NCBI GenBank assembly: GCA_027310725.1
Contig: DAIDAG010000069.1
Coordinates: 1-64,000 of the forward strand
Length of the DNA: 64,000 bases
Reading direction: 5' to 3'
Origin: Sideroxydans sp.
GTDB lineage: Bacteria > Pseudomonadota > Gammaproteobacteria > Burkholderiales > Gallionellaceae
The notes beneath the pieces were generated by a model that was not told the DNA's origin, did not search any database, and saw only the letters and a list, made by a program, of their open reading frames with translations. This document shows, piece by piece, positions 1-64,000 of the stretch (its first letter is position 1; every line of letters begins with the position of its first letter). Made by a program: the position numbers and the translations under genes.

Positions 1-80
1 TGGCAAGTATCCGCGAATTCCTTGGATGCTCACAGGCGCGTGCTATGGAGTTGCGCAAGGTATTGGTCGCGGCAACATAG
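1..80 (+). CDS. C-terminal end of an unidentified gene (partial)
   Basis: Frame 3 is open from the window edge to a TAG at 78-80 and encodes about 25 residues ending in ...MELRKVLVAAT. The composition is helical and protein-like, and no competing frame looks better. The fragment is too short to name a family, and the gene body lies outside the window. It could also be a chance open frame. Confidence 0.3.
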   Translation, partial: ASIREFLGCSQARAMELRKVLVAAT

Positions 81-374
81 CACGCGTACCCCCTCGTTTT
101 TTTGGATATCCGTAATCTGTGGTTGATTATGAATTTCTGGATGAGAATTCACGCGTCAGTCAAATCGTATTTTGTGGTTGATTCAGATTTGCGATGAGCG
201 TATCAAATCGACCCGAACCAGACCGTCAAGAGGATTTCAATATTGGCACACTTCTTGGTCGATGCGGACACTGCGACTTACTGTAAAAACTTTTGGTGTA
301 GCGCGCGGGAAAGTCCGCTTGAGACTGAACATGAAAAAAATCGGAATAGCTGTCATCAAGCCAGTTGATCAATT
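81..374. other. Intergenic stretch with one degenerate repeat copy
   Basis: No convincing gene. A TTG-started frame at 172-378 has no recognisable features and is probably chance. Bases near 205-300 (TCGACCCGAA, then AGAC-GT-AAGAG, then GGCACAC) resemble bases near 7428-7495, so this stretch holds one copy of a dispersed repeat also seen at 7140-7655. Confidence 0.5.
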
Positions 375-803
375 TTAAGCCGCCTGGTCGCAGGCACATC
401 TATCTCCAGCAGATGTGCTGGCGAGTGTTTTAAGAATCCCGCACTCGCCTACAGTCAAGTTGTCCCGACAACGATTGCGTAAGGCGACCAGTTGTTTTTC
501 CAATAAATGCAACGCTTCAATTTGCTGCTTTACACGAGAAATATGCTGATCGAGTAGCACGTTGACATCGTTGCAGGCAAAACCGGGATTCGCCTGGAAG
601 TCTTGCAGCGTCCTGATTTCAGCCAGAGTCATTCCTAATGTGCGGCAGTGCAGTACAAAGTTGAGTTGCCCATGATGCTCACCGGTGTACGAACGGTAAC
701 CAGATGCGGTGCGAGAAGGCTTCCGGAGTAGCCCTTCTCGCTCATAATAGCGGATGGTTTCAGCATCGCATCCCGTTTGTTTTGCCAGTTCACCAATTAA
801 CAT
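375..803 (-). CDS. MerR-family regulator, CadR/PbrR (Cd/Pb/Zn) type
   Basis: Metal-sensing transcription activator of 142 residues. The N-terminal MerR helix-turn-helix (IGELAKQTGCDAETIRYYEREGL) is followed by a dimerisation helix. Cysteines at 77, 112 and 121 lie where CadR and PbrR bind divalent metal, and the CGIL segment after Cys121 is typical of that subgroup; two more cysteines sit near the C-terminus. I start at 803 rather than 821 because GGAGG lies six bases before that ATG and the family starts with M-x-IGELA. It diverges from the efflux operon, and its operator lies between them, so it most likely controls 933-7139. The exact metal (Cd, Pb or Zn) cannot be read from sequence. Confidence 0.9.
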   Translation of the reverse strand: MLIGELAKQTGCDAETIRYYEREGLLRKPSRTASGYRSYTGEHHGQLNFVLHCRTLGMTLAEIRTLQDFQANPGFACNDVNVLLDQHISRVKQQIEALHLLEKQLVALRNRCRDNLTVGECGILKTLASTSAGDRCACDQAA

Positions 804-828
804 CGCCTGCCTCCATGTCATTTCCAGC

Positions 829-860
829 TTGACCTTGTAGCTACTCCAAGGTTTTAAATA
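829..860 (+). promoter_or_regulatory. MerR-type promoter/operator of the RND efflux operon
   Basis: A -35 box TTGACC (829-834) and a -10 box TAAATA (855-860) are separated by 20 bases, the overlong spacer typical of MerR-controlled promoters. The spacer region holds the dyad ACCTTG-N9-CAAGGT (832-852). It reads rightward into the transporter gene at 933 and lies directly upstream of the divergent regulator. Confidence 0.85.
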
Positions 861-932
861 AGGCTACCTCATACCGAGGACTGTGGCAATTTGAATTGTT
901 TGCTGATGGAGTTAGCTATAACGGAATGATCG

Positions 933-1568
933 ATGGCAAATTGTTGTGAAGACAAAAGTTGCGAAATATCTGCAATGCGCGGAAGGCATGAACGCGTGTT
1001 ATGGATCGTGCTCGCGATCAATGCCGTGATGTTTGTGGTGGAAGGCTGGGCCGGTCTGAATGCCCATTCCACATCGCTGCTTGCGGATGCGCTGGACATG
1101 CTGGGAGATGCCCTGGTTTATGGGTTCAGCCTTTTTGTGCTGGAACGTTCGGCACGTTGGAAGGCGAGTGCTGCTTTGGTCAAGGGCTGCTTCATGCTGG
1201 TGTTCGGGCTGGGTGTATTGGGTGAGGCGATATACAGGATTTTTAACCCGGTCATGCCGACTGTGGAAACAATGGGCCTGATAGGCGGACTTGCGCTTCT
1301 TGCGAATCTGACCTGCTTTTTCCTGCTATCCCGGCACAGAAATGACAATCTGAACATGAGTTCCACTTGGCTATGTTCCAGAAATGACCTGATCGCTAAT
1401 GTAGGCGTGCTGCTGGCCGCTGCTGCCAGTTACGCGCTGACGTCGCTCTGGCCCGATCTGATCGTTGGCGTAGTTATCGCGAGCGTATTCATGCGTTCGG
1501 CGCTTCATGTTCTGCATCAATCAGTTCAGGCATTGCATGCGCCACTAGCCAAGGATCATTTGGCATGA
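933..1568 (+). CDS. Short CDF-type cation transporter
   Basis: Inner-membrane cation diffusion facilitator homologue of 211 residues with about six membrane helices. The two metal-site helices are recognisable: HSTSLLADALDMLGDA (helix 2) and CSRNDLIANVGV (helix 5, in place of the usual HxxxD). The start of the mature region carries Cys-rich MANCCEDKSCE. It ends after helix 6 and lacks the cytoplasmic C-terminal domain of full CDF proteins such as CzcD. First gene of the operon driven by the MerR-type promoter; it overlaps the next gene by four bases. It probably moves divalent metal from cytoplasm to periplasm for the RND pump to collect. Confidence 0.85.
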   Translation: MANCCEDKSCEISAMRGRHERVLWIVLAINAVMFVVEGWAGLNAHSTSLLADALDMLGDALVYGFSLFVLERSARWKASAALVKGCFMLVFGLGVLGEAIYRIFNPVMPTVETMGLIGGLALLANLTCFFLLSRHRNDNLNMSSTWLCSRNDLIANVGVLLAAAASYALTSLWPDLIVGVVIASVFMRSALHVLHQSVQALHAPLAKDHLA

Positions 1569-2980
1569 TGGTTCTCCTGAAGAAGTCGATTGTTTTCATG
1601 CTGGCTGCATTGCTTCTTGGATGCGCCGGCTTTCAATCCAAACCCATTGCGCCATGGGATACAGCAACCGCCTTTGAGGCACGCACGCTCGACAGTTTTG
1701 GGCTCAGGGATTTTGTTCGGCAAAACGGGAAGGACGTAACTACCTGGCCATTGACATCCTGGGACGCATCTCTGCTGACGCTGGCTGCCTTTTATTACCA
1801 CCCGGATTTGGATGTCGCACGTGCACAATGGGGCGTTGCCCAAGCCGGAGTTGTTTCAGCCGGGAGCATACCCAATCCGGGATTAAGTCTATCAACCAAT
1901 CCTGCCAGCACAATTTCCAGAGCGTCAGCATTGCCGTTTGGCTGGAACCTGGACATCCCGATTGAAACCGCTGGCAAACGAGGCTATCGCATCGAACAGT
2001 CGAAGCAACTCTCTGAATCAGCCCGGTTCCATCTGTATGGTGCGGCATGGCAGATACGCAGCCGCTTAAAGATGGCGTTGGTCGAACTGTACTCAGCTCA
2101 AGAAGGTTTGATGCTGTTGCAAGAACAGGAGGACGTTCGGAATGAAATGGCCAAACTGCTGAATCGTCGCCTTGAAATCGGGGAGATATCCCTGCCAGAG
2201 GCAACGCAGGCCCGAATCGCGCTGGCGCAGAATAGTTTGGCAATACTGGATGTGCAGAAGCGGTACGACACAGCACTTGCACAGCTTGCCACAGCGATTG
2301 GACTGCCGATAAACAGCCTGCGAGAAATGAAATTCTCCTTTGATGAGCTAACCGAGCTGCCCAAACCGGAAACGCTTCCTTCCGAGGAAACACGCCGCCA
2401 AGCCTTATTGAGTCGAAGTGACCTGCTCTCGGCGCTGGCCGACTATGAGGCCAGTCAAGCAGCCCTTCAACTCGAAGTCGCAAAGCAATACCCGGATATT
2501 CATTTGGGGCCTGGTTATGTTTGGGATCAGGGTGAACGTAAATGGTCTGTAGGGCTGTCCTTTTCACTGCCGATTTTTAACCGGAATGCGGGGCCGATCG
2601 CCGAAGCAAATGCACGCCGAGAGCAAGCTGCGGCAAGTTTTGTGGCACTGCAAGCACGCAGCATCAATGAAGTCGATTTGGCGTGGACCAATTATCAATC
2701 AGCAGCGAACCAGTTAGCTAATGCAGATTCGCTGCTTAAGGCACAACAGCAGCAGCAACGTTCGATTACGGCGGAATTCAAAGTAGGTGAGTCAGACCGG
2801 CTGACGCTGGCAGGCAGTCAGCTTGAGCTAGTGAATGCAAAACTTGCCAGACTCGATGCGCTAGTGAAAGAGATGCTGTCATTGGGCTTGCTGGAGGATG
2901 CCACCCAACATCCGCTCACGCAGAAAGAACTCCCGCCAAACTTGGTCGAGACGAATCCACGCAAGGAGGAAAAACATTAA
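1565..2980 (+). CDS. CzcC-like outer-membrane efflux protein (TolC family)
   Basis: Outer-membrane factor of a tripartite metal pump, 471 residues. A lipoprotein-type signal (LLLGCAGFQ, lipobox Cys near residue 20) is followed by two repeats of the long coiled-coil OEP domain; features include LSLSTNPAS early on and the second half GYVWDQGERKWSVGLSFSLPIFNRN, a hallmark segment. It sits between the CDF gene and the adaptor, sharing an ATG-overlapping stop with both neighbours, so translation is probably coupled. Family assignment is firm; the metal is inferred from the regulator. Confidence 0.92.
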   Translation: MMVLLKKSIVFMLAALLLGCAGFQSKPIAPWDTATAFEARTLDSFGLRDFVRQNGKDVTTWPLTSWDASLLTLAAFYYHPDLDVARAQWGVAQAGVVSAGSIPNPGLSLSTNPASTISRASALPFGWNLDIPIETAGKRGYRIEQSKQLSESARFHLYGAAWQIRSRLKMALVELYSAQEGLMLLQEQEDVRNEMAKLLNRRLEIGEISLPEATQARIALAQNSLAILDVQKRYDTALAQLATAIGLPINSLREMKFSFDELTELPKPETLPSEETRRQALLSRSDLLSALADYEASQAALQLEVAKQYPDIHLGPGYVWDQGERKWSVGLSFSLPIFNRNAGPIAEANARREQAAASFVALQARSINEVDLAWTNYQSAANQLANADSLLKAQQQQQRSITAEFKVGESDRLTLAGSQLELVNAKLARLDALVKEMLSLGLLEDATQHPLTQKELPPNLVETNPRKEEKH

Positions 2981-4032
2981 TGAACGCCAAGCACATTCTG
3001 ATTTTCATTGCGGGCATTGCGGGTGGAATTGCCGGCCTCTCTGCATGGAGCATTATCGGGGAGCACAGTGAGCATGCGGAAAAAAGCCGTACTGCAGAAA
3101 CATCTGTACAACCTGTCGCCGAAGCAAAAGAAGCAGGTGTCACGCTTGGCGAGTCCGCGGTGCGCACCGGGGGGATAGTTGCAGGAGCTCTGCAAACCGT
3201 ATCGCACCGGCAGGAAACCGAGGCGTTAGCGGTTGTCTTGACAATAACTGAACTCAACGACCTGCAAAACAACCATGCCGCCGCCGCGACTCAAGCTGAC
3301 GCAGCACTGGCCGCATTGAACCTATCCCGCAAGGAATATGACCGGCTGAAAACATTGTATGCCGACGACCATAATGTGTCGGAAAAAGCTGTCCAGCTCG
3401 CCGAAGCCACCTGGCATTCCGATGCGGCTAGGGTGAGCGCCTCACAAGCGGCGCTGCGTACGATCGAGCAAAATGCACGGCAACAATGGGGAGCGATTCT
3501 TGCCGAGTCGGTCATGACTGATTCGGCGCTTTTTCAACGCCTTGCTGCACAGCAGGACGTGCTGATCCAGCTAACCTTGCCGTTGGCGAACAGGATTTCT
3601 CCGATTCCACAAACTATCCGGCTGCAACTCCCAGATGGAAATTTTGCGCAGGCATCTCTTATCTCGCCTTCCCCGCGGGTAGACCTCCGCTTTCAGGGAC
3701 GAAGTTATTTCTATTCTGCCCCTGTGCAAAAAGCCGGACTGGCACCCGGCATGAACATTCCTGCCTATCTGCCCACCGGTCCTCAGGAACAAGGCATTTT
3801 CATCCCCTCAACGGCGGTCGTGTGGTGGCAGGACAAGGCATGGATTTATGTGCAGGAAGATAAGGGACGTTATGTCAGAACGGAAATATCCACGACCAGC
3901 GCAATGAATGACGGCTGGTTCGCCACCAACGATGAGTTAACAGACAAACCCGTGGTCGTTACCGGTGCACAATTGCTGCTTTCCGCAGAATTCCGCCCGC
4001 AAGGTGGTGGAGGGGAAGAAGGCGACGATTGA
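2980..4032 (+). CDS. CzcB/CusB-like periplasmic adaptor of RND pump
   Basis: Membrane-fusion protein, 350 residues, with one N-terminal membrane anchor (ILIFIAGIAGGIAGLSAW). A helical hairpin (about residues 90-165, AAAATQADAALAAL...) is followed by beta-barrel segments (PGMNIPAYLPTG, FIPSTAVVWWQDKAWIYV) as in HlyD-type adaptors. Shorter than CzcB and without the extra metal-chaperone domain of some relatives. It bridges the permease and the outer-membrane protein and overlaps the permease gene by four bases. Confidence 0.88.
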   Translation: MNAKHILIFIAGIAGGIAGLSAWSIIGEHSEHAEKSRTAETSVQPVAEAKEAGVTLGESAVRTGGIVAGALQTVSHRQETEALAVVLTITELNDLQNNHAAAATQADAALAALNLSRKEYDRLKTLYADDHNVSEKAVQLAEATWHSDAARVSASQAALRTIEQNARQQWGAILAESVMTDSALFQRLAAQQDVLIQLTLPLANRISPIPQTIRLQLPDGNFAQASLISPSPRVDLRFQGRSYFYSAPVQKAGLAPGMNIPAYLPTGPQEQGIFIPSTAVVWWQDKAWIYVQEDKGRYVRTEISTTSAMNDGWFATNDELTDKPVVVTGAQLLLSAEFRPQGGGGEEGDD

Positions 4033-7000
4033 TGAGTACAGAGGCTACGGGGATTCTCGCCGTTATCGTTCGTGCGTCGCTGCGCTTTCGCGGCATCGTG
4101 GTGTCGCTCGCCTGCATTCTGGCTGGTTACGGCATTTATTCATTCACACAAGCCAAGTATGACGTATTTCCAGAATTCGCACCGCCCCAGGTAGTCATTC
4201 AAACGGAAGCGACAGGACTTTCTCCGGGGCAAGTTGAAGTCCTGGTTACACAGCCAATCGAAAATGCCATCAATGGCGTAGCCAGTATCCAAACGATGCG
4301 GTCCAATTCGATACAGGGGCTTTCCGTTGTTACCGTGACTTTCGATGCGGCCAGCGATATCTACCTGGACCGCCAGGCATTGAACGAACGTCTGGCGACT
4401 ATTTCATCGCATTTGCCTCGCGGAATACAGGCGCCAGTCATGTCTCCGCTCACTTCTTCGACCAGTATGGTCATGGCAATTGGACTAACTTCCGACAAGC
4501 TTTCGCTGATGGAACTGCGCACCATAGCCGACTTTATAGTCAAGCCGAAGCTGCTGGCTGCGCCGGGGGTAGCCAATGCAGTGGTATTCGGAGGTGACGT
4601 AAAAGAAATTCAGATACAGGTTCTCCCCGAACGCTTGATCAAATATGGCCTGGCCATCGAGGATGTCATGACTGCCGCCACCCAGGCTACGGGCATACGC
4701 GGAGCCGGCTTCATTGACACCCCCAATCAGCGCATCATCTTGCAAAGCGAAGGACAATCCTTAAGCAGCAACGCCCTATCCAAAACCGTTCTGACGCATC
4801 AGAACGGTTTCAACGTGACGCTGGGAGATGTGGCACGGGTAGTGGAAGCGCCGGCACCGCCGTTCGGCTTTGCCGCAGTCATGGGCAAGCCTGCTGTTCA
4901 GATCGTGATTTCCGAACAATATCGTGGTAACACGCTGGAAGTGACAGAGCATATCGACCGGGCATTGCAAGAATTGAAACCGGGTCTGGAAGCACAAGGC
5001 GCCATCTTGCATGCGGATATTTTTCGGCCGGCGAATTTCATTAATATCGCTACCCGCAACGTCACGGCGTCTCTGCTGATGGGTGGCGTGTTGGTGGTAA
5101 TTGTTCTGGCACTGTTTCTGTTTAATCTGCGCACTGCCGCCATTTCTCTGACTGCGATTCCGCTCTCGTTGCTTGCGGCAATCACGGTCATGGATCATCT
5201 GGAAATCAGCCTCAACACCATGACGCTCGGAGGATTGGCAATTGCTATCGGGTTGCTGGTGGACGATGCGGTGATCACGGTAGAGAACGTCTACCGCAGG
5301 TTACGAGAAAACCGGCACCTGAGCAACCCGCGTTCCACCTTCCTGGTCATTCTGGATGCAACGCTCGAAGTACGCAGTGCAGTAGTTTATGCCACGCTTG
5401 CAATCGCAGTGGTGTTCTTGCCGGTGCTGACCCTGCCCGGCGTGGCAGGACGATTGTTTTCTCCACTAGGCGTTGCTTATATCCTGGCCACTTTGGCTTC
5501 ACTGATAGTGGCGCTGGTTGTAACACCGTCACTGTGCTATCTGATGCTTAGCAATGGTGCCTTGCCGGAGCATGAGCCGCCGCTAGTTCATTGGCTAAAA
5601 TCGAGATACATCGCACTGCTTACGGCGGTCGAACGCCGATACCGCACAATCATTGCCATTGTGGCGGTTATTTCCATCGGAGGGCTGGCAACGCTTCCGT
5701 TCCTCGGCGGTGAGTTCCTTCCCGATCTGAAGGAAGGCCACTTCATCATTCACATGTCGATGGTGCCGGGAACTTCATTGCAGGAGTCCTTTCGGGTGGG
5801 CAACCAGGTTGTGGCTGAATTGAGCAAACTCCCGGCCGTGAGACTGATTGCGCAACGCGTTGGACGTGCGGAAAACGCGGACGATACGTGGGGTACCCAT
5901 TACAGCGAGATCAACGTGGATTTGAAGCCTGTAGATAACCAGTCCGTCCAGACCGCGCAAGCCGATATTCGTAATGTGCTCGCCCAGTTTCCGGGGATCA
6001 ACTTTGGTGTCAAAACATTCCTGGCGGAGCGCATCGAAGAAACCCTGTCTGGTTATTCTGCTTCAGTTGTCCTCAATCTTTATGGCAACGATCTCGATAT
6101 TCTGGATAGCAAGGCACAAGAAATTGCCAAGGTGCTTGGCAAGGTCTCAGGGGCTGCAGAGGTGCAAATCCAGTCTCCCTTGGGAGCTCCGCAACTGACC
6201 ATCCGCCTGCGACCTGAATCGCTGTCTCGCTGGGGATTTGACTCAGTACAGGTCCTTGATGTGATCCTTACCGCATATCAGGGAGACGTGGTCGGTCAGG
6301 TATATGAGGGGAATCGGGTATTTAATGTTTCGGTAAATTTAAATGAAGAGTTGCGCAAGAATATCGACGGTGTCCGCGATCTACCACTTCGAAATTCCAT
6401 TGGCAATTATGTTCGCCTGGGGGATTTGGCTGAGATCTATCAAGGTTCTGGACGTTATGTGGTTTTGCATAATGGCGCGCGACGAGTTCAGGCCGTTACC
6501 TGCAATGTAGCCGGACGTGATGTAGCCTCTTTTGTGGCCGAGGCCAAGCGGCAGGTCGCTTCGGTTGCCTTGCCTGCTGGAAGTTACGTTGAATTTGGTG
6601 GCACAGCGGAAGCACAGTCCAAGTCAACGCATGATCTTATCGTTCACTCCGCTATTGCAGGTTTGGGCATCATTTTGCTGCTATCACTTGTTCTGAGAAA
6701 TAGTCGCAATTTGGTGCTGGTTTTTGTGAATTTGCCCTTGGCATTGGTAGGGGGTGTGCTCGCTGTCATTGCCACTGGCGGAACAATTTCCATAGGCTCA
6801 CTGGTTGGTTTTGTGACTTTGTTCGGCATCACGCTACGCAATTCCATCATGATGCTTTCTCACTATGAGCATTTGGTTGCAATCGAAGGTGTTACGTGGG
6901 GATTGGAAGCAGCACTTCGTGGCGCACAGGAACGGCTGGCCCCTATCCTTATGACGGCATTAGTAACTGCCTTGGGTTTGCTTCCGTTGGCGCTCGGAAG

Positions 7001-7139
7001 TAGTGCGCCGGGACGAGAGATTGAGGGGCCGATGGCAATTGTGATTCTGGGAGGACTGTTTACTTCCACAGTCTTAAACCTGCTGATACTACCTGGCTTG
7101 GCGTTACGCTACGGACGGTTTGAGAACAATCGAATCTGA
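4029..7139 (+). CDS. CzcA/CusA-type heavy-metal RND permease
   Basis: Proton-driven inner-membrane pump of 1036 residues, normal length for HME-RND proteins. It has the first membrane helix, a large periplasmic domain, a helix 2-7 block (NVTASLLMGGVLVVIVLALFLF onward), a second periplasmic domain and a final helix block. The helix-4 signature reads GLAIAIGLLVDDAVITVEN: it keeps the proton-relay acidic residues but is not the DFGxxVDGAVVxxEN form of true CzcA (Zn/Co/Cd). Substrate class is therefore uncertain; the regulator points to Cd, Pb or Zn. Last gene of the operon. Confidence 0.92.
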   Translation: MMSTEATGILAVIVRASLRFRGIVVSLACILAGYGIYSFTQAKYDVFPEFAPPQVVIQTEATGLSPGQVEVLVTQPIENAINGVASIQTMRSNSIQGLSVVTVTFDAASDIYLDRQALNERLATISSHLPRGIQAPVMSPLTSSTSMVMAIGLTSDKLSLMELRTIADFIVKPKLLAAPGVANAVVFGGDVKEIQIQVLPERLIKYGLAIEDVMTAATQATGIRGAGFIDTPNQRIILQSEGQSLSSNALSKTVLTHQNGFNVTLGDVARVVEAPAPPFGFAAVMGKPAVQIVISEQYRGNTLEVTEHIDRALQELKPGLEAQGAILHADIFRPANFINIATRNVTASLLMGGVLVVIVLALFLFNLRTAAISLTAIPLSLLAAITVMDHLEISLNTMTLGGLAIAIGLLVDDAVITVENVYRRLRENRHLSNPRSTFLVILDATLEVRSAVVYATLAIAVVFLPVLTLPGVAGRLFSPLGVAYILATLASLIVALVVTPSLCYLMLSNGALPEHEPPLVHWLKSRYIALLTAVERRYRTIIAIVAVISIGGLATLPFLGGEFLPDLKEGHFIIHMSMVPGTSLQESFRVGNQVVAELSKLPAVRLIAQRVGRAENADDTWGTHYSEINVDLKPVDNQSVQTAQADIRNVLAQFPGINFGVKTFLAERIEETLSGYSASVVLNLYGNDLDILDSKAQEIAKVLGKVSGAAEVQIQSPLGAPQLTIRLRPESLSRWGFDSVQVLDVILTAYQGDVVGQVYEGNRVFNVSVNLNEELRKNIDGVRDLPLRNSIGNYVRLGDLAEIYQGSGRYVVLHNGARRVQAVTCNVAGRDVASFVAEAKRQVASVALPAGSYVEFGGTAEAQSKSTHDLIVHSAIAGLGIILLLSLVLRNSRNLVLVFVNLPLALVGGVLAVIATGGTISIGSLVGFVTLFGITLRNSIMMLSHYEHLVAIEGVTWGLEAALRGAQERLAPILMTALVTALGLLPLALGSSAPGREIEGPMAIVILGGLFTSTVLNLLILPGLALRYGRFENNRI

Positions 7140-7655
7140 TGCAATGCGTTATTTTTATGTTCACTCTGAAGAGGTTGATATTTCTCTTATGGTGTAAAAG
7201 TGAAAGTTAAAAAATTCAGAGCGGACGCTCCAGCAGATTCGACCGAGGCCACCTTCAACAATCGCCACCGTCTGTTTGGCCAAAAACCGTGCACTCTCCG
7301 AGTTGTGCGTGACCGTCTTGAAATGGCATGCAGCGGTACTTCATGTTGCCATATTGCCCGCCAGGAAGCAGTCGCTTGTGCATTGGAAAATCGGCGCACC
7401 ATATAGCAGCCTCTTACGACATGCGACAATCGACCCGAAGGAGACTGTAAAGAGAATATAAATTAGGGCACACCTATCGGCCATACCGGACGTCGGCGAT
7501 CTCAAAAAAAGGCTGTCGGTTGAGCCTATAGGAATGTCCGGTTCCAAGTTCTTCGATCATTCACTTTTACCCTTAAACCACTTTGATGTTGCCCAATTGC
7601 AGCTATCCAAGCCATACATCGTAGCGGACTGCTATTCTAAATTTCCAACTTACAC
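7140..7655. repeat. Gene-free stretch with dispersed intergenic repeat copies
   Basis: About 515 bases without a credible gene; open frames here have no family features. It contains ATTCAGAGCGGACG (7214-7227), also found at 40791-40804; a block near 7325-7410 (GCAGCGGTACTTCATGTTGC and GCCAGGAAGC) that matches 44525-44605; and a block near 7428-7495 that resembles 205-300. These are imperfect copies of a non-coding repeat family, placed between operons. No inverted ends or transposase remnant seen. Confidence 0.6.
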
Positions 7656-8108
7656 CTATGGCGCGACCACGGATTCAGCGAGACCTGCCAATGCCTTACG
7701 AAGATTCTCGACGGCTGGACAGTGCTCTACGCCGTGACGACGAGCCAGATACTCAGGATCATTGTAACCAAGCCATACCTGGGCGGATGCGTCTTCCCAC
7801 ACCAATACTTTCAATGGCAGATCGATGCCCACGGTCTGTGCACATTCCATGAAGGGTGTGCCGCCCTGCGGGTTTCCAAAGATGATCACCTGCGTCGGAC
7901 GCAGCGTTTTTCCGATCTTGGCTGCACCCACCGCATGATCGATGCGCGCAAATACGGTTAGGCCCCGTTGCTTTGCCAATGCCTCGAAACGATCCATCGT
8001 GGCAACGACACTGTGCGGGCTCTTGACTGTCACAAGGCCCTCAGCAGCCTGTGCGAGGGACGAGAATGTAACCATTAATGCAGCAAATATTATTGAAAAC
8101 AATTTCAT
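7656..8108 (-). CDS. Exported DUF302-family protein
   Basis: 150 residues with a clear Sec signal peptide (cleavage near AQAAEG, about residue 22) followed by one DUF302 domain: TVKSPHSVVATMDRFEALAKQRGL, then VFARIDHAVGAAKIGKTLRPTQVIIFGNPQGGTP, the core signature. Periplasmic; biochemical role unknown. It is the last gene of the minus-strand run that begins with the bufferin peptide gene at 12953, 82 bases after the preceding gene, so co-transcription is plausible but not proven. Confidence 0.88.
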   Translation of the reverse strand: MKLFSIIFAALMVTFSSLAQAAEGLVTVKSPHSVVATMDRFEALAKQRGLTVFARIDHAVGAAKIGKTLRPTQVIIFGNPQGGTPFMECAQTVGIDLPLKVLVWEDASAQVWLGYNDPEYLARRHGVEHCPAVENLRKALAGLAESVVAP

Positions 8109-8190
8109 TGCTTGCTCCTTTGATGATCATGTATCGATGACGACTTGCATTCCGCTGCATGCTGCACAACAGCTTCTCGCGCCTGCTTGT

Positions 8191-8568
8191 TCAAATCCAG
8201 AAATTCCCCTGCCAGTTGCCGCGCACAAAATCGATTTTGACCAGTCTTGGCGCCATCTTGCGCACATTGGGGTTATCCAGCTCGATCTCTGGTTGTCTCC
8301 CCAAGCGATTCGCCACTTCGAATGAGCAGGCAGTGGATGTGACCGGCCGGAAGAACACTGCAAGCTTGTCGCTGACCGCGATGGTTTTTCTATCGGGAAC
8401 CGCCTCGTGGAAATGAACAAACTTTTTCACTAGGCAGGAAAAATACAATTCCATTTCAACCACCAACGGCTGGGTACGTTTTGCCAATTCGCGGGCAGCG
8501 GATTTTGTCCACTCCACCACCACCGTCTTGTCGTTGATCAAAACAATGCCATTCATTCGTAAAGACAT
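8191..8568 (-). CDS. Conserved-looking hypothetical protein
   Basis: 125 residues, no signal peptide or membrane segment, family not recognised. Start chosen at ATG 8568, which has GAGGGG seven bases upstream. Mixed alpha/beta composition with a single central Cys (LYFSCLVKKF) and another near residue 80. It lies 20 bases downstream of the HD-GYP gene and reads like its operon partner. A competing frame (8127-8420) has low-complexity, arginine/serine-rich content and is a shadow. Confidence 0.6.
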   Translation of the reverse strand: MSLRMNGIVLINDKTVVVEWTKSAARELAKRTQPLVVEMELYFSCLVKKFVHFHEAVPDRKTIAVSDKLAVFFRPVTSTACSFEVANRLGRQPEIELDNPNVRKMAPRLVKIDFVRGNWQGNFWI

Positions 8569-8588
8569 GGTGGACCCCTCGCTAGTCG

Positions 8589-9428
8589 CTAAAGCACATG
8601 TGGAGCAATATCGATGACCATCGCACCAATCAGATCCGGATCGCTGTCTGGCGCCAGGACGGATGCATCGCCCATTTCCCCGGTTATTTCCAATTGCACT
8701 GTGGCGCCATGCTTATGCAGGCGCGATTCGCTGCCGCAGCATCGGCAATACACGTGTTCGCCGTCGCGTTGCGCACTGCGCACCACGACGGGTGCGCCGC
8801 AACTGCCGCACTGATGCAATGGCAGTCCCGGCTCGCTGTGGCCAACGATATGTGTCAGCCGGTCGGAGGTATTCGATGCCAGAAAATGTTTCGCCAAGCG
8901 CGCATCGAACTGGCTGCCGAGTTCATTGCCGACGATGGTCAGCGCCTTGTCCATGGGCATACCCTTCCGATAGGCACGCGTGCTGGTCATGGCGTCAAAT
9001 GCGTCGGCGATGCTGACGATCCGGGCCACTTCCGGAATGACATCACCTGCGATGCCACGCGGATAGCCTTTTCCATCCGGGCGTTCATGGTGACCGACCA
9101 CTGCCTCCATCGCGAGGCCGGCAAGAGGATGGTTGGTGAGCAGACGCCCGCCGACGCGTGGGTGCGTTTTGATGATGGCATACTCTGCATCGGTGAGCCG
9201 ATCCGGCTTGTGGAGGATCGCGTCAGGCACGCCGACTTTGCCAAGATCGTGCAAGAAACCGCCGATCTCGCACAGCGCAATATCGCGACGCGACAATCCC
9301 GCTTCTTCCGCGATCAGTCTGGAAAACTGCGAAACGCGCCACAAATGTCCGCCGGTATAGGGATCGCGCGCTTCGACGATCATCGACAAGCCGAGCAAGG
9401 TATTCAGCAACGATTCTTTTTCAGCCAC
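8589..9428 (-). CDS. HD-GYP domain protein with C-terminal zinc ribbon
   Basis: 279 residues. Residues about 1-185 form an HD-GYP domain: the HD pair in GGFLHDLGKVGVP and the GYP signature HHERPDGKGYP are intact, so cyclic-di-GMP hydrolysis is likely. Unusually there is no sensor or receiver domain; instead residues about 205-240 hold a CxxC...CxxC ribbon (CGSCGAP, CRCCGSE) that probably binds zinc or another thiophilic metal. GTG start with AAGAGG upstream. It lies 22 bases after the CcdA-like gene in the bufferin run, so the turnover of the second messenger may respond to metal or redox stress (inference). Confidence 0.85.
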   Translation of the reverse strand: MAEKESLLNTLLGLSMIVEARDPYTGGHLWRVSQFSRLIAEEAGLSRRDIALCEIGGFLHDLGKVGVPDAILHKPDRLTDAEYAIIKTHPRVGGRLLTNHPLAGLAMEAVVGHHERPDGKGYPRGIAGDVIPEVARIVSIADAFDAMTSTRAYRKGMPMDKALTIVGNELGSQFDARLAKHFLASNTSDRLTHIVGHSEPGLPLHQCGSCGAPVVVRSAQRDGEHVYCRCCGSESRLHKHGATVQLEITGEMGDASVLAPDSDPDLIGAMVIDIAPHVL

Positions 9429-9450
9429 AAAGACCTCTTGTTATATTTCG

Positions 9451-10176
9451 TCAGAACCGGGTTGTTAATGCCACCAGCCAGTCGGGCATCACGTTCACCG
9501 CCACTTGCTCGAAGAACTTGTCAGCTCCAGACAGAACAAAGATGCCGATCAGAAAAAGTGCCGTGCCAAAGATTTTCTTGCCCTTTTGCCCTGCTTCCAG
9601 CATGCGGTTGCGCCATTTACCCATCGCCTGACGTGAAAGCATTCCAATGGACAGCAGCGGCAACGCCGCACCCAAACTGAACATCAACATTACCGCAGCA
9701 ACCTGCATCAACTCTTTACCTTGACTGGCCAGCGTAACTGCCACTCCCATGGTCGGGCCGACACATGGACTCCACACGACACCCAGCAACATGCCCAATA
9801 GAAACTGGCCATGCAGCCCGTTCAGATTGAAACGCGTCAGCAGTCCCTGTCCAACGCCAAGCCGACTGATCGCCGCGCTAAAACGCTCCTGCAACATGCT
9901 TGAAAACAATACCGCACCAAACAGGATCAACAGAGTACCGCCAACCACGCGCAATGCATCCTGTCCCAATCCGATGGAAGCGCCCAGATATCCAATTCCT
10001 GCACCGACCACGGTGAACGAAAGCATTAACCCGCCCACCAGGGCTGCCGGACCAAAGCGGTGCGTACTCGTTGCCGAGCCCAGCAGGATAGGCACCAAGG
10101 GCAACACGCATGGCGAAAGCGTGGTCAGCACGCCCGCCAGAAACGACAGGCCAAAACTCGCTACATTCAGTTCCAT
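9451..10176 (-). CDS. CcdA/DsbD-type membrane thiol transporter
   Basis: 241 residues, about six membrane helices, equal to the transmembrane beta domain of DsbD. The two redox cysteines are in LSPCVLPLVP (helix 1) and WSPCVGPTMG (helix 4), the family hallmark. It should carry electrons from cytoplasmic thioredoxin to a periplasmic partner, very likely the thioredoxin-fold protein encoded eight bases upstream. In the bufferin operon this pair could keep peptide cysteines reduced after export (inference). Confidence 0.9.
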   Translation of the reverse strand: MELNVASFGLSFLAGVLTTLSPCVLPLVPILLGSATSTHRFGPAALVGGLMLSFTVVGAGIGYLGASIGLGQDALRVVGGTLLILFGAVLFSSMLQERFSAAISRLGVGQGLLTRFNLNGLHGQFLLGMLLGVVWSPCVGPTMGVAVTLASQGKELMQVAAVMLMFSLGAALPLLSIGMLSRQAMGKWRNRMLEAGQKGKKIFGTALFLIGIFVLSGADKFFEQVAVNVMPDWLVALTTRF

Positions 10177-10184
10177 GTATCCAC

Positions 10185-10571
10185 CTACAACGCTTGACGC
10201 AGCAAGCCGGCGATATGATCCGGGTCCGTATCGCCGGTTACCCGGGCAACCTCCTTGCCGCCCTTGAATACGATGAGTGTGCTTTGATACATGGCACCAA
10301 AGGCTTTCACCACCGGTTTCTGTTTGTCAAAATTGACGCGCAACGTGGTAATGCCCTTGAATTCATTCGTTGGAAGCAGCGTACTCAGTACCTTTTCCTG
10401 CGCTTTGCAGGTTGGGCACCAGTCTGCATAGATAAACACCAGCGCGGGCTTGCCGGCATTGTTCACAGTATCCAATTCTGCCTGCGTGTAAGGCTCTCCC
10501 ACCCAGGCTTGCGCGAATAATGGAAAAAGCAGGGCCGCGGCAAGCACCAGTAATCTTGTAATCAGTTTCAT
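10185..10571 (-). CDS. Exported thioredoxin-fold protein
   Basis: 128 residues with a Sec signal peptide (LLVLAAALLFPLFAQAWV) and a thioredoxin active site WCPTC (Cys52, Cys55), followed by the expected cis-Pro strand region (TLIVFKGGKEVARVTG). Periplasmic redox protein; short for the TlpA/DsbE group. Its gene is immediately followed by the CcdA-like gene, its probable electron donor, and preceded by the DoxX gene with a 61-base gap. Confidence 0.88.
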   Translation of the reverse strand: MKLITRLLVLAAALLFPLFAQAWVGEPYTQAELDTVNNAGKPALVFIYADWCPTCKAQEKVLSTLLPTNEFKGITTLRVNFDKQKPVVKAFGAMYQSTLIVFKGGKEVARVTGDTDPDHIAGLLRQAL

Positions 10572-10632
10572 GATCTGTCTCCTTGTGACGATATAGCTTT
10601 GTTGCCAATTGCTTCTGCAAGTTCAAATGTCC

Positions 10633-11082
10633 TCATTGCAGACGTTTCTCCAGCCAGGCATCAGTTGCCCATTTGCCGCGGCTCAGCACCAACAGCACGG
10701 CCAGCATGGTTCCCCAGGCGAAATGCTGGAACAGGCCTGCCTCGCTCAAGCCGGAGTAATACGAATAGGCCGCGACCGCATTTAGTATGAACAAACCCGC
10801 CGCGGCAAATCGCCCGAACAGCCCCAGCACCAGCAACACCGACAATCCGAGTTCGCCAGCAGTCGACATGTACGCCGCGACGTCCGTGTTCAATAATGGC
10901 ACCTGGTACACATCGCTGAACAGGTACAAGGTACTGTCCCAGCTCTTGATCTTGGTCAGGCCGGATTTGAAAAACACATCCGCCAGATACAGCCGCAGTC
11001 CGAGATCTAATAGCGGTGCCAGGAATTCTGGCCAGTGCGAAGCGTTGTAGTAAAGCCGTGCGAGGCGTGATAATACGTTCAT
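10633..11082 (-). CDS. DoxX-family membrane protein of bufferin operon
   Basis: 149 residues with four hydrophobic helices in DoxX arrangement (YLADVFFKSGLTKIKSWDSTLYLF, then VLLVLGLFGRFAAAGLFILNAVAAY). DoxX proteins commonly accompany DUF2282/DUF692/DUF2063 operons; their function there is not settled. The start codon overlaps the stop of the DUF2063 gene by four bases, so translation is coupled. Confidence 0.88.
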   Translation of the reverse strand: MNVLSRLARLYYNASHWPEFLAPLLDLGLRLYLADVFFKSGLTKIKSWDSTLYLFSDVYQVPLLNTDVAAYMSTAGELGLSVLLVLGLFGRFAAAGLFILNAVAAYSYYSGLSEAGLFQHFAWGTMLAVLLVLSRGKWATDAWLEKRLQ

Positions 11083-11855
11083 GAGTTTGCTCCCGGAGTG
11101 AAACTTGCGAAGATGTTTTGCGCCACCAGCGTTTGCAGCACCGGCAGCAGATTGAAATCAGGATAGCGCTCCATCGTTTCTTCAGTGGCCTCTCCCAGCG
11201 CTGCGCCGGTTTGTATGCGCTGCAACCACACGGCGTTAACTTCCGTCAGTTCAGTCACCGTTACCATATCGTGGTCGCGGCTGACCAGCGCATTGCAGGA
11301 GCCGCTGTTCAGGTCGACGTTGAAATCATTCGATGCACCAAGCTGGTGCGCGTGCCAGATGGCGGCGATGGGATAACCGGAATGCAACAGATGGCACGAC
11401 GGATGCATAAGCAAGACCAGATCGGAATAAGTTTCGGGCGGGACTTGTGCCAGTTCGTTCAAATCCAGAACCTCCCCGTCCTCCGCAAAATAGGCTTGGT
11501 GGCAGGCCCATTCCAGCGCTGCCATATCCGGCAGATAAGCGAGCTCCTTTGCCGGCTCGAAGGTGGCCACAAAGTCGGCCAGCTCGGCGCCGTAGTGATG
11601 CAGGTTTGCGCTGCGCGACGGGTATTGCCCGATGAACTTCCTGCTCATGAACCGGAAGAAATCGTCGCCTACCAGTTGCCTGACGACCGGATAGGCACCC
11701 GCCAAAGCATCATGCAGATTGCCGCGGTAGTTGTTGCGGTAGATGTCGAGGGCGATATCCGCTGCATAATGTGAATATGTCTTGCTGATCTGTGCCGATG
11801 GCACCAGGCCATGCACGATGCTTCCGGCAAAATGGGCAAGTTCATCATGCAGCAT
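11079..11855 (-). CDS. bufC: DUF2063 protein, BufC-type partner of the MNIO enzyme
   Basis: 258 residues. The N-terminal DUF2063 domain is visible as IYRNNYRGNLHDALAGAYPVVRQLVGDDFFRFMSRKFI; a less conserved domain follows. In studied bufferin and methanobactin-type systems such proteins deliver the precursor peptide to the DUF692 enzyme (established for the family). The start overlaps the enzyme gene by 11 bases, consistent with a two-protein complex. Confidence 0.9.
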   Translation of the reverse strand: MLHDELAHFAGSIVHGLVPSAQISKTYSHYAADIALDIYRNNYRGNLHDALAGAYPVVRQLVGDDFFRFMSRKFIGQYPSRSANLHHYGAELADFVATFEPAKELAYLPDMAALEWACHQAYFAEDGEVLDLNELAQVPPETYSDLVLLMHPSCHLLHSGYPIAAIWHAHQLGASNDFNVDLNSGSCNALVSRDHDMVTVTELTEVNAVWLQRIQTGAALGEATEETMERYPDFNLLPVLQTLVAQNIFASFTPGANS

Positions 11856-12690
11856 CGCACACCTCCAGACTGCCCAAGCGCTGCTGCGCCTTCGCCGCTT
11901 CGCCCATCAGGACAGACAAGGCAGGGATGTCGCTGTCCCACTCGATCAAAGTCGGGCGCGGACCGATCTGCCGCAGTACGGACTCATACAATTCCCACAC
12001 TTCGGGATAGATCGGATGGTTGTGCGTATCCACCAAGCAGCCGTCGCGCATGCTGTATCCGGCCAGGTGATATTCCTTTACGGCAGCCGCAGGAATAGCC
12101 TTGATGAAAGCCTCGGTATCGACGCCGAGGTTGCGCATATTCACGTACAGGTTTTCCACGTCGAACAGGATGCCGCAGCCGGTACGCCGCGTCAGTTCGG
12201 CCAGGAATTCGCCCTCGGTCATTTCGCTGTGGGAAAACGACAAATAGCTGGACAGGTTTTCCACCAGCAATTGGCGCCCTATCCTTTCCTGAACCTGGTC
12301 CACGCGGCGTGCCACATGGGCCAGCGCTTCGCGCGTATAGGGAAATGGCAACAGATCGTTGATCACCATGCCCTCCGCCGCATTCCAGCACAGATGTTCC
12401 GACACGGCGGCCGGTTGCACGTCGGCGCATAGCCGCGCCACTGCGGACAGATGTTCTTTATCGAGCGGTGTCGTCGAAGCCAGGCCCATGCCGACGCCAT
12501 GCAGACTGACGGGGTAATGCTCGCGCACCCGGAGCAAGGTATGCAGCGGCGCACCGCCGCCAAAGAAATTCTCGTTATGCACTTCTACCCAGCCCAGCTT
12601 GGGCAAGGTGTCCAGGACCTCACGGTAGTGAGGCGCCCGCAACCCTATTCCTGCGGTATCAGGCAACATATTGGTTGCGGGCTGGTTCAT
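11845..12690 (-). CDS. bufB: DUF692/MNIO family peptide-modifying iron oxidase
   Basis: 281 residues, a TIM-barrel multinuclear non-heme iron oxidase related to MbnB. The metal-ligand segments are intact in order: EVHNENFF, SLHGVGMGL, SEHLCW, LVENLSSY, LFDVENLYVN, EYHLAGY, DTHNHPIYPEVW and LIEWDSDIP. Such enzymes convert cysteines of a partner peptide to oxazolone/thioamide or thiooxazole groups that bind copper. Its substrate is most likely the four-cysteine peptide encoded directly upstream, whose stop overlaps this start. Confidence 0.93.
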   Translation of the reverse strand: MNQPATNMLPDTAGIGLRAPHYREVLDTLPKLGWVEVHNENFFGGGAPLHTLLRVREHYPVSLHGVGMGLASTTPLDKEHLSAVARLCADVQPAAVSEHLCWNAAEGMVINDLLPFPYTREALAHVARRVDQVQERIGRQLLVENLSSYLSFSHSEMTEGEFLAELTRRTGCGILFDVENLYVNMRNLGVDTEAFIKAIPAAAVKEYHLAGYSMRDGCLVDTHNHPIYPEVWELYESVLRQIGPRPTLIEWDSDIPALSVLMGEAAKAQQRLGSLEVCDAA

Positions 12691-12953
12691 TACATCGTCT
12701 TCAGCATGCCGCCGGCGATCTTGTCGCAGGTGCCTTTGGGGACGGCCACGAAGTCCATCGGATCGTTGTTCTTAGTGGCCTGACCGGCACAGGAGTGTGC
12801 ACTCTTGTTGCTGGAGCAGTCATTCATGCCGGCCTTGGCGATACCGAAACATTTCTCCATATCCATCTTCTTGTCGGCGGCACTCGCGGTGCCGGCCAGG
12901 CCCAGTGCCAACAAACCACCGATTGCGAGCGACAACATTTTTTGCTTTTCCAT
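12690..12953 (-). CDS. bufA: Bufferin-type precursor peptide (DUF2282)
   Basis: 87 residues: signal peptide (LAIGGLLALGLAGTASAAD) and a short mature part with four cysteines at 35, 46, 55 and 76 in the contexts MEKCFGIAK, MNDCSSNK, AHSCAGQA and GTCDKI, the DUF2282 pattern. Known members are exported, MNIO-modified peptides that sequester copper in the periplasm. First gene of the operon; AAGGAG lies seven bases before the ATG and an ECF-type promoter ends about 50 bases upstream. Metal specificity here is inferred from the family. Confidence 0.93.
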   Translation of the reverse strand: MEKQKMLSLAIGGLLALGLAGTASAADKKMDMEKCFGIAKAGMNDCSSNKSAHSCAGQATKNNDPMDFVAVPKGTCDKIAGGMLKTM

Positions 12954-13004
12954 TTTGATACTCCTTATGTAGGTTGAGTGACCGGAGAATTCTTCTCCGC
13001 TGTA

Positions 13005-13033
13005 TTAGTCGACGCAAACCGGATTTACTTACA
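13005..13033 (-). promoter_or_regulatory. ECF-sigma promoter of bufferin operon
   Basis: On the minus strand TGTAAG (13033-13028), 16 bases, CGACTAA (13011-13005). Identical hexamer, heptamer and spacer length to the copies before arsM, arsS, grx and the sigma-factor operon. Expected transcript start near 12998, giving a leader of about 45 bases to the bufA ATG. Confidence 0.85.
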
Positions 13034-13067
13034 AATGAATATGCAAATCTGATGTTGCGTCACTTGA

Positions 13068-13093
13068 TTCGGCATTCCGTAAAAAAAGGTTAC
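13068..13093 (-). promoter_or_regulatory. Possible second ECF-type promoter of bufferin operon
   Basis: On the minus strand GTAACC (13093-13088), 16 bases, CGAA (13071-13068). This fits the GTAACC-N16-CGAA form known for SigF-type ECF factors that control similar operons in other proteobacteria. Only one copy was found, so it may be chance. Confidence 0.35.
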
Positions 13094-13120
13094 AAAACCA
13101 GGGCGAAATCTGAATCCGGT

Positions 13121-14191
13121 TCAGAACAACTTGCTGACCGACCACGCGAATATGGCCGCCAATGGAAGCGTCATCAGCCACGACCACATGATTTTGCGCA
13201 ACGATACCCAGTCCAGTGACTGCGCCCGCATGCCCACGCCGGCGATGGAGCCGACCGAGACATGGGTGGTGGAAACCGGTACGCCAAGCTTGCTGGCGAA
13301 CAACACCAAGACTGCAGTAATCAAATTGGCTGCCAATCCGCGGCTGTGATCCATGCGACTCACACGATGGCTCATGCGTTCAGCCACGCGCCGTGCAAAC
13401 AGGACACCGCTCAGCCCCATGGCTGCCGCAAGCCACCAGAACGACGCCTGCGCGCCGAGCAGACTGGAAGCAAGCAGCAGCGCCGCGATCTTGGGCGTGT
13501 CGTTCACGCCGCGCGCAAAGCAGATCGCCATTGCTGAAAATATGTGCAGCTTGTTCAGCCAGTTCGCAATGGAGAATCGCGCGATGACCGGCAAGGTTGC
13601 GCAGTCCTCGTCGCTACCCACCGCGAGCGATGGTGATGCAACGGTTCGTATTGCTATGCCGCCTGAAGTTGAAATCAATTCGGGCTCGACCACACATACG
13701 CAATCCGCCTCGGCCGAACGCAGGCGAAAGGCCGAATAGGCCAGCGCGCCCAGTATGGCGGCGAGCAGTGGACTGACCAGCAACGGCATCAGGAACGTTT
13801 CCATCAGTTTGTCGAAGTGCACGCCTCCCGCTTGTGCCAGACCTGCCCCGATCAGGCCACCGATCAGCGCATGCGTCGTGGACACCGGATACCCTAGGCG
13901 CGTGGCAAGGAAAACCGTGACCGCAGCTCCGCTTGCAACACTAAAGATGAACCAGGGCGTATTGACCACCGCATCTGCGATCAAGCCCTTGCCAGAGAAG
14001 TTCTGTACCAGCGTTTCCGCCAGGAACAATGCAGCCACGCTTCCCGCCACCGTCGCCAGTGTGGCAAGCGCCAGGGCCTGCCGGTAGTTCAGCGTATCGG
14101 AACCCCACACGGTCGCGAAACCCTTGAAGTTGTCGTTGGCGCCGTTGCTGAACGCGAGGAACAGTGCGGCAATCAGAATAAGCATTTCCAT
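13121..14191 (-). CDS. PiT-family phosphate (arsenate) transporter
   Basis: 356 residues, ten or so membrane helices, with the two inverted-repeat signatures SNGANDNFKGFAT and FARGVNDTPKIAAL and the paired STTHALIGG / STTHVSVGS segments of the PHO-4/PiT family. I start at 14191 because GGAGG lies five bases before that ATG. It begins 11 bases downstream of the arsM stop and so is driven by the same ECF promoter. PiT proteins take up phosphate and also arsenate; placing one behind arsM is unusual and suggests altered phosphate/arsenate selectivity or a DMA- or metal-phosphate role (inference). Confidence 0.88.
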   Translation of the reverse strand: MEMLILIAALFLAFSNGANDNFKGFATVWGSDTLNYRQALALATLATVAGSVAALFLAETLVQNFSGKGLIADAVVNTPWFIFSVASGAAVTVFLATRLGYPVSTTHALIGGLIGAGLAQAGGVHFDKLMETFLMPLLVSPLLAAILGALAYSAFRLRSAEADCVCVVEPELISTSGGIAIRTVASPSLAVGSDEDCATLPVIARFSIANWLNKLHIFSAMAICFARGVNDTPKIAALLLASSLLGAQASFWWLAAAMGLSGVLFARRVAERMSHRVSRMDHSRGLAANLITAVLVLFASKLGVPVSTTHVSVGSIAGVGMRAQSLDWVSLRKIMWSWLMTLPLAAIFAWSVSKLF

Positions 14192-14201
14192 CATATCCTC
14201 C

Positions 14202-15242
14202 TCAGCAGCAGGCGCAGCTTTCCTCGCCTGCATCCTTGTTGTCGAACGGAATGGAAGCACCGCAGCCCTCGAACAGGCCGTAGTGCGTTGCGAAGTCGCC
14301 GATAAACTCGAAATGGTTGCGGAAACGGGTGTCTTGCAACATGTGCCAGGTATTGCCGCACACCGGGAACACGCGACCCGTTTCAATACGGTGATGATTG
14401 TCCAGCTCGAAACGATGCGGATGATCCGGGATGCTGCCGCGATAAACTACGGCCTGGCCGTAGTCTTCGCACGCCGTTTCCAGCGCGTCGAGCTTGAACA
14501 ATCGATAGGTCGCCGAGTAGAACTTCAGGTTGCCAACACGCGGCGCCAGCTTGGCATCCGTCACTTCCAGCGGGCGGTCCTCGATCAGTCGCGGATCGGC
14601 GAAGCCATGCCGCTGCGCGAGCCGGATGAAGTCATTCCAGTACAGTGCACCGCCCAGGCATTCGCCGTACAGCACCGGATCGTTGCGCACGGCGTCCGGC
14701 ACGCGGCGGTCAGCATACACATCGGAGAAATAGAATTCGCCGCCATTCTTCAGCAGGCGATGAACGCCGCGCAGCACGGCATCCTTGTCCGGCGACAGAT
14801 TGACTACGCAATTGGACACGATCACGTCGAAGCTGCCGGGCGCAAGATCGAGCTCATCCAGCTTCTCGATGTAACCTTCCACGAAACGCACGTTGGCATA
14901 GCCGAACTGCTCGGCGTGATAAGCGCGATGTTCCTCTGCCACTGCCAGTTGCTCCGGCGTCATGTCGACACCGATAACTTCGCCTGTCTTGCCAACCAGT
15001 TGCGCCAAGGCGTAGACATCACGCCCGGAGCCGCTGCCCAGATCAAGCACGCGGCATCCTTCAAGCAAGGGCGGACACACCAATCCGCAGCCGTAATAAC
15101 GTGCCAGCACCTCGGGATGAACCTTCGCTAGCAGGGGCTTTAGCCAGGCGGGAAGCGTGCTGACATCGCAGCAGGCGCTGGTCTTCAGGTCATTGGAATT
15201 CTGCAGCTGCTTGCCGTAATAGTCCTGAACGATTTCATGCAT
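14202..15242 (-). CDS. arsM: Arsenite S-adenosylmethionine methyltransferase, arsenosugar type
   Basis: 346 residues. A SAM-binding core (VLDLGSGSGRDVYAL) is followed by SNCVVNLSPDK and ECLGGALYW, which carry the two conserved arsenic-binding cysteines; a third comes from SACCDVSTL near residue 24, and the tail ends in SCACC. This longer form is the one linked to arsenosugar synthesis. It methylates As(III) toward dimethylarsenic. Start at 15242 is supported by GAGG eight bases upstream and by an ECF promoter whose predicted transcript begins near 15268. The PiT gene follows 10 bases later. Confidence 0.93.
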   Translation of the reverse strand: MHEIVQDYYGKQLQNSNDLKTSACCDVSTLPAWLKPLLAKVHPEVLARYYGCGLVCPPLLEGCRVLDLGSGSGRDVYALAQLVGKTGEVIGVDMTPEQLAVAEEHRAYHAEQFGYANVRFVEGYIEKLDELDLAPGSFDVIVSNCVVNLSPDKDAVLRGVHRLLKNGGEFYFSDVYADRRVPDAVRNDPVLYGECLGGALYWNDFIRLAQRHGFADPRLIEDRPLEVTDAKLAPRVGNLKFYSATYRLFKLDALETACEDYGQAVVYRGSIPDHPHRFELDNHHRIETGRVFPVCGNTWHMLQDTRFRNHFEFIGDFATHYGLFEGCGASIPFDNKDAGEESCACC

Positions 15243-15274
15243 GATGAGTCCTCTTGAAAGTGTGGAGACATCAG

Positions 15275-15303
15275 TTAGTCGGACCATTCGGCTATTTCTT
15301 ACA
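15275..15303 (-). promoter_or_regulatory. ECF-sigma promoter of arsM
   Basis: On the minus strand TGTAAG (15303-15298), 16 bases, CGACTAA (15281-15275). Same elements and spacing as the other five copies in the window. Leader to the arsM ATG about 26 bases. Confidence 0.85.
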
Positions 15304-15348
15304 TAAACACATCAGATAAGTTAGAAAATACGACTCTCAGCAATTCAA

Positions 15349-17248
<1,900 letters not shown>

Positions 17249-17252
<4 letters not shown>

Positions 17253-17548
17253 TGACGTGCTTCCACAACTTGGGATGGATAGCCGGCGTTCTTGGTAGTT
17301 TCGGTCAGCGCTGCCGCATTTGTCTGGGTATCGTCAAAGGTCGCCACAACAATCTGCTTTTCCGGGTTAACGTCAATCCTGGTCACGCCTTTGACTTTGT
17401 TCAATGCCTTCTTAACGGTGATCGGACATACTTCGCAGTCCATCGTTGGGACAGAAAGCGTGACGGTCTTGCTGGCTGCAAAGGCAGGCGACACAGTCAA
17501 AGAAAGCGCGGTCGCGGCGACAATTGATAGCACTTGGGTAATTTTCAT
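17249..17548 (-). CDS. merP: Periplasmic mercury-binding protein MerP
   Basis: 99 residues: signal peptide ending near SPAFAAS, then one HMA domain with the Hg-binding motif TMDCEVC. Scavenges Hg(II) in the periplasm and passes it to MerT/MerF. Follows merT with a 12-base gap. Confidence 0.95.
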
Positions 17549-17560
17549 ATTGCGACTCCT

Positions 17561-17911
17561 TCAATAAAATAGCGGTGCAAGATAAGGGAAGAACAGTGCG
17601 ACCAGCACCAACATCGCAACGCTCCAGAAAATGACTTTATAAGCGCGCTTGGTCTGCGGCAATGCACAAACTTCACCCGGTCTGCATTCAGCCTCTGACC
17701 GATAAATGCGCCGCCAGGCGAAGAACATTGCGAACAGTGCCGCGCCGATGAAGATCGGGCGGTAAGGCTCCAGCACGGTCAGGTTGCCGATCCAAGCTCC
17801 GCTGAAACCGAGAGTAATCAACACGAGTGGCCCAAGGCAGCAGGTTGAAGCAAGAATGGCCGCAAGCCCGCCAGCTAACAGCGTTCCGCTTAGGGTTTTA
17901 GGTTCTGACAT
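17561..17911 (-). CDS. merT: Mercury transporter MerT
   Basis: 116 residues with three membrane helices. First-helix pair [13 protein letters not shown] binds Hg(II); the cytoplasmic loop pair is [15 protein letters not shown]. Start at 17911 (MSEPKTLSG), first gene behind the mer promoter, and not the longer upstream-open frame that runs through the operator. Confidence 0.95.
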
Positions 17912-17945
17912 GAAATCATCCTTTCGAGTATTTGTGCGATGGTGT

Positions 17946-17976
17946 AACGTACCCCCGTACTCAAGTACGGAGTCAA
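17946..17976 (-). promoter_or_regulatory. mer promoter/operator
   Basis: On the minus strand a -35 TTGACT (17976-17971) and -10 TACGTT (17951-17946) are 19 bases apart. The spacer contains the MerR dyad CCGTAC-TTGA-GTACGG (17955-17970), nearly the textbook mer operator. merR starts six bases away in the other direction. Confidence 0.95.
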
Positions 17977-17981
17977 GAAGC

Positions 17982-18404
17982 ATGCAAAATATTCTCGAAA
18001 ATCTGACTATCGGTGCCTTTGCCAAGGCTGCCGGCGTCAATGTGGAAACCATACGCTTCTACCAGCGCAAGAATCTGCTGCCTGAACCGGACAAACCATA
18101 CGGCGGTATTCGCCGGTATGGGGAGTCAGATGTCGCGCGGGTGCAATTCATCAAGTCGGCTCAGATGCTCGGTTTTAGCCTGGATGAAATCTCGGAACTG
18201 CTCAAATTGGAGGATGGAACACGCTGCATAGAGGCTAGTAAACTGGCCGAGCGCAAGCTTGGCGATGTGCGGGCAAAACTTGCCGTCCTTTTGCGAATGG
18301 AGGCAGTGCTAACGCAGCTTGTGGATTCATGCCACACGCGGAAAGGGAATGTTTCTTGTCCACTGATTGCGTCGCTGCAAGAGCAGAAAGGAGTTGCAAT
18401 ATAA
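17982..18404 (+). CDS. merR: Mercury-responsive regulator MerR
   Basis: 140 residues. MerR helix-turn-helix ([24 protein letters not shown]) and Hg(II)-binding cysteines at 82, 117 and 126, exactly the numbering of the Tn501 protein. Represses and, with Hg(II), activates merTPFA by untwisting the 19-base spacer promoter. Start at ATG 17982; the upstream in-frame extension runs through the operator and is not used. Confidence 0.96.
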
Positions 18405-18432
18405 ACGTAATAGATAGGTTTTTTTTAACTAC

Positions 18433-19188
18433 TCAGTTTTTGTCCGATGAATCAGTGACGCATGCGGTATTTCTATCCACAAAATGGAAATCCGCAAATC
18501 CCGCATGTGCTAACTCCGCGGTATTGTCGGTATCCGAGGCAACCGAGAGTTGGATCAACCGCGCTTTGGCAGAGCCGAATTCGGCGATCACATCCTGCAA
18601 CACATCATGCCGCGCCTCGACCCACTTCCCTGCGTTCACCGCACCTGACTCCGCTACGATCATGCGCGTGCGGTCGGTGTAGGCGTTCGGCTTGCGCGTG
18701 CCGACCGGATAGCGGTTGTCCCACACATAATTGAGCGCGGCATCGGGCACGGCATCGCCGTAGATGCTTCGAGCCAGCTTGAGTTTGGCGCGCAGCATGA
18801 AGTTCAACTCGGACGGCGGCATGGTGAACGACACATAGACACGGGCGGCATAGTCGTCGCCCGCCTTGGTCGCCATGTCCGCCTTGACCAGCGGCGCATC
18901 GATACGCCAGCGCCAACACATTACTGGCGTGCGGTTCAGATCGACTTCGACTGGTCGCGCCAATAGCGCCATGCTGTGGTCGGCGGTCGCCTCGATACCC
19001 AGCACACCGTCCATGCGGGCAATCTGGTAGCGGGTAGGAGCCACTTTTTTATTGAGCTGCACGATCTGCCACGGTGCGGGCACGACCTCCGATGGCCCCT
19101 TGAAACTGTCCAGTGCCGCCAAGTCACTCGCCTGTACGACGCATGAACCGGCACACAAAATCAAACCCGCAACACTACGCAACAGCAT
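18433..19188 (-). CDS. Exported DUF3047 protein
   Basis: 251 residues with a signal peptide (LLRSVAGLILCAGSCVVQASD). The DUF3047 core is visible in the CWRWRIDAPL segment and in DDYAARVYVSF, LNYVWDN and RTRMIVAESG. Function unknown, predicted periplasmic and carbohydrate-binding-like by fold (inference). Last gene of the arsS operon, overlapping the glycosyltransferase gene by 14 bases. Confidence 0.85.
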   Translation of the reverse strand: MLLRSVAGLILCAGSCVVQASDLAALDSFKGPSEVVPAPWQIVQLNKKVAPTRYQIARMDGVLGIEATADHSMALLARPVEVDLNRTPVMCWRWRIDAPLVKADMATKAGDDYAARVYVSFTMPPSELNFMLRAKLKLARSIYGDAVPDAALNYVWDNRYPVGTRKPNAYTDRTRMIVAESGAVNAGKWVEARHDVLQDVIAEFGSAKARLIQLSVASDTDNTAELAHAGFADFHFVDRNTACVTDSSDKN

Positions 19189-19798
19189 GCAACCTCCATT
19201 TTTCGTTCATGTATTTCAAATCACGTGGCTCATCGACATCGTGCAGCATCTGCCCCACATGGACCGACCAGCCGAGCTGTCCGAAGCGCGCGATCGTGGT
19301 ACTTGCAACGGCATCGGTACTCCAGGGCATGTTGCTGAACAGGAATGGGCTGAATTGTCCGAGTCCCAGCAAGGCATAACCGCCATCGGCGGTGCAGTGA
19401 ATAACGGCGTCATGGTCATGCAATACGAGCCGCGCTTCACGCAACAAATCAGCAGACATCTCGACGCAATCGGTCCCGACCAACAAGACGGCTTCTCCTT
19501 TGTTTAACGCTCTTGCCGCAGCGCGAGCCATCCGTGCTCCCAGGTCGCCTTCACCCTGATCTGAAATCTCGACACCCGCCGGCAACTGATTTTCGTTCCA
19601 GGCAGCAGCATCGATGGACGGCGTGACACACAACTCGACAACGCCGACATTTGCGGCAAGGGCCTCATTCACGGTATGCAGCAGCATTTGTTGCGCCAGT
19701 TCTGCAGCGCCCTCCGCTCCCAGCGCCGGAATCAGCCGTGTTTTGGCCAGTCCGGGTTTGGGGGCTTTGGCGAAAATGATGATGCGAGTGGATTTCAT
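19175..19798 (-). CDS. TIGR04282-type arsenosugar-associated glycosyltransferase
   Basis: 207 residues of the GT-A/nucleotidyltransferase-like fold: IIFAKAPKPGLAKTRL at the start, VLLVGTDCVEM in the middle and DVDEPRDL at the end are the family signatures. NCBI names this family for its link to arsenosugar gene clusters; the reaction has not been shown to my knowledge. Start at 19798 gives a four-base overlap with the preceding gene. Confidence 0.88.
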   Translation of the reverse strand: MKSTRIIIFAKAPKPGLAKTRLIPALGAEGAAELAQQMLLHTVNEALAANVGVVELCVTPSIDAAAWNENQLPAGVEISDQGEGDLGARMARAAARALNKGEAVLLVGTDCVEMSADLLREARLVLHDHDAVIHCTADGGYALLGLGQFSPFLFSNMPWSTDAVASTTIARFGQLGWSVHVGQMLHDVDEPRDLKYMNEKWRLHAVA

Positions 19799-20487
19799 CG
19801 GTATAACCTCGCCAACTCCGCCGCATCGGCACCGCGCCAATATTCCCAGCGCAATCTCCACATCAGAAAAATGGTGCGCCAGACGCCATGCGTCTCCCAG
19901 CGCCTTCCGGAAGTGTTTGCACAATGCGCGATACAGGCAGGACGCGAAAAATCCAGCAGCCGCTTGCACAACTCCACATCCTCCATCAGGGGCTGGTCGG
20001 AATAGCCACGCAACTGTTCGAACACGATACGCCGCACGAATATCGCCTGATCTCCGGTGGCGATCCCGCTCAGTCGCGAACGCCAGTTCATCAGCCTGCC
20101 GATCACGCGCAACATGAACGGCTTACCCGTGATGCACACGTCGAATCTGCCCCAGTCCTTATGCCCCGAGAGGGCTTGCGTAACATGCTGCAGCGCTCCG
20201 TCCGGCAGACGCGTATCGGCATGCAGGAACAACAGCGCATTTCCGTTGGCCTGTGCTGCCCCCGCATTCATCTGTTTTGCCCTGCCACGGTCGGATTTAA
20301 CGAGAATGAATCCGGCCACTTTGACGAGCATGGCAGAACTATCGGTACTCCCGCCATCGGCAAAGATGATCTCGCAACCTGCACGCTGAAAAGGCAGCAC
20401 GTGTGCGAACAGGTCCGGCAGCTGTGCCGCTTCATTCAACATGGGAATGACGATGGAAAGTTTCACATCAGCCCCGCTTCCACGCAT
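19795..20487 (-). CDS. TIGR04283-type arsenosugar-associated glycosyltransferase 2
   Basis: About 230 residues, GT2 fold: LSIVIPMLNEAAQL, FADGGSTDSS, RAKQMNAGA, LFLHADTRLP (the metal-binding DxD equivalent) and the later GDQAIFVRR and EDVELCKRL. The family is associated with arsenosugar loci. Start is uncertain: ATG 20487 overlaps the upstream gene; GTG 20463 is an alternative directly before the catalytic domain. Confidence 0.88.
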   Translation of the reverse strand: MRGSGADVKLSIVIPMLNEAAQLPDLFAHVLPFQRAGCEIIFADGGSTDSSAMLVKVAGFILVKSDRGRAKQMNAGAAQANGNALLFLHADTRLPDGALQHVTQALSGHKDWGRFDVCITGKPFMLRVIGRLMNWRSRLSGIATGDQAIFVRRIVFEQLRGYSDQPLMEDVELCKRLLDFSRPACIAHCANTSGRRWETHGVWRTIFLMWRLRWEYWRGADAAELARLYR

Positions 20488-22618
20488 GGTAGCGCTCCAT
20501 CCAGGCCAGAATTCTTTGCGGCGCATGGGCGCGCTTCCATTCTCCGGCTGCATATTTGTTTGCTTCTGACAAGGTCGGGTAGGTGTGGATGGTGCCCAGG
20601 ATCTTGTTCAACCCCAGGCCGTGCTTCATCGCCAGCACGAATTCCGCCAACAGGTCTCCCGCATGTTCGCCTACGATGGTGACACCCAATATCATGTCCT
20701 TGCCCGGCACGGTGAGCACCTTGACGAAACCGTGCGCCGTGCCATCGGCAATCGCGCGGTCCAGATCCTCGATGCCGTACTTGGTGACTTCGTACGCTAC
20801 ACCCTGCTCTCCCGCCTCCTGCTCGTTCAAGCCCACGCGCGCCACTTCCGGATCAATAAAAGTGGACCACGGGATGACCGAATAATCCGCCTTGAATTTC
20901 TTGAAGTCGCCGAACAGCGCATTCACCGCCGCATACCAAGCCTGATGTGACGCGGTATGGGTGAACTGGTACGGCCCGGCCACGTCGCCTGCGGCAAAGA
21001 TGTTGGGATACAGTGTTTCCAGATAGTCATTGGTGGTAACCGTACGCTGGGTCGGAATGCCCAACTCTTCCAGGCCAAAGCCGGTAAGGCGTGCGCTGCG
21101 ACCAACAGCACATAACAACTGGTCAAATTCAATGTGGCGTGATTGGCCGTTGTGCTCCACCACGATATATTTATGGTCGCCTTCCTGTTCGCAGCGCACG
21201 GCAGTGTGATCGGTCAGTACGTCCACCCCGTTTGCGGATAACGCCTTGCGCGCCAATTCCGAAACTTCGCTGTCCTCGCGCGCCATGATGCGTGTGCCTT
21301 TTTCGATCTGCGTCACGTGCGAACCCAGTCGCGCAAAGCTTTGCGCCAGCTCGCAACCGATAGGCCCACCGCCCAGCACGACGAGACGTTTCGGTGTCAC
21401 ATCCAGCTTGGCGAATTCATCCCACAGCGTGTCGCTGGTTACATAGCCCACATCGTTCAATCCGGGCAACGGCGGGATAAATGGAGCGGCGCCGGTGGCG
21501 ATTATGATGCTGCGTGTAGTCAGGGTCTGGATAGTTCCATTGTTCAATTTGATCTCGACCGTCCACGGATCGGTGATGCGCGCATAACCTTGCAGCACCT
21601 CCACGCCCAGGCCGGTGAATCGCTCCGCGCTGTCATGCGGGGCCACGGTGCGAATCACGTCATGCACGCGCGCCATCACTTTGCGGAAGCTGAAATCGGG
21701 TGCCCCAACATTCAAGCCGTAGTGTTCACCGTGTCGAATCTGATTGGCCAATTTGGCGCTTTTGATCAACGCCTTGCTCGGTACGCAACCGTAGTTCAGG
21801 CAGTCTCCACCCATTTTGTGCGCTTCGATCAAGGTGACTTTGGCTTTGACCGCTGCGCCAATGTAGGCCGATACCAGACCGCCCGCACCGGCGCCAATGA
21901 CGATCAGGTTGCGGTCGAATCTGGCCGGACGTTGCCATTTGGCATAGAGGCGGCGGCGTTGCAGCCAGGTTGCGATTCTTTTGGAAATCATGGGAAAAAT
22001 TCCCAACAGTGCAAACGAAATCAACAGACCGGGCGAAAGGATGCCGGACAGGCTGGTCAATTGCGCCAGTTGCGTGCCCGCATTCACGAACACCAGCGTC
22101 CCGGCAATCATGCCCACCTGACTCACCCAATAGAAAGTACGGGTGCGCATCGGGGTCAGCCCCATCAGCAGGTTGATCAGGAAGAATGGAAACAGCGGCA
22201 CCATGCGCAGGGTAAACAGGTACAGCGCACCATCCCGGGTAATGCCCTCGTTGATCGCTTTGAGCTTGTCGCCGAACCGGCGCTGCACCGCGTCACGAAA
22301 TACGAAACGCGATGCCAGAAAAGCCAGGGTCGCACCGATGGTCGAGGCGAACGACACAAGCAGCGTGCCTATTGCCAGACCGAACAGCGCACCTATGGCG
22401 AGCGTCATGATCAAGGCACCCGGCAGGGACAATGCGGCAGCAATGACATAAAGCACGAAACCGGCGCCGGCAACCAGCCAGGGCGATTGCATCCTGAGAG
22501 CCATGAAATCGCTCTGGCTTTGCCTTAACGATTCCAGCGTCAGGTAACGATCCAGACCTGAAGCGAAGAAACCGAGCACGAGGAGCATGATCGCGACGAC
22601 GATCGCCAACTTCTTCAT
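20468..22618 (-). CDS. TVP38/VTT membrane domain fused to MerA-like flavoprotein
   Basis: 716 residues. Residues 1-235 form a TVP38/TMEM64 (VTT) integral membrane domain with about six helices; residues 236-716 are a class-I pyridine nucleotide-disulfide oxidoreductase: FAD motif VIGAGAGGLVSA, redox disulfide GGDCLNYGC (Cys273/Cys278), NAD motif VLGGGPIGCELA, FAD motif FAAGDVAGPYQFTH, and the C-terminal dimer-interface HTYPTLSE. Without the HMA domain and C-terminal vicinal cysteines of MerA, so Hg reduction is unlikely. The substrate may be a thiol or arsenic species (inference). Overlaps both neighbours by a few bases inside the arsS operon. Confidence 0.9.
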   Translation of the reverse strand: MKKLAIVVAIMLLVLGFFASGLDRYLTLESLRQSQSDFMALRMQSPWLVAGAGFVLYVIAAALSLPGALIMTLAIGALFGLAIGTLLVSFASTIGATLAFLASRFVFRDAVQRRFGDKLKAINEGITRDGALYLFTLRMVPLFPFFLINLLMGLTPMRTRTFYWVSQVGMIAGTLVFVNAGTQLAQLTSLSGILSPGLLISFALLGIFPMISKRIATWLQRRRLYAKWQRPARFDRNLIVIGAGAGGLVSAYIGAAVKAKVTLIEAHKMGGDCLNYGCVPSKALIKSAKLANQIRHGEHYGLNVGAPDFSFRKVMARVHDVIRTVAPHDSAERFTGLGVEVLQGYARITDPWTVEIKLNNGTIQTLTTRSIIIATGAAPFIPPLPGLNDVGYVTSDTLWDEFAKLDVTPKRLVVLGGGPIGCELAQSFARLGSHVTQIEKGTRIMAREDSEVSELARKALSANGVDVLTDHTAVRCEQEGDHKYIVVEHNGQSRHIEFDQLLCAVGRSARLTGFGLEELGIPTQRTVTTNDYLETLYPNIFAAGDVAGPYQFTHTASHQAWYAAVNALFGDFKKFKADYSVIPWSTFIDPEVARVGLNEQEAGEQGVAYEVTKYGIEDLDRAIADGTAHGFVKVLTVPGKDMILGVTIVGEHAGDLLAEFVLAMKHGLGLNKILGTIHTYPTLSEANKYAAGEWKRAHAPQRILAWMERYHAWKRG

Positions 22619-23169
22619 GGCTTGCTTTCGCGCTTCGAGGCCATGCCGCGTGCCGCAAACAGCTCGATGCGCTCCATCGGAATATGGTCTCCGGCATCTT
22701 CGCCGTAATAGGTTTCGACGACGGTCCCTGATTCATCAATCAGAAAGTCGGCCGGCATCAGGTTGCCCGTTGCCATACCCCGCATCCCCGTCATGCCCAT
22801 GCCGCTCATCATGGCTGGCATGCGCAACAGCATCGCCTTGATCTTGCCCCACATCGATGTGTTCACGGCAAATGCTTCATGCGCAATACCTTCGGGGTCG
22901 GCGATCATGCGAAACGGGCGTGGCCGATTGGCTATAAACTTGAGTACATCCTCGCGATCCGACTTGAACACCACGGCGATATCCAGCCCCAGATTCGACA
23001 GGCCCGGATAGTTGTTGGTCAGGTCGTATACCCTGAAATTGCAAAACGGGCAGGTCGCTTCGCGGAACAGAGACAGCAGCAACCTGCGCCCATTGCCGAT
23101 TTGAACGGGCTGTCCGTCGATATCGACCAGCGAAATTGGTGGTGTCTTTGCGGGTGCAAGGAGGGTCAT
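22615..23169 (-). CDS. Peroxiredoxin-like (AhpC/TSA fold) protein
   Basis: 184 residues, thioredoxin fold with FREATCPFCNFRVYDL, a CxxC in the position of the peroxidatic Cys, and the later FMIDESG-type strand (ADFLIDESGTVVETYYG). A methionine-rich helix (MPAMMSGMGMTGMRGM) in the middle is unusual. Likely a thiol reductase or peroxidase. Start at 23169 overlaps the arsS stop by four bases. Confidence 0.82.
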   Translation of the reverse strand: MTLLAPAKTPPISLVDIDGQPVQIGNGRRLLLSLFREATCPFCNFRVYDLTNNYPGLSNLGLDIAVVFKSDREDVLKFIANRPRPFRMIADPEGIAHEAFAVNTSMWGKIKAMLLRMPAMMSGMGMTGMRGMATGNLMPADFLIDESGTVVETYYGEDAGDHIPMERIELFAARGMASKRESKP

Positions 23170-24167
23170 TTTGCAACCTCCGTTTGCAAGTGAGACTCGC
23201 CCCTGATGATCGATTTGCTTGCGCCGCTGCAACTGCTGCCCTGCCCGGCGGTGCAACCGTAGCAATGGTCGGCCACGCGAACCGGCTGGCCGTGCAGGTC
23301 TTGATGTAGCAGGTCGCGTAGATGCGGTCTACCCATGCCAGGCAGGGGCAGTCCCAATTGCTGGTTGAAATCGCAGTCATACAGAAAACCCTGCCAGTCC
23401 ACACTGACCAGGTTGCGACACATCACGGTGTCGAGATTGGCGGCGGCAAAGTTCTCATGCAGCAAGTGCATGTAGTCGTTGAATTGCCCTTTGGAGATCA
23501 ACATCGAGCCGAAGCGCTGGATCGGCATGTTGGCAATGGCCAGCAACTGGTTGAACTCGATACCGAAATGGTTGAACAGTTCGCGCTGGTAATCGGCCTG
23601 CAGCTCGGATTGATCCGGCGGCAGCGAAGCGCCCTGCGGATTGAACACCAGATTCAGAATCAGTCCGCTGCTGGGTATGCCGTAGCCCAGTGCGTTGAGC
23701 TTCTGTAATCCCAGGATGCTCTTGTCGAAAGTCCCTTTGCCGCGTTGCTTGTCCACATTGTCCAGCGAGTAGCAAGGCAGGGACGCGACGATCTCGACCC
23801 GCTGTTCCGCCATGAACTCCGCCAAATCTTCCTGCCCCGGCTCGAACAGGATAGTCAGGTTGCAGCGGTCGATCACCTTGCAACCCTGTGCCCGTGCCGC
23901 ACGCACCAGATCGCGGAACCCTGTGTGCAATTCGGGCGCACCGCCGGTCAGGTCCAGCGTATGCAGATCCCGTGCTGCCAGCACCTGCGGAATCATCGCC
24001 AGTGTTTCGGCATCCATCATCTCGGTGCGGTTGGGACCGGCATTCACGTGGCAATGCTGACAGCTCATGTTGCACTTGTAACCGATGTTGACCTGCAGGA
24101 TTTCCAGGTCACGACGACGCAAAGCGGGAAACTCGGTGAATTGCAACAAAGGCAGGGTGGCATGCAT
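23166..24167 (-). CDS. arsS: Arsenosugar biosynthesis radical SAM enzyme ArsS
   Basis: 333 residues. The radical SAM cluster motif CNMSCQHC (Cys32, 36, 39) is followed by HVNAGPNRTE, the ArsS signature; the C-terminal Cys-rich domain ends with DHCYGCTAGQGSSCSGA. Known ArsS joins the 5-prime-deoxyadenosyl group to dimethylarsenic to form an arsenic nucleoside. I prefer ATG 24167 over 24215 because the ECF promoter predicts a transcript beginning near 24215, which would leave the longer form without a leader. First gene of a six-gene operon. Confidence 0.94.
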   Translation of the reverse strand: MHATLPLLQFTEFPALRRRDLEILQVNIGYKCNMSCQHCHVNAGPNRTEMMDAETLAMIPQVLAARDLHTLDLTGGAPELHTGFRDLVRAARAQGCKVIDRCNLTILFEPGQEDLAEFMAEQRVEIVASLPCYSLDNVDKQRGKGTFDKSILGLQKLNALGYGIPSSGLILNLVFNPQGASLPPDQSELQADYQRELFNHFGIEFNQLLAIANMPIQRFGSMLISKGQFNDYMHLLHENFAAANLDTVMCRNLVSVDWQGFLYDCDFNQQLGLPLPGMGRPHLRDLLHQDLHGQPVRVADHCYGCTAGQGSSCSGASKSIIRGESHLQTEVAK

Positions 24168-24221
24168 GGTATTTCCGTCCGGTTGTTCCGCACCGCGTAT
24201 CTGCAATGCGCTCATGGGCCG

Positions 24222-24250
24222 TTAGTCGCCGCAGTCTTAGATTCCTTACA
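24222..24250 (-). promoter_or_regulatory. ECF-sigma promoter of arsS operon
   Basis: On the minus strand TGTAAG (24250-24245), 16 bases, CGACTAA (24228-24222). Back to back with the promoter of grx at 24284-24312. Confidence 0.85.
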
Positions 24251-24283
24251 TTCGCCCTGTCGAATGCCCGCATAAAGCCGCCA

Positions 24284-24312
24284 TGTAAGAAATGCATGGC
24301 AACCACGACTAA
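24284..24312 (+). promoter_or_regulatory. ECF-sigma promoter of grx
   Basis: TGTAAG (24284-24289), 16 bases, CGACTAA (24306-24312). Perfect match to the shared motif; predicted leader to the grx ATG about 47 bases. Confidence 0.85.
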
Positions 24313-24365
24313 TTACGCAACGGACATTGCGTCTGCAACGCCCCAACCGAAACAGGAGAAATACG

Positions 24366-24623
24366 ATGAACACCGTTACCATGTACAGCACCGCAACCTG
24401 CCCGTATTGCATCCGCGCCGAACAACTCCTGAAACAGAAAGGCGTAGCCAATCTGGTCAAGATCAGGATCGACGAGGATTCGTTCGAGCAGGAAAAGATG
24501 ATCGCGCGCACCGGTCGGCGCACCGTTCCACAAATCTACATCGGCGAAACCCATGTGGGTGGCTTCGACGACATTGCCGCGCTGGATCGCGCGGGCAAGC
24601 TTGACCCGCTGCTGAACAACTAG
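24366..24623 (+). CDS. grxC: Glutaredoxin 3-type protein
   Basis: 85 residues with the dithiol active site CPYC (Cys12/Cys15), RRTVPQIYIGETHVGG carrying the cis-Pro and glutathione-binding residues. Reduces mixed disulfides with glutathione; could also feed arsenate reduction. Start at ATG 24366 with AGGAG eight bases upstream. Controlled by its own ECF-type promoter, opposite the arsS operon. Confidence 0.95.
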   Translation: MNTVTMYSTATCPYCIRAEQLLKQKGVANLVKIRIDEDSFEQEKMIARTGRRTVPQIYIGETHVGGFDDIAALDRAGKLDPLLNN

Positions 24624-24633
24624 CGTAGCGATC

Positions 24634-25401
24634 ATGGGCGCGGCGCTTTCATGGTTCGGCAGAAAACTCGCGCTGATCCTGACGCGGCCGCAACATATAC
24701 ACAGCGCAGAACCCGTAAGTTCGCCAGCCCTTTTACTGGCCTGCCTGCGCCCTGGGGATGTGCTGTTGGTGGAAGGAGACAGCCGGGTCAGTGCGGCCAT
24801 CAAATTCCTGACGCAATCGAACTGGTCGCATGCCGCGCTCTATGTGGGGGACTATCTCGCGCAGGCGGGCGGCAACCCGACACACTGCTTTATCGAAGCG
24901 GACATGGTGGACGGCGTGCGCAGCGTGGGCATCGCTGAATTCGCCAACCTGCACACCCGCATCTGCCGCCCGTTCGGTTTGAACGAAGATGACTGCAAGC
25001 AAGTAGCTGAATTCGCCGTGCGCCGCATCGGTGACCAATACGACTTGCGCAACGTGTTCGACCTCGCCCGCTACTTCCTGCCGAACCCGCCGGTCCCGAT
25101 TCGCTTCAGGCGCAACATGCTGTCACTAGGTAGCGGCGACCCGACACGCGCGATCTGTTCCACCCTGATCGCGCAGGCTTTCCAGTCGATGCGCTACCCC
25201 ATCCTGCCCATTGTCTCCACCCGCAGCGCGGACACCCCGGAGTGCCCGAATTGCATCGAGGAGATTTACAAGATACGCCACCACAGCCTGTTCACACCCA
25301 AGGACTTCGACGTGTCGCCGTATTTCCAGATCGTGAAGCCGACGCAGGTGAGCGGGTTCAATTTCAGGGATTTAAAGTGGGGGGATGTTGTGGAGCAGTG
25401 A
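24634..25401 (+). CDS. YiiX/YebB-like permuted papain-fold cysteine hydrolase
   Basis: 255 residues. Permuted NlpC/P60-type catalytic order: His in SNWSHAALYVG (about residue 67) precedes Cys in TRAICSTLIAQAF (about residue 172). The GDVLLVEGDSRVSAAIKFLTQ segment is typical of the YiiX/YebB group. Substrate unknown (amide, thioester or lipid ester bonds in relatives). Ten bases after grx, so in the same ECF-driven transcript. Confidence 0.85.
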   Translation: MGAALSWFGRKLALILTRPQHIHSAEPVSSPALLLACLRPGDVLLVEGDSRVSAAIKFLTQSNWSHAALYVGDYLAQAGGNPTHCFIEADMVDGVRSVGIAEFANLHTRICRPFGLNEDDCKQVAEFAVRRIGDQYDLRNVFDLARYFLPNPPVPIRFRRNMLSLGSGDPTRAICSTLIAQAFQSMRYPILPIVSTRSADTPECPNCIEEIYKIRHHSLFTPKDFDVSPYFQIVKPTQVSGFNFRDLKWGDVVEQ

Positions 25402-25657
25402 AGACAAGCGGATGGACGGTTGTACGGTGCGGTTCGCTCCAGAACCTAGACAAGCAACGCATTTAAAATGCTTTGTCTGCCCTGCATGGCCATAATTTGG
25501 TCTTACCGGCCCGTGGCTGTCTGAGAAATGGCTGATGGTTGATGCTGCTGGAAGGTCAAGCTTCGGCAATTTTTGAGCTCACACATTTAACTCATACCTG
25601 CCGTTCCAATATTCGAAATTCGCGCTAGAAGTTTTTATGCTCACAATATTCTTTCGC
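25402..25657. other. Intergenic stretch; holds an out-of-frame tail of the next gene
   Basis: Bases 25579-25791 on the minus strand form an open frame that overlaps the end of the YHS gene in another frame and has better protein composition (KRRNLTYPKDEKLYGIEVHE). It may be the original C-terminus shifted by an indel. Nothing else seen. Confidence 0.35.
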
Positions 25658-26404
25658 TCATGTACTTCGATCCCGTAGAGTTTTTCGTCTTTCGGATAAG
25701 TAAGGTTCCTTCTTTTTAGCTCTGTGAAGATATCTTGGAATAAGTGAACTGAGTTCTGATCTGAAGTCGATTTGCGCCAAATGCTCAACATCGTACTTTG
25801 ATGTAAGTTCCGTCACCGTCAAATAGTGGATCACATCATGCATTGTGAGTTCGCGCTCCTCGGGCCATGATGCGTAACTTTCGTCCGCAAATTTAAGGAC
25901 ATCATAGGCGATATTTTCGCCGCAATTAATACGTGCCATCACAAGTAGCTTGAGAAGCTGCCTGTTACCAAGTTCTGGGTGTTCTGCAGAGATTTTGAAG
26001 TATAGGGCGAGCAATTCCTTGCATGTGGTGACTAAATGACGGTGCACTTTCCGTGCCTGCCTCCATGAAGTGATATAGCATCGTAACCACCTTATTACAT
26101 TCTGGCGTTCAGGCTTCCTTTCGCTTTGGAAGGGGCTTGTACTGTTTACATCAGTGTTGTTTTGTTCTTCAGAAATGCCCCGCGTTTCTGCTCCGGATTC
26201 AACTACATTAATCCTCGGTTCAGGTGTAATCAAAACAACGAAGTGCTCTGGATTCGCCCTGAAAAGTGAAAGGCATTCCTTGCCGCAGAAATAAAACTTT
26301 GCGCCACCATGAATACAAATATGCGGTGTTAACATATTTACATTTATACCGCACACAGGATCAATCAAATCCAATTCGTCGAGATCAGGTCTCTCCATGA
26401 TCAT
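25658..26404 (-). CDS. YHS-domain protein with uncharacterised helical part
   Basis: 248 residues. Residues about 8-60 form a YHS domain (DPVCGINVNM...HGGAKFYFCGKECLSLF) with the three cysteines that bind metal in this family. The remaining part is helical, unrecognised, and the last 40 residues are strongly charged (RAKKKEPYLSERRKTL), perhaps because of a frameshift. Start at ATG 26404 with GAGGA six bases upstream. Base composition is more AT-rich than its neighbours, suggesting acquisition. Confidence 0.72.
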   Translation of the reverse strand: MIMERPDLDELDLIDPVCGINVNMLTPHICIHGGAKFYFCGKECLSLFRANPEHFVVLITPEPRINVVESGAETRGISEEQNNTDVNSTSPFQSERKPERQNVIRWLRCYITSWRQARKVHRHLVTTCKELLALYFKISAEHPELGNRQLLKLLVMARINCGENIAYDVLKFADESYASWPEERELTMHDVIHYLTVTELTSKYDVEHLAQIDFRSELSSLIPRYLHRAKKKEPYLSERRKTLRDRST

Positions 26405-26657
26405 TTCTTTCCTCAATTAATGCCTTAGACCTTCTCAGTCCAGTTGCCGGTTTTTGCTCTTCTAGCATCTAACGTGCGAACCGTCCGACATTCTTCGGTC
26501 AGTTGCCTCTCGATTTTGATTCCTTCATCTGTCTCAGCGTAACCCGCAACCGCCCTTCTGTATTCAAAATACGCAGCTAGATATAGCAAGTACAAATGGT
26601 CGGCGCTTCCGGTAGCATTTGTTCAACGTGAGAGGCGCTGACTATGCCGTGGACGCG

Positions 26658-27305
26658 TTACTTGACTGCCGCCCACTCGGCGACACCTTCCCGTAGGTGG
26701 ATCGCTGAATATCCCTCCTTCTTGAGGAGCTCGACGGCATCCACAGCCATCAGGCAATAAGGGCCCCGGCAATAGGCAACAATCGAACGATCCTTTGGTA
26801 GCTCTGCTAACCGTTGGCGCAGTTCTTCCAATGGGATCGACCTGGCAAACGGCAGATGCGCGTTCAGATATTCCTCTGTCGGCCTTACGTCGAGTACAAC
26901 AACCTCACCCTTGCGAGCGGCTTTCAAAAGGCTTTCACGGTCATTAGCTATCAAGTCATCCGGTTGGGTGGCAATCTTTTGCAATGCCAACTGCAAATCG
27001 ACCAAGCGTTCTTCCGCCAGCGTATGAACCTGCACCCACAGATCGGCTACCGACTTGTTGGCAAGTCGATAAACGATGTTCTTGCCCTGTCGCTCGGTCT
27101 CGACCAATTGCGCCATGCGCAACTCGCGCAAATGCGAACTGGCCAGCTTCAAGCTGATGGACGCCTCCCGCGCCAAGGTTTCTACCGTTTTCTCTCCCTG
27201 ACACAGCAAATCGATCAATTCCAGCCGTTTTGGACTTGAGAACACCTTACCTATCCGTGCTACCTGCTCGTAGAGCAGGTCTTTGATTCTGCGTGCACCT
27301 TTCAT
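26658..27305 (-). CDS. ArsR-family regulator fused to rhodanese domain
   Basis: 215 residues. Residues 1-100 are an ArsR winged helix (ELIDLLCQGEKTVETLAREASISLKLASSHLRELRMAQLVE); residues 125-215 are a rhodanese with active-site loop CRGPYC (Cys179, Cys184). Cys35 lies in the recognition core. The rhodanese probably carries a persulfide that alters DNA binding, comparable with SqrR/BigR regulators of sulfide genes. It diverges from the dsrE-led operon and overlaps no neighbour. Confidence 0.9.
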   Translation of the reverse strand: MKGARRIKDLLYEQVARIGKVFSSPKRLELIDLLCQGEKTVETLAREASISLKLASSHLRELRMAQLVETERQGKNIVYRLANKSVADLWVQVHTLAEERLVDLQLALQKIATQPDDLIANDRESLLKAARKGEVVVLDVRPTEEYLNAHLPFARSIPLEELRQRLAELPKDRSIVAYCRGPYCLMAVDAVELLKKEGYSAIHLREGVAEWAAVK

Positions 27306-27355
27306 CGTAACAATCCATTAAGAGTTGGAATATGCTGTTACCACTCTAAATCATC

Positions 27356-27404
27356 TTGACATCAATTACTAGCCAGTGCTCTAATCATTCCAGTACTTAT
27401 TAGA
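27356..27404 (+). promoter_or_regulatory. Promoter and candidate operator of sulfide operon
   Basis: TTGACA (27356-27361), 18 bases, TCTAAT (27380-27385). The -10 box is also the left arm of an inverted repeat TCTAAT-N13-ATTAGA (27380-27404), an AT-rich dyad of the type bound by BigR-like ArsR proteins. Repressor binding here would block the -10. Confidence 0.6.
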
Positions 27405-27429
27405 TTGTTTGTTTTTCAGGGAGATATTC

Positions 27430-27780
27430 ATGAATCACCTTTATATCCTCAACGATGCCCCTTACGGCAGTGAACGCACCTACAACGCCCTGCGTCTGGC
27501 TGGCACCGTTTCCAAACTGGAAGGCAATGCAGTGCGCGTCTTCCTGATTGGCGACGGGGCTGCGTCCGCTCACCGCAACCAGAAGGTGCCAACCGGTTTT
27601 TACAACGTTGAAACGATGCTCGGTAACGTGACCCGGCATGGGGGAGAAGTCGGCATCTGCGGCACCTGCATGGATGCGCGAGGCATGACCGATGGCGATA
27701 TTGCCGATGGGACTCACCGCAGCACCTTGGCGGAATTGGCCGAGTGGACTGTGTGGGCAGACAAGGTTCTGGTGTTTTAG
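27430..27780 (+). CDS. DsrE-family sulfur-carrier-like protein
   Basis: 116 residues, DsrE/YchN fold, with GICGTCMDARGM holding two cysteines at the usual sulfur-binding position. DsrE-type proteins carry persulfide sulfur between enzymes in sulfur metabolism. Start at ATG 27430 with GGGAG eight bases upstream. First gene of the operon controlled by the ArsR-rhodanese protein. Confidence 0.88.
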   Translation: MNHLYILNDAPYGSERTYNALRLAGTVSKLEGNAVRVFLIGDGAASAHRNQKVPTGFYNVETMLGNVTRHGGEVGICGTCMDARGMTDGDIADGTHRSTLAELAEWTVWADKVLVF

Positions 27781-27800
27781 TTTAATTTAAGGAGAGAGTT

Positions 27801-28532
27801 ATGTTTTTCAAACAACTGGCAACAAAAGAGTCTTCACTGTCTTATTTCTTCGGCTGTGGCACCAAGGGTAAATCCATGGCAGTGGACGTGGTCGCAGGCG
27901 ATGAGGAATGGTTCATCGAAGAAGCAAAGAAGGCTAATGTCACCATCAATTACGTCATCGACACCCATGTCCATGCCGACCATTACTCGGGGGGCAGGAA
28001 TCTTGCACAGATGGTCGGCGCGCCGTACTGCTTGCATGAGTCGGATAAGGGGCTCGTGAAATTCGACTTTAAACCCTTGAACGACGGCCAGTCGCTTAAT
28101 CTCGGCAACGTCAATGTCGAAGTACTGCATACGCCCGGCCACACGCCGGACAGCGTCTGCCTGCTGGTGACGGACATGCGCCGTGGGGAATTGCCCTGGT
28201 TCGTCGTTACGGGCGATACGTTGTTTGTAGGCTCCATCGGCCGTCCTGACTTGCTGGGTCGAGAAAAAGAGATGGCAGCCCAACTCTACGACAGCATTCA
28301 TTCCAAGCTATTGCATCTATCCCCTGAAGTCGAGCTATTCCCCGGCCATCAGGCAGGCAGCGTTTGCGGTGCAGGACTATCCGGCAAACCGAGTTCGACC
28401 ATCGGCTTCGAGAAGCGCTGGAATCCGGGATTGTCGATGAGCAAGGAAGCATTTGTCGAATATCTGGTCAAGGACATCCCACCGCGTCCCGCCGAGATGG
28501 ACAAGATGGTTGCGGCGAACATCGCAGGCTGA
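27801..28532 (+). CDS. Persulfide dioxygenase-like metallo-hydrolase (ETHE1/Blh family)
   Basis: 243 residues, metallo-beta-lactamase fold. Metal ligands in THVHADHYSGG, HTPGHTPDSV, GDTLFVGSIGRPDL and ELFPGH match the ETHE1/Blh group that oxidises glutathione persulfide to sulfite. RBS GGAGAG upstream. Its stop overlaps the next start. Confidence 0.9.
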   Translation: MFFKQLATKESSLSYFFGCGTKGKSMAVDVVAGDEEWFIEEAKKANVTINYVIDTHVHADHYSGGRNLAQMVGAPYCLHESDKGLVKFDFKPLNDGQSLNLGNVNVEVLHTPGHTPDSVCLLVTDMRRGELPWFVVTGDTLFVGSIGRPDLLGREKEMAAQLYDSIHSKLLHLSPEVELFPGHQAGSVCGAGLSGKPSSTIGFEKRWNPGLSMSKEAFVEYLVKDIPPRPAEMDKMVAANIAG

Positions 28533-30157
28533 TGATGACGCACGACAATATATCTCACGGCATCCGCGCCAATCTCGGGCAGTTTCTGCATCAATTATTT
28601 CAAGTGCTGTTGGTCGGCATGACCATCGGCATGACCCGCACGGTGGTGCCGGCATTGGCTGAGACCGAGTTCGGTGTGCCGCGCGGTTCGTTCACATTGC
28701 TGGTTGCCTTCGTCGTCGGCTTCGGTTTCGTCAAGGGCACGTTAAATTTTGTTGCAGGCCGACTGGCCGAGTCCTGGGGACGGCGCCGCGTGCTGCTGCT
28801 GGGATGGGTTACGGCGATTCCGATCCCGATTCTCATTTACTTCGCACCTTCATGGGACTGGATCGTGGCTGCAACAATGTTGCTGGGCGTGAATCAGGGC
28901 TTCACCTGGTCGATGACCCAGACCTCCAAGCTAGACCTCACGCGTCCTGACCAGCGCGGCCTGACTATCGGTTTCAACGAGTTCGCCGGCTACATCGGTG
29001 TGGCCATCGCCGGCATCGTCACCGGCTACCTTGCTGCGGACATGGGGCCGCGCATGGGGCTGCTCGTCTTCGGACTCGCCGTCATCGGCACGGCTACGCT
29101 GTTCACAGCCTTGTTCATCAAGGACACACTGCCTTGGGCGCGCAAGGAAAAACCCATGGTCGCCGCCAGCGGAGCGACATTGCATCCGCGTTATCCGGCC
29201 GGGGTCTCGGCCAAACCATCCACGCGAGAGATTTTCACGTTGGTTACTTGGCGTGACCGGCGCTTCTTCGCCATTTGCCAGGCAGGACTGGTGGAGAAGT
29301 TTGTCGACGCACTGATATGGATCTTCTACCCGGTCTTTCTCTACAACAAAGGCGTCTCGCTGCCGGGCGTCGGCTGGATCGTCGGCGTCTACGGCTTCAC
29401 CTGGGGGGCGGCCCAACTTGTCACCGGGAGGCTCTCCGACCATTTTGGGCGGCAGAAGCTCAATGTAGGCGGCATGTGGCTGTGTGGCTCCGGTGTGGCG
29501 TTGATGCTGCTGGGCGAAGGCTCGGCCTGGTGGTCGATGAGCGCGGCGGTGTCGGGCCTGGGGATGGCCATGCTTTATCCCAATCTTTCGGCGGCGGTGG
29601 CTGATATATCGGCACCGCATTGGCGTGCTTCAGCCATCGGCACCTACCGCTTCTGGCGCGACCTCGGCTACGGTGTCGGCGCATTCGGCCTTGGTCTGGC
29701 AGCAGCGTCTACCCATTCCATTGAAGGCGCCTTCTGGTTCGTCGCGGCGGCCATGGCGCTCTCAGGTCTCGGTCTCCTGATCCTTGGCGAGGAAACCCAT
29801 CCGCGCCTGAATCAAGCTGACGTGATCCCCACTCCGCAAGCCGCAGCATTCGATGTGCGCGTGATTTCGCAAACGCCCCCCGGCGGTCGCTGTAACCTCT
29901 ACTTCGACTACGGCCAGGCACTGGTGCAGCACTTGGGCGCCAATCTGCATGTGGATATCAGCACGGAGCGCGACGCCCACGGTCACGGTTTCCCGTCCTT
30001 GTGGATCAACGGCGCCCCATTAAAGCCGTCAGACGGCGTCATCGTCATGCCCGAAGACATCATCGCAGTATTGGGGGCCGACAACATCACCGTCGGCGAC
30101 GATCTCCATATGGCGCTCGACACACAGCTGAAAAAGATGCTCAACGAAGGTGAATAA
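28532..30157 (+). CDS. MFS transporter with extra C-terminal cytoplasmic domain
   Basis: 541 residues. About 12 membrane helices form an MFS core (GRLAESWGRRRVLLLGW is the loop 2-3 signature; GRLSDHFGRQKLNVGG its repeat). Residues about 440-541 (FDVRVISQTPPGGRC to the end) form an additional soluble domain of unknown family with a histidine-rich loop (DAHGHGFPSL). Substrate unknown; the operon suggests sulfite, thiosulfate or another sulfur anion. ATG at 28532 overlaps the previous stop. Confidence 0.85.
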   Translation: MMTHDNISHGIRANLGQFLHQLFQVLLVGMTIGMTRTVVPALAETEFGVPRGSFTLLVAFVVGFGFVKGTLNFVAGRLAESWGRRRVLLLGWVTAIPIPILIYFAPSWDWIVAATMLLGVNQGFTWSMTQTSKLDLTRPDQRGLTIGFNEFAGYIGVAIAGIVTGYLAADMGPRMGLLVFGLAVIGTATLFTALFIKDTLPWARKEKPMVAASGATLHPRYPAGVSAKPSTREIFTLVTWRDRRFFAICQAGLVEKFVDALIWIFYPVFLYNKGVSLPGVGWIVGVYGFTWGAAQLVTGRLSDHFGRQKLNVGGMWLCGSGVALMLLGEGSAWWSMSAAVSGLGMAMLYPNLSAAVADISAPHWRASAIGTYRFWRDLGYGVGAFGLGLAAASTHSIEGAFWFVAAAMALSGLGLLILGEETHPRLNQADVIPTPQAAAFDVRVISQTPPGGRCNLYFDYGQALVQHLGANLHVDISTERDAHGHGFPSLWINGAPLKPSDGVIVMPEDIIAVLGADNITVGDDLHMALDTQLKKMLNEGE

Positions 30158-30160
30158 ATC

Positions 30161-30904
30161 ATGATGATGCTGGCTATGTTGTCCGGAATGCTCACCGGTG
30201 TTGCGTTGGGCATCTTCGGCAGCGGCGGAGGCATCATCGTCGTGCCGGCGCTGATCTACCTGTTGCATCTTCCACCCAAAGAGGCCATCGCCATGGGTCT
30301 GGGCATCATCGCCATCACCGCCGTACTCTCGGTTGTGAGCCACTGGCGCGCAAGCAATGTAGATTGGCGTGCCGCTGCCATATTCGGCCCCATCGGCATG
30401 ATTGGCACCTACGCTGGTGCGCGCGTCGGCGCTGTTGTTCCAGCCAGTTTCCAGCTTGGCCTGTTCGCTGTCGTGATGTACATCGCGGCCTACCGCATGT
30501 TGCGCAAGTCTGCCATCGTGGTCGGAGATGGGGATCGTGAAACCCACATCTTTTTGCTGATTGCTGCCGGGGCTGGTGTAGGTTTGCTGGCTGGCGTAGT
30601 AGGCGTGGGCGGCGGGTTCCTCATCGTTCCCGCGCTGGTTCTGCTGGCGAGCGTGCCAATGAAGCGCGCGGTCGGCACCTCTCTGGCGGTAGTATCGCTG
30701 AATTCCGCCAGCGGCTTTGTCGGCTATATGGGGACAGTGCCGATCCATTACGCGCTCATGGGCTCCTTTGCGGCGGTTACAGTTATTTCCAGTTTTACCG
30801 GTGCTCACTTTGCTCGACGGTTGCATGCGGATACCCTGAAGCGGGCCTTCGCCTGGAGCCTGGTCATCGCGGCGACTTACATCATGGTAAAAAGTGTCAT
30901 TTGA
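30161..30904 (+). CDS. TauE/SafE-type sulfite/anion exporter
   Basis: 247 residues, about eight membrane helices with the repeated GxGGGxxxVPAL signatures (GSGGGIIVVPALIYLL and GVGGGFLIVPALVLL). This family exports sulfite, sulfoacetate and related anions. It begins three bases after the MFS gene and would remove the sulfite produced by the persulfide dioxygenase. Confidence 0.92.
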   Translation: MMMLAMLSGMLTGVALGIFGSGGGIIVVPALIYLLHLPPKEAIAMGLGIIAITAVLSVVSHWRASNVDWRAAAIFGPIGMIGTYAGARVGAVVPASFQLGLFAVVMYIAAYRMLRKSAIVVGDGDRETHIFLLIAAGAGVGLLAGVVGVGGGFLIVPALVLLASVPMKRAVGTSLAVVSLNSASGFVGYMGTVPIHYALMGSFAAVTVISSFTGAHFARRLHADTLKRAFAWSLVIAATYIMVKSVI

Positions 30905-30936
30905 TCCGAATCCACTAGCCCCAAAAAGGAGAGCAT

Positions 30937-31410
30937 ATGAGTTTCTCACGCTTCTTGATCCACGCTGCTACCGTTGTGACCCTTTTGCTTGCTCCCACAC
31001 TCGCGAGCGCGGACGAAAATAATGAGGCCATCAAGGCCATGGAGGAATATCTCACTTTCGTGGATTACGGCGGGGGCACCATTTCTGCAGAACAGATTCC
31101 GAAGGACGATTGGAAACGCTTCTATGTGATCGATGCCCGCGACAAGGAGCAGTTCGACAAGGAGCACATTCCCGGTGCGGTGAATCTCGAATGGCGTCAG
31201 GTGCTGGAAAAACGCGCGTCGATCCCGAAAGACAAACCCGTGCTGATCTATTGCAACACCGGCTCACTTTCGGCCCAAGCCGGCTTTGCCTTGCGAGTCG
31301 TAGGTTATGAAAACGTTCGCATCATCCAGGGAGGCTTTGCCGACTGGAAGACTAAAGGTGGTTTTGATGCGACGGAAAAGGCTGCGCGAGCACGCGGTGA
31401 GGTGAAGTGA
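30937..31410 (+). CDS. Periplasmic rhodanese
   Basis: 157 residues with a signal peptide (AATVVTLLLAPTLASADE) and a single rhodanese domain: VIDARDKEQFDKEHIPGAVNLEW and active-site loop YCNTGSL. Transfers sulfane sulfur in the periplasm. RBS AAGGAG. Confidence 0.92.
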   Translation: MSFSRFLIHAATVVTLLLAPTLASADENNEAIKAMEEYLTFVDYGGGTISAEQIPKDDWKRFYVIDARDKEQFDKEHIPGAVNLEWRQVLEKRASIPKDKPVLIYCNTGSLSAQAGFALRVVGYENVRIIQGGFADWKTKGGFDATEKAARARGEVK

Positions 31411-31505
31411 AATCTTTGATAGGAAGATACTGAAATCGAACAGGCGGCTGCGTCTTTCATAGTGGACGTCACCCACATCAATTCAGAATCATCAGGAGAA
31501 TGAAT

Positions 31506-32633
31506 ATGAAACAAATCACGATTATTGGAGCCGGTTTTGCCGCGTTGTCGGCTGTGCGCAAATTGCGCCAACTTGATACCGCAGCCGAAATCACTGTCAT
31601 TGCACCAAAAGCTGAACTGGTATTTCTGCCCAGTCTGATCTGGATTCCTTCGGGGAAGCGCAAACCGGAAGACTTGATTGTCCCGCTTGAACGCTTTTTC
31701 CATGACAACCGTATCCACTTCGTCGCTGGCGAGGTAACCGGTTTGGAAAATGACGGACGCACTGTACTGACCACCACGGGCAAGGTAGAAAATGACGGTT
31801 TGATCATTGCCTGTGGCGGGCGCTTCATCAAGAAACTGCCGGGAATTGAACATGCCATCCTGCCGTGCGAAGGCATTGCTGCCGCCGAAAAGATACGCGA
31901 ACGGGTAGCCGCGCTCGAACAAGGCAACATCGCGCTGGGATTTGCCGGCAACCCGAACGAGCCGACGGCCATGCGCGGTGGCCCGATGTTCGAGTTCCTG
32001 TTCGGACTGGATACCCAGTTGCGCCGCGAAGGACGGCGGGAAAAGATCGGCCTCACCTTCTTCAATCCCATGCCGAATCCCGGCAACCGGCTGGGAGCGC
32101 GTGCCGTAAAGCGCCTGCTGACGGAGATGGATAAACGCGGCATCAACAAGCAACTCGGTCACAAACTGGTCGGTTTCGAGGCGGATAAAGTGAAGATCGA
32201 AGGCGGCGAATTCGCTGCCGACCTCATCATCTTCATGCCCGGTTTGACCGGCAACGCCTGGTTCGACCAGACCAGCCTGCCCCGCTCTCCGGGTGGGCTC
32301 ATCAAAGCCGATGCGCAGTGCCGTGTAGAAGGTTTGCCTGCGGTGTATGTTGTCGGTGACTCGGGTAGTTTCCCAGGACCGGACTGGATGCCCAAGCAGG
32401 CGCACATGGCCGATCTGCAAGGCGAAGCGGCAGCTGAGAATTTGTTGGTGGAACTGGACGGCAAAATTCCGGATAAGACCTTCAAGGTGGAACTGCTCTG
32501 CATCGTTGACAGCCTCGATGCAGGCATGCTGGTCCGACGCACACCGGACAGCGAAATGTCGTTGCCGCCACTCGGCCTGATGCATAACGCCAAATCGTTC
32601 TTCGAATCCTGGTACTTGCGCAAATACCGATAG
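31506..32633 (+). CDS. Sulfide:quinone oxidoreductase-like flavoprotein
   Basis: 375 residues of the SQR/FCSD branch of the FAD disulfide oxidoreductases: ITIIGAGFAALSA at the N-terminus, VVGDSGSFPGPDWMPKQAHMADLQG for the second FAD contact, and a short C-terminus. Cysteines in ACGG, LPCEG, QCRVEG and LLCIVD could supply the redox disulfide; the assignment to a specific SQR type is open. I start at 31506 because AGGAG is only one base from the first ATG at 31500 but seven from the second. Confidence 0.85.
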   Translation: MKQITIIGAGFAALSAVRKLRQLDTAAEITVIAPKAELVFLPSLIWIPSGKRKPEDLIVPLERFFHDNRIHFVAGEVTGLENDGRTVLTTTGKVENDGLIIACGGRFIKKLPGIEHAILPCEGIAAAEKIRERVAALEQGNIALGFAGNPNEPTAMRGGPMFEFLFGLDTQLRREGRREKIGLTFFNPMPNPGNRLGARAVKRLLTEMDKRGINKQLGHKLVGFEADKVKIEGGEFAADLIIFMPGLTGNAWFDQTSLPRSPGGLIKADAQCRVEGLPAVYVVGDSGSFPGPDWMPKQAHMADLQGEAAAENLLVELDGKIPDKTFKVELLCIVDSLDAGMLVRRTPDSEMSLPPLGLMHNAKSFFESWYLRKYR

Positions 32634-32642
32634 GATAACGCC

Positions 32643-33425
32643 ATGTGCGAGCTCTTTGGAATATCGTCCGATTACCCAATAGCTGCGAGTCAGGAGCTCA
32701 ACGCGTTTCGTTTGCGTGGTGGTCAGGACGCGGACAATCCTGACGGTTGGGGTCTCGCGTGGCAGGAGAACGGTATATTCCGTCTGGTCAAGGAGCCGAC
32801 ACCTGCGCACCAGAGCAAGCTGTTTGCGCAACTGAGCGGAAGTACGCATTCCAGCTTGATCATCGCTCATATACGCAAGGCAAGTTTCCCTCCTGACATC
32901 GATATGAGCAATACACACCCATTTCAGCGCGTATGTTGTGGCAAGGAATGGGTGTTTGCTCATAACGGCATGGTGCCGGATATCGTGGACATAGAGCTGT
33001 CGAGCAACAACCCCGTTTGCTGCCCCACGGGCAGGACGGACTCGGAATATGCCTTCTGTCATCTGCTTGGTCATATCGCACAGCATTTCCATGGCTTGCC
33101 GACCGCTGCCCCTTCTTCCTGGTTCGAGAATCTGGCACTGGAGAGTGGCATGCTTGCTTCGCTCGGCAAGTTCAATTTCCTGATGTCGGACGGGGAACAC
33201 CTGATCGCCTACGGACATGACCGGCTCCATTATCTGGAGCGCTCAAGTCCGGACCAACCCGATGGCACACTTCTCAACAGCGTTTTGATTGCAACCGAAC
33301 CTTTGGATAAGGATGAAAAGTGGACGGCGTTCGGACCGAGCGAACTGCGCGTTTATCGCTCCGGCAAAATGATCGGGCGTCTGATGACTCAGACGAAGCG
33401 TCCTTATGATTCTGAACGGCACTGA
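32643..33425 (+). CDS. Class II glutamine amidotransferase (YafJ-like)
   Basis: 260 residues beginning MCELFGI, so Cys2 becomes the N-terminal nucleophile after Met removal. RLRGGQDADNPDGWGLAW and FAHNGMV are the other active-site segments. Resembles YafJ/DUG3-like proteins which process gamma-glutamyl peptides; a role in glutathione breakdown is possible. Nine bases after the SQR gene. Confidence 0.92.
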   Translation: MCELFGISSDYPIAASQELNAFRLRGGQDADNPDGWGLAWQENGIFRLVKEPTPAHQSKLFAQLSGSTHSSLIIAHIRKASFPPDIDMSNTHPFQRVCCGKEWVFAHNGMVPDIVDIELSSNNPVCCPTGRTDSEYAFCHLLGHIAQHFHGLPTAAPSSWFENLALESGMLASLGKFNFLMSDGEHLIAYGHDRLHYLERSSPDQPDGTLLNSVLIATEPLDKDEKWTAFGPSELRVYRSGKMIGRLMTQTKRPYDSERH

Positions 33426-33460
33426 AGTGAAGCTGTACCGGTGTTTCCGAAAGGATCATT

Positions 33461-34126
33461 ATGCATCCTGAACAATACGATGCCTGGTATGAAACACAGA
33501 AGGGCGCATGGATCGGGAATGAGGAATATCGCCTGCTCGCTTCACTGCTGGCACCCCGTCCAGGTGAGACATTGCTCGATGTCGGTTGTGGAACTGGTTA
33601 TTTTACGCGTCGATTCGCGGACAAAGCTACCGAAGGAAACGTGGTTGGCGTCGACATCGACACGGAAATGCTTCGCTTTGCCAATGAACACTCCGAGCCT
33701 AACATCGGCTTCGTTGCTGCGGATGCGCGCCAACTGCCTTTCCGCGACAAGAGTTTCGACCTGGTCGTTAGCGTTACTGCCCTGTGCTTTATCCGGGATG
33801 AAAAGCAGGCACTAAGCGAGATGTTGCGCGTGGCCCGGCGCCGGGTGGTACTGGGGCTGCTCAACCGGCACAGCCTGCTCTATCTTGCCAAAGGCCGGCG
33901 CGGAGGTCGGGGTGCCTACCGTGGCGCGCGCTGGCATACACCCACCGAGGCATTGCACCTGTTCGATGGTATGCCAGTGCATCATGCCGGTCACGGCACC
34001 GCCATCATAGTGCCCGGCGGCAAGAATTGGAGTAGGCGCTTGGAGCCGCTGTTGCGGCGCTGCTTGCCGGGATCCGGTGCCTTCATTGCCGTCGCTGCAG
34101 AGGTTCAACCGAATTCCCGGTCATGA
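33461..34126 (+). CDS. Class I SAM-dependent methyltransferase
   Basis: 221 residues, Methyltransf_11 type: LLDVGCGTGYFTRRF (motif I), VGVDIDTEML and ADARQLPFRDKSFDLVVS (motif II-III). Substrate unknown. AAAGGA precedes the start. Confidence 0.88.
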   Translation: MHPEQYDAWYETQKGAWIGNEEYRLLASLLAPRPGETLLDVGCGTGYFTRRFADKATEGNVVGVDIDTEMLRFANEHSEPNIGFVAADARQLPFRDKSFDLVVSVTALCFIRDEKQALSEMLRVARRRVVLGLLNRHSLLYLAKGRRGGRGAYRGARWHTPTEALHLFDGMPVHHAGHGTAIIVPGGKNWSRRLEPLLRRCLPGSGAFIAVAAEVQPNSRS

Positions 34127-34142
34127 CGTGAGGAGAGTTGAC

Positions 34143-34385
34143 ATGATGAATAACTGGGACGGTTTCTGGGGATGGGGAATGGGTGTGGGTTTTGTATTCA
34201 TGTTGCTTTTCTGGGGATTTATTATTCTTGGAATCACCGCGCTGGTCCGATGGTTGATGACGCAGTCGTCACCGGGCCGCAATTCGCGCGACAAAACACC
34301 ATTGGAAATTGTGCAGGAACGCTACGCACGCGGCGAGATCGACCGGGACGAATACGAACAGAAAAAGCGTGACCTAGAGCAATAA
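34143..34385 (+). CDS. Small SHOCT-domain membrane protein
   Basis: 80 residues: one membrane helix (GVGFVFMLLFWGFIILGITALVRWL), a linker, and a C-terminal SHOCT helix pair (LEIVQERYARGEIDRDEYEQKK). Oligomerisation-type domain, role unknown. Start at ATG 34143 with GAGGAGA seven bases upstream. Confidence 0.9.
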   Translation: MMNNWDGFWGWGMGVGFVFMLLFWGFIILGITALVRWLMTQSSPGRNSRDKTPLEIVQERYARGEIDRDEYEQKKRDLEQ

Positions 34386-34387
34386 GC

Positions 34388-35536
34388 ATGAAAACTCCGA
34401 TCTATCTCGATTACAACGCAACCACACCGGTGGCGCTGGAGGTGGCCGATGCGATCCAGCCGTTTTTGGACGAGCACTTCGGCAATCCTTCATCGTCACA
34501 TACATATGGCTTGTCCGCCCGTCGGGCGGTCGCCGAAGCACGGGCATCGGTAGCTGCGCTTATCCATGCACGGCAGAATGAGATTGTTTTCACTGGAAGC
34601 GCGACCGAGGCCAACAATCTTGCGCTCCTTGGTGTCGCCAGCGCATTAGGGAAAACCCGGCGTCATCTTGTGATCAGCGCAATCGAACACCCGGCGGTCA
34701 TGCAACCGGCCCAGCACCTGCGCGAGACGGGCTGGGATTTGACCGTGGTGCCCGTGGATGGCTATGGCCGCGTCGATCCACGCGCCGTTGCCGCAGCCGT
34801 GCGAGCCGATACCGCACTGGTGTCGATCATGCACGCCAATAATGAAGTCGGAACGATACAGCCGGTTGCCGAAATCGCGCAGCTCATTAAACCGATGGAC
34901 GTACTGCTCCATACCGATGCCGCACAATCGGCCGGCAAGATTGAAATCGATGTCGACGCGCTGGGAGTCGACTTGCTGACTTTGGCTGGACACAAGTTCT
35001 ATGCCACAAAAGGAATAGGCGCTCTGTATGTCCGCCCGGGAACGCCAATCAACCCAATATTGTTTGGTGCCGACCAAGAGCATGGCCTGCGGCCGGGCAC
35101 AGAAAATGTGCCGCTAATCGTCGGCCTGGGTGCCGCGGCAAAGCTTGCGCTGGAACGCCTTTCCACAAACAAGAAAAAAATGCTGACATTAAGGGACATG
35201 CTGCACGAACAACTTGCGGAGAAAATTCCAGGTCTTGCGCTCAATGGTCATCCGACAGATCGCCTTCCCAATACTTTACATGTTTCTTTTCCGGGCATCT
35301 CTGGCCGCGAGTTGCTGTCTCTCGTCGCAGATCGGGTTGCTGCATCGGTTGGCTCAGCATGTCATTCCGAGGCTGATGCGGTGAGTGGCGTACTGGCAGC
35401 GATGGGGTGCGATACAGATCGGGCTCGGGGTGCCGTAAGGCTCTCTGTGGGATGGATGTCAACGCTGGAAGAAATCGAGGCTGCAGCAACGGCACTGTCT
35501 GAAGTTGCGGCCGGGTCATTTCTTCGTCGGCATTAA
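34388..35536 (+). CDS. Cysteine desulfurase (NifS/IscS-like)
   Basis: 382 residues, class V aminotransferase fold. YLDYNATTPV start, PLP Lys in LAGHKFYATKGIGALYVR, and the catalytic Cys loop SVGSACHSEADAVSG. Releases sulfur from cysteine for Fe-S clusters or other thiocofactors. It stands alone without iscU or iscR, two bases after the SHOCT gene. Confidence 0.92.
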   Translation: MKTPIYLDYNATTPVALEVADAIQPFLDEHFGNPSSSHTYGLSARRAVAEARASVAALIHARQNEIVFTGSATEANNLALLGVASALGKTRRHLVISAIEHPAVMQPAQHLRETGWDLTVVPVDGYGRVDPRAVAAAVRADTALVSIMHANNEVGTIQPVAEIAQLIKPMDVLLHTDAAQSAGKIEIDVDALGVDLLTLAGHKFYATKGIGALYVRPGTPINPILFGADQEHGLRPGTENVPLIVGLGAAAKLALERLSTNKKKMLTLRDMLHEQLAEKIPGLALNGHPTDRLPNTLHVSFPGISGRELLSLVADRVAASVGSACHSEADAVSGVLAAMGCDTDRARGAVRLSVGWMSTLEEIEAAATALSEVAAGSFLRRH

Positions 35537-35583
35537 TATGTCCGTCCTACACGGATTCAACATGCCCACATAAATTAGAATCA

Positions 35584-35605
35584 AGCTGAAGCAGCTATTT
35601 TTTTT
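35584..35605 (+). terminator. Weak terminator candidate after cysteine desulfurase gene
   Basis: AGCTG-AAG-CAGCT hairpin (35584-35596) followed by a T run (35598-35605). Short stem; the T run also encodes the lysines at the end of the anti-sigma gene on the other strand. Confidence 0.35.
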
Positions 35606-35789
35606 CCTGCTCATTCTTGCCCTTGGCAAAGGTACGCGTCATCAACCTGATCGATCCCATCTGTTCCTTGAAATTACTGCAGCCGCTGCACATCATCAAA
35701 TGCAGCTTCAACGACATGCGCTCGATCATTGACAGCGGGCGTTCCTGCGACTCGGACATCAGTCGCGTAGCGTCATGACAGTTCAACAT
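35595..35789 (-). CDS. Zinc-type anti-sigma factor (zf-HC2 / ZAS)
   Basis: 64 residues with Cys4 (NCHDAT) and the motif HLMMCSGC (His30, Cys34, Cys37), the CHCC zinc site of ZAS anti-sigma factors. No membrane helix, so a soluble redox- or metal-sensitive regulator, as for MseR of Neisseria (from memory). Zinc loss by thiol oxidation or metal substitution would free the sigma factor. Its start overlaps the sigma gene by 17 bases. Confidence 0.88.
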   Translation of the reverse strand: MLNCHDATRLMSESQERPLSMIERMSLKLHLMMCSGCSNFKEQMGSIRLMTRTFAKGKNEQEKK

Positions 35790-36408
35790 TTTTCTCTCCT
35801 TCCAGATACCATTTGTTCTCGATGCATTCGCGCAAGCGCAGCCGCGAACGGTGAAGCAGGACGTGCAAATTGCTCGTGGTCAAATTCACCTCGGCGCAGA
35901 TCTCGTCGGCATCCAGTTCGATGAATTCCCGCATCATAAAGACCCGTGCCTGCTTCGGCGGCAGTCCTTCTAGACACGCTTCAAATACGATCCAGAACTG
36001 CCCTTCGCGCAAGGAAGCTTCCGGGTTACCCCAGGCAACAGGTCTTTCCTCGGGCTGCCAGAAACCTTTGCTGTCAAACAATTCGGAGAAGTCTTCATCC
36101 TCGTCGCCGTCGCGCTGCAGGCTGCTGACATTCACCGAGCGCTGTTTTTGCCGCAGGGTGTCGGCGATCTTGTTTTTCAGGATGGCGAATATCCAGGTCT
36201 TGAGCGCAGCACGCCCGCCAAACGAAGCGGCGTTTTTCAGTGCCCCGATCAATGCTTCCTGTACTGCATCCTCGGCCTGATGACTGTCACCAAGTTGCAT
36301 GGTGGCGAACTTGAGCATCTGTCTGCGTACATCTTCAAGGAATACGCCGTCAGTCAATACATCATATTGGCTGCCCGATTCAATCTGCGGATTCTGCTCG
36401 TTCGTCAT
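35773..36408 (-). CDS. ECF RNA polymerase sigma factor
   Basis: 211 residues. Region 2 at about 25-90 (QLGDSHQAEDAVQEALIGALKNAASF... ALKTWIFAILKNKIADTLRQ) and region 4 at about 140-195 (LEGLPPKQARVFMMREFIELDADEICAEVNLTTSNLHVLLHRSRLRLRE). Start at ATG 36408 (MTNEQN). Followed by its anti-sigma partner. The operon to which it belongs is preceded by one of six TGTAAG-N16-CGACTAA promoters, so autoregulation is likely, and this factor is the best candidate to control all six. Confidence 0.94.
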   Translation of the reverse strand: MTNEQNPQIESGSQYDVLTDGVFLEDVRRQMLKFATMQLGDSHQAEDAVQEALIGALKNAASFGGRAALKTWIFAILKNKIADTLRQKQRSVNVSSLQRDGDEDEDFSELFDSKGFWQPEERPVAWGNPEASLREGQFWIVFEACLEGLPPKQARVFMMREFIELDADEICAEVNLTTSNLHVLLHRSRLRLRECIENKWYLEGEKNVELS

Positions 36409-36628
36409 CAATTCCTCTTCTTCCAATTTCGTTCTTTGCCGCACTGTAGCTTGCCACGCAATACGGTACCAGATAATTCAACAGAAAATGGAACCAGGAT
36501 ATCTTGTCGGCATGCAGCAGACTTTCGCCCTGATTGATAAAATTAAGGAGAGTCCCGACTACCAGTGCAATCTGGAGCGAGTTTTTGACAATGCACCATG
36601 ACAGGAATGCCTGCATCAGCTTAGTCAT
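36380..36628 (-). CDS. NrtS-like small membrane protein
   Basis: 82 residues, two membrane segments: LQIALVVGTLLNFINQGESLL and WFHFLLNYLVPYCVASYSAAK. The LNxINQGxxLL...YLVPYCVxxYS pattern matches the NrtS family, reported to support nitrate/nitrite transport. Overlaps the flavoprotein gene by eight bases and the sigma gene by 29, so it is an integral operon member. The role beside an ECF sigma factor is unexplained. Confidence 0.75.
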   Translation of the reverse strand: MTKLMQAFLSWCIVKNSLQIALVVGTLLNFINQGESLLHADKISWFHFLLNYLVPYCVASYSAAKNEIGRRGIDDERAESAD

Positions 36629-37748
36629 ATCTCGAATCTCCGCTTTTATGTTTATTCATGAATCTACGGTCTATCTGGTTCTTCCAGCGCCACACCCAGT
36701 GGCCTGTCGCACTGAATGATCCCCACGATGCAATCGCGTGCTTGGGACCGGTAGCCATCAAATACAGGGAGCGTTTACGCGGGCGATAACTGATAAATTT
36801 TCCGCCGGTGATGCTGGCGATCAGGTTGTGCGCCACTACCGGCCCAGCAAACACGGCATGCACACCGGAACGAGCCATAAGGATATCGGTTCTGGCGCAT
36901 ACGTCACCAGCGGCAAACACATTTGGATGCGAGATACTTCGATGTGCCGAATCCACGCTGATGTAACCATGCTCGTCCAGTGCAAGGTGGGATGTCTGCA
37001 ACCAGCGCGGAGGAGTGGAACCAGTGGCTGCGACTACAGTATCTGCATACAGGTGACGGCCGTTACCGAGCAAAATCCCATCCTCAGCCCCAACTGCCTG
37101 CGCTTCATGCAATGCGATTCCACGCTGCTTCAATAAATAGCGAACTCTATTTGAAACTCCGGCCGCATGACCTGGCAGCAGACCTCTTTCTGAAGCGATC
37201 AGTGCTACGGTGGCCAAACTAGCCTGTTCCTCAATTACATGCTGCGCGGCCAGTGCGATTTCGACGCCTGCGGCACCGCCGCCGACCACAATGAGGCTGA
37301 AATTGTTTTGTTTCTTGGCGTCAGCAACGATCCCTTGCCAACGCTGCACAAATCCCCCCAACGGCTTGACCGGCAGCAGTCGCTTCCCCAATGTCTCCAG
37401 CCAGGACAGATTGGTTTCGCCACCCACATCGACCGACAACATATCGTAGTCGAGTTGTGTGCCATTCGCCAACGTAACGCGTTGCAGGTCGGCATTCACC
37501 CCTGTTACCTGATCGAGGATCATCTCCGCATTTGCAGCCTGTGCCAATGGACGCAAATCGATCTGACACTCCGCCATCGAGTAATGCCCAGCCATCCAGC
37601 CCGGCAGCATGCCCGAATAGGTTTGGTGTGTACTGGGCGTGATCATGACCGCATCAATATCCGGACGCTGCCTTGCCAATGCGCGCAATACGCTCAAATG
37701 CGCATGACCACCGCCTGCCAATACCAATCGTTTTCTGGTGCAGTTCAT
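36621..37748 (-). CDS. FAD-dependent NDH-2/SelD-domain-like oxidoreductase
   Basis: 375 residues. VLAGGGHAHLSVLRAL N-terminus (the GGGHxH form is shared with SelD-fused oxidoreductases), IVVGGGAAGVEIALA for NAD binding and FAAGDVCARTD for FAD. Probably oxidises NAD(P)H, electron acceptor unknown. No redox disulfide. Two bases after the preceding gene of the sigma operon. Confidence 0.85.
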   Translation of the reverse strand: MNCTRKRLVLAGGGHAHLSVLRALARQRPDIDAVMITPSTHQTYSGMLPGWMAGHYSMAECQIDLRPLAQAANAEMILDQVTGVNADLQRVTLANGTQLDYDMLSVDVGGETNLSWLETLGKRLLPVKPLGGFVQRWQGIVADAKKQNNFSLIVVGGGAAGVEIALAAQHVIEEQASLATVALIASERGLLPGHAAGVSNRVRYLLKQRGIALHEAQAVGAEDGILLGNGRHLYADTVVAATGSTPPRWLQTSHLALDEHGYISVDSAHRSISHPNVFAAGDVCARTDILMARSGVHAVFAGPVVAHNLIASITGGKFISYRPRKRSLYLMATGPKHAIASWGSFSATGHWVWRWKNQIDRRFMNKHKSGDSRYD

Positions 37749-37750
37749 TG

Positions 37751-38206
37751 TTAACGGAAATGCCGTTTGATGATGCGCGTTGCCAGAGCGCGCTGTTCCG
37801 GAGAAACCAGGTCTTCCTTGTTTAAGAACACGAATGTGTCCGGCTTGCCCAATGCCGGGCTGGATTCGCTAGCCGCATCGATGCCGAGAATCGCTCCTGT
37901 GAAACCCGAGTTCTTGGCCAGCCGCTCCAGCGTGCTCTTTGCCGCAGCAAAATCGATGATGGATGCAAACAGGACCGGCAGTCGCGGGGCGGATTTGCGC
38001 AACGCGGTGAAGACCGTCTCCGCCGATTCAGCTATGGATGAAACCACTGCCAGTGAAATGATCGCGCCTGCTGCGCCCGTTGTGCTCGCGGGCAGGTCAC
38101 CCATCGTGGCCAGTGGCGTCGGGGTGTATCCGTTCTGTTCCAGGAAAGGTTTCATTTCCGAAACGATGAATGGATGAGGACGGGCAAGCAGTATGTTCCT
38201 GGACAT
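37751..38206 (-). CDS. Hypothetical protein heading the sigma-factor operon
   Basis: 151 residues, not recognised. Start MSRNILLARPHPFIVSEMKPFL resembles a receiver-like alpha/beta fold, but the acidic pocket and conserved Lys of receivers are not evident. No cysteine, no signal peptide. Start at ATG 38206 with AGGAGA upstream; predicted transcript start near 38232 agrees. Being first behind the ECF promoter, it is probably a main product of the response. Confidence 0.7.
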   Translation of the reverse strand: MSRNILLARPHPFIVSEMKPFLEQNGYTPTPLATMGDLPASTTGAAGAIISLAVVSSIAESAETVFTALRKSAPRLPVLFASIIDFAAAKSTLERLAKNSGFTGAILGIDAASESSPALGKPDTFVFLNKEDLVSPEQRALATRIIKRHFR

Positions 38207-38238
38207 TGGTATCTCCTGTAATTGAATGGGTTGCAGCG

Positions 38239-38267
38239 TTAGTCGCCGATCCGGACGAATCCTTACA
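38239..38267 (-). promoter_or_regulatory. ECF-sigma promoter of sigma-factor operon
   Basis: On the minus strand TGTAAG (38267-38262), 16 bases, CGACTAA (38245-38239). Upstream of the operon that encodes the ECF sigma factor, which predicts positive autoregulation. Confidence 0.87.
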
Positions 38268-38275
38268 AATCGATC

Positions 38276-38304
38276 TGTAAGAATTTCGCCCGTCCTACGA
38301 CCAA
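38276..38304 (+). promoter_or_regulatory. ECF-sigma promoter of MTA phosphorylase gene
   Basis: TGTAAG (38276-38281), 16 bases, CGACCAA (38298-38304), one mismatch to the -10 consensus. Divergent from the sigma-operon promoter with only eight bases between their -35 boxes. Confidence 0.8.
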
Positions 38305-38332
38305 TGCTTGTCAATTCAAAGGAGTCACAGTA

Positions 38333-39199
38333 ATGAACAAGCCACTTATCGGTGTTCTGGGCGGCAGCGGGCTATATCAAATGGACGCCCTGACCGATGT
38401 CAAAGAGCATGTCATCGATACGCCGTTCGGCCAGCCTTCGGATGTCGTCGTGACTGGCCGGATTGGCGATGCAGCGGTTGCGTTCCTGGCACGACATGGC
38501 CGGGGGCATCGCCTGATCCCGTCGGAAGTGCCCTATCGGGCCAACATCTATGCATTGAAATCGCTGGGGGTGCGTTACCTGATCTCGGTGTCCGCGGTAG
38601 GTTCACTGCGTGAGGAGATACGTCCGCTGGATATGGTGTTGCCGGACCAGTTCATCGACTTGACCAAGAATCGTACCTCCACATTCTTCGGCGACGGTGC
38701 AGTCGCCCATGTGTCGATGGCGCAGCCGGTCTGCCCTGCGCTGTCGGCTTTACTGGCAGAAGCAATTGCAGGACTGCATTTCGCTGATCTTAAATTGCAT
38801 CAGGGTGGCACCTACGTCTGCATCGAGGGCCCTTCTTTTTCTTCGAAAGCTGAGTCTCTCTGGTATCGCAATATGGGCGCGGACATCATCGGCATGACCA
38901 ACATGCCGGAGGCCAAGCTCGCCCGCGAAGCGCAGATTGCCTATGCCACATTAGCCTTGGCAACCGATTACGACTGCTGGCATCCGAAAGAAGCTCATGT
39001 CACCGCCGACATGGCGATTGCGAATCTGATGAAGAACGCAGAGCATGCGCAACAGGTTCTGGTAAATGCAATCGGCCTGATCGCGAGCACCATGCCAGAA
39101 TCCATTGCACATACTGCGCTGGCCAGTGGGTTGGTCACTCGGCCTGAAATGATGGCGCAACATGTCAAAAGACGACTGGAGGTACTGCTGCAACCATGA
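38333..39199 (+). CDS. mtnP: S-methyl-5'-thioadenosine phosphorylase
   Basis: 288 residues. Phosphate-binding GGSGLY, RHGRGH, VPYRANIYALKSLG, SAVGSL, EGPSFSSKAES, GMTNMPEAKLARE and the purine-binding TDYDCW are all present; the DYD triad is the adenine-selecting form, so an adenine nucleoside is the likely substrate rather than an inosine form. Normal reaction: 5'-methylthioadenosine plus phosphate to adenine and 5-methylthioribose-1-phosphate. No other MTA salvage genes lie nearby; the ECF promoter links it to arsS instead. Confidence 0.93.
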   Translation: MNKPLIGVLGGSGLYQMDALTDVKEHVIDTPFGQPSDVVVTGRIGDAAVAFLARHGRGHRLIPSEVPYRANIYALKSLGVRYLISVSAVGSLREEIRPLDMVLPDQFIDLTKNRTSTFFGDGAVAHVSMAQPVCPALSALLAEAIAGLHFADLKLHQGGTYVCIEGPSFSSKAESLWYRNMGADIIGMTNMPEAKLAREAQIAYATLALATDYDCWHPKEAHVTADMAIANLMKNAEHAQQVLVNAIGLIASTMPESIAHTALASGLVTRPEMMAQHVKRRLEVLLQP

Positions 39200-39217
39200 C
39201 TTCAGATCAATACTGGC

Positions 39218-40156
39218 TTATTGATTTGCGGAAAGTGACAGAATTGCGCCTCTGCGCACTTTACCCGCAGACAGGGAAAACATCTTTTGAAATACGCGGG
39301 AGAATGCAGATTCCGATTTATACCCAACCTTATTAGCTACTTCGGCGCTAGTCTGCCCTTCCCTCAATAATGACCACGCCAATTGCATTCTCCACCAGGT
39401 GAGGTACTGACCTGGCGTCCATCCGCTCACTGCTTTGAACGTTTCCGCAAAAGTTGTTCGTGACAACGCAGCTTGCTTGGCCATAGTCTCAAGCGTCCAC
39501 TCATGCTCTGGGTGTTGGTGAACTGCGTCTATCGCATGTGCAAGACGGGGGTGCCCATAAATGGCTAACATTCCAACTTCGCCTGGATGATCTTTCAGGT
39601 ACTGACGCAACGCGTAGGTAAAAAGCAGTTCCGATAACTTATCCAGAAGTGTTTTAGATGCGGGGCCAACATTCATATTTTCTATAACGATCATTTCCAG
39701 CAATGACTTCAGCCAATTATTGGAAGCATCGTAACGAATGACAAACACCGGAGGCAATGCATCCAGAATGTAACGGCTACCCTTGTGTTGGAACCGCATC
39801 TCGCCGCACAGCAAACCCGTCCCCTCGATATCTTGCGTGATAGGATATTCAAACCGTGTTTGTTCGCCCGTCTGTTCTTTTACGGGAACCATGCTATGCG
39901 CCAATTCGCGTGGAAATATGACCAGGTCACCGCAGTTCAGTACATCGTTAAAGTACTCCGGCACATCCAGCACGCAGCTGCCTACCGTCACCATGTGAAA
40001 GCAAGTGGCCTCCAGGGTGTGCTCGTTGATTCGCCAATTACCGCACACCTTCGCGTTGAAATAGACACTCGCATTCAGCTTGAGCAAATGCAGTATCTGC
40101 GAGAAAGCATCCATATCGTACTTATTAGCATCATTTACGTATTTATTGGCATTCAT
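39218..40156 (-). CDS. AraC-family regulator with cupin sensor domain
   Basis: 312 residues. N-terminal AraC-type cupin (HTLEATCFHMVTVGSCVLDV...GDLVIFPRELAHSM) and C-terminal double helix-turn-helix (WTLETMAKQAALSRTTFAETFKAVSGWTPGQYLTWWRMQLAWSLLREG..SAEVANKVGYKSESAFSRVFQ). Start at ATG 40156. It diverges from the AhpD-like gene, which it probably controls. Confidence 0.9.
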   Translation of the reverse strand: MNANKYVNDANKYDMDAFSQILHLLKLNASVYFNAKVCGNWRINEHTLEATCFHMVTVGSCVLDVPEYFNDVLNCGDLVIFPRELAHSMVPVKEQTGEQTRFEYPITQDIEGTGLLCGEMRFQHKGSRYILDALPPVFVIRYDASNNWLKSLLEMIVIENMNVGPASKTLLDKLSELLFTYALRQYLKDHPGEVGMLAIYGHPRLAHAIDAVHQHPEHEWTLETMAKQAALSRTTFAETFKAVSGWTPGQYLTWWRMQLAWSLLREGQTSAEVANKVGYKSESAFSRVFQKMFSLSAGKVRRGAILSLSANQ

Positions 40157-40224
40157 AGTTCGGATTATAACGACTACAGTGCGTACGTCAATTTGACAAT
40201 AACGCAACCGAAAGGAAATACATC

Positions 40225-40764
40225 ATGGTTAATTTCACATTTCACACCCCGGAAAATACATCCGGCCCAACAAAGGAACTGCTGACGGGAATTCAGAAAG
40301 GTTATGGATTTTTTCCAAATCTTTATGGATACATGGCAGAAGCGCCAACCACGGTTGAAGCTTATTTGGCACTCAATGATCTGGTTTCCAAGACCTCGCT
40401 GACGCCTGGTCAACAGCAGGTCGCATTGCTGGCAGTAAGCGTTGAAAACGGTTGCGACTTTTGCACGGTTGCACATCGGGCCATGGGAAAGATGAAGAAG
40501 GCGAACGAACAGACTTTGACTGCAGTCAGCTCGCACAGCACGATCAACAACCCGCATGATCGTGCCTTGGCCGCGTTCGCCCAATCGGTCACCAAGAATC
40601 GCGGCCGTCCTTCAGAATCCGAAGTACAGGCATTTCTGGACGCGGGATTCAACAAGCAGCAAATTCTCGAAGTGATCCTGATCGTATCTATCAAGACGCT
40701 TTCAAATTACATCAATCACTTAACACATCCAGAACCCAATAAAGAACTCCTGGGCATGGTTTAA
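40225..40764 (+). CDS. Carboxymuconolactone decarboxylase/AhpD-like protein
   Basis: 179 residues, all-alpha AhpD fold with the redox motif ENGCDFCTVAHRAM (CxxC and the following His). Likely an alkylhydroperoxidase or disulfide reductase. AAGGAA upstream. The AraC gene diverges 68 bases away. Confidence 0.9.
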   Translation: MVNFTFHTPENTSGPTKELLTGIQKGYGFFPNLYGYMAEAPTTVEAYLALNDLVSKTSLTPGQQQVALLAVSVENGCDFCTVAHRAMGKMKKANEQTLTAVSSHSTINNPHDRALAAFAQSVTKNRGRPSESEVQAFLDAGFNKQQILEVILIVSIKTLSNYINHLTHPEPNKELLGMV

Positions 40765-41145
40765 GCGTATGAAAGTGAATGTCTGATTAAATTCAGAGCG
40801 GACGTTCCCGCAGACTAAAACAACATTATTTTCAGTAATCCGAGAGCGTCCGCAATGGCCGAAGAGTGAGATTTTCCAGCAGTAGTATGAGCGGCGGCAA
40901 ATGGCACCGACCAGCCCTTCCCCCCTTGATACTCACCGCCCTAAAGCCGACAGTGGCGTTTCAGTTATACAGCTCGCCGCATAGCGGTCGTTTGCCAAGT
41001 AGCACTACCGACCCTCAGCGGACATCGCAACTTCCAGAAACCGGTCATTCAACGACGTTGTGGAAAAAGTCTAAACATTCACGCATCCTGCCGTGAACCA
41101 AACCAAAGACAATAGGGGCTCAGACTGAGCCTCCAATTGTTCCGA
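40765..41145. repeat. Intergenic stretch with repeat copy
   Basis: About 380 bases without a gene. ATTCAGAGCGGACG at 40791-40804 and the flanking bases match 7214-7239. Nothing else identified except a hairpin at 41110-41139. Confidence 0.55.
41110..41139 (-). terminator. Terminator-like hairpin after TPR gene
   Basis: Inverted repeat CAATAGGGGCTCAG / CTGAGCCTCCAATTG with a one-base loop (41110-41139), directly downstream of the stop at 41146 on the minus strand and followed there by a T-rich run. Could also act in both directions. Confidence 0.5.
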
Positions 41146-41991
41146 TCATCTGGATGTCCGGATAAGCTCCCCGTCGTTGTCCATCATCGGCGAGCGCTCA
41201 CCGTTACTTGTCTGAGAAAAATAATAATGGCCGGTATTCTCTCCGCTTAGAATAAACGTGGTGTAGTTGACGATATATCCGCGAACATCGCGCATCTGCA
41301 ACTCGTTGCCTGCCTCCGCGACAATCTCCTCGTCTTGGTCCTGCCGGATCACTTTTGCACCGGTCGGGGTTACATCGCCGACACTGAAGAAGACGATGTT
41401 GGGGTTGACGGTGAGAGCCCAGACGCCTTTGAACCTCGCCAACGGCCACGATTCCGCCTCTTTCTGCCTCTGCAGCGCCGCCTCCTGCTCTGCCCGCTGT
41501 TTTGCCGCTATGATGCTTTGTTCGGCGGCCTTGTCCCTTTGGTACTCGACTTTATAATACAAATCCTTTATGTCTTTGCTGTTGGGAGAGGCAAGCTGCG
41601 CGAGCTTCAGGCTGCGCAGCGAGCCATCAAAATCCCCCGCCTTGTCCTGCGCAAGGCCGAGGTTGAAATATGCATTCACGGACCACGGGGCGGCAAGAGC
41701 AGCCTGCCGGAATTCCTTCACCGCGTCCTGATAATCGGCCGTTGACTTTGCCTCCTTGAAGGCCTCCGTACCGCGCGACATCCGGCGGACCGCTTCATCG
41801 GGCAGCGCCGGTGTGGGTTTCAGTTCCCGTGCGAGCTTTATGATCTGCGCGCGCAGGGCGTCGTCATCGGGCGTCTTCTGCAGCAGCTCTACCGTCCGGT
41901 TGAACTGCACGCGCGGGGATTCGGCATTGGCTACGTTTACCAGAATCAGGATTCCAAATAACAGTGCCAATAATTTCATCGCGAGTTTCAT
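41146..41991 (-). CDS. Exported TPR-repeat protein (paralogue A)
   Basis: 281 residues: signal peptide (LLALLFGILILVNVANAE), TPR-like helices at about 60-140 (AVKEFRQAALAAPWSVNAYFNLGLAQDKAGDFDGSLRSLKLA), a coiled coil rich in Gln/Glu/Ala, and a C-terminal beta-rich part (FKGVWALTVNPNIVFFSVGDV). Closely related over the first 150 residues to the gene at 43322. Function unknown. Confidence 0.82.
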   Translation of the reverse strand: MKLAMKLLALLFGILILVNVANAESPRVQFNRTVELLQKTPDDDALRAQIIKLARELKPTPALPDEAVRRMSRGTEAFKEAKSTADYQDAVKEFRQAALAAPWSVNAYFNLGLAQDKAGDFDGSLRSLKLAQLASPNSKDIKDLYYKVEYQRDKAAEQSIIAAKQRAEQEAALQRQKEAESWPLARFKGVWALTVNPNIVFFSVGDVTPTGAKVIRQDQDEEIVAEAGNELQMRDVRGYIVNYTTFILSGENTGHYYFSQTSNGERSPMMDNDGELIRTSR

Positions 41992-42057
41992 GTCATTTCC
42001 CTTTTCCTAAAATCGTCATTAAAAATTGCTCTTGCCCAAAACAGCAGACATCATTCC

Positions 42058-43239
42058 TTAGCCCTTCCCACCAAGAACGATTTCATCGGCAGTAGGACTA
42101 CGGCCGCCATTAACTCTCTCATCGGGGCCATTAGGATGGTTCTTGTGATAGTTTTTGCGATACTCCACCAGCGCTTTCTGTAATTGCGCTTTTAACTCTT
42201 CATTGGTGTATCCCTCTCCGCGCGCTGCTTTCGAAACTGCGCTCGTTCGGCCCGCAACGTCACGGTCACCATACTTCTCGACATATTTTTTAAACGCCGC
42301 ATCGGCGCGCGCTCTGGCCGCCATCTGGTTTGCCGCTATGCGAGCTAAATGACTATCGCCGGGATCGACTGCCGCACCGTCGTTGGATTTGATGGGGTTG
42401 TTTTGATTGGGCGAGTGTGTAGTTTGCGCGGGTGTCCGATAATCGAGTGTGAATTTCGCCAGTTCGACGAGACGCCTAATGCCGGGATCGCGGGGTTCTT
42501 TGTTGTGTGCATCCTGAAACCACGCCAGCGCGACTTTCCAGTCTCCGGCTTGAATGGCTTCAAATCCCTTGCGCACCCGGTCGCCGGCCGGTGTGTGCGG
42601 AATGGCTTTATCTACAGATTCTGGCAAATTGGATGGCACATGGCGCGCATCCACCACCATGGGATCTGAATTGGGTGTTTGTGCCGTAGCGGGTCTCAAG
42701 CCATGGATTTCGGTTGACGCACCACTACCGCGCAATCCTGATTCGCCCGCCCCGGTGGTTGTGGCACTGCTACCGCGCAACCCTGAATTATCTGACCAAC
42801 CAGAGGTCGCGCTACCTGTTGAACCGCGTAGCGTGCTGGCAGCGGCATTGCGGTCATCAATGAATTTGGCTTGGTTTGCGATCTCTTCCATGCGGCGCTT
42901 ATTGTCTGCTTCGATGCGCTGCTGTTCAAGTTCAGCATCCCGTTCACGTTGTGCTTCGGCAGCGGTGGCCTCAGCTTGTGCACGTTGGGCAGCTCAATTG
43001 TCGTAATTTGAATTTCCAGAGTTGCCTGCTCCAGGAGCATCACATGAACAACCATGAGGTACTCCACCTTGCTGCCTACATGACCGGTCAAATACGCTCT
43101 GCGGGGTAGAGCCGCCGCCTCCCCAATTGCAGTCTGCACTGGCAACTAAAGGCGCGATCATCAGGACCAGAAAAAACGGTATCCATTTTGGAATCAAAAG
43201 GCCACTGAATAATTTAGATTTAATCGTCATACTATCCAT
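42058..43239 (-). pseudogene. Exported Ala/Glu-rich protein gene interrupted by in-frame TGA
   Basis: The frame beginning at ATG 43239 (signal peptide, then Cys/Gly-rich DCNWGGGGSTPQSVFDRSC) hits TGA at 42996-42994. The same frame continues without a break for 34 codons to ATG 42891 and on to a stop at 42058: AAQRAQAEATAAEAQRERD coiled coil, three SGLRGS/STLRGS repeats, a TPR-like part (VALAWFQDAHNKEPRDPG) and an Ala-rich tail. One base change (CGA to TGA, for example) or a sequencing error would explain it. The downstream part could be translated from 42891 but would lack a signal peptide. Its neighbours are two TPR paralogues. Confidence 0.75.
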
Positions 43240-43321
43240 AACATTATAATTTAGGAGGTATCACCGAATGCCTATTGCCCATTGTGGGCCACAACCAGCT
43301 TCTTCTCTCTTTGCGCTGCTC

Positions 43322-44221
43322 CTAGTCTTTGGTCAATACGATATCGTTTGAACTTTCCCATGACCAATCGCCACCAGTAGCCGCCTGCGGCTCCTTCCAG
43401 GAAATACGCGAAGGACTGACCGTGACCGTAATCGGGAAATCCGGGTAGCTGCCTCCTCCAAGCGTCTGGCGGCCCATTTTGGCGCTTTCAGAGGGGACCG
43501 CAGCCCACTTGATCGTAGTGTAGTCATCCCCTTCGATGCTGCCCTTTTGTGTTATAGCTCCAGTTTGCTTGTTGCTGATCGATATCGTCTTGTCTTTGAT
43601 GGTAATGACATCGGTCCACCGATACACATTTCCATTCCACGCGCAGGGGCAGTGAAACGTAGAGGCGGCATTCCATTCACCCGCCAAAAATCCAATCTTG
43701 TTCGCGTAATCGCGCTTCTTCTGTTCCTCCGTAGCCTTGTCCTTGGCGACCCTGTCCTCCTTGTCCTCCAGCACATAACTGTAATCCTGGGCTTTGCGTG
43801 CATCGTCGGCCACCGGGCCGGTGAGCACGAATAACTTGAGGGCCTCGATCGCGCTGCTGTATTCCTGCCGCATCTCTTGCGCCTTGGCGAGGTTGAAATA
43901 CGGGTCTCCCCACCACGGGGCGATCAGCAGCGCTTCCTGATAGCGTTCTACCGCACGCGCATAGTCATCGGGATTTTTCGCATCGCCGAACGCGGCATTG
44001 CCACGCACGAATGCACGTCGCGCCTCCTCCGGAATGGCTGGAACCGGCTTCAATTTCATTGAAAGCTTGATGATGTTTTCGCGCAACGCACTATTCTGGG
44101 GTGCCTTCTGCAACTGCTCGACCATTTGTTTAAGTTGTTCGCGTGGTGACAAAGCATAGGCGCCATTTGCCAGCAACAGCGCGCCAGACATTAACGCTAA
44201 AAATTTCGTGACGGATTTCAT
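43322..44221 (-). CDS. Exported TPR-repeat protein (paralogue B)
   Basis: 299 residues: signal peptide (LMSGALLLANGAYALS), then the same module as the gene at 41146 (SPREQLKQMVEQLQKAPQNSALRENIIKL; RYQEALLIAPWWGDPYFNLAKAQEM), followed by a different beta-rich end (AASTFHCPCAWNGNVYRWTDV). The shared N-terminal half shows a duplication around the interrupted gene. Function unknown. Confidence 0.82.
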   Translation of the reverse strand: MKSVTKFLALMSGALLLANGAYALSPREQLKQMVEQLQKAPQNSALRENIIKLSMKLKPVPAIPEEARRAFVRGNAAFGDAKNPDDYARAVERYQEALLIAPWWGDPYFNLAKAQEMRQEYSSAIEALKLFVLTGPVADDARKAQDYSYVLEDKEDRVAKDKATEEQKKRDYANKIGFLAGEWNAASTFHCPCAWNGNVYRWTDVITIKDKTISISNKQTGAITQKGSIEGDDYTTIKWAAVPSESAKMGRQTLGGGSYPDFPITVTVSPSRISWKEPQAATGGDWSWESSNDIVLTKD

Positions 44222-44647
44222 ATGATTCCTTTTTACGATCGAATGAGAACGTTAAGTGCTAACTGAGCCTCAACCGGATCAAAACCCCTTACCCCATCGG
44301 TTGGGCAAAGTGTATCAGTAATGCTTTGATTGGTGCGTCTCCCCCAGTAGAGCGCATCAGGAATTCTGGGCTGTTTGCGACCGGCCGGCTACGCGCTTGT
44401 TCAGGGGCACCCTACAAACCCGTTTTGCGGCAGGCGCAATGTCTGATCGTGGCACGTTGTCGTCCATGACGAAGGTCAGCTTTCTGGCATCGAATTTTCA
44501 ATCTCGACTGTCGGTTCATAGCACGCAGCGGTACCTCATGTTGCCATATCGCTTGCCAGGAAGCGTCCACTTGAGCCTCGGTGAATCAGCGCACCAGATA
44601 GATTCTATGTTTTACGCTACACTTCAGATTTGCGCTCCCGCCAGCTT
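44222..44647. repeat. Intergenic stretch with repeat copy
   Basis: About 425 bases without a gene. The block near 44525-44605 (GCAGCGGTACCTCATGTTGC and GCCAGGAAGC) matches 7325-7410. The rest shows no clear structure. Confidence 0.55.
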
Positions 44648-45646
44648 TTAATTCTCCGACCCGATGGATATTTCGAAATCACCGAATTCCGAAAATCGAT
44701 CTAATCCCGCTCGCATTGCAGAAATCATTGCCGGATGAAAGGGATCATGACCTGCACCCCAGGCCCATTTGATGAGACTACCGGGACAAACTGCATTGGC
44801 TTTTATTGAGTTTTGAGGTCGGCATACCTTGTCTCGGTCACCGTGCACAAACAGTACCGGAAGTCCGCTCAAATTGGCGCAGGACTGCAACACCGCAGAC
44901 TCTCCAAGCCAGCAACGATGTAAAAGGTAATGGCTTTGTAGCCGGTAACGTTGAACGAGTGAGTGCAGCGCATCGCCTTCAGGCACGGAAGTTGGTGGTA
45001 AACCGCTAATAACACGTTCCCACCCAAACCACGCAGTAGCTGCCTCGGTTTTGATGCGGTCAGTTCCTTGGTTGAAGACTATATATAACCAGGGCAACAG
45101 GTTGTCGCGTGTTTCTTGTGGAGCAATTCTGGAAAAGGTCAACCAAGCTTCCGGGTAATCGGCGGCCGCATCCTTAAAGAACCATTGAATGTCATCCTCG
45201 CCAGTAAGAAAAAGTCCTCGAAACAAAACCCCAGTGACGTTGGCGCGGTTGTTAGCCGCATAAACAGCTCCCAAGGTTGCCCCCCAGGAACCCCCAACCA
45301 CTAACCAGCGGGTAATTCCAAGGTGGTGGCGCAGGGTCTCGATATCACCCAACAGTAGTTCAGTTCGATTGTGTTGGGTCTCTCCGCTTGGCTCACTAAG
45401 GCCGCTGCCGCGTTGATCAAACTGAATTACCCGATAGCATGCAGGGTCAAAAAAACTGGCCTGCAATGGGGAACTGCCAGAACCTGGCCCACCATGCAAG
45501 ACTATTACCGGTATGCCTTGTGGATTTCCCCGCTGCGTGTAGGCAAGGCGGTGACCGTCTCCCACCGGGAGCAATCCTGCGTCAAAGGGTTGCTCTTGGG
45601 AAAACAAACTGTCTGCACTTTTTGCATTACAAGGCTTGGCTATCAT
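44648..45646 (-). CDS. pip: Proline iminopeptidase-like alpha/beta hydrolase
   Basis: 332 residues from ATG 45646 (a TTG 18 bases earlier is possible). HGGPGSGSSP oxyanion segment, nucleophile elbow GGSWGATL, and later Asp and His (VHGDRDKVC, WGAGHDPFHP) form the S33 peptidase triad. Removes N-terminal proline from peptides. It is the divergent neighbour of pqqA; a peptidase is needed in PQQ synthesis, but the usual PqqF/G is an M16 protease, so a link is only speculative. Confidence 0.88.
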   Translation of the reverse strand: MIAKPCNAKSADSLFSQEQPFDAGLLPVGDGHRLAYTQRGNPQGIPVIVLHGGPGSGSSPLQASFFDPACYRVIQFDQRGSGLSEPSGETQHNRTELLLGDIETLRHHLGITRWLVVGGSWGATLGAVYAANNRANVTGVLFRGLFLTGEDDIQWFFKDAAADYPEAWLTFSRIAPQETRDNLLPWLYIVFNQGTDRIKTEAATAWFGWERVISGLPPTSVPEGDALHSLVQRYRLQSHYLLHRCWLGESAVLQSCANLSGLPVLFVHGDRDKVCRPQNSIKANAVCPGSLIKWAWGAGHDPFHPAMISAMRAGLDRFSEFGDFEISIGSEN

Positions 45647-45720
45647 GAAGCGTAATTGTAGCAATCCTCAAGCGCCTGAGTCAGGCAAGTAGTTCAATGA
45701 CTTCACTCGAATCATGAAAA

Positions 45721-45740
45721 TCATGAGACTGATCTCATGA
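45721..45740. promoter_or_regulatory. Perfect dyad upstream of pqqA
   Basis: TCATGAGA-CTGA-TCTCATGA, two 8-base arms with a 4-base centre, in the gap between the peptidase gene and pqqA, about 155 bases before the pqqA ATG. Candidate operator; the protein is unknown. Confidence 0.45.
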
Positions 45741-45895
45741 ATAGCCTGAGGCTACCAAGATCTGACTGTGGAATACTTGACTCGGAGCTCGATGCCTAAG
45801 TTTCCCAATTGGTTAGTCTGTGGGTTAACCGGTGTGACTAGTTCCCGGGCCTTAAAGGCCTGCCACTTTTTAATAATTTCTAAAGGATACTCAAT

Positions 45896-45970
45896 ATGCA
45901 ATGGCAAACACCTAAGGCTTGCGATTTCCGCTTCGGCTTCGAAATCACCATGTACGTTGCGGCTCGTTAA
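45896..45970 (+). CDS. pqqA: PQQ precursor peptide PqqA
   Basis: 24 codons encode a peptide beginning MQWQTPK and ending EITMYVAAR. The conserved Glu16-x3-Tyr20 pair (FEITMY), whose crosslinking by PqqE starts PQQ synthesis, is intact. AAAGGA lies upstream. Too short for a usual gene-length cutoff, so easily missed. Confidence 0.95.
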   Translation: MQWQTPKACDFRFGFEITMYVAAR

Positions 45971-45990
45971 TACGAGACAGTAACTTTCAA

Positions 45991-46010
45991 AGCCCGCCTC
46001 ACGGCGGGCT
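45991..46010 (+). terminator. Attenuator-type hairpin between pqqA and pqqB
   Basis: AGCCCGCC-TCAC-GGCGGGCT: a perfect 8-base GC-rich stem with a 4-base loop, 20 bases after the pqqA stop and without a real U-run (GTTCCTTCCC follows). Fits partial termination or mRNA stabilisation that would yield excess pqqA over pqqB-E. Confidence 0.7.
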
Positions 46011-46044
46011 GTTCCTTCCCTGAATCGCAAGAGCTTACTAATTT

Positions 46045-46965
46045 ATGCAAATAATTGTTCTTGGTGCATCTGCAGGCGGCGGTTTCCCGCAGTGGAACTG
46101 TAATTGCAGGAACTGTGCAGGTGTTCGTAATGGTTCGGTGAAGGCCGTTGTACGCACCCAATCTTCGATTTGTGTCAGTGGCGACAACTGTCAGGACTGG
46201 GTCCTGCTCAATGCTTCGCCGGATATCCTGCAACAGATCAAGTCCACCCCTGAACTTCAGCCTGGACGCATGCTGCGTGATTCGGGCATAGCTGGCGTAA
46301 TACTGGTGGATGGTCAGATTGACCACACTACCGGACTTTATATGCTGCGCGAGCAAAAGCAGCGACTTCCACTATGGTGCACTGATCCGGTGTATGAAGA
46401 CCTAATTCAGGGCAATCCGATTTTAAAGGTACTGGAACATTACTGCGGTGTGGATCGCCAGGTAGTGGCGATTAACGGTAGTTCTTTTGAAATCCCGAAA
46501 GTGGGCGGTATCACTTTTTCCGCGCTTTCACTGGACAGCAAGGCAGCACCCTATTCGTCGCACCGCGAGCAATCGGTGCCTGGCGACAATATCGGCCTCA
46601 CCATCACCGACAAGTTTTCCGGTCGCCGTGTGTTTTATGCCCCCGGCCTGGGCGCACGCAATGACGCTGTGTTCCAGCGCATGTGCGAAGCCGATTGCAT
46701 TTTGGTCGATGGCACATTCTGGACCGACGACGAAATGATTGGATGGGAACTCAGCAGCAAGACAGCGCGTGATATCGGCCATCTGCCGCAGTCCGGCAAA
46801 GGCGGCATGATGGAGTGGCTGTCGGAACTGCCTGTCCACGTACGCAAAATTTTGATTCACATCAACAACACCAATCCTATACTTGACGAGGCATCGCCTC
46901 AGAGGGCCGAGTTGACGAGGTATGGCATCGAAGTCGCTCATGACGGCATGCGTATATCTCTTTAA
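46045..46965 (+). CDS. pqqB: PQQ biosynthesis protein PqqB
   Basis: 306 residues, metallo-beta-lactamase fold: LGASAGGGFPQWNCNCRNC N-terminus and VDGQIDHTTGL metal-site segment. PqqB hydroxylates the crosslinked Glu-Tyr intermediate. Part of pqqABCDE. Confidence 0.96.
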   Translation: MQIIVLGASAGGGFPQWNCNCRNCAGVRNGSVKAVVRTQSSICVSGDNCQDWVLLNASPDILQQIKSTPELQPGRMLRDSGIAGVILVDGQIDHTTGLYMLREQKQRLPLWCTDPVYEDLIQGNPILKVLEHYCGVDRQVVAINGSSFEIPKVGGITFSALSLDSKAAPYSSHREQSVPGDNIGLTITDKFSGRRVFYAPGLGARNDAVFQRMCEADCILVDGTFWTDDEMIGWELSSKTARDIGHLPQSGKGGMMEWLSELPVHVRKILIHINNTNPILDEASPQRAELTRYGIEVAHDGMRISL

Positions 46966-46979
46966 AAGAAAGCTAAATC

Positions 46980-47747
46980 ATGATCCGTGCCGACATTCTT
47001 GCCGAGTCTGTTCCTTTTTTTGACGGTCGAACTCCGTTGACGCGCAAAGAGTTCGAATCCCAGTTGCGTGAAAAGGGAAAGGTGTATCACATCTTCCATC
47101 CCTTCAACGTTATGCTGAATACTGGCAAAGCCACACCTGAGCAGATCCGCTTCTGGGTCGCAAACCGCTTTTATTACCAGATTGCGATTCCGATAAAAGA
47201 TGCTGCCATTATGGCAAATTGTCCTGATCGCAATGTTCGTCGTGGATGGGTGCAGCGCATTCTTGATCACGACGGCTTCGAGTACGGCCTGCCCAATGGC
47301 GAGAAATTAATGGACGAAGGGGGTATCGAGGCTTGGATTCGCCTTGGCGTGGCTACCGGCCTGACTCGCGAGGAAATTGTCGATCTGCGCCACGTGTTGC
47401 CTGCTGTTCGTTATTCGGTCGATGCGTATATAAACTTTGCCCGCCGCGCTCCCTGGCAGGAGGCAGTCTGCTCATCGCTCACCGAGTTATTCGCGCCTGA
47501 TATTCACAAGCAGCGATTGGCGACTTGGCCTGAGCACTATCCGTGGATCGAATCGTCGGGTTTGCAGTACTTTCGCAACAGAACCAGTCAAGCTCCGCGC
47601 GATGTCATTCAGGGCTTGAATCTCACACTGGAATATTTTAATACCCGCGCTTTGCAAGAACGCGCCCTGGAAATTCTCAAGTTCAAGCTCGATATTCTGT
47701 GGGCCATGAACGATGCCATGGGCCAACACTATGGCATCACCGCATGA
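46980..47747 (+). CDS. pqqC: Pyrroloquinoline-quinone synthase PqqC
   Basis: 255 residues, all-helical heme-oxygenase-like fold ([54 protein letters not shown]). Catalyses the final eight-electron oxidation and ring closure. Its stop overlaps pqqD by four bases. Confidence 0.97.
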
Positions 47748-48025
47748 ACGACGCGAACCCAAATCTATCTGGTTGTCCTCGCGTGAACGACGGGTTCCGA
47801 TTGCAGTGGGAGCCTGCCCAAGATTGTCATGTACTTCTCTATCCAGAAGGAATGGTAAAACTTAATTTGAGTGCCGGAGAAATTCTCAAGCGGTGTGACG
47901 GGAAACGATCGGTGGCAGACATCGTGGTCGAACTGGAACAGGCTTTTCTTACCACGGGTCTGTTGGATGAGACGCTGGCCTTTCTGCATTTAGCCAGACA
48001 AAATAAATGGGTGACTTGGTCATGA
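47744..48025 (+). CDS. pqqD: PQQ peptide chaperone PqqD
   Basis: 93 residues, RRE domain ([32 protein letters not shown]...[15 protein letters not shown]) that binds PqqA and presents it to PqqE. Start at ATG 47744; overlaps both neighbours. Confidence 0.95.
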
Positions 48026-49233
48026 ACGCTCCCGAAAGCATGGTTACTCCTGCGATGTTGTCTAAATCGGCACCGGTGATTAATCCGCCCTTGTGGTTGC
48101 TTGCAGAGTTGACCTACCGCTGTCCCTTGCACTGTGCCTTTTGCTACAACCCGATTGATTTCGCAAGCCATAAAGATGAGCTCAGTACTACCGATTGGCT
48201 GCGCGTGTTGCGCGAAGGGCGTGCCATGGGTGCCGTCCAGTGCGGATTTTCCGGCGGTGAACCGCTATTGCGTGATGACCTTGAAATTTTAGTCACGGAA
48301 GCCCGCCAGTTGGGTTACTACACCAACTTGATCACCTCGGGCGTTGGCCTTACCGAAGAACGGGCTGCGCAACTTAAAGCCGCAGGGCTTGATCACATCC
48401 AGCTCTCGTTTCAGGATTCGACACGCGAGATCAACGATTTCATTACTCACACCAAGACCTTTGGTCTCAAGCAAGCAGTGGCGCGTGTGGTTAAATCCAA
48501 CGGTTGGCCGATGGTAATCAACGTGGTGATTCACCGTCTTAATATTGAGCACATCGGTCGAATAATCGAAATGGCTGCCGAGTTGGATGCCGAATACCTT
48601 GAGTTGGCAAATACCCAGTATTACTCTTGGGCTCATTTGAACCGCGACCAACTGCTGCCAACGCAAGAACAATTGATCCGTGCAGAACAGGAAACTAACC
48701 GCTGGCGCGAGAAGCTGGGCGACAAGATGCGCATCTTTTTCGTCAGTCCTGACTATCACGAGGCCAAGCCGAAGAAGTGCATGAATGGTTGGGGGAATGT
48801 ATTTTTGACTATCACACCCGACGGTACCGCGTTGCCATGCCACACGGCACTCATGCTACCCGGGCTTGCGTTCCCCAATGTTCGCGATTTAGGACTCAAG
48901 GAAATATGGTTCGACTCAGAGGGGTTCAACCACTATCGCGGCACGGGCTGGATGAAAGAACCTTGCTCGAGCTGTGAAGACAAGGAAAAAGATCTTGGCG
49001 GTTGCCGTTGCCAGGCTTACCTGCTCACGCAGTTACACGATGTCGCCGATCCGGTTTGCCCGAAAAGTCCTTACCATCACCTTGTGCAAAAGATTGTAGC
49101 CGGGGCTGATATGCGCGCCGCGAGCGGTGCCAACGCAGCAGCTCCGTGGGGTTCAGAGCAGGATGTGCATCCGCTCATTTTTCGCGGACCAAAAGAGTCG
49201 CTTAGCTTGGTTGGCAAGGGCAAAAAGGCTTAA
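48022..49233 (+). CDS. pqqE: PQQ radical SAM enzyme PqqE
   Basis: 403 residues. Radical SAM cluster CPLHCAFC near the N-terminus and a SPASM domain with further cysteines (CMNGWG, CSSCEDKEKDLGGCRC, VCPKSP). Joins Glu and Tyr side chains of PqqA. Start at ATG 48022, overlapping the pqqD stop. No pqqF follows, so the protease must lie elsewhere. Confidence 0.96.
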   Translation: MNAPESMVTPAMLSKSAPVINPPLWLLAELTYRCPLHCAFCYNPIDFASHKDELSTTDWLRVLREGRAMGAVQCGFSGGEPLLRDDLEILVTEARQLGYYTNLITSGVGLTEERAAQLKAAGLDHIQLSFQDSTREINDFITHTKTFGLKQAVARVVKSNGWPMVINVVIHRLNIEHIGRIIEMAAELDAEYLELANTQYYSWAHLNRDQLLPTQEQLIRAEQETNRWREKLGDKMRIFFVSPDYHEAKPKKCMNGWGNVFLTITPDGTALPCHTALMLPGLAFPNVRDLGLKEIWFDSEGFNHYRGTGWMKEPCSSCEDKEKDLGGCRCQAYLLTQLHDVADPVCPKSPYHHLVQKIVAGADMRAASGANAAAPWGSEQDVHPLIFRGPKESLSLVGKGKKA

Positions 49234-49442
49234 TGCTAAGGCTGTTGTTTATAGTGCTGGGAGTTGTTGTTTTTTGTGTAGTCCGATAGAAATCGGCTAG
49301 GATTGAAAAGTTTCGTAGTTGTCTTTTGGGCGTAAGAATAAAAAATCAGGGAGCCATAGCTCACTAACTGTTAGCACCAACACCTTATCTGAGCAGCTAA
49401 TCAGCCGCATAAGCGACTATGCAGTTATAGACCGGTCAATTG

Positions 49443-51029
49443 ATGGAGCACTATATGGCAGACTGCGATATCGTCTCCCCGCGGAATTTTCGCCAGTCGC
49501 TGTTGGCAATGCTGGGACTTTGTTTCGTGCTTGTCATGGTGGCGCTCGACCAGACGGTGATTGGTACAGCGCTGCCAACCATAGTTGCCGAACTCAACGG
49601 TTTCGACCTATACGCATGGGTGGGAACCTCTTACCTCCTGACGTCAGTCATTACGATACCCATCTTCGGCAAGTTGGGCGATGAACACGGCAGAAAGCCG
49701 TTCGTGGTCGTCGCCATCATCATATTCACTCTGGCGTCAATGTTGTGCGGATTGGCACAGAGCATGCTGCAACTGGTCTTGGCGCGAGCGCTGCAGGGAA
49801 TAGGTGGCGGCATGCTGGTATCCACCTCATTTGCCTGCGTGCCTGACCTGTTTCCGGATTCCCACGAGCGCTTGCGCTGGCAGGTGCTGTTCAGCGGTGC
49901 TTTCGGCTTGGCCAACGCCGTTGGCCCTTCATTGGGTGGATACCTTGCCGAATATTGGGGGTGGCGCTGGGTGTTTTTTGTCAATCTGCCGGTTGGAATC
50001 GCGAGTCTGGGGTTTGTTTGGCACTACTTGCCCAAGATTCGCCACTCGAAACATCCGCCTTCGCGGCTGGACTGGTTCGGCTCGATGTTGGTCGCGTTGA
50101 CGCTTGGTTGCTTGCAACTGCTGGTGGAGTGGCTACAACAACATAAGTCGGCGCTGATATTAATCACTCTAGCCTCTGTCGCGGCTGTTTCAGGTGCTAC
50201 GCTGATCTGGTGGGAACGCCGTTGCGAGAATCCTGTACTGCCTTTGGGCATGTTCACGCACCGCAGTCTGGTACCTCTATTTGCGCTGTCGCTGATGTTG
50301 GGCTTTAGCATGTTTGCGGTGATGTACTATGCACCGCTAATGTTTCAGGGTGGCTTTGGACTGTCACCCAACCAAGCCGGCTTACTGATTACGCCGCTGG
50401 CGCTTTTCATCACCGTGGGTAGCATCATGAATGGACGCATCGTGACCCGCCTGCATTCGCCGAACGTGATTCTGTATGTTGGTCTTGGCTTATTCTTTAT
50501 CGCTGATTTAGCTCTGACGCAGACTACCCTAGTCACACCGCATTCGATGATCGCAATTACCATGATGCTCGGAGGTATGGGCCTCGGCCTGCTTTTGCCC
50601 AATCTAACCCTGTTTGCACAAGTCAGCGCGCTGCCGACACAATTGGGTGTGGCTACCGCCATGATTCAGTTGATGCGTATGGTCGGAGGCATGTTGGGTA
50701 TAGCGCTAATCGGGACACTCATTCCGCATCTCTACGTCTCTGGAGTGAACGACTTGCTGGAGGCTAATCACATTACCCAATGGGCATCTTGGCTGGACGA
50801 TCCCAAAATCCTGGTCAATCATGCGCTTGCGGAAAAATTCATCGGGGTTGCACCTCAAACCGGGCATGATGCACTAATGTTTCTGGACAGAGCACGGAAC
50901 ACCTTGGTCGATGCCATTCACGACAGCCAGTGGACTGTCGCTGCATTCATGATTCTGGCGTTCTGGCTGGTTCGCCGCATACCTGTAATCGACCTTCACA
51001 GCCGCGCAAAGGGTCGAGAATCCAGGTGA
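49443..51029 (+). CDS. MFS multidrug-type exporter (DHA2, EmrB-like)
   Basis: 528 residues, 14 membrane helices predicted. VALDQTVIGTALPTIVAEL (helix 1) and GKLGDEHGRKPFVVV (loop 2-3) are family signatures. Exports drugs or metabolites; substrate unknown. The preceding 209 bases separate it from pqqE. The TTG three bases earlier is a less likely start. Confidence 0.88.
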   Translation: MEHYMADCDIVSPRNFRQSLLAMLGLCFVLVMVALDQTVIGTALPTIVAELNGFDLYAWVGTSYLLTSVITIPIFGKLGDEHGRKPFVVVAIIIFTLASMLCGLAQSMLQLVLARALQGIGGGMLVSTSFACVPDLFPDSHERLRWQVLFSGAFGLANAVGPSLGGYLAEYWGWRWVFFVNLPVGIASLGFVWHYLPKIRHSKHPPSRLDWFGSMLVALTLGCLQLLVEWLQQHKSALILITLASVAAVSGATLIWWERRCENPVLPLGMFTHRSLVPLFALSLMLGFSMFAVMYYAPLMFQGGFGLSPNQAGLLITPLALFITVGSIMNGRIVTRLHSPNVILYVGLGLFFIADLALTQTTLVTPHSMIAITMMLGGMGLGLLLPNLTLFAQVSALPTQLGVATAMIQLMRMVGGMLGIALIGTLIPHLYVSGVNDLLEANHITQWASWLDDPKILVNHALAEKFIGVAPQTGHDALMFLDRARNTLVDAIHDSQWTVAAFMILAFWLVRRIPVIDLHSRAKGRESR

Positions 51030-51328
51030 GTTTGCGCAGGGAAAGTGTTGCAAAAAGGATCAGCTGTTCCACGATTACACAGTACTCCTGCCTTATCCCG
51101 GTTTCGATTCCACCACATGCCATTACGCAATCTGCATTGCCCTTAGCTTGTCGGGATGATTTTGCATAGCTCGCCAGTCACTGGGTACGTTTCTTGCCTT
51201 GTTTCTTAATGGTGAAAGTCGCCTTACGCACGGTCTGGATGCAGTTACGAGTCTTGCAAAAGATGTACCGGCTATATGCCGGTTTCGTTTGCTCCCCAAT
51301 CCCCTGCACCTGTAATGGAGTGTAAACG
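51030..51328. other. Intergenic stretch with one hairpin
   Basis: ACCGGC-TATAT-GCCGGT (51267-51283) forms a perfect six-base stem followed by TTCGTTTG; it may be a weak terminator or a leader structure of the sensor gene at 51329. Nothing else found. Confidence 0.45.
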
Positions 51329-52771
51329 ATGCCACTATCACGTATTCAATCGAGGCTGAAGCTTAATGCAGGCGGGCAACTGAGCCTGCATACCCGCATT
51401 AGCCTGCTACTGACGGCGGTGGTAGCCAGCATGATGCTGGTGCTCGGCGGACTGTGGCTCACCAGTACCCGTGACAGCATTCATGAGGAAATCGAGTCAG
51501 CCACGCGTGTCTGCGAACAATGGTTGAACGTCCTTGCGGGCGAAGCACGCAACGCACCATCCCCGTCTGCCAACAAGCGGCTGCTGACGAATATCAAGGC
51601 GGCCGGACGCATCCGCGCCAATGCGCTTGAAGTAATCGATAGCGCAGGCCAGCGCGTGTACCTGTCGCCGCAGCCGACCTATAAGGCTGGCCGCGCTTCG
51701 CCTGCATGGTTTGCCCGAATCACCGAACCGGTTTTTGCACAACGCCGCATTAGCGCAGGAACCCTGACCCTGATCATCACCCCCGATTCTTCACGCGCCG
51801 GCCTGGATGCTTGGGACAACCTGTTTGCGATGATGGCTTGGGCCTGCGCGTTTCTCGCCGCCCTTTTCATCGCTGCACGCTGGGCGCTGAACCGGGCTTT
51901 GCATCCGCTCGATCAAATCAAGACAGCGCTCGAATACACTGGACAGGGCCGTTTCGATACCCGATTGCCAGTCTATAACAGTCCCGACTTGAACCGCCTG
52001 GCCAATGCCTTCAACGGCATGGCAGATCGCCTGAACGAAGCGGTCAACGACAATGTCCGCCTCGAAAGCGAGCGTGAACTGTCGCACCAGCTGCAGGCTC
52101 GTCTCGAAGCGGAGCGGCGCAGCATTGCCCACGAACTGCACGATGAACTGGCGCAAGGCATAACCGCTGTGCGTGCGCTGGCCGGTGCCATCGTCCAGCG
52201 CACCACCGAATACCCGGCCTTGCATGGTCACGCACAGAACATCATTGCCGTCACCAACCAGATCCAGGAAGGCATACGCCACATCCTGCAGCGCCTGCGC
52301 CCGCTCGGCAGCGACGCCACCATCGGCCTGAATCAGGCGCTGCAACGTTACCTGGAACTTTGGCAGCAGCACTATCCCGATTTAGCACTGCATGTCGACT
52401 TGTATACCGAGACGATACAGGTCAGCGACGAATTGGCGCTGACCGTATTGCGCATTATTCAGGAAGGCTTGACCAATGTAGTGCGCCATGCCTCTGCTGC
52501 GCAGGTACAGTTGAAGCTGCACTACGTGCATCAGGATGATGACGAGTGGCTGGAACTGACGCTGACCGACAACGGGCGCGGTCTCTCCTGCAAGGATAGC
52601 AGTAATGCAGGATGTGGATTCGGCCTGATCGGCATGCGCGAACGGGTCGTGGCGCTGCATGGCGAACTATCGATTGCCAATCTGGATGGCGGTGGTGTCT
52701 GTTTGTGGTCGCGCCTGCCCACGAGCCGAAAACAGGCTAACCGTACTATTGATATGTCTAATATGTCTTAA
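51329..52771 (+). CDS. NarX-type sensor histidine kinase
   Basis: 480 residues. Two membrane helices (about 24-45 and 168-190) enclose a periplasmic domain of about 120 residues; HAMP; HisKA_3 with phospho-His in AHELHDELAQGITAV (about residue 270); HATPase with LTDNGRGL and GFGLIGMRERV. Ligand unknown. GGAG precedes the ATG. Partner of the regulator at 52809. Confidence 0.9.
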   Translation: MPLSRIQSRLKLNAGGQLSLHTRISLLLTAVVASMMLVLGGLWLTSTRDSIHEEIESATRVCEQWLNVLAGEARNAPSPSANKRLLTNIKAAGRIRANALEVIDSAGQRVYLSPQPTYKAGRASPAWFARITEPVFAQRRISAGTLTLIITPDSSRAGLDAWDNLFAMMAWACAFLAALFIAARWALNRALHPLDQIKTALEYTGQGRFDTRLPVYNSPDLNRLANAFNGMADRLNEAVNDNVRLESERELSHQLQARLEAERRSIAHELHDELAQGITAVRALAGAIVQRTTEYPALHGHAQNIIAVTNQIQEGIRHILQRLRPLGSDATIGLNQALQRYLELWQQHYPDLALHVDLYTETIQVSDELALTVLRIIQEGLTNVVRHASAAQVQLKLHYVHQDDDEWLELTLTDNGRGLSCKDSSNAGCGFGLIGMRERVVALHGELSIANLDGGGVCLWSRLPTSRKQANRTIDMSNMS

Positions 52772-52808
52772 CAAAGGTAGTTGCGTATCATTAAATGGAG
52801 AACATGCC

Positions 52809-53456
52809 ATGAACACTGTTCTGAACAATCTGTCCATAATGCTGGTCGACGATCACGCCATCGTTCGTATGGGGTTTCGTCTGCTATTGGAAGGTGCAGG
52901 CGCTGCTAGAGTGATCGAAGTCGATCGCGGTGAGACGGCGCTCAGCTGCTATAACGAGGCACATCCGGATGTGGTCATCATGGATATCTCGATGCCCGGC
53001 ATGGGCGGACTGGCGGCGCTGCTACGCTTGCGCGCCCACCATCCGGCAGCGCGTGTACTGATGCTGTCGGCTTTCCATGACGCCATCACCCCGGTGCGTG
53101 CGCTGAAAGCCGGTGCGTTGGGCTATCTGAGCAAGCGCTGCCCGCCGGAAGAATTAATCACGGCAGTGCAACAAGTCAGCCGCGACCAGCGTTACCTCGA
53201 TCCTGAACTGGCGCAGTCCGTCGCGCTGGCGCATCTCACCGGTGATACCGAGCTGGCCGACATCCTGACCGACAAGGAATTACTGGTCTTCCTGCAACTG
53301 GCTCAGGGCCGCTCGGTCAATGAAGTGGCGCATGATTTTCATCTCAGCCCGAGTACCGTCGGCACTCATCTGTACCACATCAAGCAGAAACTCAATGTAC
53401 ACAACTCTGCCGAAATGACGATTGTCGCACTGCGTAGCGGTTTTATTGAAGCCTGA
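52809..53456 (+). CDS. NarL/LuxR-type response regulator
   Basis: 215 residues. Receiver with acidic pocket LVDDHAIVR, phospho-Asp59 (VVIMDIS) and Lys in LSKRC; C-terminal LuxR helix-turn-helix (GRSVNEVAHDFHLSPSTVGTHLYHIKQKLNV). Start at ATG 52809. Follows the kinase by 37 bases. Confidence 0.92.
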   Translation: MNTVLNNLSIMLVDDHAIVRMGFRLLLEGAGAARVIEVDRGETALSCYNEAHPDVVIMDISMPGMGGLAALLRLRAHHPAARVLMLSAFHDAITPVRALKAGALGYLSKRCPPEELITAVQQVSRDQRYLDPELAQSVALAHLTGDTELADILTDKELLVFLQLAQGRSVNEVAHDFHLSPSTVGTHLYHIKQKLNVHNSAEMTIVALRSGFIEA

Positions 53457-53504
53457 TCAAGTGCCTCCGACAGCGGTTCGTTTAAATCCGGAGTTTATTT
53501 TTCG

Positions 53505-54362
53505 ATGAAATTGCTACGCTACGGCCCGATTGGCGGCGAAAAACCCGGTATCCTTGATTCCCAAGGGCGCGTTCACGACCTCTCAGATATCATTCCAGAC
53601 CTCACCGCCGCCTGTCTCGTTGAAGAGCGTTTGTCTACCCTAGCAAAGATTGACCCGGATTGCCTGTCACTCGTCAAGGCCGACGTTCGCATTGGCTGCC
53701 CGGTCGCGAACATCGGCAAGGTTATTGCCGTCGGCCTCAATTATGCGGAACACGCCAATGAAACCGGCCTCACCCTCCCGACTGAGCCGATCCTGTTTAT
53801 GAAGGCCATCTCGGCGCTCTGTGGTCCGAATGACGACGTTGTGATCCCGCGCGGCGCAATAAAAACAGACTGGGAAGTTGAACTTGGCGTGATTATCGGA
53901 AAAACCGCGCGCTATGTGGACGAAAACAGCGCGTTGAGCCATGTCGCCGGCTACGTCGTGGTCAACGACATTTCAGAGCGAGCCTATCAGTTCGAACGGG
54001 GTGGCCAGTGGGACAAGGGCAAGAGTTGCGACACGTTCTGTCCGGTCGGACCCTGGCTGGTCACCCCCGACGAGATTACCGATCCGCAGCGACTGTCGCT
54101 CTGGCTGGATGTCAACGGTCAGCGTCGGCAAGACAGCAACACCAGCAATCTGGTATTTGGCATTGCCAATCTGATTTCCTACATCAGCCGATTCATGACC
54201 CTCTATCCAGGAGACCTGATTAGTACCGGCACACCGCCCGGTGTCGGCTTCATGCAAAAACCGGTGCCGATTTTCCTCAAACCCGGCGATATCATGACCT
54301 TGGGTGTGGAAGGACTCGGCATACAGATGCAAACCTGCCGTGCTTGGAGCAGGGATTATTGA
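53505..54362 (+). CDS. Fumarylacetoacetate hydrolase-family enzyme
   Basis: 285 residues, FAH fold: VGLNYAEHANETGL, DWEVELGVIIG (metal Glu/Asp), YVVVNDISERAYQF, KSCDTFCPVGPWLV, GDLISTGTPPGVGF. Cleaves or decarboxylates beta-keto acids, often from aromatic rings. Follows the two-component pair by 48 bases in the same direction. Confidence 0.9.
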   Translation: MKLLRYGPIGGEKPGILDSQGRVHDLSDIIPDLTAACLVEERLSTLAKIDPDCLSLVKADVRIGCPVANIGKVIAVGLNYAEHANETGLTLPTEPILFMKAISALCGPNDDVVIPRGAIKTDWEVELGVIIGKTARYVDENSALSHVAGYVVVNDISERAYQFERGGQWDKGKSCDTFCPVGPWLVTPDEITDPQRLSLWLDVNGQRRQDSNTSNLVFGIANLISYISRFMTLYPGDLISTGTPPGVGFMQKPVPIFLKPGDIMTLGVEGLGIQMQTCRAWSRDY

Positions 54363-54395
54363 TCAGACACGGTGAAGTATTAATAGCCCAGACGA

Positions 54396-54785
54396 TTAAA
54401 CCGTGATCAGAAAATCGAAGTTTACGTTGCTGGCGACTTGGCCGTTGCGAATGCCCCAGTTGTCCAACGCCACTTCATTAAGCATCACTGTCACCGCGTC
54501 GGGCGACACACCAAGGACGACGACGGCATCGGTTAGCGCGCGATATAAAGCACGCTTGGTGGCCAAGCTGCGGCCGGGAAACAGAGCGACTTCGAGCAGC
54601 ACGAAGCGAGGGTCGCATCCTTGCGGCAGACGGATCATTTCGGTCGCGTGGCAGTGCAGGCGCAACAGCGAATCGCCGGGTGGAACACCGAGAATATCGA
54701 CCAGCGCCTGATCGATTCCGTCAAACAATTCTTCGCTGCGGCCTTCCAACCAGCCCTTCCGGGTTTCGATTCGAACGTAGGGCAT
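54396..54785 (-). CDS. 4-oxalocrotonate tautomerase-family protein
   Basis: 129 residues beginning MPYVRIE, so Pro2 is the catalytic base after Met removal. Longer than the 62-residue classic enzyme; two fused units are likely. Last gene of the U32 operon, three bases after the SDR stop. Confidence 0.85.
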   Translation of the reverse strand: MPYVRIETRKGWLEGRSEELFDGIDQALVDILGVPPGDSLLRLHCHATEMIRLPQGCDPRFVLLEVALFPGRSLATKRALYRALTDAVVVLGVSPDAVTVMLNEVALDNWGIRNGQVASNVNFDFLITV

Positions 54786-54788
54786 TTT

Positions 54789-55604
54789 TCAGGAAGCCGG
54801 CCAAGTGTGACTACCGCCTGCGTTCATCGCCAAATTGCCGCCATCGACCGGCAGCAGAACACCATTAACCGCACGCGCTGCGTCCGAAGCGAGAAAAATG
54901 GCCGGGCCAACGTAATCCTCGGGGTCGAGCAGTCTGCCCTGCGGCAGGCCAGCCAGGATGCGCGGCAAAACATGATCGCGAAAGCGCGGTGTATCGAGGT
55001 GGGCGCGCAGGCCGGGGGTCAGAGTCTGAGCCGGTAGCAGGGCATTGACCCGGATGTCGGCGCTGGCGTATTCGACTGCGAGTTCTCGCGTCATCTGATG
55101 CACCGCTGCCTTGGCGCAACTGTAGGGCATGGCACCCCGCCCCAGCGCCAGTTCACCGGCATTCGAGCCGATGTTGATGATCGTACCGCCGCCTGCCGCC
55201 AGCATCACACGTAGCGCTTCACGGCAGCACAAAAAATAGCCGGTAAGGTTGACCGCCAGCATGCGCTCCCAATCGGCAAGCTCAAGCTCGTGCGGGCGGA
55301 CTCGTGCGGGGAAAAAGAAAGGCACATTCACGAGCACATCGACACTGCCCAACTCGCAGGAAAGGGTTTCAAACATTTCTGCAACTTGCACCGGATCGCT
55401 GATGTCGCAATTAATCGCCAACGGCGCTTCACCCAATCGGCCGATCTCGGCTGATGTTTGTGCCAACCCTGCGGCATCGCAGTCGGCAATGGCCATTCGC
55501 GCACCAGCACGCGCGTAGCCCAGCGCAATGGCGTGGCCGATGCCGCCGTTGGCACCGGCTCCGGTCACCAGCGCGATTTTTCCTTCAAGGTCAAAGCATG
55601 GCAT
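54789..55604 (-). CDS. Short-chain dehydrogenase/reductase
   Basis: 271 residues from ATG 55604 (alternative 55628). Rossmann motif VTGAGANGGIGHAIA, NVPFFF in place of NNAG, Ser in INIGSNAGE, catalytic Tyr-x3-Lys in YSCAK, PVDGGN tail. NAD(P)-dependent; substrate unknown. The start overlaps the PEP-synthase-like gene by 14 bases. Confidence 0.88.
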   Translation of the reverse strand: MPCFDLEGKIALVTGAGANGGIGHAIALGYARAGARMAIADCDAAGLAQTSAEIGRLGEAPLAINCDISDPVQVAEMFETLSCELGSVDVLVNVPFFFPARVRPHELELADWERMLAVNLTGYFLCCREALRVMLAAGGGTIINIGSNAGELALGRGAMPYSCAKAAVHQMTRELAVEYASADIRVNALLPAQTLTPGLRAHLDTPRFRDHVLPRILAGLPQGRLLDPEDYVGPAIFLASDAARAVNGVLLPVDGGNLAMNAGGSHTWPAS

Positions 55605-58137
55605 GGCTGCGTTCCTGACGGAATTCATTGGTGACTCCAGGATGGTCGGAAGCCAACGTTACCTCGCCGCTGCTACCGTCCAGCCACAGCAAGGCGCCGT
55701 CGGCAATGAGACGGGTCGCATCAGGTAAAACGACTGCCGGAATGCCCGCTTCGCGTGCCTGACATGCACTGTGTGCGAGCAATCCGCCGACTTCGACGAT
55801 GAGGCCAGCAACCATCCTGAACAAGGGTGCGAGGCCGAGATTGGCAGCGCGCAAAACAAGAATCTCGTCGCCCGAAAACTGGCCGGCGAGCAGGGCCGCG
55901 CCGTCGGTGTCCGCATCGACAACACGTGCAACGCCGCGCACCTGCCCTGCCGACAGACCAGCACCGCGCCACAGAGAGCCGTGCGCGAGTTCCGGCAGCT
56001 GTCCGAGGGCATGCAGACGGGAACCAAAGATCACGCTAGGCAGCCGCCGCTGGCGTAGCGCCTGCCGTGCCAGTTCGCGTTCCTCGTTCCGCCGCTGGGC
56101 CAGGAGCAGCAGATGCTGCGGTTCGCGCAACGTGCGCCGCAACTCGTCCGGCCGCAACTGGAAGATGAACTCGGCATTCCAGCCCAGACACCTCGCCAAG
56201 TGCAGCAGCGCAGTGCGGATTTCGCCGTGGCCGACGGTGTAGTGGTGTTTGATAGTTTCGCGCAGCGGCAATAGTTGCTGCGCAAAATCAAGGTCGGCGC
56301 GCAGCTGGGTGCGCTGGTCAGGACTTGCGCCCAGCGCAATCAACCGGGTTTCGAGACTCTGCTCGGCGGCTTGACGGCGCGCCACCTGTTGCGCAAAGTC
56401 AGCGGCCGGATGACGACCGGAAGCGTGTAACTCGTGCAGCATGGCGTCGAGTTTGTCCGGACACTCTGACAGCCGCGGCTCGCTCAGTTCCAATTCGTTG
56501 TCGGCACTGTGTCCGTACGCGGCAAGAAATTCGGCACGCGCCAAGCGACCATCGCCGAGCGTTTCGAGCCATAGGCACTGACGCGTCACCAGACTGCCCG
56601 GGAGCGCTGCCAGCAGTGCCGCGCACAGATGTTCGCCTTCGTCGCCAAACCACCGCAGCAGCCCCGTACGCAGGCGGCCGGCAAAGTAGAAACCAAGGCG
56701 GGCAGCGATGACGAACTCGACGCAGGGTCCGCGGCGCAGTTGACTGATCAGGCGAGTAATCGCAGTCACCGTCGCGCTGGGCGACAGTGTGTGCCATTCT
56801 GGTTTTGCCAGGCGCAGCCCCGGTTCAATGTCGCAGGCAAAACGTTGTAAAAAATTCTCTGCCGCGGCGCCAAGCTGCGCGCGGAATGCCGCTGCCTGCG
56901 GCTGTGCGTCGGCTTCCCCGTAGAGTTTGAGTTCCGGATAGTTGGCCAGTTCGGGCTGCGCGAGCACACGGGCCAGGTAGTGATCAACCGGTGGCGCGAT
57001 GCCATAGTTGAAAGTGGCGGCGTCCACTTCAAGGTTGAAATAGGGCTGGCCAACAACCAATTCGTACAGATGCTCGACACAGCGCGCGTCGAAACGGTAA
57101 CCGAGGCGCTGGCGACCGACCACGATGGCGCCGTGGCGGCCTGCAAAAAGTCGCCGAAACAGGCCAAAACTCATGGCACTGGGCGTCGGCAGCAGTTCTC
57201 CAACATTACCGTTGCTGAGTACCAATTCATGTCCATGCAAGATTCCCTGTCGGCGCAAACGAGCGAACTTGCGCACCAAGCGCTGCCGTTCGCTACATAT
57301 CAAGGCATCGAGCGGGTTGGTTTCTGTTTTTCGCAGGGCGACAACAGGACGCGACTGAACCACCCAGACTTCCTCTGGGGTGACTGCAAATTCGACGTCC
57401 TGCGGGGTGCCGAAGAAAGCCTCGGCTCGAAGCGCCAAACGGGTGACGGCCGCCGCTTGGCGAGGCGACAGACACGGAACCAGTACCCGCTCCGGCGACA
57501 CTGGAGATTCTCCGCAGGGACCCAGTTCAGTCGTTTTAGCGACGACCGTCCGGCCGAGGAGCTTGCCGTGCCGGGAAAGCTGAAAACTGTCGGCTGCCAC
57601 CCGGCCGGAGGCAAGCGGCTCGGCAAGTCCCCAGACGGCGTTGATCAGCACCCGGTGACGGTTTGGCGCCAGCGGGTCGCAAGTGTAAGCGACACCAGCG
57701 GCAATCGCCGGGACAAGCTTTTGGATCAGGATGGCCAATGAAAACGCTTCGGCGGCTCCCTGCGCCTTCCGGTAATGACGCGCTGCCGGAGTATGCCACG
57801 CAGCAAGACAGTGCTCGATGGCAACCAGCAGCGCAGCCTCACCGTCGACCCCCAAAATACTGCTATAGACGCCTGCGTAACTGGCGCTGACACCATCTTC
57901 ATCCAGCGCTGAACTGCGTACTGCCACAGTCCCGCTACCCAGCGCCCGGTAGGCAGCGAGTACCTCTTCGTGCAAAGCCGATCGCCATTGTGCGGCGGCG
58001 GTAACGCTGATGCAAAAGCCGGGCGCAACGGGGAAACCCGCCTGCAACAACTGGGCCAGTCGCAGGGCCTTGTTGCCGATGCGCGGCCCGTCGTCTGCTG
58101 CCACGTCGCTCAGATAGATGATGTTCTTCACGGTCAT
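55591..58137 (-). CDS. PEP-synthase/PPDK-like protein
   Basis: 848 residues. N-terminal ATP-binding domain (GNKALRLAQLLQAGFPVAPGF; VRSSALDEDGVSASYAGVYSS; QKLVPAIAAGVAYTCDP; DVEFAVTPEEVWVVQSRPV) and a C-terminal phosphohistidine domain with GGLLAHSACQAREAGIPAVV near residue 790. The central 400 residues are poorly conserved and there is no PEP-binding barrel, so it resembles rifampicin phosphotransferase-like enzymes more than true PEP synthase. It may phosphorylate or adenylate a small molecule. Start ATG 58137. Confidence 0.85.
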   Translation of the reverse strand: MTVKNIIYLSDVAADDGPRIGNKALRLAQLLQAGFPVAPGFCISVTAAAQWRSALHEEVLAAYRALGSGTVAVRSSALDEDGVSASYAGVYSSILGVDGEAALLVAIEHCLAAWHTPAARHYRKAQGAAEAFSLAILIQKLVPAIAAGVAYTCDPLAPNRHRVLINAVWGLAEPLASGRVAADSFQLSRHGKLLGRTVVAKTTELGPCGESPVSPERVLVPCLSPRQAAAVTRLALRAEAFFGTPQDVEFAVTPEEVWVVQSRPVVALRKTETNPLDALICSERQRLVRKFARLRRQGILHGHELVLSNGNVGELLPTPSAMSFGLFRRLFAGRHGAIVVGRQRLGYRFDARCVEHLYELVVGQPYFNLEVDAATFNYGIAPPVDHYLARVLAQPELANYPELKLYGEADAQPQAAAFRAQLGAAAENFLQRFACDIEPGLRLAKPEWHTLSPSATVTAITRLISQLRRGPCVEFVIAARLGFYFAGRLRTGLLRWFGDEGEHLCAALLAALPGSLVTRQCLWLETLGDGRLARAEFLAAYGHSADNELELSEPRLSECPDKLDAMLHELHASGRHPAADFAQQVARRQAAEQSLETRLIALGASPDQRTQLRADLDFAQQLLPLRETIKHHYTVGHGEIRTALLHLARCLGWNAEFIFQLRPDELRRTLREPQHLLLLAQRRNEERELARQALRQRRLPSVIFGSRLHALGQLPELAHGSLWRGAGLSAGQVRGVARVVDADTDGAALLAGQFSGDEILVLRAANLGLAPLFRMVAGLIVEVGGLLAHSACQAREAGIPAVVLPDATRLIADGALLWLDGSSGEVTLASDHPGVTNEFRQERSHAML

Positions 58138-59090
58138 GCAGCCAGTTCCGCTCCGGCAACCAGTCCATCGTCGCGCGCAATCCGAGCGCCGCTCCACTGT
58201 TCCTTGAGCGACAACCATTCGGCAGCAAAGCCAGACACATCATTGTCGCCGGCGAGGACATGATTGAGCACCCGGCGATAAAAACCGACGATATCGACTA
58301 TCAGTGAGGCTGAGCGTTCACGGCCGGGTATCTTGAAACGCTCGACGCCCATTGCGACGTATTCCGGCAACTCCCAAAGCAGGAGTTCGGGGCTGGTTTT
58401 GAGGTGCGGTGCTTCTGGGTGCAAATGAGCGCCGGCATGTAACTCCCACTGGGCGCGACAGATGCGGAAGCAACTGCCGCCACGCGAAGCCGAGCCTACG
58501 AAATGGTCTTTCGCCTGATCATCGTGGAAATGTTTGACGTGGAAATAACTGCTCGAATAACAGCGTCCTGGGCAAATACGTCCACGGTGCGTGGTCTGGA
58601 ACATGAACGCTTCCAGTTTCATCGGGCTGGCGGCGCGTATTTCCGCTGCCTCGGCAACACCCCAGCGGTAAGGCAGGACAACGTAGTCGGCACCGATGGC
58701 GTCGTAAAATCTGACATCGTCGATATTGAAGACGCCGGCAGTGACGCTGACATGAATGTCGAGATTCGGGCAGCGCTGGCGCACGAGGGGGATCAGGCCG
58801 GGGTCGCAGATCATCACCCCGCCTGCTCCCCAGGCGGCAAAGTCGTCCACCTTGGCGAGAAAGGCGTCAACCTCGCTTGGCGCCGGCATGACGTTGATCG
58901 CGATACGCACATCCTTGTTCATGGCTGAAGCGTGCGCAATCAGTTCTCTAATTTCCCCGTCATCGAGCTCGTCGCTGGCTGGCCGCCTACTCCAACCGCG
59001 CGGACCGACGTAGACCGAGTCAGCGCCGCTCTCGAGAGACAATACGGCCATTTCAAGGGTGCCACCGGGGGCCATTAGTATGCTCATCAT
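58134..59090 (-). CDS. U32-family protein, UbiU-like (copy 1)
   Basis: 318 residues, U32 barrel. Opens LMAPGGTLEMA and YVGPRGWSRR. Cys173, Cys177, Cys207 and Cys211 in CPGRC and CFRIC, separated by SASRGG, form a likely iron-sulfur site; the CPGxC form is shared with copies 2 and 4. U32 proteins of this type are anaerobic hydroxylases or RNA-modification enzymes. Substrate unknown. Confidence 0.85.
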   Translation of the reverse strand: MMSILMAPGGTLEMAVLSLESGADSVYVGPRGWSRRPASDELDDGEIRELIAHASAMNKDVRIAINVMPAPSEVDAFLAKVDDFAAWGAGGVMICDPGLIPLVRQRCPNLDIHVSVTAGVFNIDDVRFYDAIGADYVVLPYRWGVAEAAEIRAASPMKLEAFMFQTTHRGRICPGRCYSSSYFHVKHFHDDQAKDHFVGSASRGGSCFRICRAQWELHAGAHLHPEAPHLKTSPELLLWELPEYVAMGVERFKIPGRERSASLIVDIVGFYRRVLNHVLAGDNDVSGFAAEWLSLKEQWSGARIARDDGLVAGAELAA

Positions 59091-59099
59091 TCACCTCTT

Positions 59100-60029
59100 C
59101 TAAAGAAAGCCGGCGGCGAATACGCCATCGGGGAATTCGCTTTCGCCCAGGCAGTGCGCCAGCTTGAGCAGATCGGTTTGCATCGCGCTGTCCCAGACAT
59201 GAGGAATACGGGTCAGCCATTTGGTGCGCAGGGCCTGTCCGCCTGCATTGTTTGCGACGGTACCGGTAACCGCATGCCATGCACCGGCATCGTCGCGCAG
59301 GATGCGCACTGCCGCAGACGCCGCTCGCGCAAAGCCGAGCACCAGATCCGGCTCTGCATCGAGCAGCGCATCCGAAAAAACAAAGAAAGTCGAAGGTACT
59401 GTGCGCATCCCCAGTACCGGCAGCAAATCGAGCAGGTCGCAGACTTCAACATAGTCGCCACTGGCGACCAGGACCGGTATTTGATGCCAGTAAAGCAGTG
59501 CAGCATCCACTCTGCCGTCGGCAAGCAGTTCGCGCAGGGCGGTTTTGGAACCGGCATCGACGCGCGTACAGGCGGTCTCCGGATCGAAGCCATGCAATTG
59601 TCGGCAAGCGGCACGCAGCAGCAGCCAGTTCTTGTCGTCTGGATGAACGACGCCGATGCGTCGACCGGGCAACTCTGACAATTCCGCGAGACTGCCGCGC
59701 CGAGCCAGCAGACCGCCAAAGATAGCGCCATAAGGTACTGCTGCCGCCAGCGCAATGCCGGCCCGACGGCAGCGCGCAATGGACAGCCAATCGGTATCGA
59801 CGACGTCAGCGGTTGCGGCAGCCAAGCAGGCTTCAGTTGCCTGTAGACCGGCGCGCATCTGATCGCCGGCCAGTTCGATCCGCAGCCGAAAACCGTTGGC
59901 ATGATCGAGAGCATGCAGGGCGATGGTGCGCATCAGCCAGCGCCCGCTGCCACTGGCTTCGAAACCGGCACGCAGCAGAGGTAAGGCCGGAAATTGCTCG
60001 ACGCAGCCGTTCATCGTTTCACGCGGCAT
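59100..60029 (-). CDS. Substrate-binding-protein-like (NMT1/SsuA fold), no signal peptide
   Basis: 309 residues: two-lobe ABC-binding fold (RIGVVHPDDKNWLLLRAACRQLHGFDPE; ELLADGRVDAALLYWHQIP) of the NMT1/THI5/SsuA class. The N-terminus has no signal peptide, so it probably acts in the cytoplasm, either as an enzyme or as a carrier. Starts at ATG 60029 or 60014. Encoded between U32 copies 1 and 2. Confidence 0.7.
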   Translation of the reverse strand: MPRETMNGCVEQFPALPLLRAGFEASGSGRWLMRTIALHALDHANGFRLRIELAGDQMRAGLQATEACLAAATADVVDTDWLSIARCRRAGIALAAAVPYGAIFGGLLARRGSLAELSELPGRRIGVVHPDDKNWLLLRAACRQLHGFDPETACTRVDAGSKTALRELLADGRVDAALLYWHQIPVLVASGDYVEVCDLLDLLPVLGMRTVPSTFFVFSDALLDAEPDLVLGFARAASAAVRILRDDAGAWHAVTGTVANNAGGQALRTKWLTRIPHVWDSAMQTDLLKLAHCLGESEFPDGVFAAGFL

Positions 60030-60975
60030 AACTGGCGGCGCGATCCATTAGTGTATCGACTCGTTTGCTCTTTTCGCTCACCCAGCGGGCGCGCAGTTCA
60101 GCCAGTTCCCCGGCGTAGTCGTCGAGGTTGTCGGCGTCGGCCAGCACGCTGTCGATCACCTTGCGGTAAAAACGCACCAGATCACGGATCATCGGTACTG
60201 GTCGTTCACGACCGGAAAGCTTGAAGCAGGTCACGCCTTCGGCGACGAAACGCGGCAACTGTTCAAGCATCAGCCGGGCATCGCGGCGCAACTTGAGGTC
60301 GATGGGCACGGCGTCGGCCGGGCCGAATTGCCAAGCCGCCTGGCAAACACGGTAACATTCCTTGGCGCCGCGGTTGGCGCTGCCGTGAAATGAATTCTGG
60401 TCTTCCACTTCCAGCCATTCGCGAAAACGCAGGTAGCTGCTCATGATGCATTTGCCGGGACATATCTTGCCGGTCTGAACCGTCTCGAACAGGAACACTT
60501 CAAGCGCGATGTCGCTCGCTGTGCGGGCGGCTGCGATCTCCGCTACATCCCAGCGGTAGGGCAGAATGATGGTGTCGGCACCGAGCGATCGGTAGAAGTC
60601 GGTGTCGCGGGCGTTACTGATGCCGCTGCCGATGCTGACGTGAAGTGTCGTTTCCGGCAGCAAGCGGCGCAGCGCGCCGAGCGCGCCGACATCAGTCACG
60701 ACAAAACCGGCGGCACCAAAACCGGCATACATCTGCGCTTTAGCGAGAAAGCGTGGCATCTCGAATGGGCTCGGATAGGTGTTGAGTACAACCAGCAGTT
60801 CGCGGCCATTCGCCTGGGCGTAATTGATCGCCGCCTTGATGTCCGCGTCGTTCATTTCCGATTCGTAAGGTCTCCGTGAAAAACCCAGCGGACCGACATA
60901 AACGACATCGGCACCTTCGTCGATGGCCGTGCAAGCCATCTCCAGAGAACCGCCCGGTGCCAGCAGCCGGACCAT
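60019..60975 (-). CDS. U32-family protein, UbiU-like (copy 2)
   Basis: 318 residues. LLAPGGSLEMA and YVGPLGFSRR; Cys172, Cys176, Cys207, Cys211 (CPGKC and CYRVC). Related to copies 1 and 4. Start at ATG 60975, one base after the copy 3 stop; a longer upstream frame reads through copy 3 and is a shadow. Confidence 0.86.
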   Translation of the reverse strand: MVRLLAPGGSLEMACTAIDEGADVVYVGPLGFSRRPYESEMNDADIKAAINYAQANGRELLVVLNTYPSPFEMPRFLAKAQMYAGFGAAGFVVTDVGALGALRRLLPETTLHVSIGSGISNARDTDFYRSLGADTIILPYRWDVAEIAAARTASDIALEVFLFETVQTGKICPGKCIMSSYLRFREWLEVEDQNSFHGSANRGAKECYRVCQAAWQFGPADAVPIDLKLRRDARLMLEQLPRFVAEGVTCFKLSGRERPVPMIRDLVRFYRKVIDSVLADADNLDDYAGELAELRARWVSEKSKRVDTLMDRAASYAA

Positions 60976-60976
60976 C

Positions 60977-61915
60977 TCAGATTCTCCCGAAATAGCGCTG
61001 ACCGGCGCCTTCGAAGTAGTAGCCGTTGCACAGCCCTTCGTGTGACAACGTGCCGAGTTCGGCCAGCCATGGTGCGCAGTCGGCGGCAGCCTCGCCGGCG
61101 AACGCGCGCTCCAGCGCCGCACGGTAGATATGGCCGACCTTGGAGGCATAACCTTCGGCTTCACCCTTGTTCTGTACATAGAAGGCGGTAAACCTTTCAG
61201 AGACCAGTCGGTCGGCGTGTTCAATCAGGCAGAGATCCTTGCCTGACAAGGTCATCCGTCCCGTGTCCTTGAGCGACCAGTCGTTGCTACTGCCGTCATT
61301 GCGGCCGCGTTTGAGCCAGTGATCTTCGAGGCAGGGAAAGGTGCATTTGCCTTCACCACACGCTTTGGCGCCCTCGGTATGCTCCAAGATGAAACAGGTC
61401 TCTGAGATGACCAGCGGAATCTTGCCGTGCACCGGCAGCAGCACCTCGATCGGCGTGTTGTCGGCGATGTAGGTGATTTCCTTGAGCGACAGTTCGGGGT
61501 TGGGATAAACACGGGTAACGCCGTACTCCTTGAGTACTTTTGCCGTCTCATGGGTATAGAGATTGCCGAACACACCGAGGTGAACCGGGATCGTGTTTTG
61601 TTTCTGTTGCAGGACCCGCAACAGGCCAAGGTTGTGCACCTCGAAAGCATCGAAAGGCAGTTCCAGTGCCGTATCGATCAGATCTTCAACCCACGGCATG
61701 TCGTGATTGCTCGGTACCGCGTAGAGCCTCAGATAAGCCTTCTGTCCACGCGACTTGACCATATCGAGGCCAGCTTTCAGCTGTTTCGCATTTGAGCTGA
61801 AGTTGTTGGGATACTCGGGGCACGAAAAGTCACCAAGGTAGATCGCATCGTAGGCCGAAAAATCGCCATTCCTGAGTTTTTTGATGTTGCAGACGTCGGT
61901 CGAAAGTTCAAACAT
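60977..61915 (-). CDS. U32-family protein, UbiV-like (copy 3)
   Basis: 312 residues of a different U32 branch: YLGDFSCPEYPNNF, AFEVHNLGLLRVL, GVFGNLYT, LLPVHGKIPLVISETCFILEH, CGEGKCTFPC. Cys32, Cys174, Cys191 and Cys195 match the spacing of the UbiV iron-sulfur ligands (from memory: 39, 180, 193, 197). Partner-like to copies 1, 2 and 4, as UbiV is to UbiU. AAGGAG precedes the ATG. Confidence 0.85.
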   Translation of the reverse strand: MFELSTDVCNIKKLRNGDFSAYDAIYLGDFSCPEYPNNFSSNAKQLKAGLDMVKSRGQKAYLRLYAVPSNHDMPWVEDLIDTALELPFDAFEVHNLGLLRVLQQKQNTIPVHLGVFGNLYTHETAKVLKEYGVTRVYPNPELSLKEITYIADNTPIEVLLPVHGKIPLVISETCFILEHTEGAKACGEGKCTFPCLEDHWLKRGRNDGSSNDWSLKDTGRMTLSGKDLCLIEHADRLVSERFTAFYVQNKGEAEGYASKVGHIYRAALERAFAGEAAADCAPWLAELGTLSHEGLCNGYYFEGAGQRYFGRI

Positions 61916-61927
61916 GGGTGTCTCCTT

Positions 61928-62908
61928 TTAAAGTGTAGCGACGAGTGCGCCGCGGGATTCTTTTTCAGCTTCGGAAATGAGCCGGTTGTCGCGCTTGCCG
62001 CGTTCCGTGCCCCAACGGGCACGCAGGACTTCCAGCTCGCCTGCAAAGGAACTCAGATCGGGGTGGTCGCTGTCTTGAATGCGATCCAGCGCGCGCCTGT
62101 AAACGCGAACGATGTCGCGGACCAGGTTCGCCGAGCGATCGCGTCCGGGCACCTTCAGGCAATCGACTCCGGCTGCAATATAGGCAGGCAGTTCGCCGAG
62201 CCAGAGAGCAGGGTTGGATTTGATCGTCATTGGCTGCTGATAGCCGGTGTCATTGACCTTGAAATCCCATTCGGTCTGGCAGACACGCAGGCAGTCGCCC
62301 CCGCGCGAAGCGGAGCCGAAAAAATGATCCTTGCCGTTGGCATCGAGCCAGCGGCGGAAGCTGAAGTAGCTGCTCATCATGCATTTGCCCGGACATATCT
62401 TCCCGCCCGATGGGGTCTTGAACAGAAAGACTTCGATACCGACCCCGCTTTCGCGCTTGATCTTCTGGATTTCCTCGACGCTCAGCCGGTAAGGCAGGAC
62501 AACGTAACTGGCACCAATGTCTCGCAGGAAATTGACGTCCTCGTAGTTGGTGATGCCACAACCGACGCTGGTATGGATGTGAACCTCGGGCAGCATCTGG
62601 CGCACCAGACGCATGGCACCGATATCGCTGATCATGAAGCCGCGCGCACCCCACTCGGCATAGCGTGCGACGCATTCGACAAACATCGGAAGTTCGGTCG
62701 AACTGGGCAGCGTATTGACGACCACTCGCACCTCTCGACCCAGACGCATGGCGTAGTCGATGGTATGGCGGATTTCGTCTTCATTCAGTTCATCCTGCGC
62801 GCCGCGTCGGCTCCAGCCGATAACGCCGACATAAACAGCGTCGGCGCCCTCGTCGAGTACCGCTTTTGCCATTTCCAGCGTGCCGCCGGGTGCCATCATC
62901 ATGACCAT
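61928..62908 (-). CDS. U32-family protein, UbiU-like (copy 4)
   Basis: 326 residues. MMAPGGTLEMA and YVGVIGWSRR; Cys172, Cys176, Cys206, Cys210 (CPGKC and CLRVC). Start ATG 62908 with AGGAGA upstream. Confidence 0.86.
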   Translation of the reverse strand: MVMMMAPGGTLEMAKAVLDEGADAVYVGVIGWSRRGAQDELNEDEIRHTIDYAMRLGREVRVVVNTLPSSTELPMFVECVARYAEWGARGFMISDIGAMRLVRQMLPEVHIHTSVGCGITNYEDVNFLRDIGASYVVLPYRLSVEEIQKIKRESGVGIEVFLFKTPSGGKICPGKCMMSSYFSFRRWLDANGKDHFFGSASRGGDCLRVCQTEWDFKVNDTGYQQPMTIKSNPALWLGELPAYIAAGVDCLKVPGRDRSANLVRDIVRVYRRALDRIQDSDHPDLSSFAGELEVLRARWGTERGKRDNRLISEAEKESRGALVATL

Positions 62909-62924
62909 CGTTTGTCTCCTGTGT

Positions 62925-64000
62925 TTAGGCGTAAGCCGGGTTTGCAATTTTTGCCATGGCCGATGCCTGAATCTCGGCCAGTGCAGCAAGGAAGCGGGTG
63001 TTGTCAGTCGTTCGACCGATGCTCACCCGGGCAAAACCGGGCAGGCCAAAACGTGCCATGCACTTGACCAGAACGCCACGCGCAGCAAGCGCTTCAACGC
63101 CCTGCGGCCCGATCTGAAAAAGCACGAAATTGGCTTGTGAGGGCGTAAATTCGATGCCCAGCGTGGACAGTCCCCGCTCCAAGTAAGATCGGCCGGCGGC
63201 GTTGTGGGCGATGCTGCGCGCCAGAAACTCGTTGTCATCAAGTGCCGCCAGGGCCGCAGCCTGCGCCAGACTGCTGGTATTGAAGGGCTGACGCAGCGCG
63301 TCAAGTTGAGCAGCAAGTGTCGGTGTGGCTATGCCATAGCCTATGCGCAGTCCGGCAAGACCATAAGCCTTCGACATCGAACGAATGATGAATAGACGCT
63401 GCTCGCCGGAAAACAGGGACGACAGATCGGGCAACTCATCGGCGTCGACAAACTCCCGATACGCCTCATCGAGCAGCAAGCAGGCTTGTTTCGGCAGGGC
63501 AGCCAGCAGGCGCTGCAGATTGGCGCGCGCGAGGACGGTGCCACAAGGGTTGTGCGGTGTAACGACGACGACAAGACGAGTCATCGGAGTGATACGCGCG
63601 ATTAGCGCATCAACATCGCAATTGCCGCCAGGCATGGACACCGTCACCAGCGTCGCCCGGGCGCGCAAGGCCGCCGCGCGATAGGAGGGGAATGCCGGTA
63701 CCGGCAGCAGCATTTCGTCACCGGGCTGCAACAACGCCCGCGCCGCAAGATCGATCAGTTCACTCGCGCCATTGCCGAGTACGATTTGCGAAGGTGCAAC
63801 CGCACAGAACTGTCCTAGGCGGCTGCGCAAGGCGCTGCCGTCCTTGTCTGGATAACGCTGTAGCTGGCGCGTTAGGCGATGGATGGCCGCCACAGCGAGC
63901 GGTGATGGTCCAAGCGGATTCTCGTTGCCCGACAAATCGGCAGGCTCATCGTGCGTGCCAAAATGGGTCAACAGGGAAGCAATCAGTGTTGGATTCGGTT
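62925..64000 (-). CDS. HisC-like aminotransferase (N-terminus outside window)
   Basis: Class I/II PLP enzyme: LSGNENPLGPSP, ILGNGASELIDL, VVTPHNPCGTVL, LLLDEAYREF and the PLP Lys in RSMSKAYGLAGLRIGYG. The frame is open past the window end, so the visible part lacks its first codons; a TTG at 63971 is not needed. Probably histidinol-phosphate or aromatic aminotransferase. First visible gene of the U32 operon, 16 bases before copy 4. Confidence 0.88.
   Translation of the reverse strand, partial: PNPTLIASLLTHFGTHDEPADLSGNENPLGPSPLAVAAIHRLTRQLQRYPDKDGSALRSRLGQFCAVAPSQIVLGNGASELIDLAARALLQPGDEMLLPVPAFPSYRAAALRARATLVTVSMPGGNCDVDALIARITPMTRLVVVVTPHNPCGTVLARANLQRLLAALPKQACLLLDEAYREFVDADELPDLSSLFSGEQRLFIIRSMSKAYGLAGLRIGYGIATPTLAAQLDALRQPFNTSSLAQAAALAALDDNEFLARSIAHNAAGRSYLERGLSTLGIEFTPSQANFVLFQIGPQGVEALAARGVLVKCMARFGLPGFARVSIGRTTDNTRFLAALAEIQASAMAKIANPAYA

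Follow-up and report, generated by a model that had tools for sequence, protein, structure and literature searches.

Six copies of the sequence TGTAAG-N16-CGACYAA in a 64,000-nucleotide stretch of Sideroxydans sp. DNA (contig DAIDAG010000069.1, positions 1 to 64,000; hereafter the window) are most likely, at a probability of about 0.88, the promoters of a single ECF sigma factor, whose gene at 35773-36408 belongs to an operon that itself has one of these sites at its head, and together they would define its regulon. This one sigma factor very probably switches six operons together, tying a copper-binding peptide system to an apparent arsenic-to-sugar pathway. Arsenic, copper and redox genes that looked scattered would thereby fall into a single regulon open to testing, and its defined promoter could also be used as a search key across Proteobacteria.

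Motif sites and the sigma operon

A motif search of the window found the six sites at the coordinates and on the strands that the first-pass annotation had listed, each with a 16-base spacer. They were predicted to be sigma-dependent promoters of the bufferin operon (13005-13033, -), arsM-pit (15275-15303, -), the arsS operon (24222-24250, -), grx (24284-24312, +), the sigma operon, suggesting autoregulation (38239-38267, -), and the gene for a methylthioadenosine phosphorylase (MTAP) homologue (38276-38304, +). All six matched the motif exactly, the last with CGACCAA, and two pairs were divergent (24222/24284 and 38239/38276). When the window was scanned with a weight matrix, they scored 27.4-30.7, far above the next best match (15.1, at 50088-50116).

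The motif gave no match in 100 dinucleotide shuffles, and none was expected, in line with the earlier judgment that chance recurrence is very unlikely. A search of the whole assembly, as had been proposed, returned the same six sites and no others in 3,028,986 bases, with one match for a reversed-pattern control. Relaxing the search to a spacer of 16-17 and a shortened -10 box, CGACYA, still gave only the six in the whole assembly (control, 3), while allowing one mismatch added four matches against six in the control, so that no clear further sites emerged. The outcome that the first-pass annotation had named as speaking against its reading, a motif found at many unrelated genome positions, thus did not appear in either the exact or the relaxed assembly search. 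Chance recurrence was ruled out by the shuffles and the assembly search, together with the spacing test and the genome co-occurrence given below. The assembly is a MAG of 3.03 Mb with 64.8% completeness, so more sites may lie out of view. The host is described as an iron-oxidiser-like bacterium.

Between the -10 box and the start codon lie 51 bases for bufA, 32 for arsM, 53 for grx, 28 for the MTAP gene and 32 for hyp150, which heads the sigma operon with its ATG at 38206. In the arsS open reading frame, only 6 bases separate the -10 box from the first ATG (24215), and 54 separate it from the next (24167). Since the ArsS frames of relatives comprise 317-338 aa, compared with 349 here, the true start is probably 24167 and not 24215. 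With this start, the distances are 28-54 bases at all six sites, within the 20-60 bases originally claimed.

The sigma gene (35773..36408, -) encodes sigma regions 2 and 4 only (Pfam Sigma70_r2, r4_2), and its product exceeded the curated cut-offs of the TIGR02943/PRK12544 group (NF009196, 334.5 bits, cut-off 287; TIGR02943, 247.5, cut-off 162.2), to which we assign it. Directly downstream is the gene for a 64-aa zinc-finger anti-sigma factor of the short ZAS type (35588..35782, -; zf-HC2 PF13490, 29.5 bits, cut-off 22.2), with the pattern C4-x25-H30-x3-C34-x2-C37; the ZAS pattern is given as C/H-X23-26-H-X3-C-X2-C in the relevant passage of PMC7907618. In the best 80 of at least 587 relatives, the anti-sigma pattern occurred 3' of the sigma gene in 77/80 loci, compared to 25/1600 random pieces of the same length. 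The operon also includes genes for an NrtS-like small membrane protein (36380..36628, -; NF038050, 38.2 bits, cut-off 25) and a TIGR03169 pyridine nucleotide-disulfide oxidoreductase (36621..37748, -; 361.5 bits, cut-off 310). Its first gene, hyp150 (37751..38206, -), encodes a 151-aa protein with no NCBIfam or Pfam match when searched without the first Met, and has relatives in 3/80 of the same best 80 loci. The site at 38239-38267 precedes hyp150, which bears out the earlier statement that the sigma factor is encoded in a motif-headed operon.

Distribution of the motif and its targets in relatives

The order-level sample comprised 250 genomes, our own included, and the 18 of 101 motif matches that fell inside sigma genes were removed before counting. 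The motif was present outside the sigma gene in 49/102 sigma-bearing genomes versus 1/148 genomes without the sigma (Fisher p 4e-22, ignoring kinship); the other 53/102 sigma-positive genomes had no strict motif outside that gene. Within the genus, the motif was found in 8/8 relatives with a sigma match above 200 bits and in 2/16 of the others, and two relatives outside the genus (G032 and G033) with a sigma match above 150 bits had no exact motif. All 41 relatives compared gave some match to an ECF family model.

The spacing test used the best 80 of at least 587 sigma relatives (at least 596 stretches matched in the collection scan). In these loci, TGTAAG was followed by CGAC[CT]A 27 times at N16 and 40 times at N17, and in none of the 80 at N12-15 or N18-21. 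At a threshold of 14, the weight matrix found 129 sites, compared to 3 and 2 at shifted spacings. These counts include two sites inside sigma genes (L143 and L149), and the locus and genome sets share some entries: L099 and L069 (used to train the matrix) are one record, and L091 matches G135. Judged from the sequences, the motif follows this sigma clade with a constant spacing (16 or 17), and in distant bacteria it accompanies most of the predicted target genes. In a second subfamily, selection at the nucleotide level likely acts on the promoter within the codons for the DNA-binding helix of the very sigma family that reads it; a motif search found no internal promoter in the window's own sigma gene.

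The spacing specificity, the genome co-occurrence and the recurrence of most targets support the claim that the local sigma reads the sites as a set of ECF promoters. The motif might instead be read by another ECF sigma factor of the genome, with the local one a bystander: ECF promoters can overlap in specificity, and the assembly contains four further, weaker ECF matches. We consider this improbable, given the motif's presence in a single genome among the 148 that lack this sigma. At least among the 41 relatives, a lack of ECF sigmas is not the reason for that figure, since all of them give some match to the ECF family model, and in the best 80 of at least 587 loci, the sites cluster around the sigma relatives and precede the sigma operon itself. 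Two conserved blocks at a fixed spacing could also be the site of a regulator, in which case they would be operators for a sigma-linked transcription factor, not promoter boxes. The likelihood of this is slight: the blocks form neither a palindrome nor a repeat, their orientation and the 28-54 bases to the start codon suit a promoter at all six sites, and the AraC-type gene found near some of the sigmas had a site in 0/15 loci (best 80 of at least 587). Their layout is also that of the Neisseria sigmaE promoter, for which PMC2893595 places the start 6 nt downstream.

In the same best 80 of at least 587 sigma loci, a site preceded the MTAP gene in 6/7 loci, bufA in 11/14, arsS in 10/15, arsM in 6/12, hyp150 in 3/3 and the TIGR03169 gene in 13/21; trx had its own site in 5/9 and ccdA in 3/8. 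In one of these loci, L105 from the culturable Pseudogulbenkiania subflava, sites precede arsM, the MTAP gene and the TIGR03169 gene. Control-spacing matches in the same search windows, with six spacings pooled, numbered 2/14 for bufA, 1/15 for arsS, 1/12 for arsM, 1/3 for grx, 2/12 for C92, 2/80 for sigma and 0/7 for MTAP. Most of the six targets originally proposed are kept in relatives; the exception is grx, hardly backed by conservation, which had a site in only 1/3 loci plus the one control-spacing match, the least support of the six.

At the genome level there was no tie between arsS and the sigma, which occurred in 34/76 arsS genomes, no excess over chance (p 0.41). Two relatives of the same genus with the same sigma type (G002 and G012) had no exact site ahead of arsS, only weaker matrix sites scoring 17.5 and 13.9, versus 27-31 in the window. 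The mercury operon (merA and neighbours, 15349-18052) was rejected as a regulon member, merA having a site in 0/25 of the best 80 of at least 587 loci and merT a low-scoring one in 1/4. The AraC gene at 39218-40207 was likewise rejected as the regulator on the 0/15 count given above.

Bufferin, glutaredoxin and arsenosugar-type genes

The first promoter precedes a bufferin (Buf1) cluster, consisting of genes for a DUF2282 precursor, BufA (12690..12953, -; PF10048, 88.6 bits), the MNIO maturase BufB (11845..12690, -; NF050167, 362.9 bits, cut-off 310), the DUF2063 protein BufC (11079..11855, -; PF09836, 80.2 bits) and a DoxX-type protein (10633..11082, -; PF07681, 62.9 bits). The COG3220 member of the cluster driven by Haemophilus RpoE2 is an MNIO as well. 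Genes for a thioredoxin and a CcdA/DsbD-type membrane protein (9451..10571, -; Pfam matches) may form the 3' end of this operon. The grx gene encodes glutaredoxin 3 (24366..24623, +; TIGR02181, 111.6 bits, cut-off 90) and is followed on its 3' side by a gene for a C92 peptidase-like protein (24634..25401, +; PF05708, 39.7 bits, cut-off 27).

The arsS operon starts with the radical SAM protein ArsS (23166..24167, -, with the probable start; TIGR04167, 458.7 bits, cut-off 300). It continues with a SelL-related redoxin (22615..23169, -; NF040769, 56.9 bits, below the cut-off of 120, with Pfam Redoxin and AhpC-TSA above cut-off) and a protein in which a membrane domain, recognized by eye, is fused to a dihydrolipoamide/MerA-like reductase (20468..22618, -; best NCBIfam matches all below cut-offs). 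The arsenosugar biosynthesis glycosyltransferases TIGR04283 (19795..20553, -; 266.6 bits, cut-off 182) and TIGR04282 (19175..19849, -; 203.3 bits, cut-off 134) follow, and the last gene encodes a DUF3047 protein (18433..19188, -; PF11249, 222.8 bits). The arsM-pit operon encodes an ArsM-type methyltransferase (14202..15242, -) and a Pit-type phosphate permease (13121..14218, -, start approximate; PHO4, 210.3 bits).

ArsS and both linked glycosyltransferases scored above cut-off, the combination that marks an arsenosugar cluster. ArsM reached 174.5 bits with its best model, NF008823 (cut-off 263), and 89.7 bits against 400 with the arsenosugar-type model NF038099, and was below the other ArsM cut-offs in the NCBIfam profile comparison. 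Because ArsM falls below its curated cut-offs, we call the cluster arsenosugar-type, not a proven member. A new point is that the predicted regulon spans this gene set, which would link genes of the arsenosugar type to a stress sigma that drives bufferin; we found no report of such a link in the open-licence literature, where arsenosugar genes gave off-subject matches only.

The MTAP homologue (38333..39199, +; TIGR01694, 318.6 bits, cut-off 274.85), which the first-pass annotation had counted as a thiol gene, is more plausibly a member of the ArsS pathway. Close copies (E up to 1e-95) were found in 7/250 genomes, and as all seven hold arsS, within 15 kb and twice as a divergent neighbour, the window MTAP probably serves the arsenosugar-type pathway, not thiol salvage, also a new point. 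It might still be an ordinary thiol/methionine salvage enzyme drawn into the regulon as stress raises methylthioadenosine, and related nucleosides could rise from ArsM/ArsS turnover. Its score above the curated MTAP cut-off agrees with this, as do a fragment of 63% identity, interrupted by a stop, in a genome that has no arsS above cut-off (G071) and an MTAP with a site, on a long branch outside the clade, in a locus without arsS (L164, best 80 of at least 587). We regard the salvage role as a serious possibility and nevertheless doubt it: besides the arsS neighbourhood in all seven genomes, the tree placed the cluster copies in a clade of their own with 98/98 support, and two 99%-complete genomes of the same family (G135 and G256) each carry three homologues, namely the cluster copy (79%), a separate housekeeping-type MTAP (49%) and an MTIP-like protein (37%). 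The MTAP is a candidate for the enzyme acting between ArsS and the glycosyltransferases.

Proposed mechanism and related systems

In the mechanism we propose, the zinc-finger anti-sigma (35588-35782) would keep the sigma factor in the cytoplasm until thiol-reactive stress, from trivalent arsenic, copper or an oxidant, upset its Cys/His site and freed the sigma; we infer both this signal and the release step. The freed sigma would turn on bufferin, a copper-binding peptide, perhaps together with thioredoxin/CcdA, as well as glutaredoxin and the arsenosugar-type pathway. In the latter, ArsM would methylate, ArsS add a deoxyadenosyl group, MTAP take off adenine and the two glycosyltransferases finish the product. 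The sigma would also activate its own operon, including the anti-sigma, giving both amplification and shut-off. Tentatively, and at somewhat under even odds, we suggest a broader picture. A Neisseria-sigmaE-like ECF sigma would be an arsenic/copper master switch, and the dedicated MTAP clade a missing arsenosugar enzyme, a phosphorylase that takes adenine off the ArsS product and so supplies both glycosyltransferases with a ribose phosphate carrying arsenic. In a sister subfamily, the anti-sigma would be fed by the same promoter within the sigma region-4 helix codons.

By analogy, the window sigma appears to resemble Neisseria sigmaE and Haemophilus RpoE2, termed ECF group 13 in the wording of PMC7907618, in layout, partner and bufferin target, as far as the excerpts of the sources go. 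The N. meningitidis sigmaE (NMB2144) promoter is given as -35 GTMAGBWTT, 12-13 nt and -10 CGTCTAAH (PMC2893595), with the layout and -35 core GTAAG of the window and one base different in the -10 (CGTCTAA versus CGACYAA); TGTAAG with CGTCTAA at spacings 12-21 occurred in none of the best 80 of at least 587 loci. The excerpts describe a short zinc-binding anti-sigma, MseR (NMB2145), which needs Cys4 and the Cys of H-x3-C-x2-C, and autoregulation of the sigmaE operon NMB2140-2145, as proposed here (PMC2893595), and a DoxX and hypothetical-protein cluster in the regulon (PMC7907618).

H. influenzae RpoE2/HrsE similarly has a 67-aa zinc-type anti-sigma and drives a four-gene DoxX and DUF2063 cluster, but differs in its targets (msrAB and a transporter), its very limited self-activation and its response to hypochlorite; unlike the window, no arsenosugar genes are described in these passages (PMC7907618). 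More distant are Caulobacter crescentus sigmaF, an ECF sigma driving DUF2282-DUF692-DUF2063 operons under dichromate stress, but from GTAACC-N16-CGAA promoters and with a six-helix DUF1109 protein as the negative regulator (PMC3511200, in part), and Cupriavidus metallidurans RpoQ, whose gene is divergent from the bufferin-type, copper/gold-induced gigPABT, but which has a predicted membrane-bound anti-sigma and only putative control of gig (PMC10304878, in part). Corynebacterium glutamicum SigH/RshA has an anti-sigma promoter inside the sigma gene, as proposed for the second subfamily; it differs in its GGAATA/GTT-type promoter (PMC3489674, in part), and the window sigma gene is without an internal site.

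The main targets of Neisseria sigmaE are its own operon and msrA/msrB and, unlike the window, no arsenic genes are described in the cited passages of PMC2893595. None of the six operons in the window begins with an msr gene; in one relative (G031), sites precede genes for MsrA (PMSR, 189.8 bits) and a putative MsrP/YedY, judged by eye.

Six predicted ECF promoters and the sigma factor in one of their operons

The motif TGTAAG-N16-CGACYAA, a predicted ECF sigma promoter, lies in the window at exactly the six places reported by the first-pass annotation: 13005–13033 (−), 15275–15303 (−), 24222–24250 (−), 24284–24312 (+), 38239–38267 (−) and 38276–38304 (+). These head, respectively, bufA, arsM, arsS, grx, hyp150 (encoding a 151-aa protein with no family match) and MTAP, an "MTA phosphorylase" homologue at 38333–39199 (+). 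None was found in 100 shuffles, and the site count is well above chance, as that annotation had argued. The whole-assembly search that it called for (3,028,986 bases in 80 contigs, 64.8% complete) returned the same six matches and no other, with one for the reversed-pattern control. Allowing a spacer of 17 and a shorter −10 box added no site in this assembly (control, three), and allowing one mismatch added four, versus six for the reversed control. A weaker motif-like site, TGCAAG...CGACCAA, with a score of 15.1 by the weight matrix described below, is present at 50088–50116 (−). Five of the −10 boxes stand 28–53 bases from the start codon, in agreement with the proposed promoter-to-start distances; at arsS the distance is 54 bases if the second ATG (24167) is used, a start that is favoured because the reading frames of relatives are shorter.

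The protein encoded at 35773–36408 (−) scored above both curated thresholds, PRK12544 and TIGR02943, and sigma regions 2 and 4 were its only Pfam domains. Its gene had been assigned to a motif-headed operon, and genes do run end to end on one strand from the 38239 promoter: hyp150, a TIGR03169 oxidoreductase, an NrtS-like protein, the sigma factor and the anti-sigma factor. Because this row reaches the sigma/anti-sigma pair, the sigma factor is probably autoregulated. The anti-sigma factor, a zf-HC2 protein of 64 aa, has its Cys and His residues arranged as C4-x25-H-x3-C-x2-C, and its gene directly follows and overlaps that of the sigma factor. A collection scan with eight aligned sigma factors gave at least 587 relatives, and the best 80 loci (1.37 Mb) were retained; an anti-sigma-type pattern follows the sigma gene in 77 of these 80, versus 25 of 1600 random pieces. 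The anti-sigma activity of Neisseria MseR is reported to need the Cys residues of its zinc motif and Cys4 (PMC2893595), and Cys4 is common to MseR and the 64-aa protein. Sequence comparison establishes the motif, its spacing, its linkage to the sigma factor, most of the targets and the anti-sigma motif. In the proposed mechanism, thiol-reactive stress would release the sigma factor from its partner; judged from the targets, arsenite and copper would be the natural candidates for that stress.

Neisseria sigmaE (PMC2893595, PMC7907618) and Haemophilus RpoE2 (PMC7907618) resemble the window's system in layout, partner and DoxX/DUF2063 target. The reported sigmaE promoter has a −35 box GTMAGBWTT, a spacer of 12–13 and a −10 box CGTCTAAH (PMC2893595). 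Caulobacter sigmaF and Cupriavidus RpoQ are likewise associated with bufferin-type operons (PMC3511200, PMC10304878), but differ, by these accounts, in promoter or anti-sigma factor. We found no open-licence literature that connects ECF sigma factors to arsM or to a CGACTAA box, and nothing on this subject in that on arsenosugar genes. The six sites are real and very probably mark an ECF regulon, known in kind and new in gene content.

Co-occurrence with the sigma factor and conservation of targets

Within the genus, the motif was present in 8/8 relatives with a sigma match above 200 bits and in 2/16 without one. Outside the genus it was found in 5/16 relatives (G031, G034, G035, G037 and G040), the matches in G034 and G037 lying partly within the sigma gene; G032 and G033 have sigma matches above 150 bits and lack the exact motif. 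A sample of 250 genomes from the order was also searched (completeness 90 requested, the window's genome among them). The motif, its −35 box extended by A/T-rich sequence, gave 101 matches in 54 genomes, and the sigma factor (E up to 1e-25) was found in 102. After 18 matches inside sigma genes were left out, the motif occurred in 49 of the 102 sigma genomes versus 1 of the 148 others, counts that ignore kinship. Since 54 of the remaining 83 matches lie at least 12 kb from the sigma gene or on a different contig, the tie is more than a neighbourhood effect.

In the best 80 of at least 587 loci, TGTAAG and CGAC[CT]A occur 27 times at spacing 16 and 40 times at spacing 17, and never at 12–15 or 18–21. 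A spacer of 16 goes mostly with CGACTAA (19 versus 4 CGACCAA) and one of 17 with CGACCAA (17 versus 5 CGACTAA), a pairing that may be a lineage effect. A weight matrix trained on 39 sites from the window and relative genomes found 129 sites at threshold 14, versus 3 and 2 at shifted spacings. The same-genus, 250-genome and 80-locus tests, which are not fully independent of one another and ignore kinship among genomes, support the proposal that the local sigma factor would read the motif set.

Targets were compared in the best 80 loci by counting sites from −400 to +60 of the gene start at matrix threshold 12, which gave 148 sites versus 28 at six control spacings together. Sites precede hyp150 in 3/3 loci, MTAP in 6/7, bufA in 11/14, arsS in 10/15, the TIGR03169 gene in 13/21, trx in 5/9, arsM in 6/12, ccdA in 3/8, grx in 1/3, the sigma gene directly in 17/80, the lpdA-like gene in 5/26 and DoxX in 4/23. 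Control-spacing matches numbered two each for bufA, the sigma gene and C92, one each for arsS, arsM and grx, and zero for the other genes given in this paragraph. No site preceded merA (0/25), bufC (0/19), TIGR04283 (0/16), AraC (0/15) or DUF3047 (0/5) in these loci; some of these are inner operon genes. Among the six targets first proposed, five window promoters therefore have clear parallels in other lineages and grx does not. The two relatives of the same genus and sigma type, G012 and G002, have no exact site before arsS, where weaker matrix sites score 17.5 and 13.9, respectively. The mercury-resistance operon at 15349–18052 (MerA over cut-off) lies between regulon members, with no site seen.

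A further 56 sites precede none of the window's gene types. In the sample of these that was inspected, the genes included methionine sulfoxide reductase A, DUF427 proteins and Cys-rich secreted peptides, and in G031 a site precedes the anti-sigma gene itself. By eye, the sites at loci L073, L074, L076 and L082 lie ahead of genes for secreted proteins that are rich in Cys and carry NPCAAKNPC-like repeats, in some cases together with CxxCH; these are perhaps further metal-binding proteins.

An internal motif in a second sigma subfamily

Sigma genes of a second subfamily, whose products are 37–49% identical to the window's sigma factor, frequently contain the motif within the codons for the region-4 helix (C-K-E...T-N), about 70–95 bases before the gene end, and the anti-sigma pattern comes next. 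Sixty such genes (L238–L297) were taken, 18 of them picked for carrying the motif; the 49 with the pattern C..[LVMI]....[ST]N were counted and 11 left out. Without the picked genes, 31 genes of 19 families remained. The Cys codon was TGT in 30/31 (9.8 expected from synonymous usage), and the codon before Thr was NCG in 31/31 (11.1 expected), though this codon stands for four different residues (Ala 15, Pro 6, Ser 6, Thr 4). The full site TGTAA[GC]-N16-CGACYAA was present in 12/31, versus 0.8 expected and at most 5 in 1000 draws. In the 49-gene count, third bases of the mid-spacer codons (positions 5–7) were near expectation, and the codon after TGTAAG leaned to A/T, like the motif. At L085, whose sigma gene has no internal site, a site (9101–9129) stands directly before the anti-sigma gene. 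Together, the codon bias, the excess of full sites and the L085 site point to selection for a putative internal promoter feeding the anti-sigma gene. Such an arrangement would resemble Corynebacterium, where a promoter for rshA inside sigH is reported as measured (PMC3489674). No internal site is present in the sigma gene of the window, and the full site was absent from all 73 window-type genes aligned from the best 80 loci (TGC 53, TGT 20, NCG 5).

Arsenosugar-type genes and the MTA phosphorylase homologue

The bufferin operon holds the full Buf1 set: DUF2282, BufB (over cut-off), DUF2063 and DoxX. ArsM is kin to arsenite methyltransferases and scored below every curated cut-off listed. The arsS operon encodes ArsS, a redoxin, a membrane-reductase fusion and two glycosyltransferases, both named arsenosugar biosynthesis enzymes by NCBIfam.

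Two 99%-complete genomes of the same family have three MTAP homologues each: a cluster copy (79% identical), a housekeeping-type MTAP (49%) and an MTIP-like protein (37%). The cluster copies form one clade (98/98; 10 rows, 9 distinct) that spans several families and includes one member from a gammaproteobacterial MAG; the L164 copy sits apart from this clade, on a long branch. Seven of the 250 order genomes have a close MTAP copy (E up to 1e-95); in all seven arsS lies within 15 kb of it (arsS in 76/250 overall; p 2e-4), and all seven also have the sigma factor (p 2e-3). In two of the seven, G065 and G108, both absent from the tree, MTAP and arsS stand side by side in divergent orientation, separated by about 250 and 670 bases. 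Among the best 80 loci, arsS is present in 6/7 MTAP loci (p 1e-4). Against this link, G071 has a 63%-identical MTAP fragment with a stop and no arsS. ArsS is accepted to yield a 5'-deoxyadenosyl arsenical, which is analogous to methylthioadenosine; given this resemblance, the simplest reading is that the window-type MTAP would remove adenine from the ArsS product. The closest solved structures to the window's MTAP are those of RsfP (4glf, 4glj), which are much closer than classical MTAPs.
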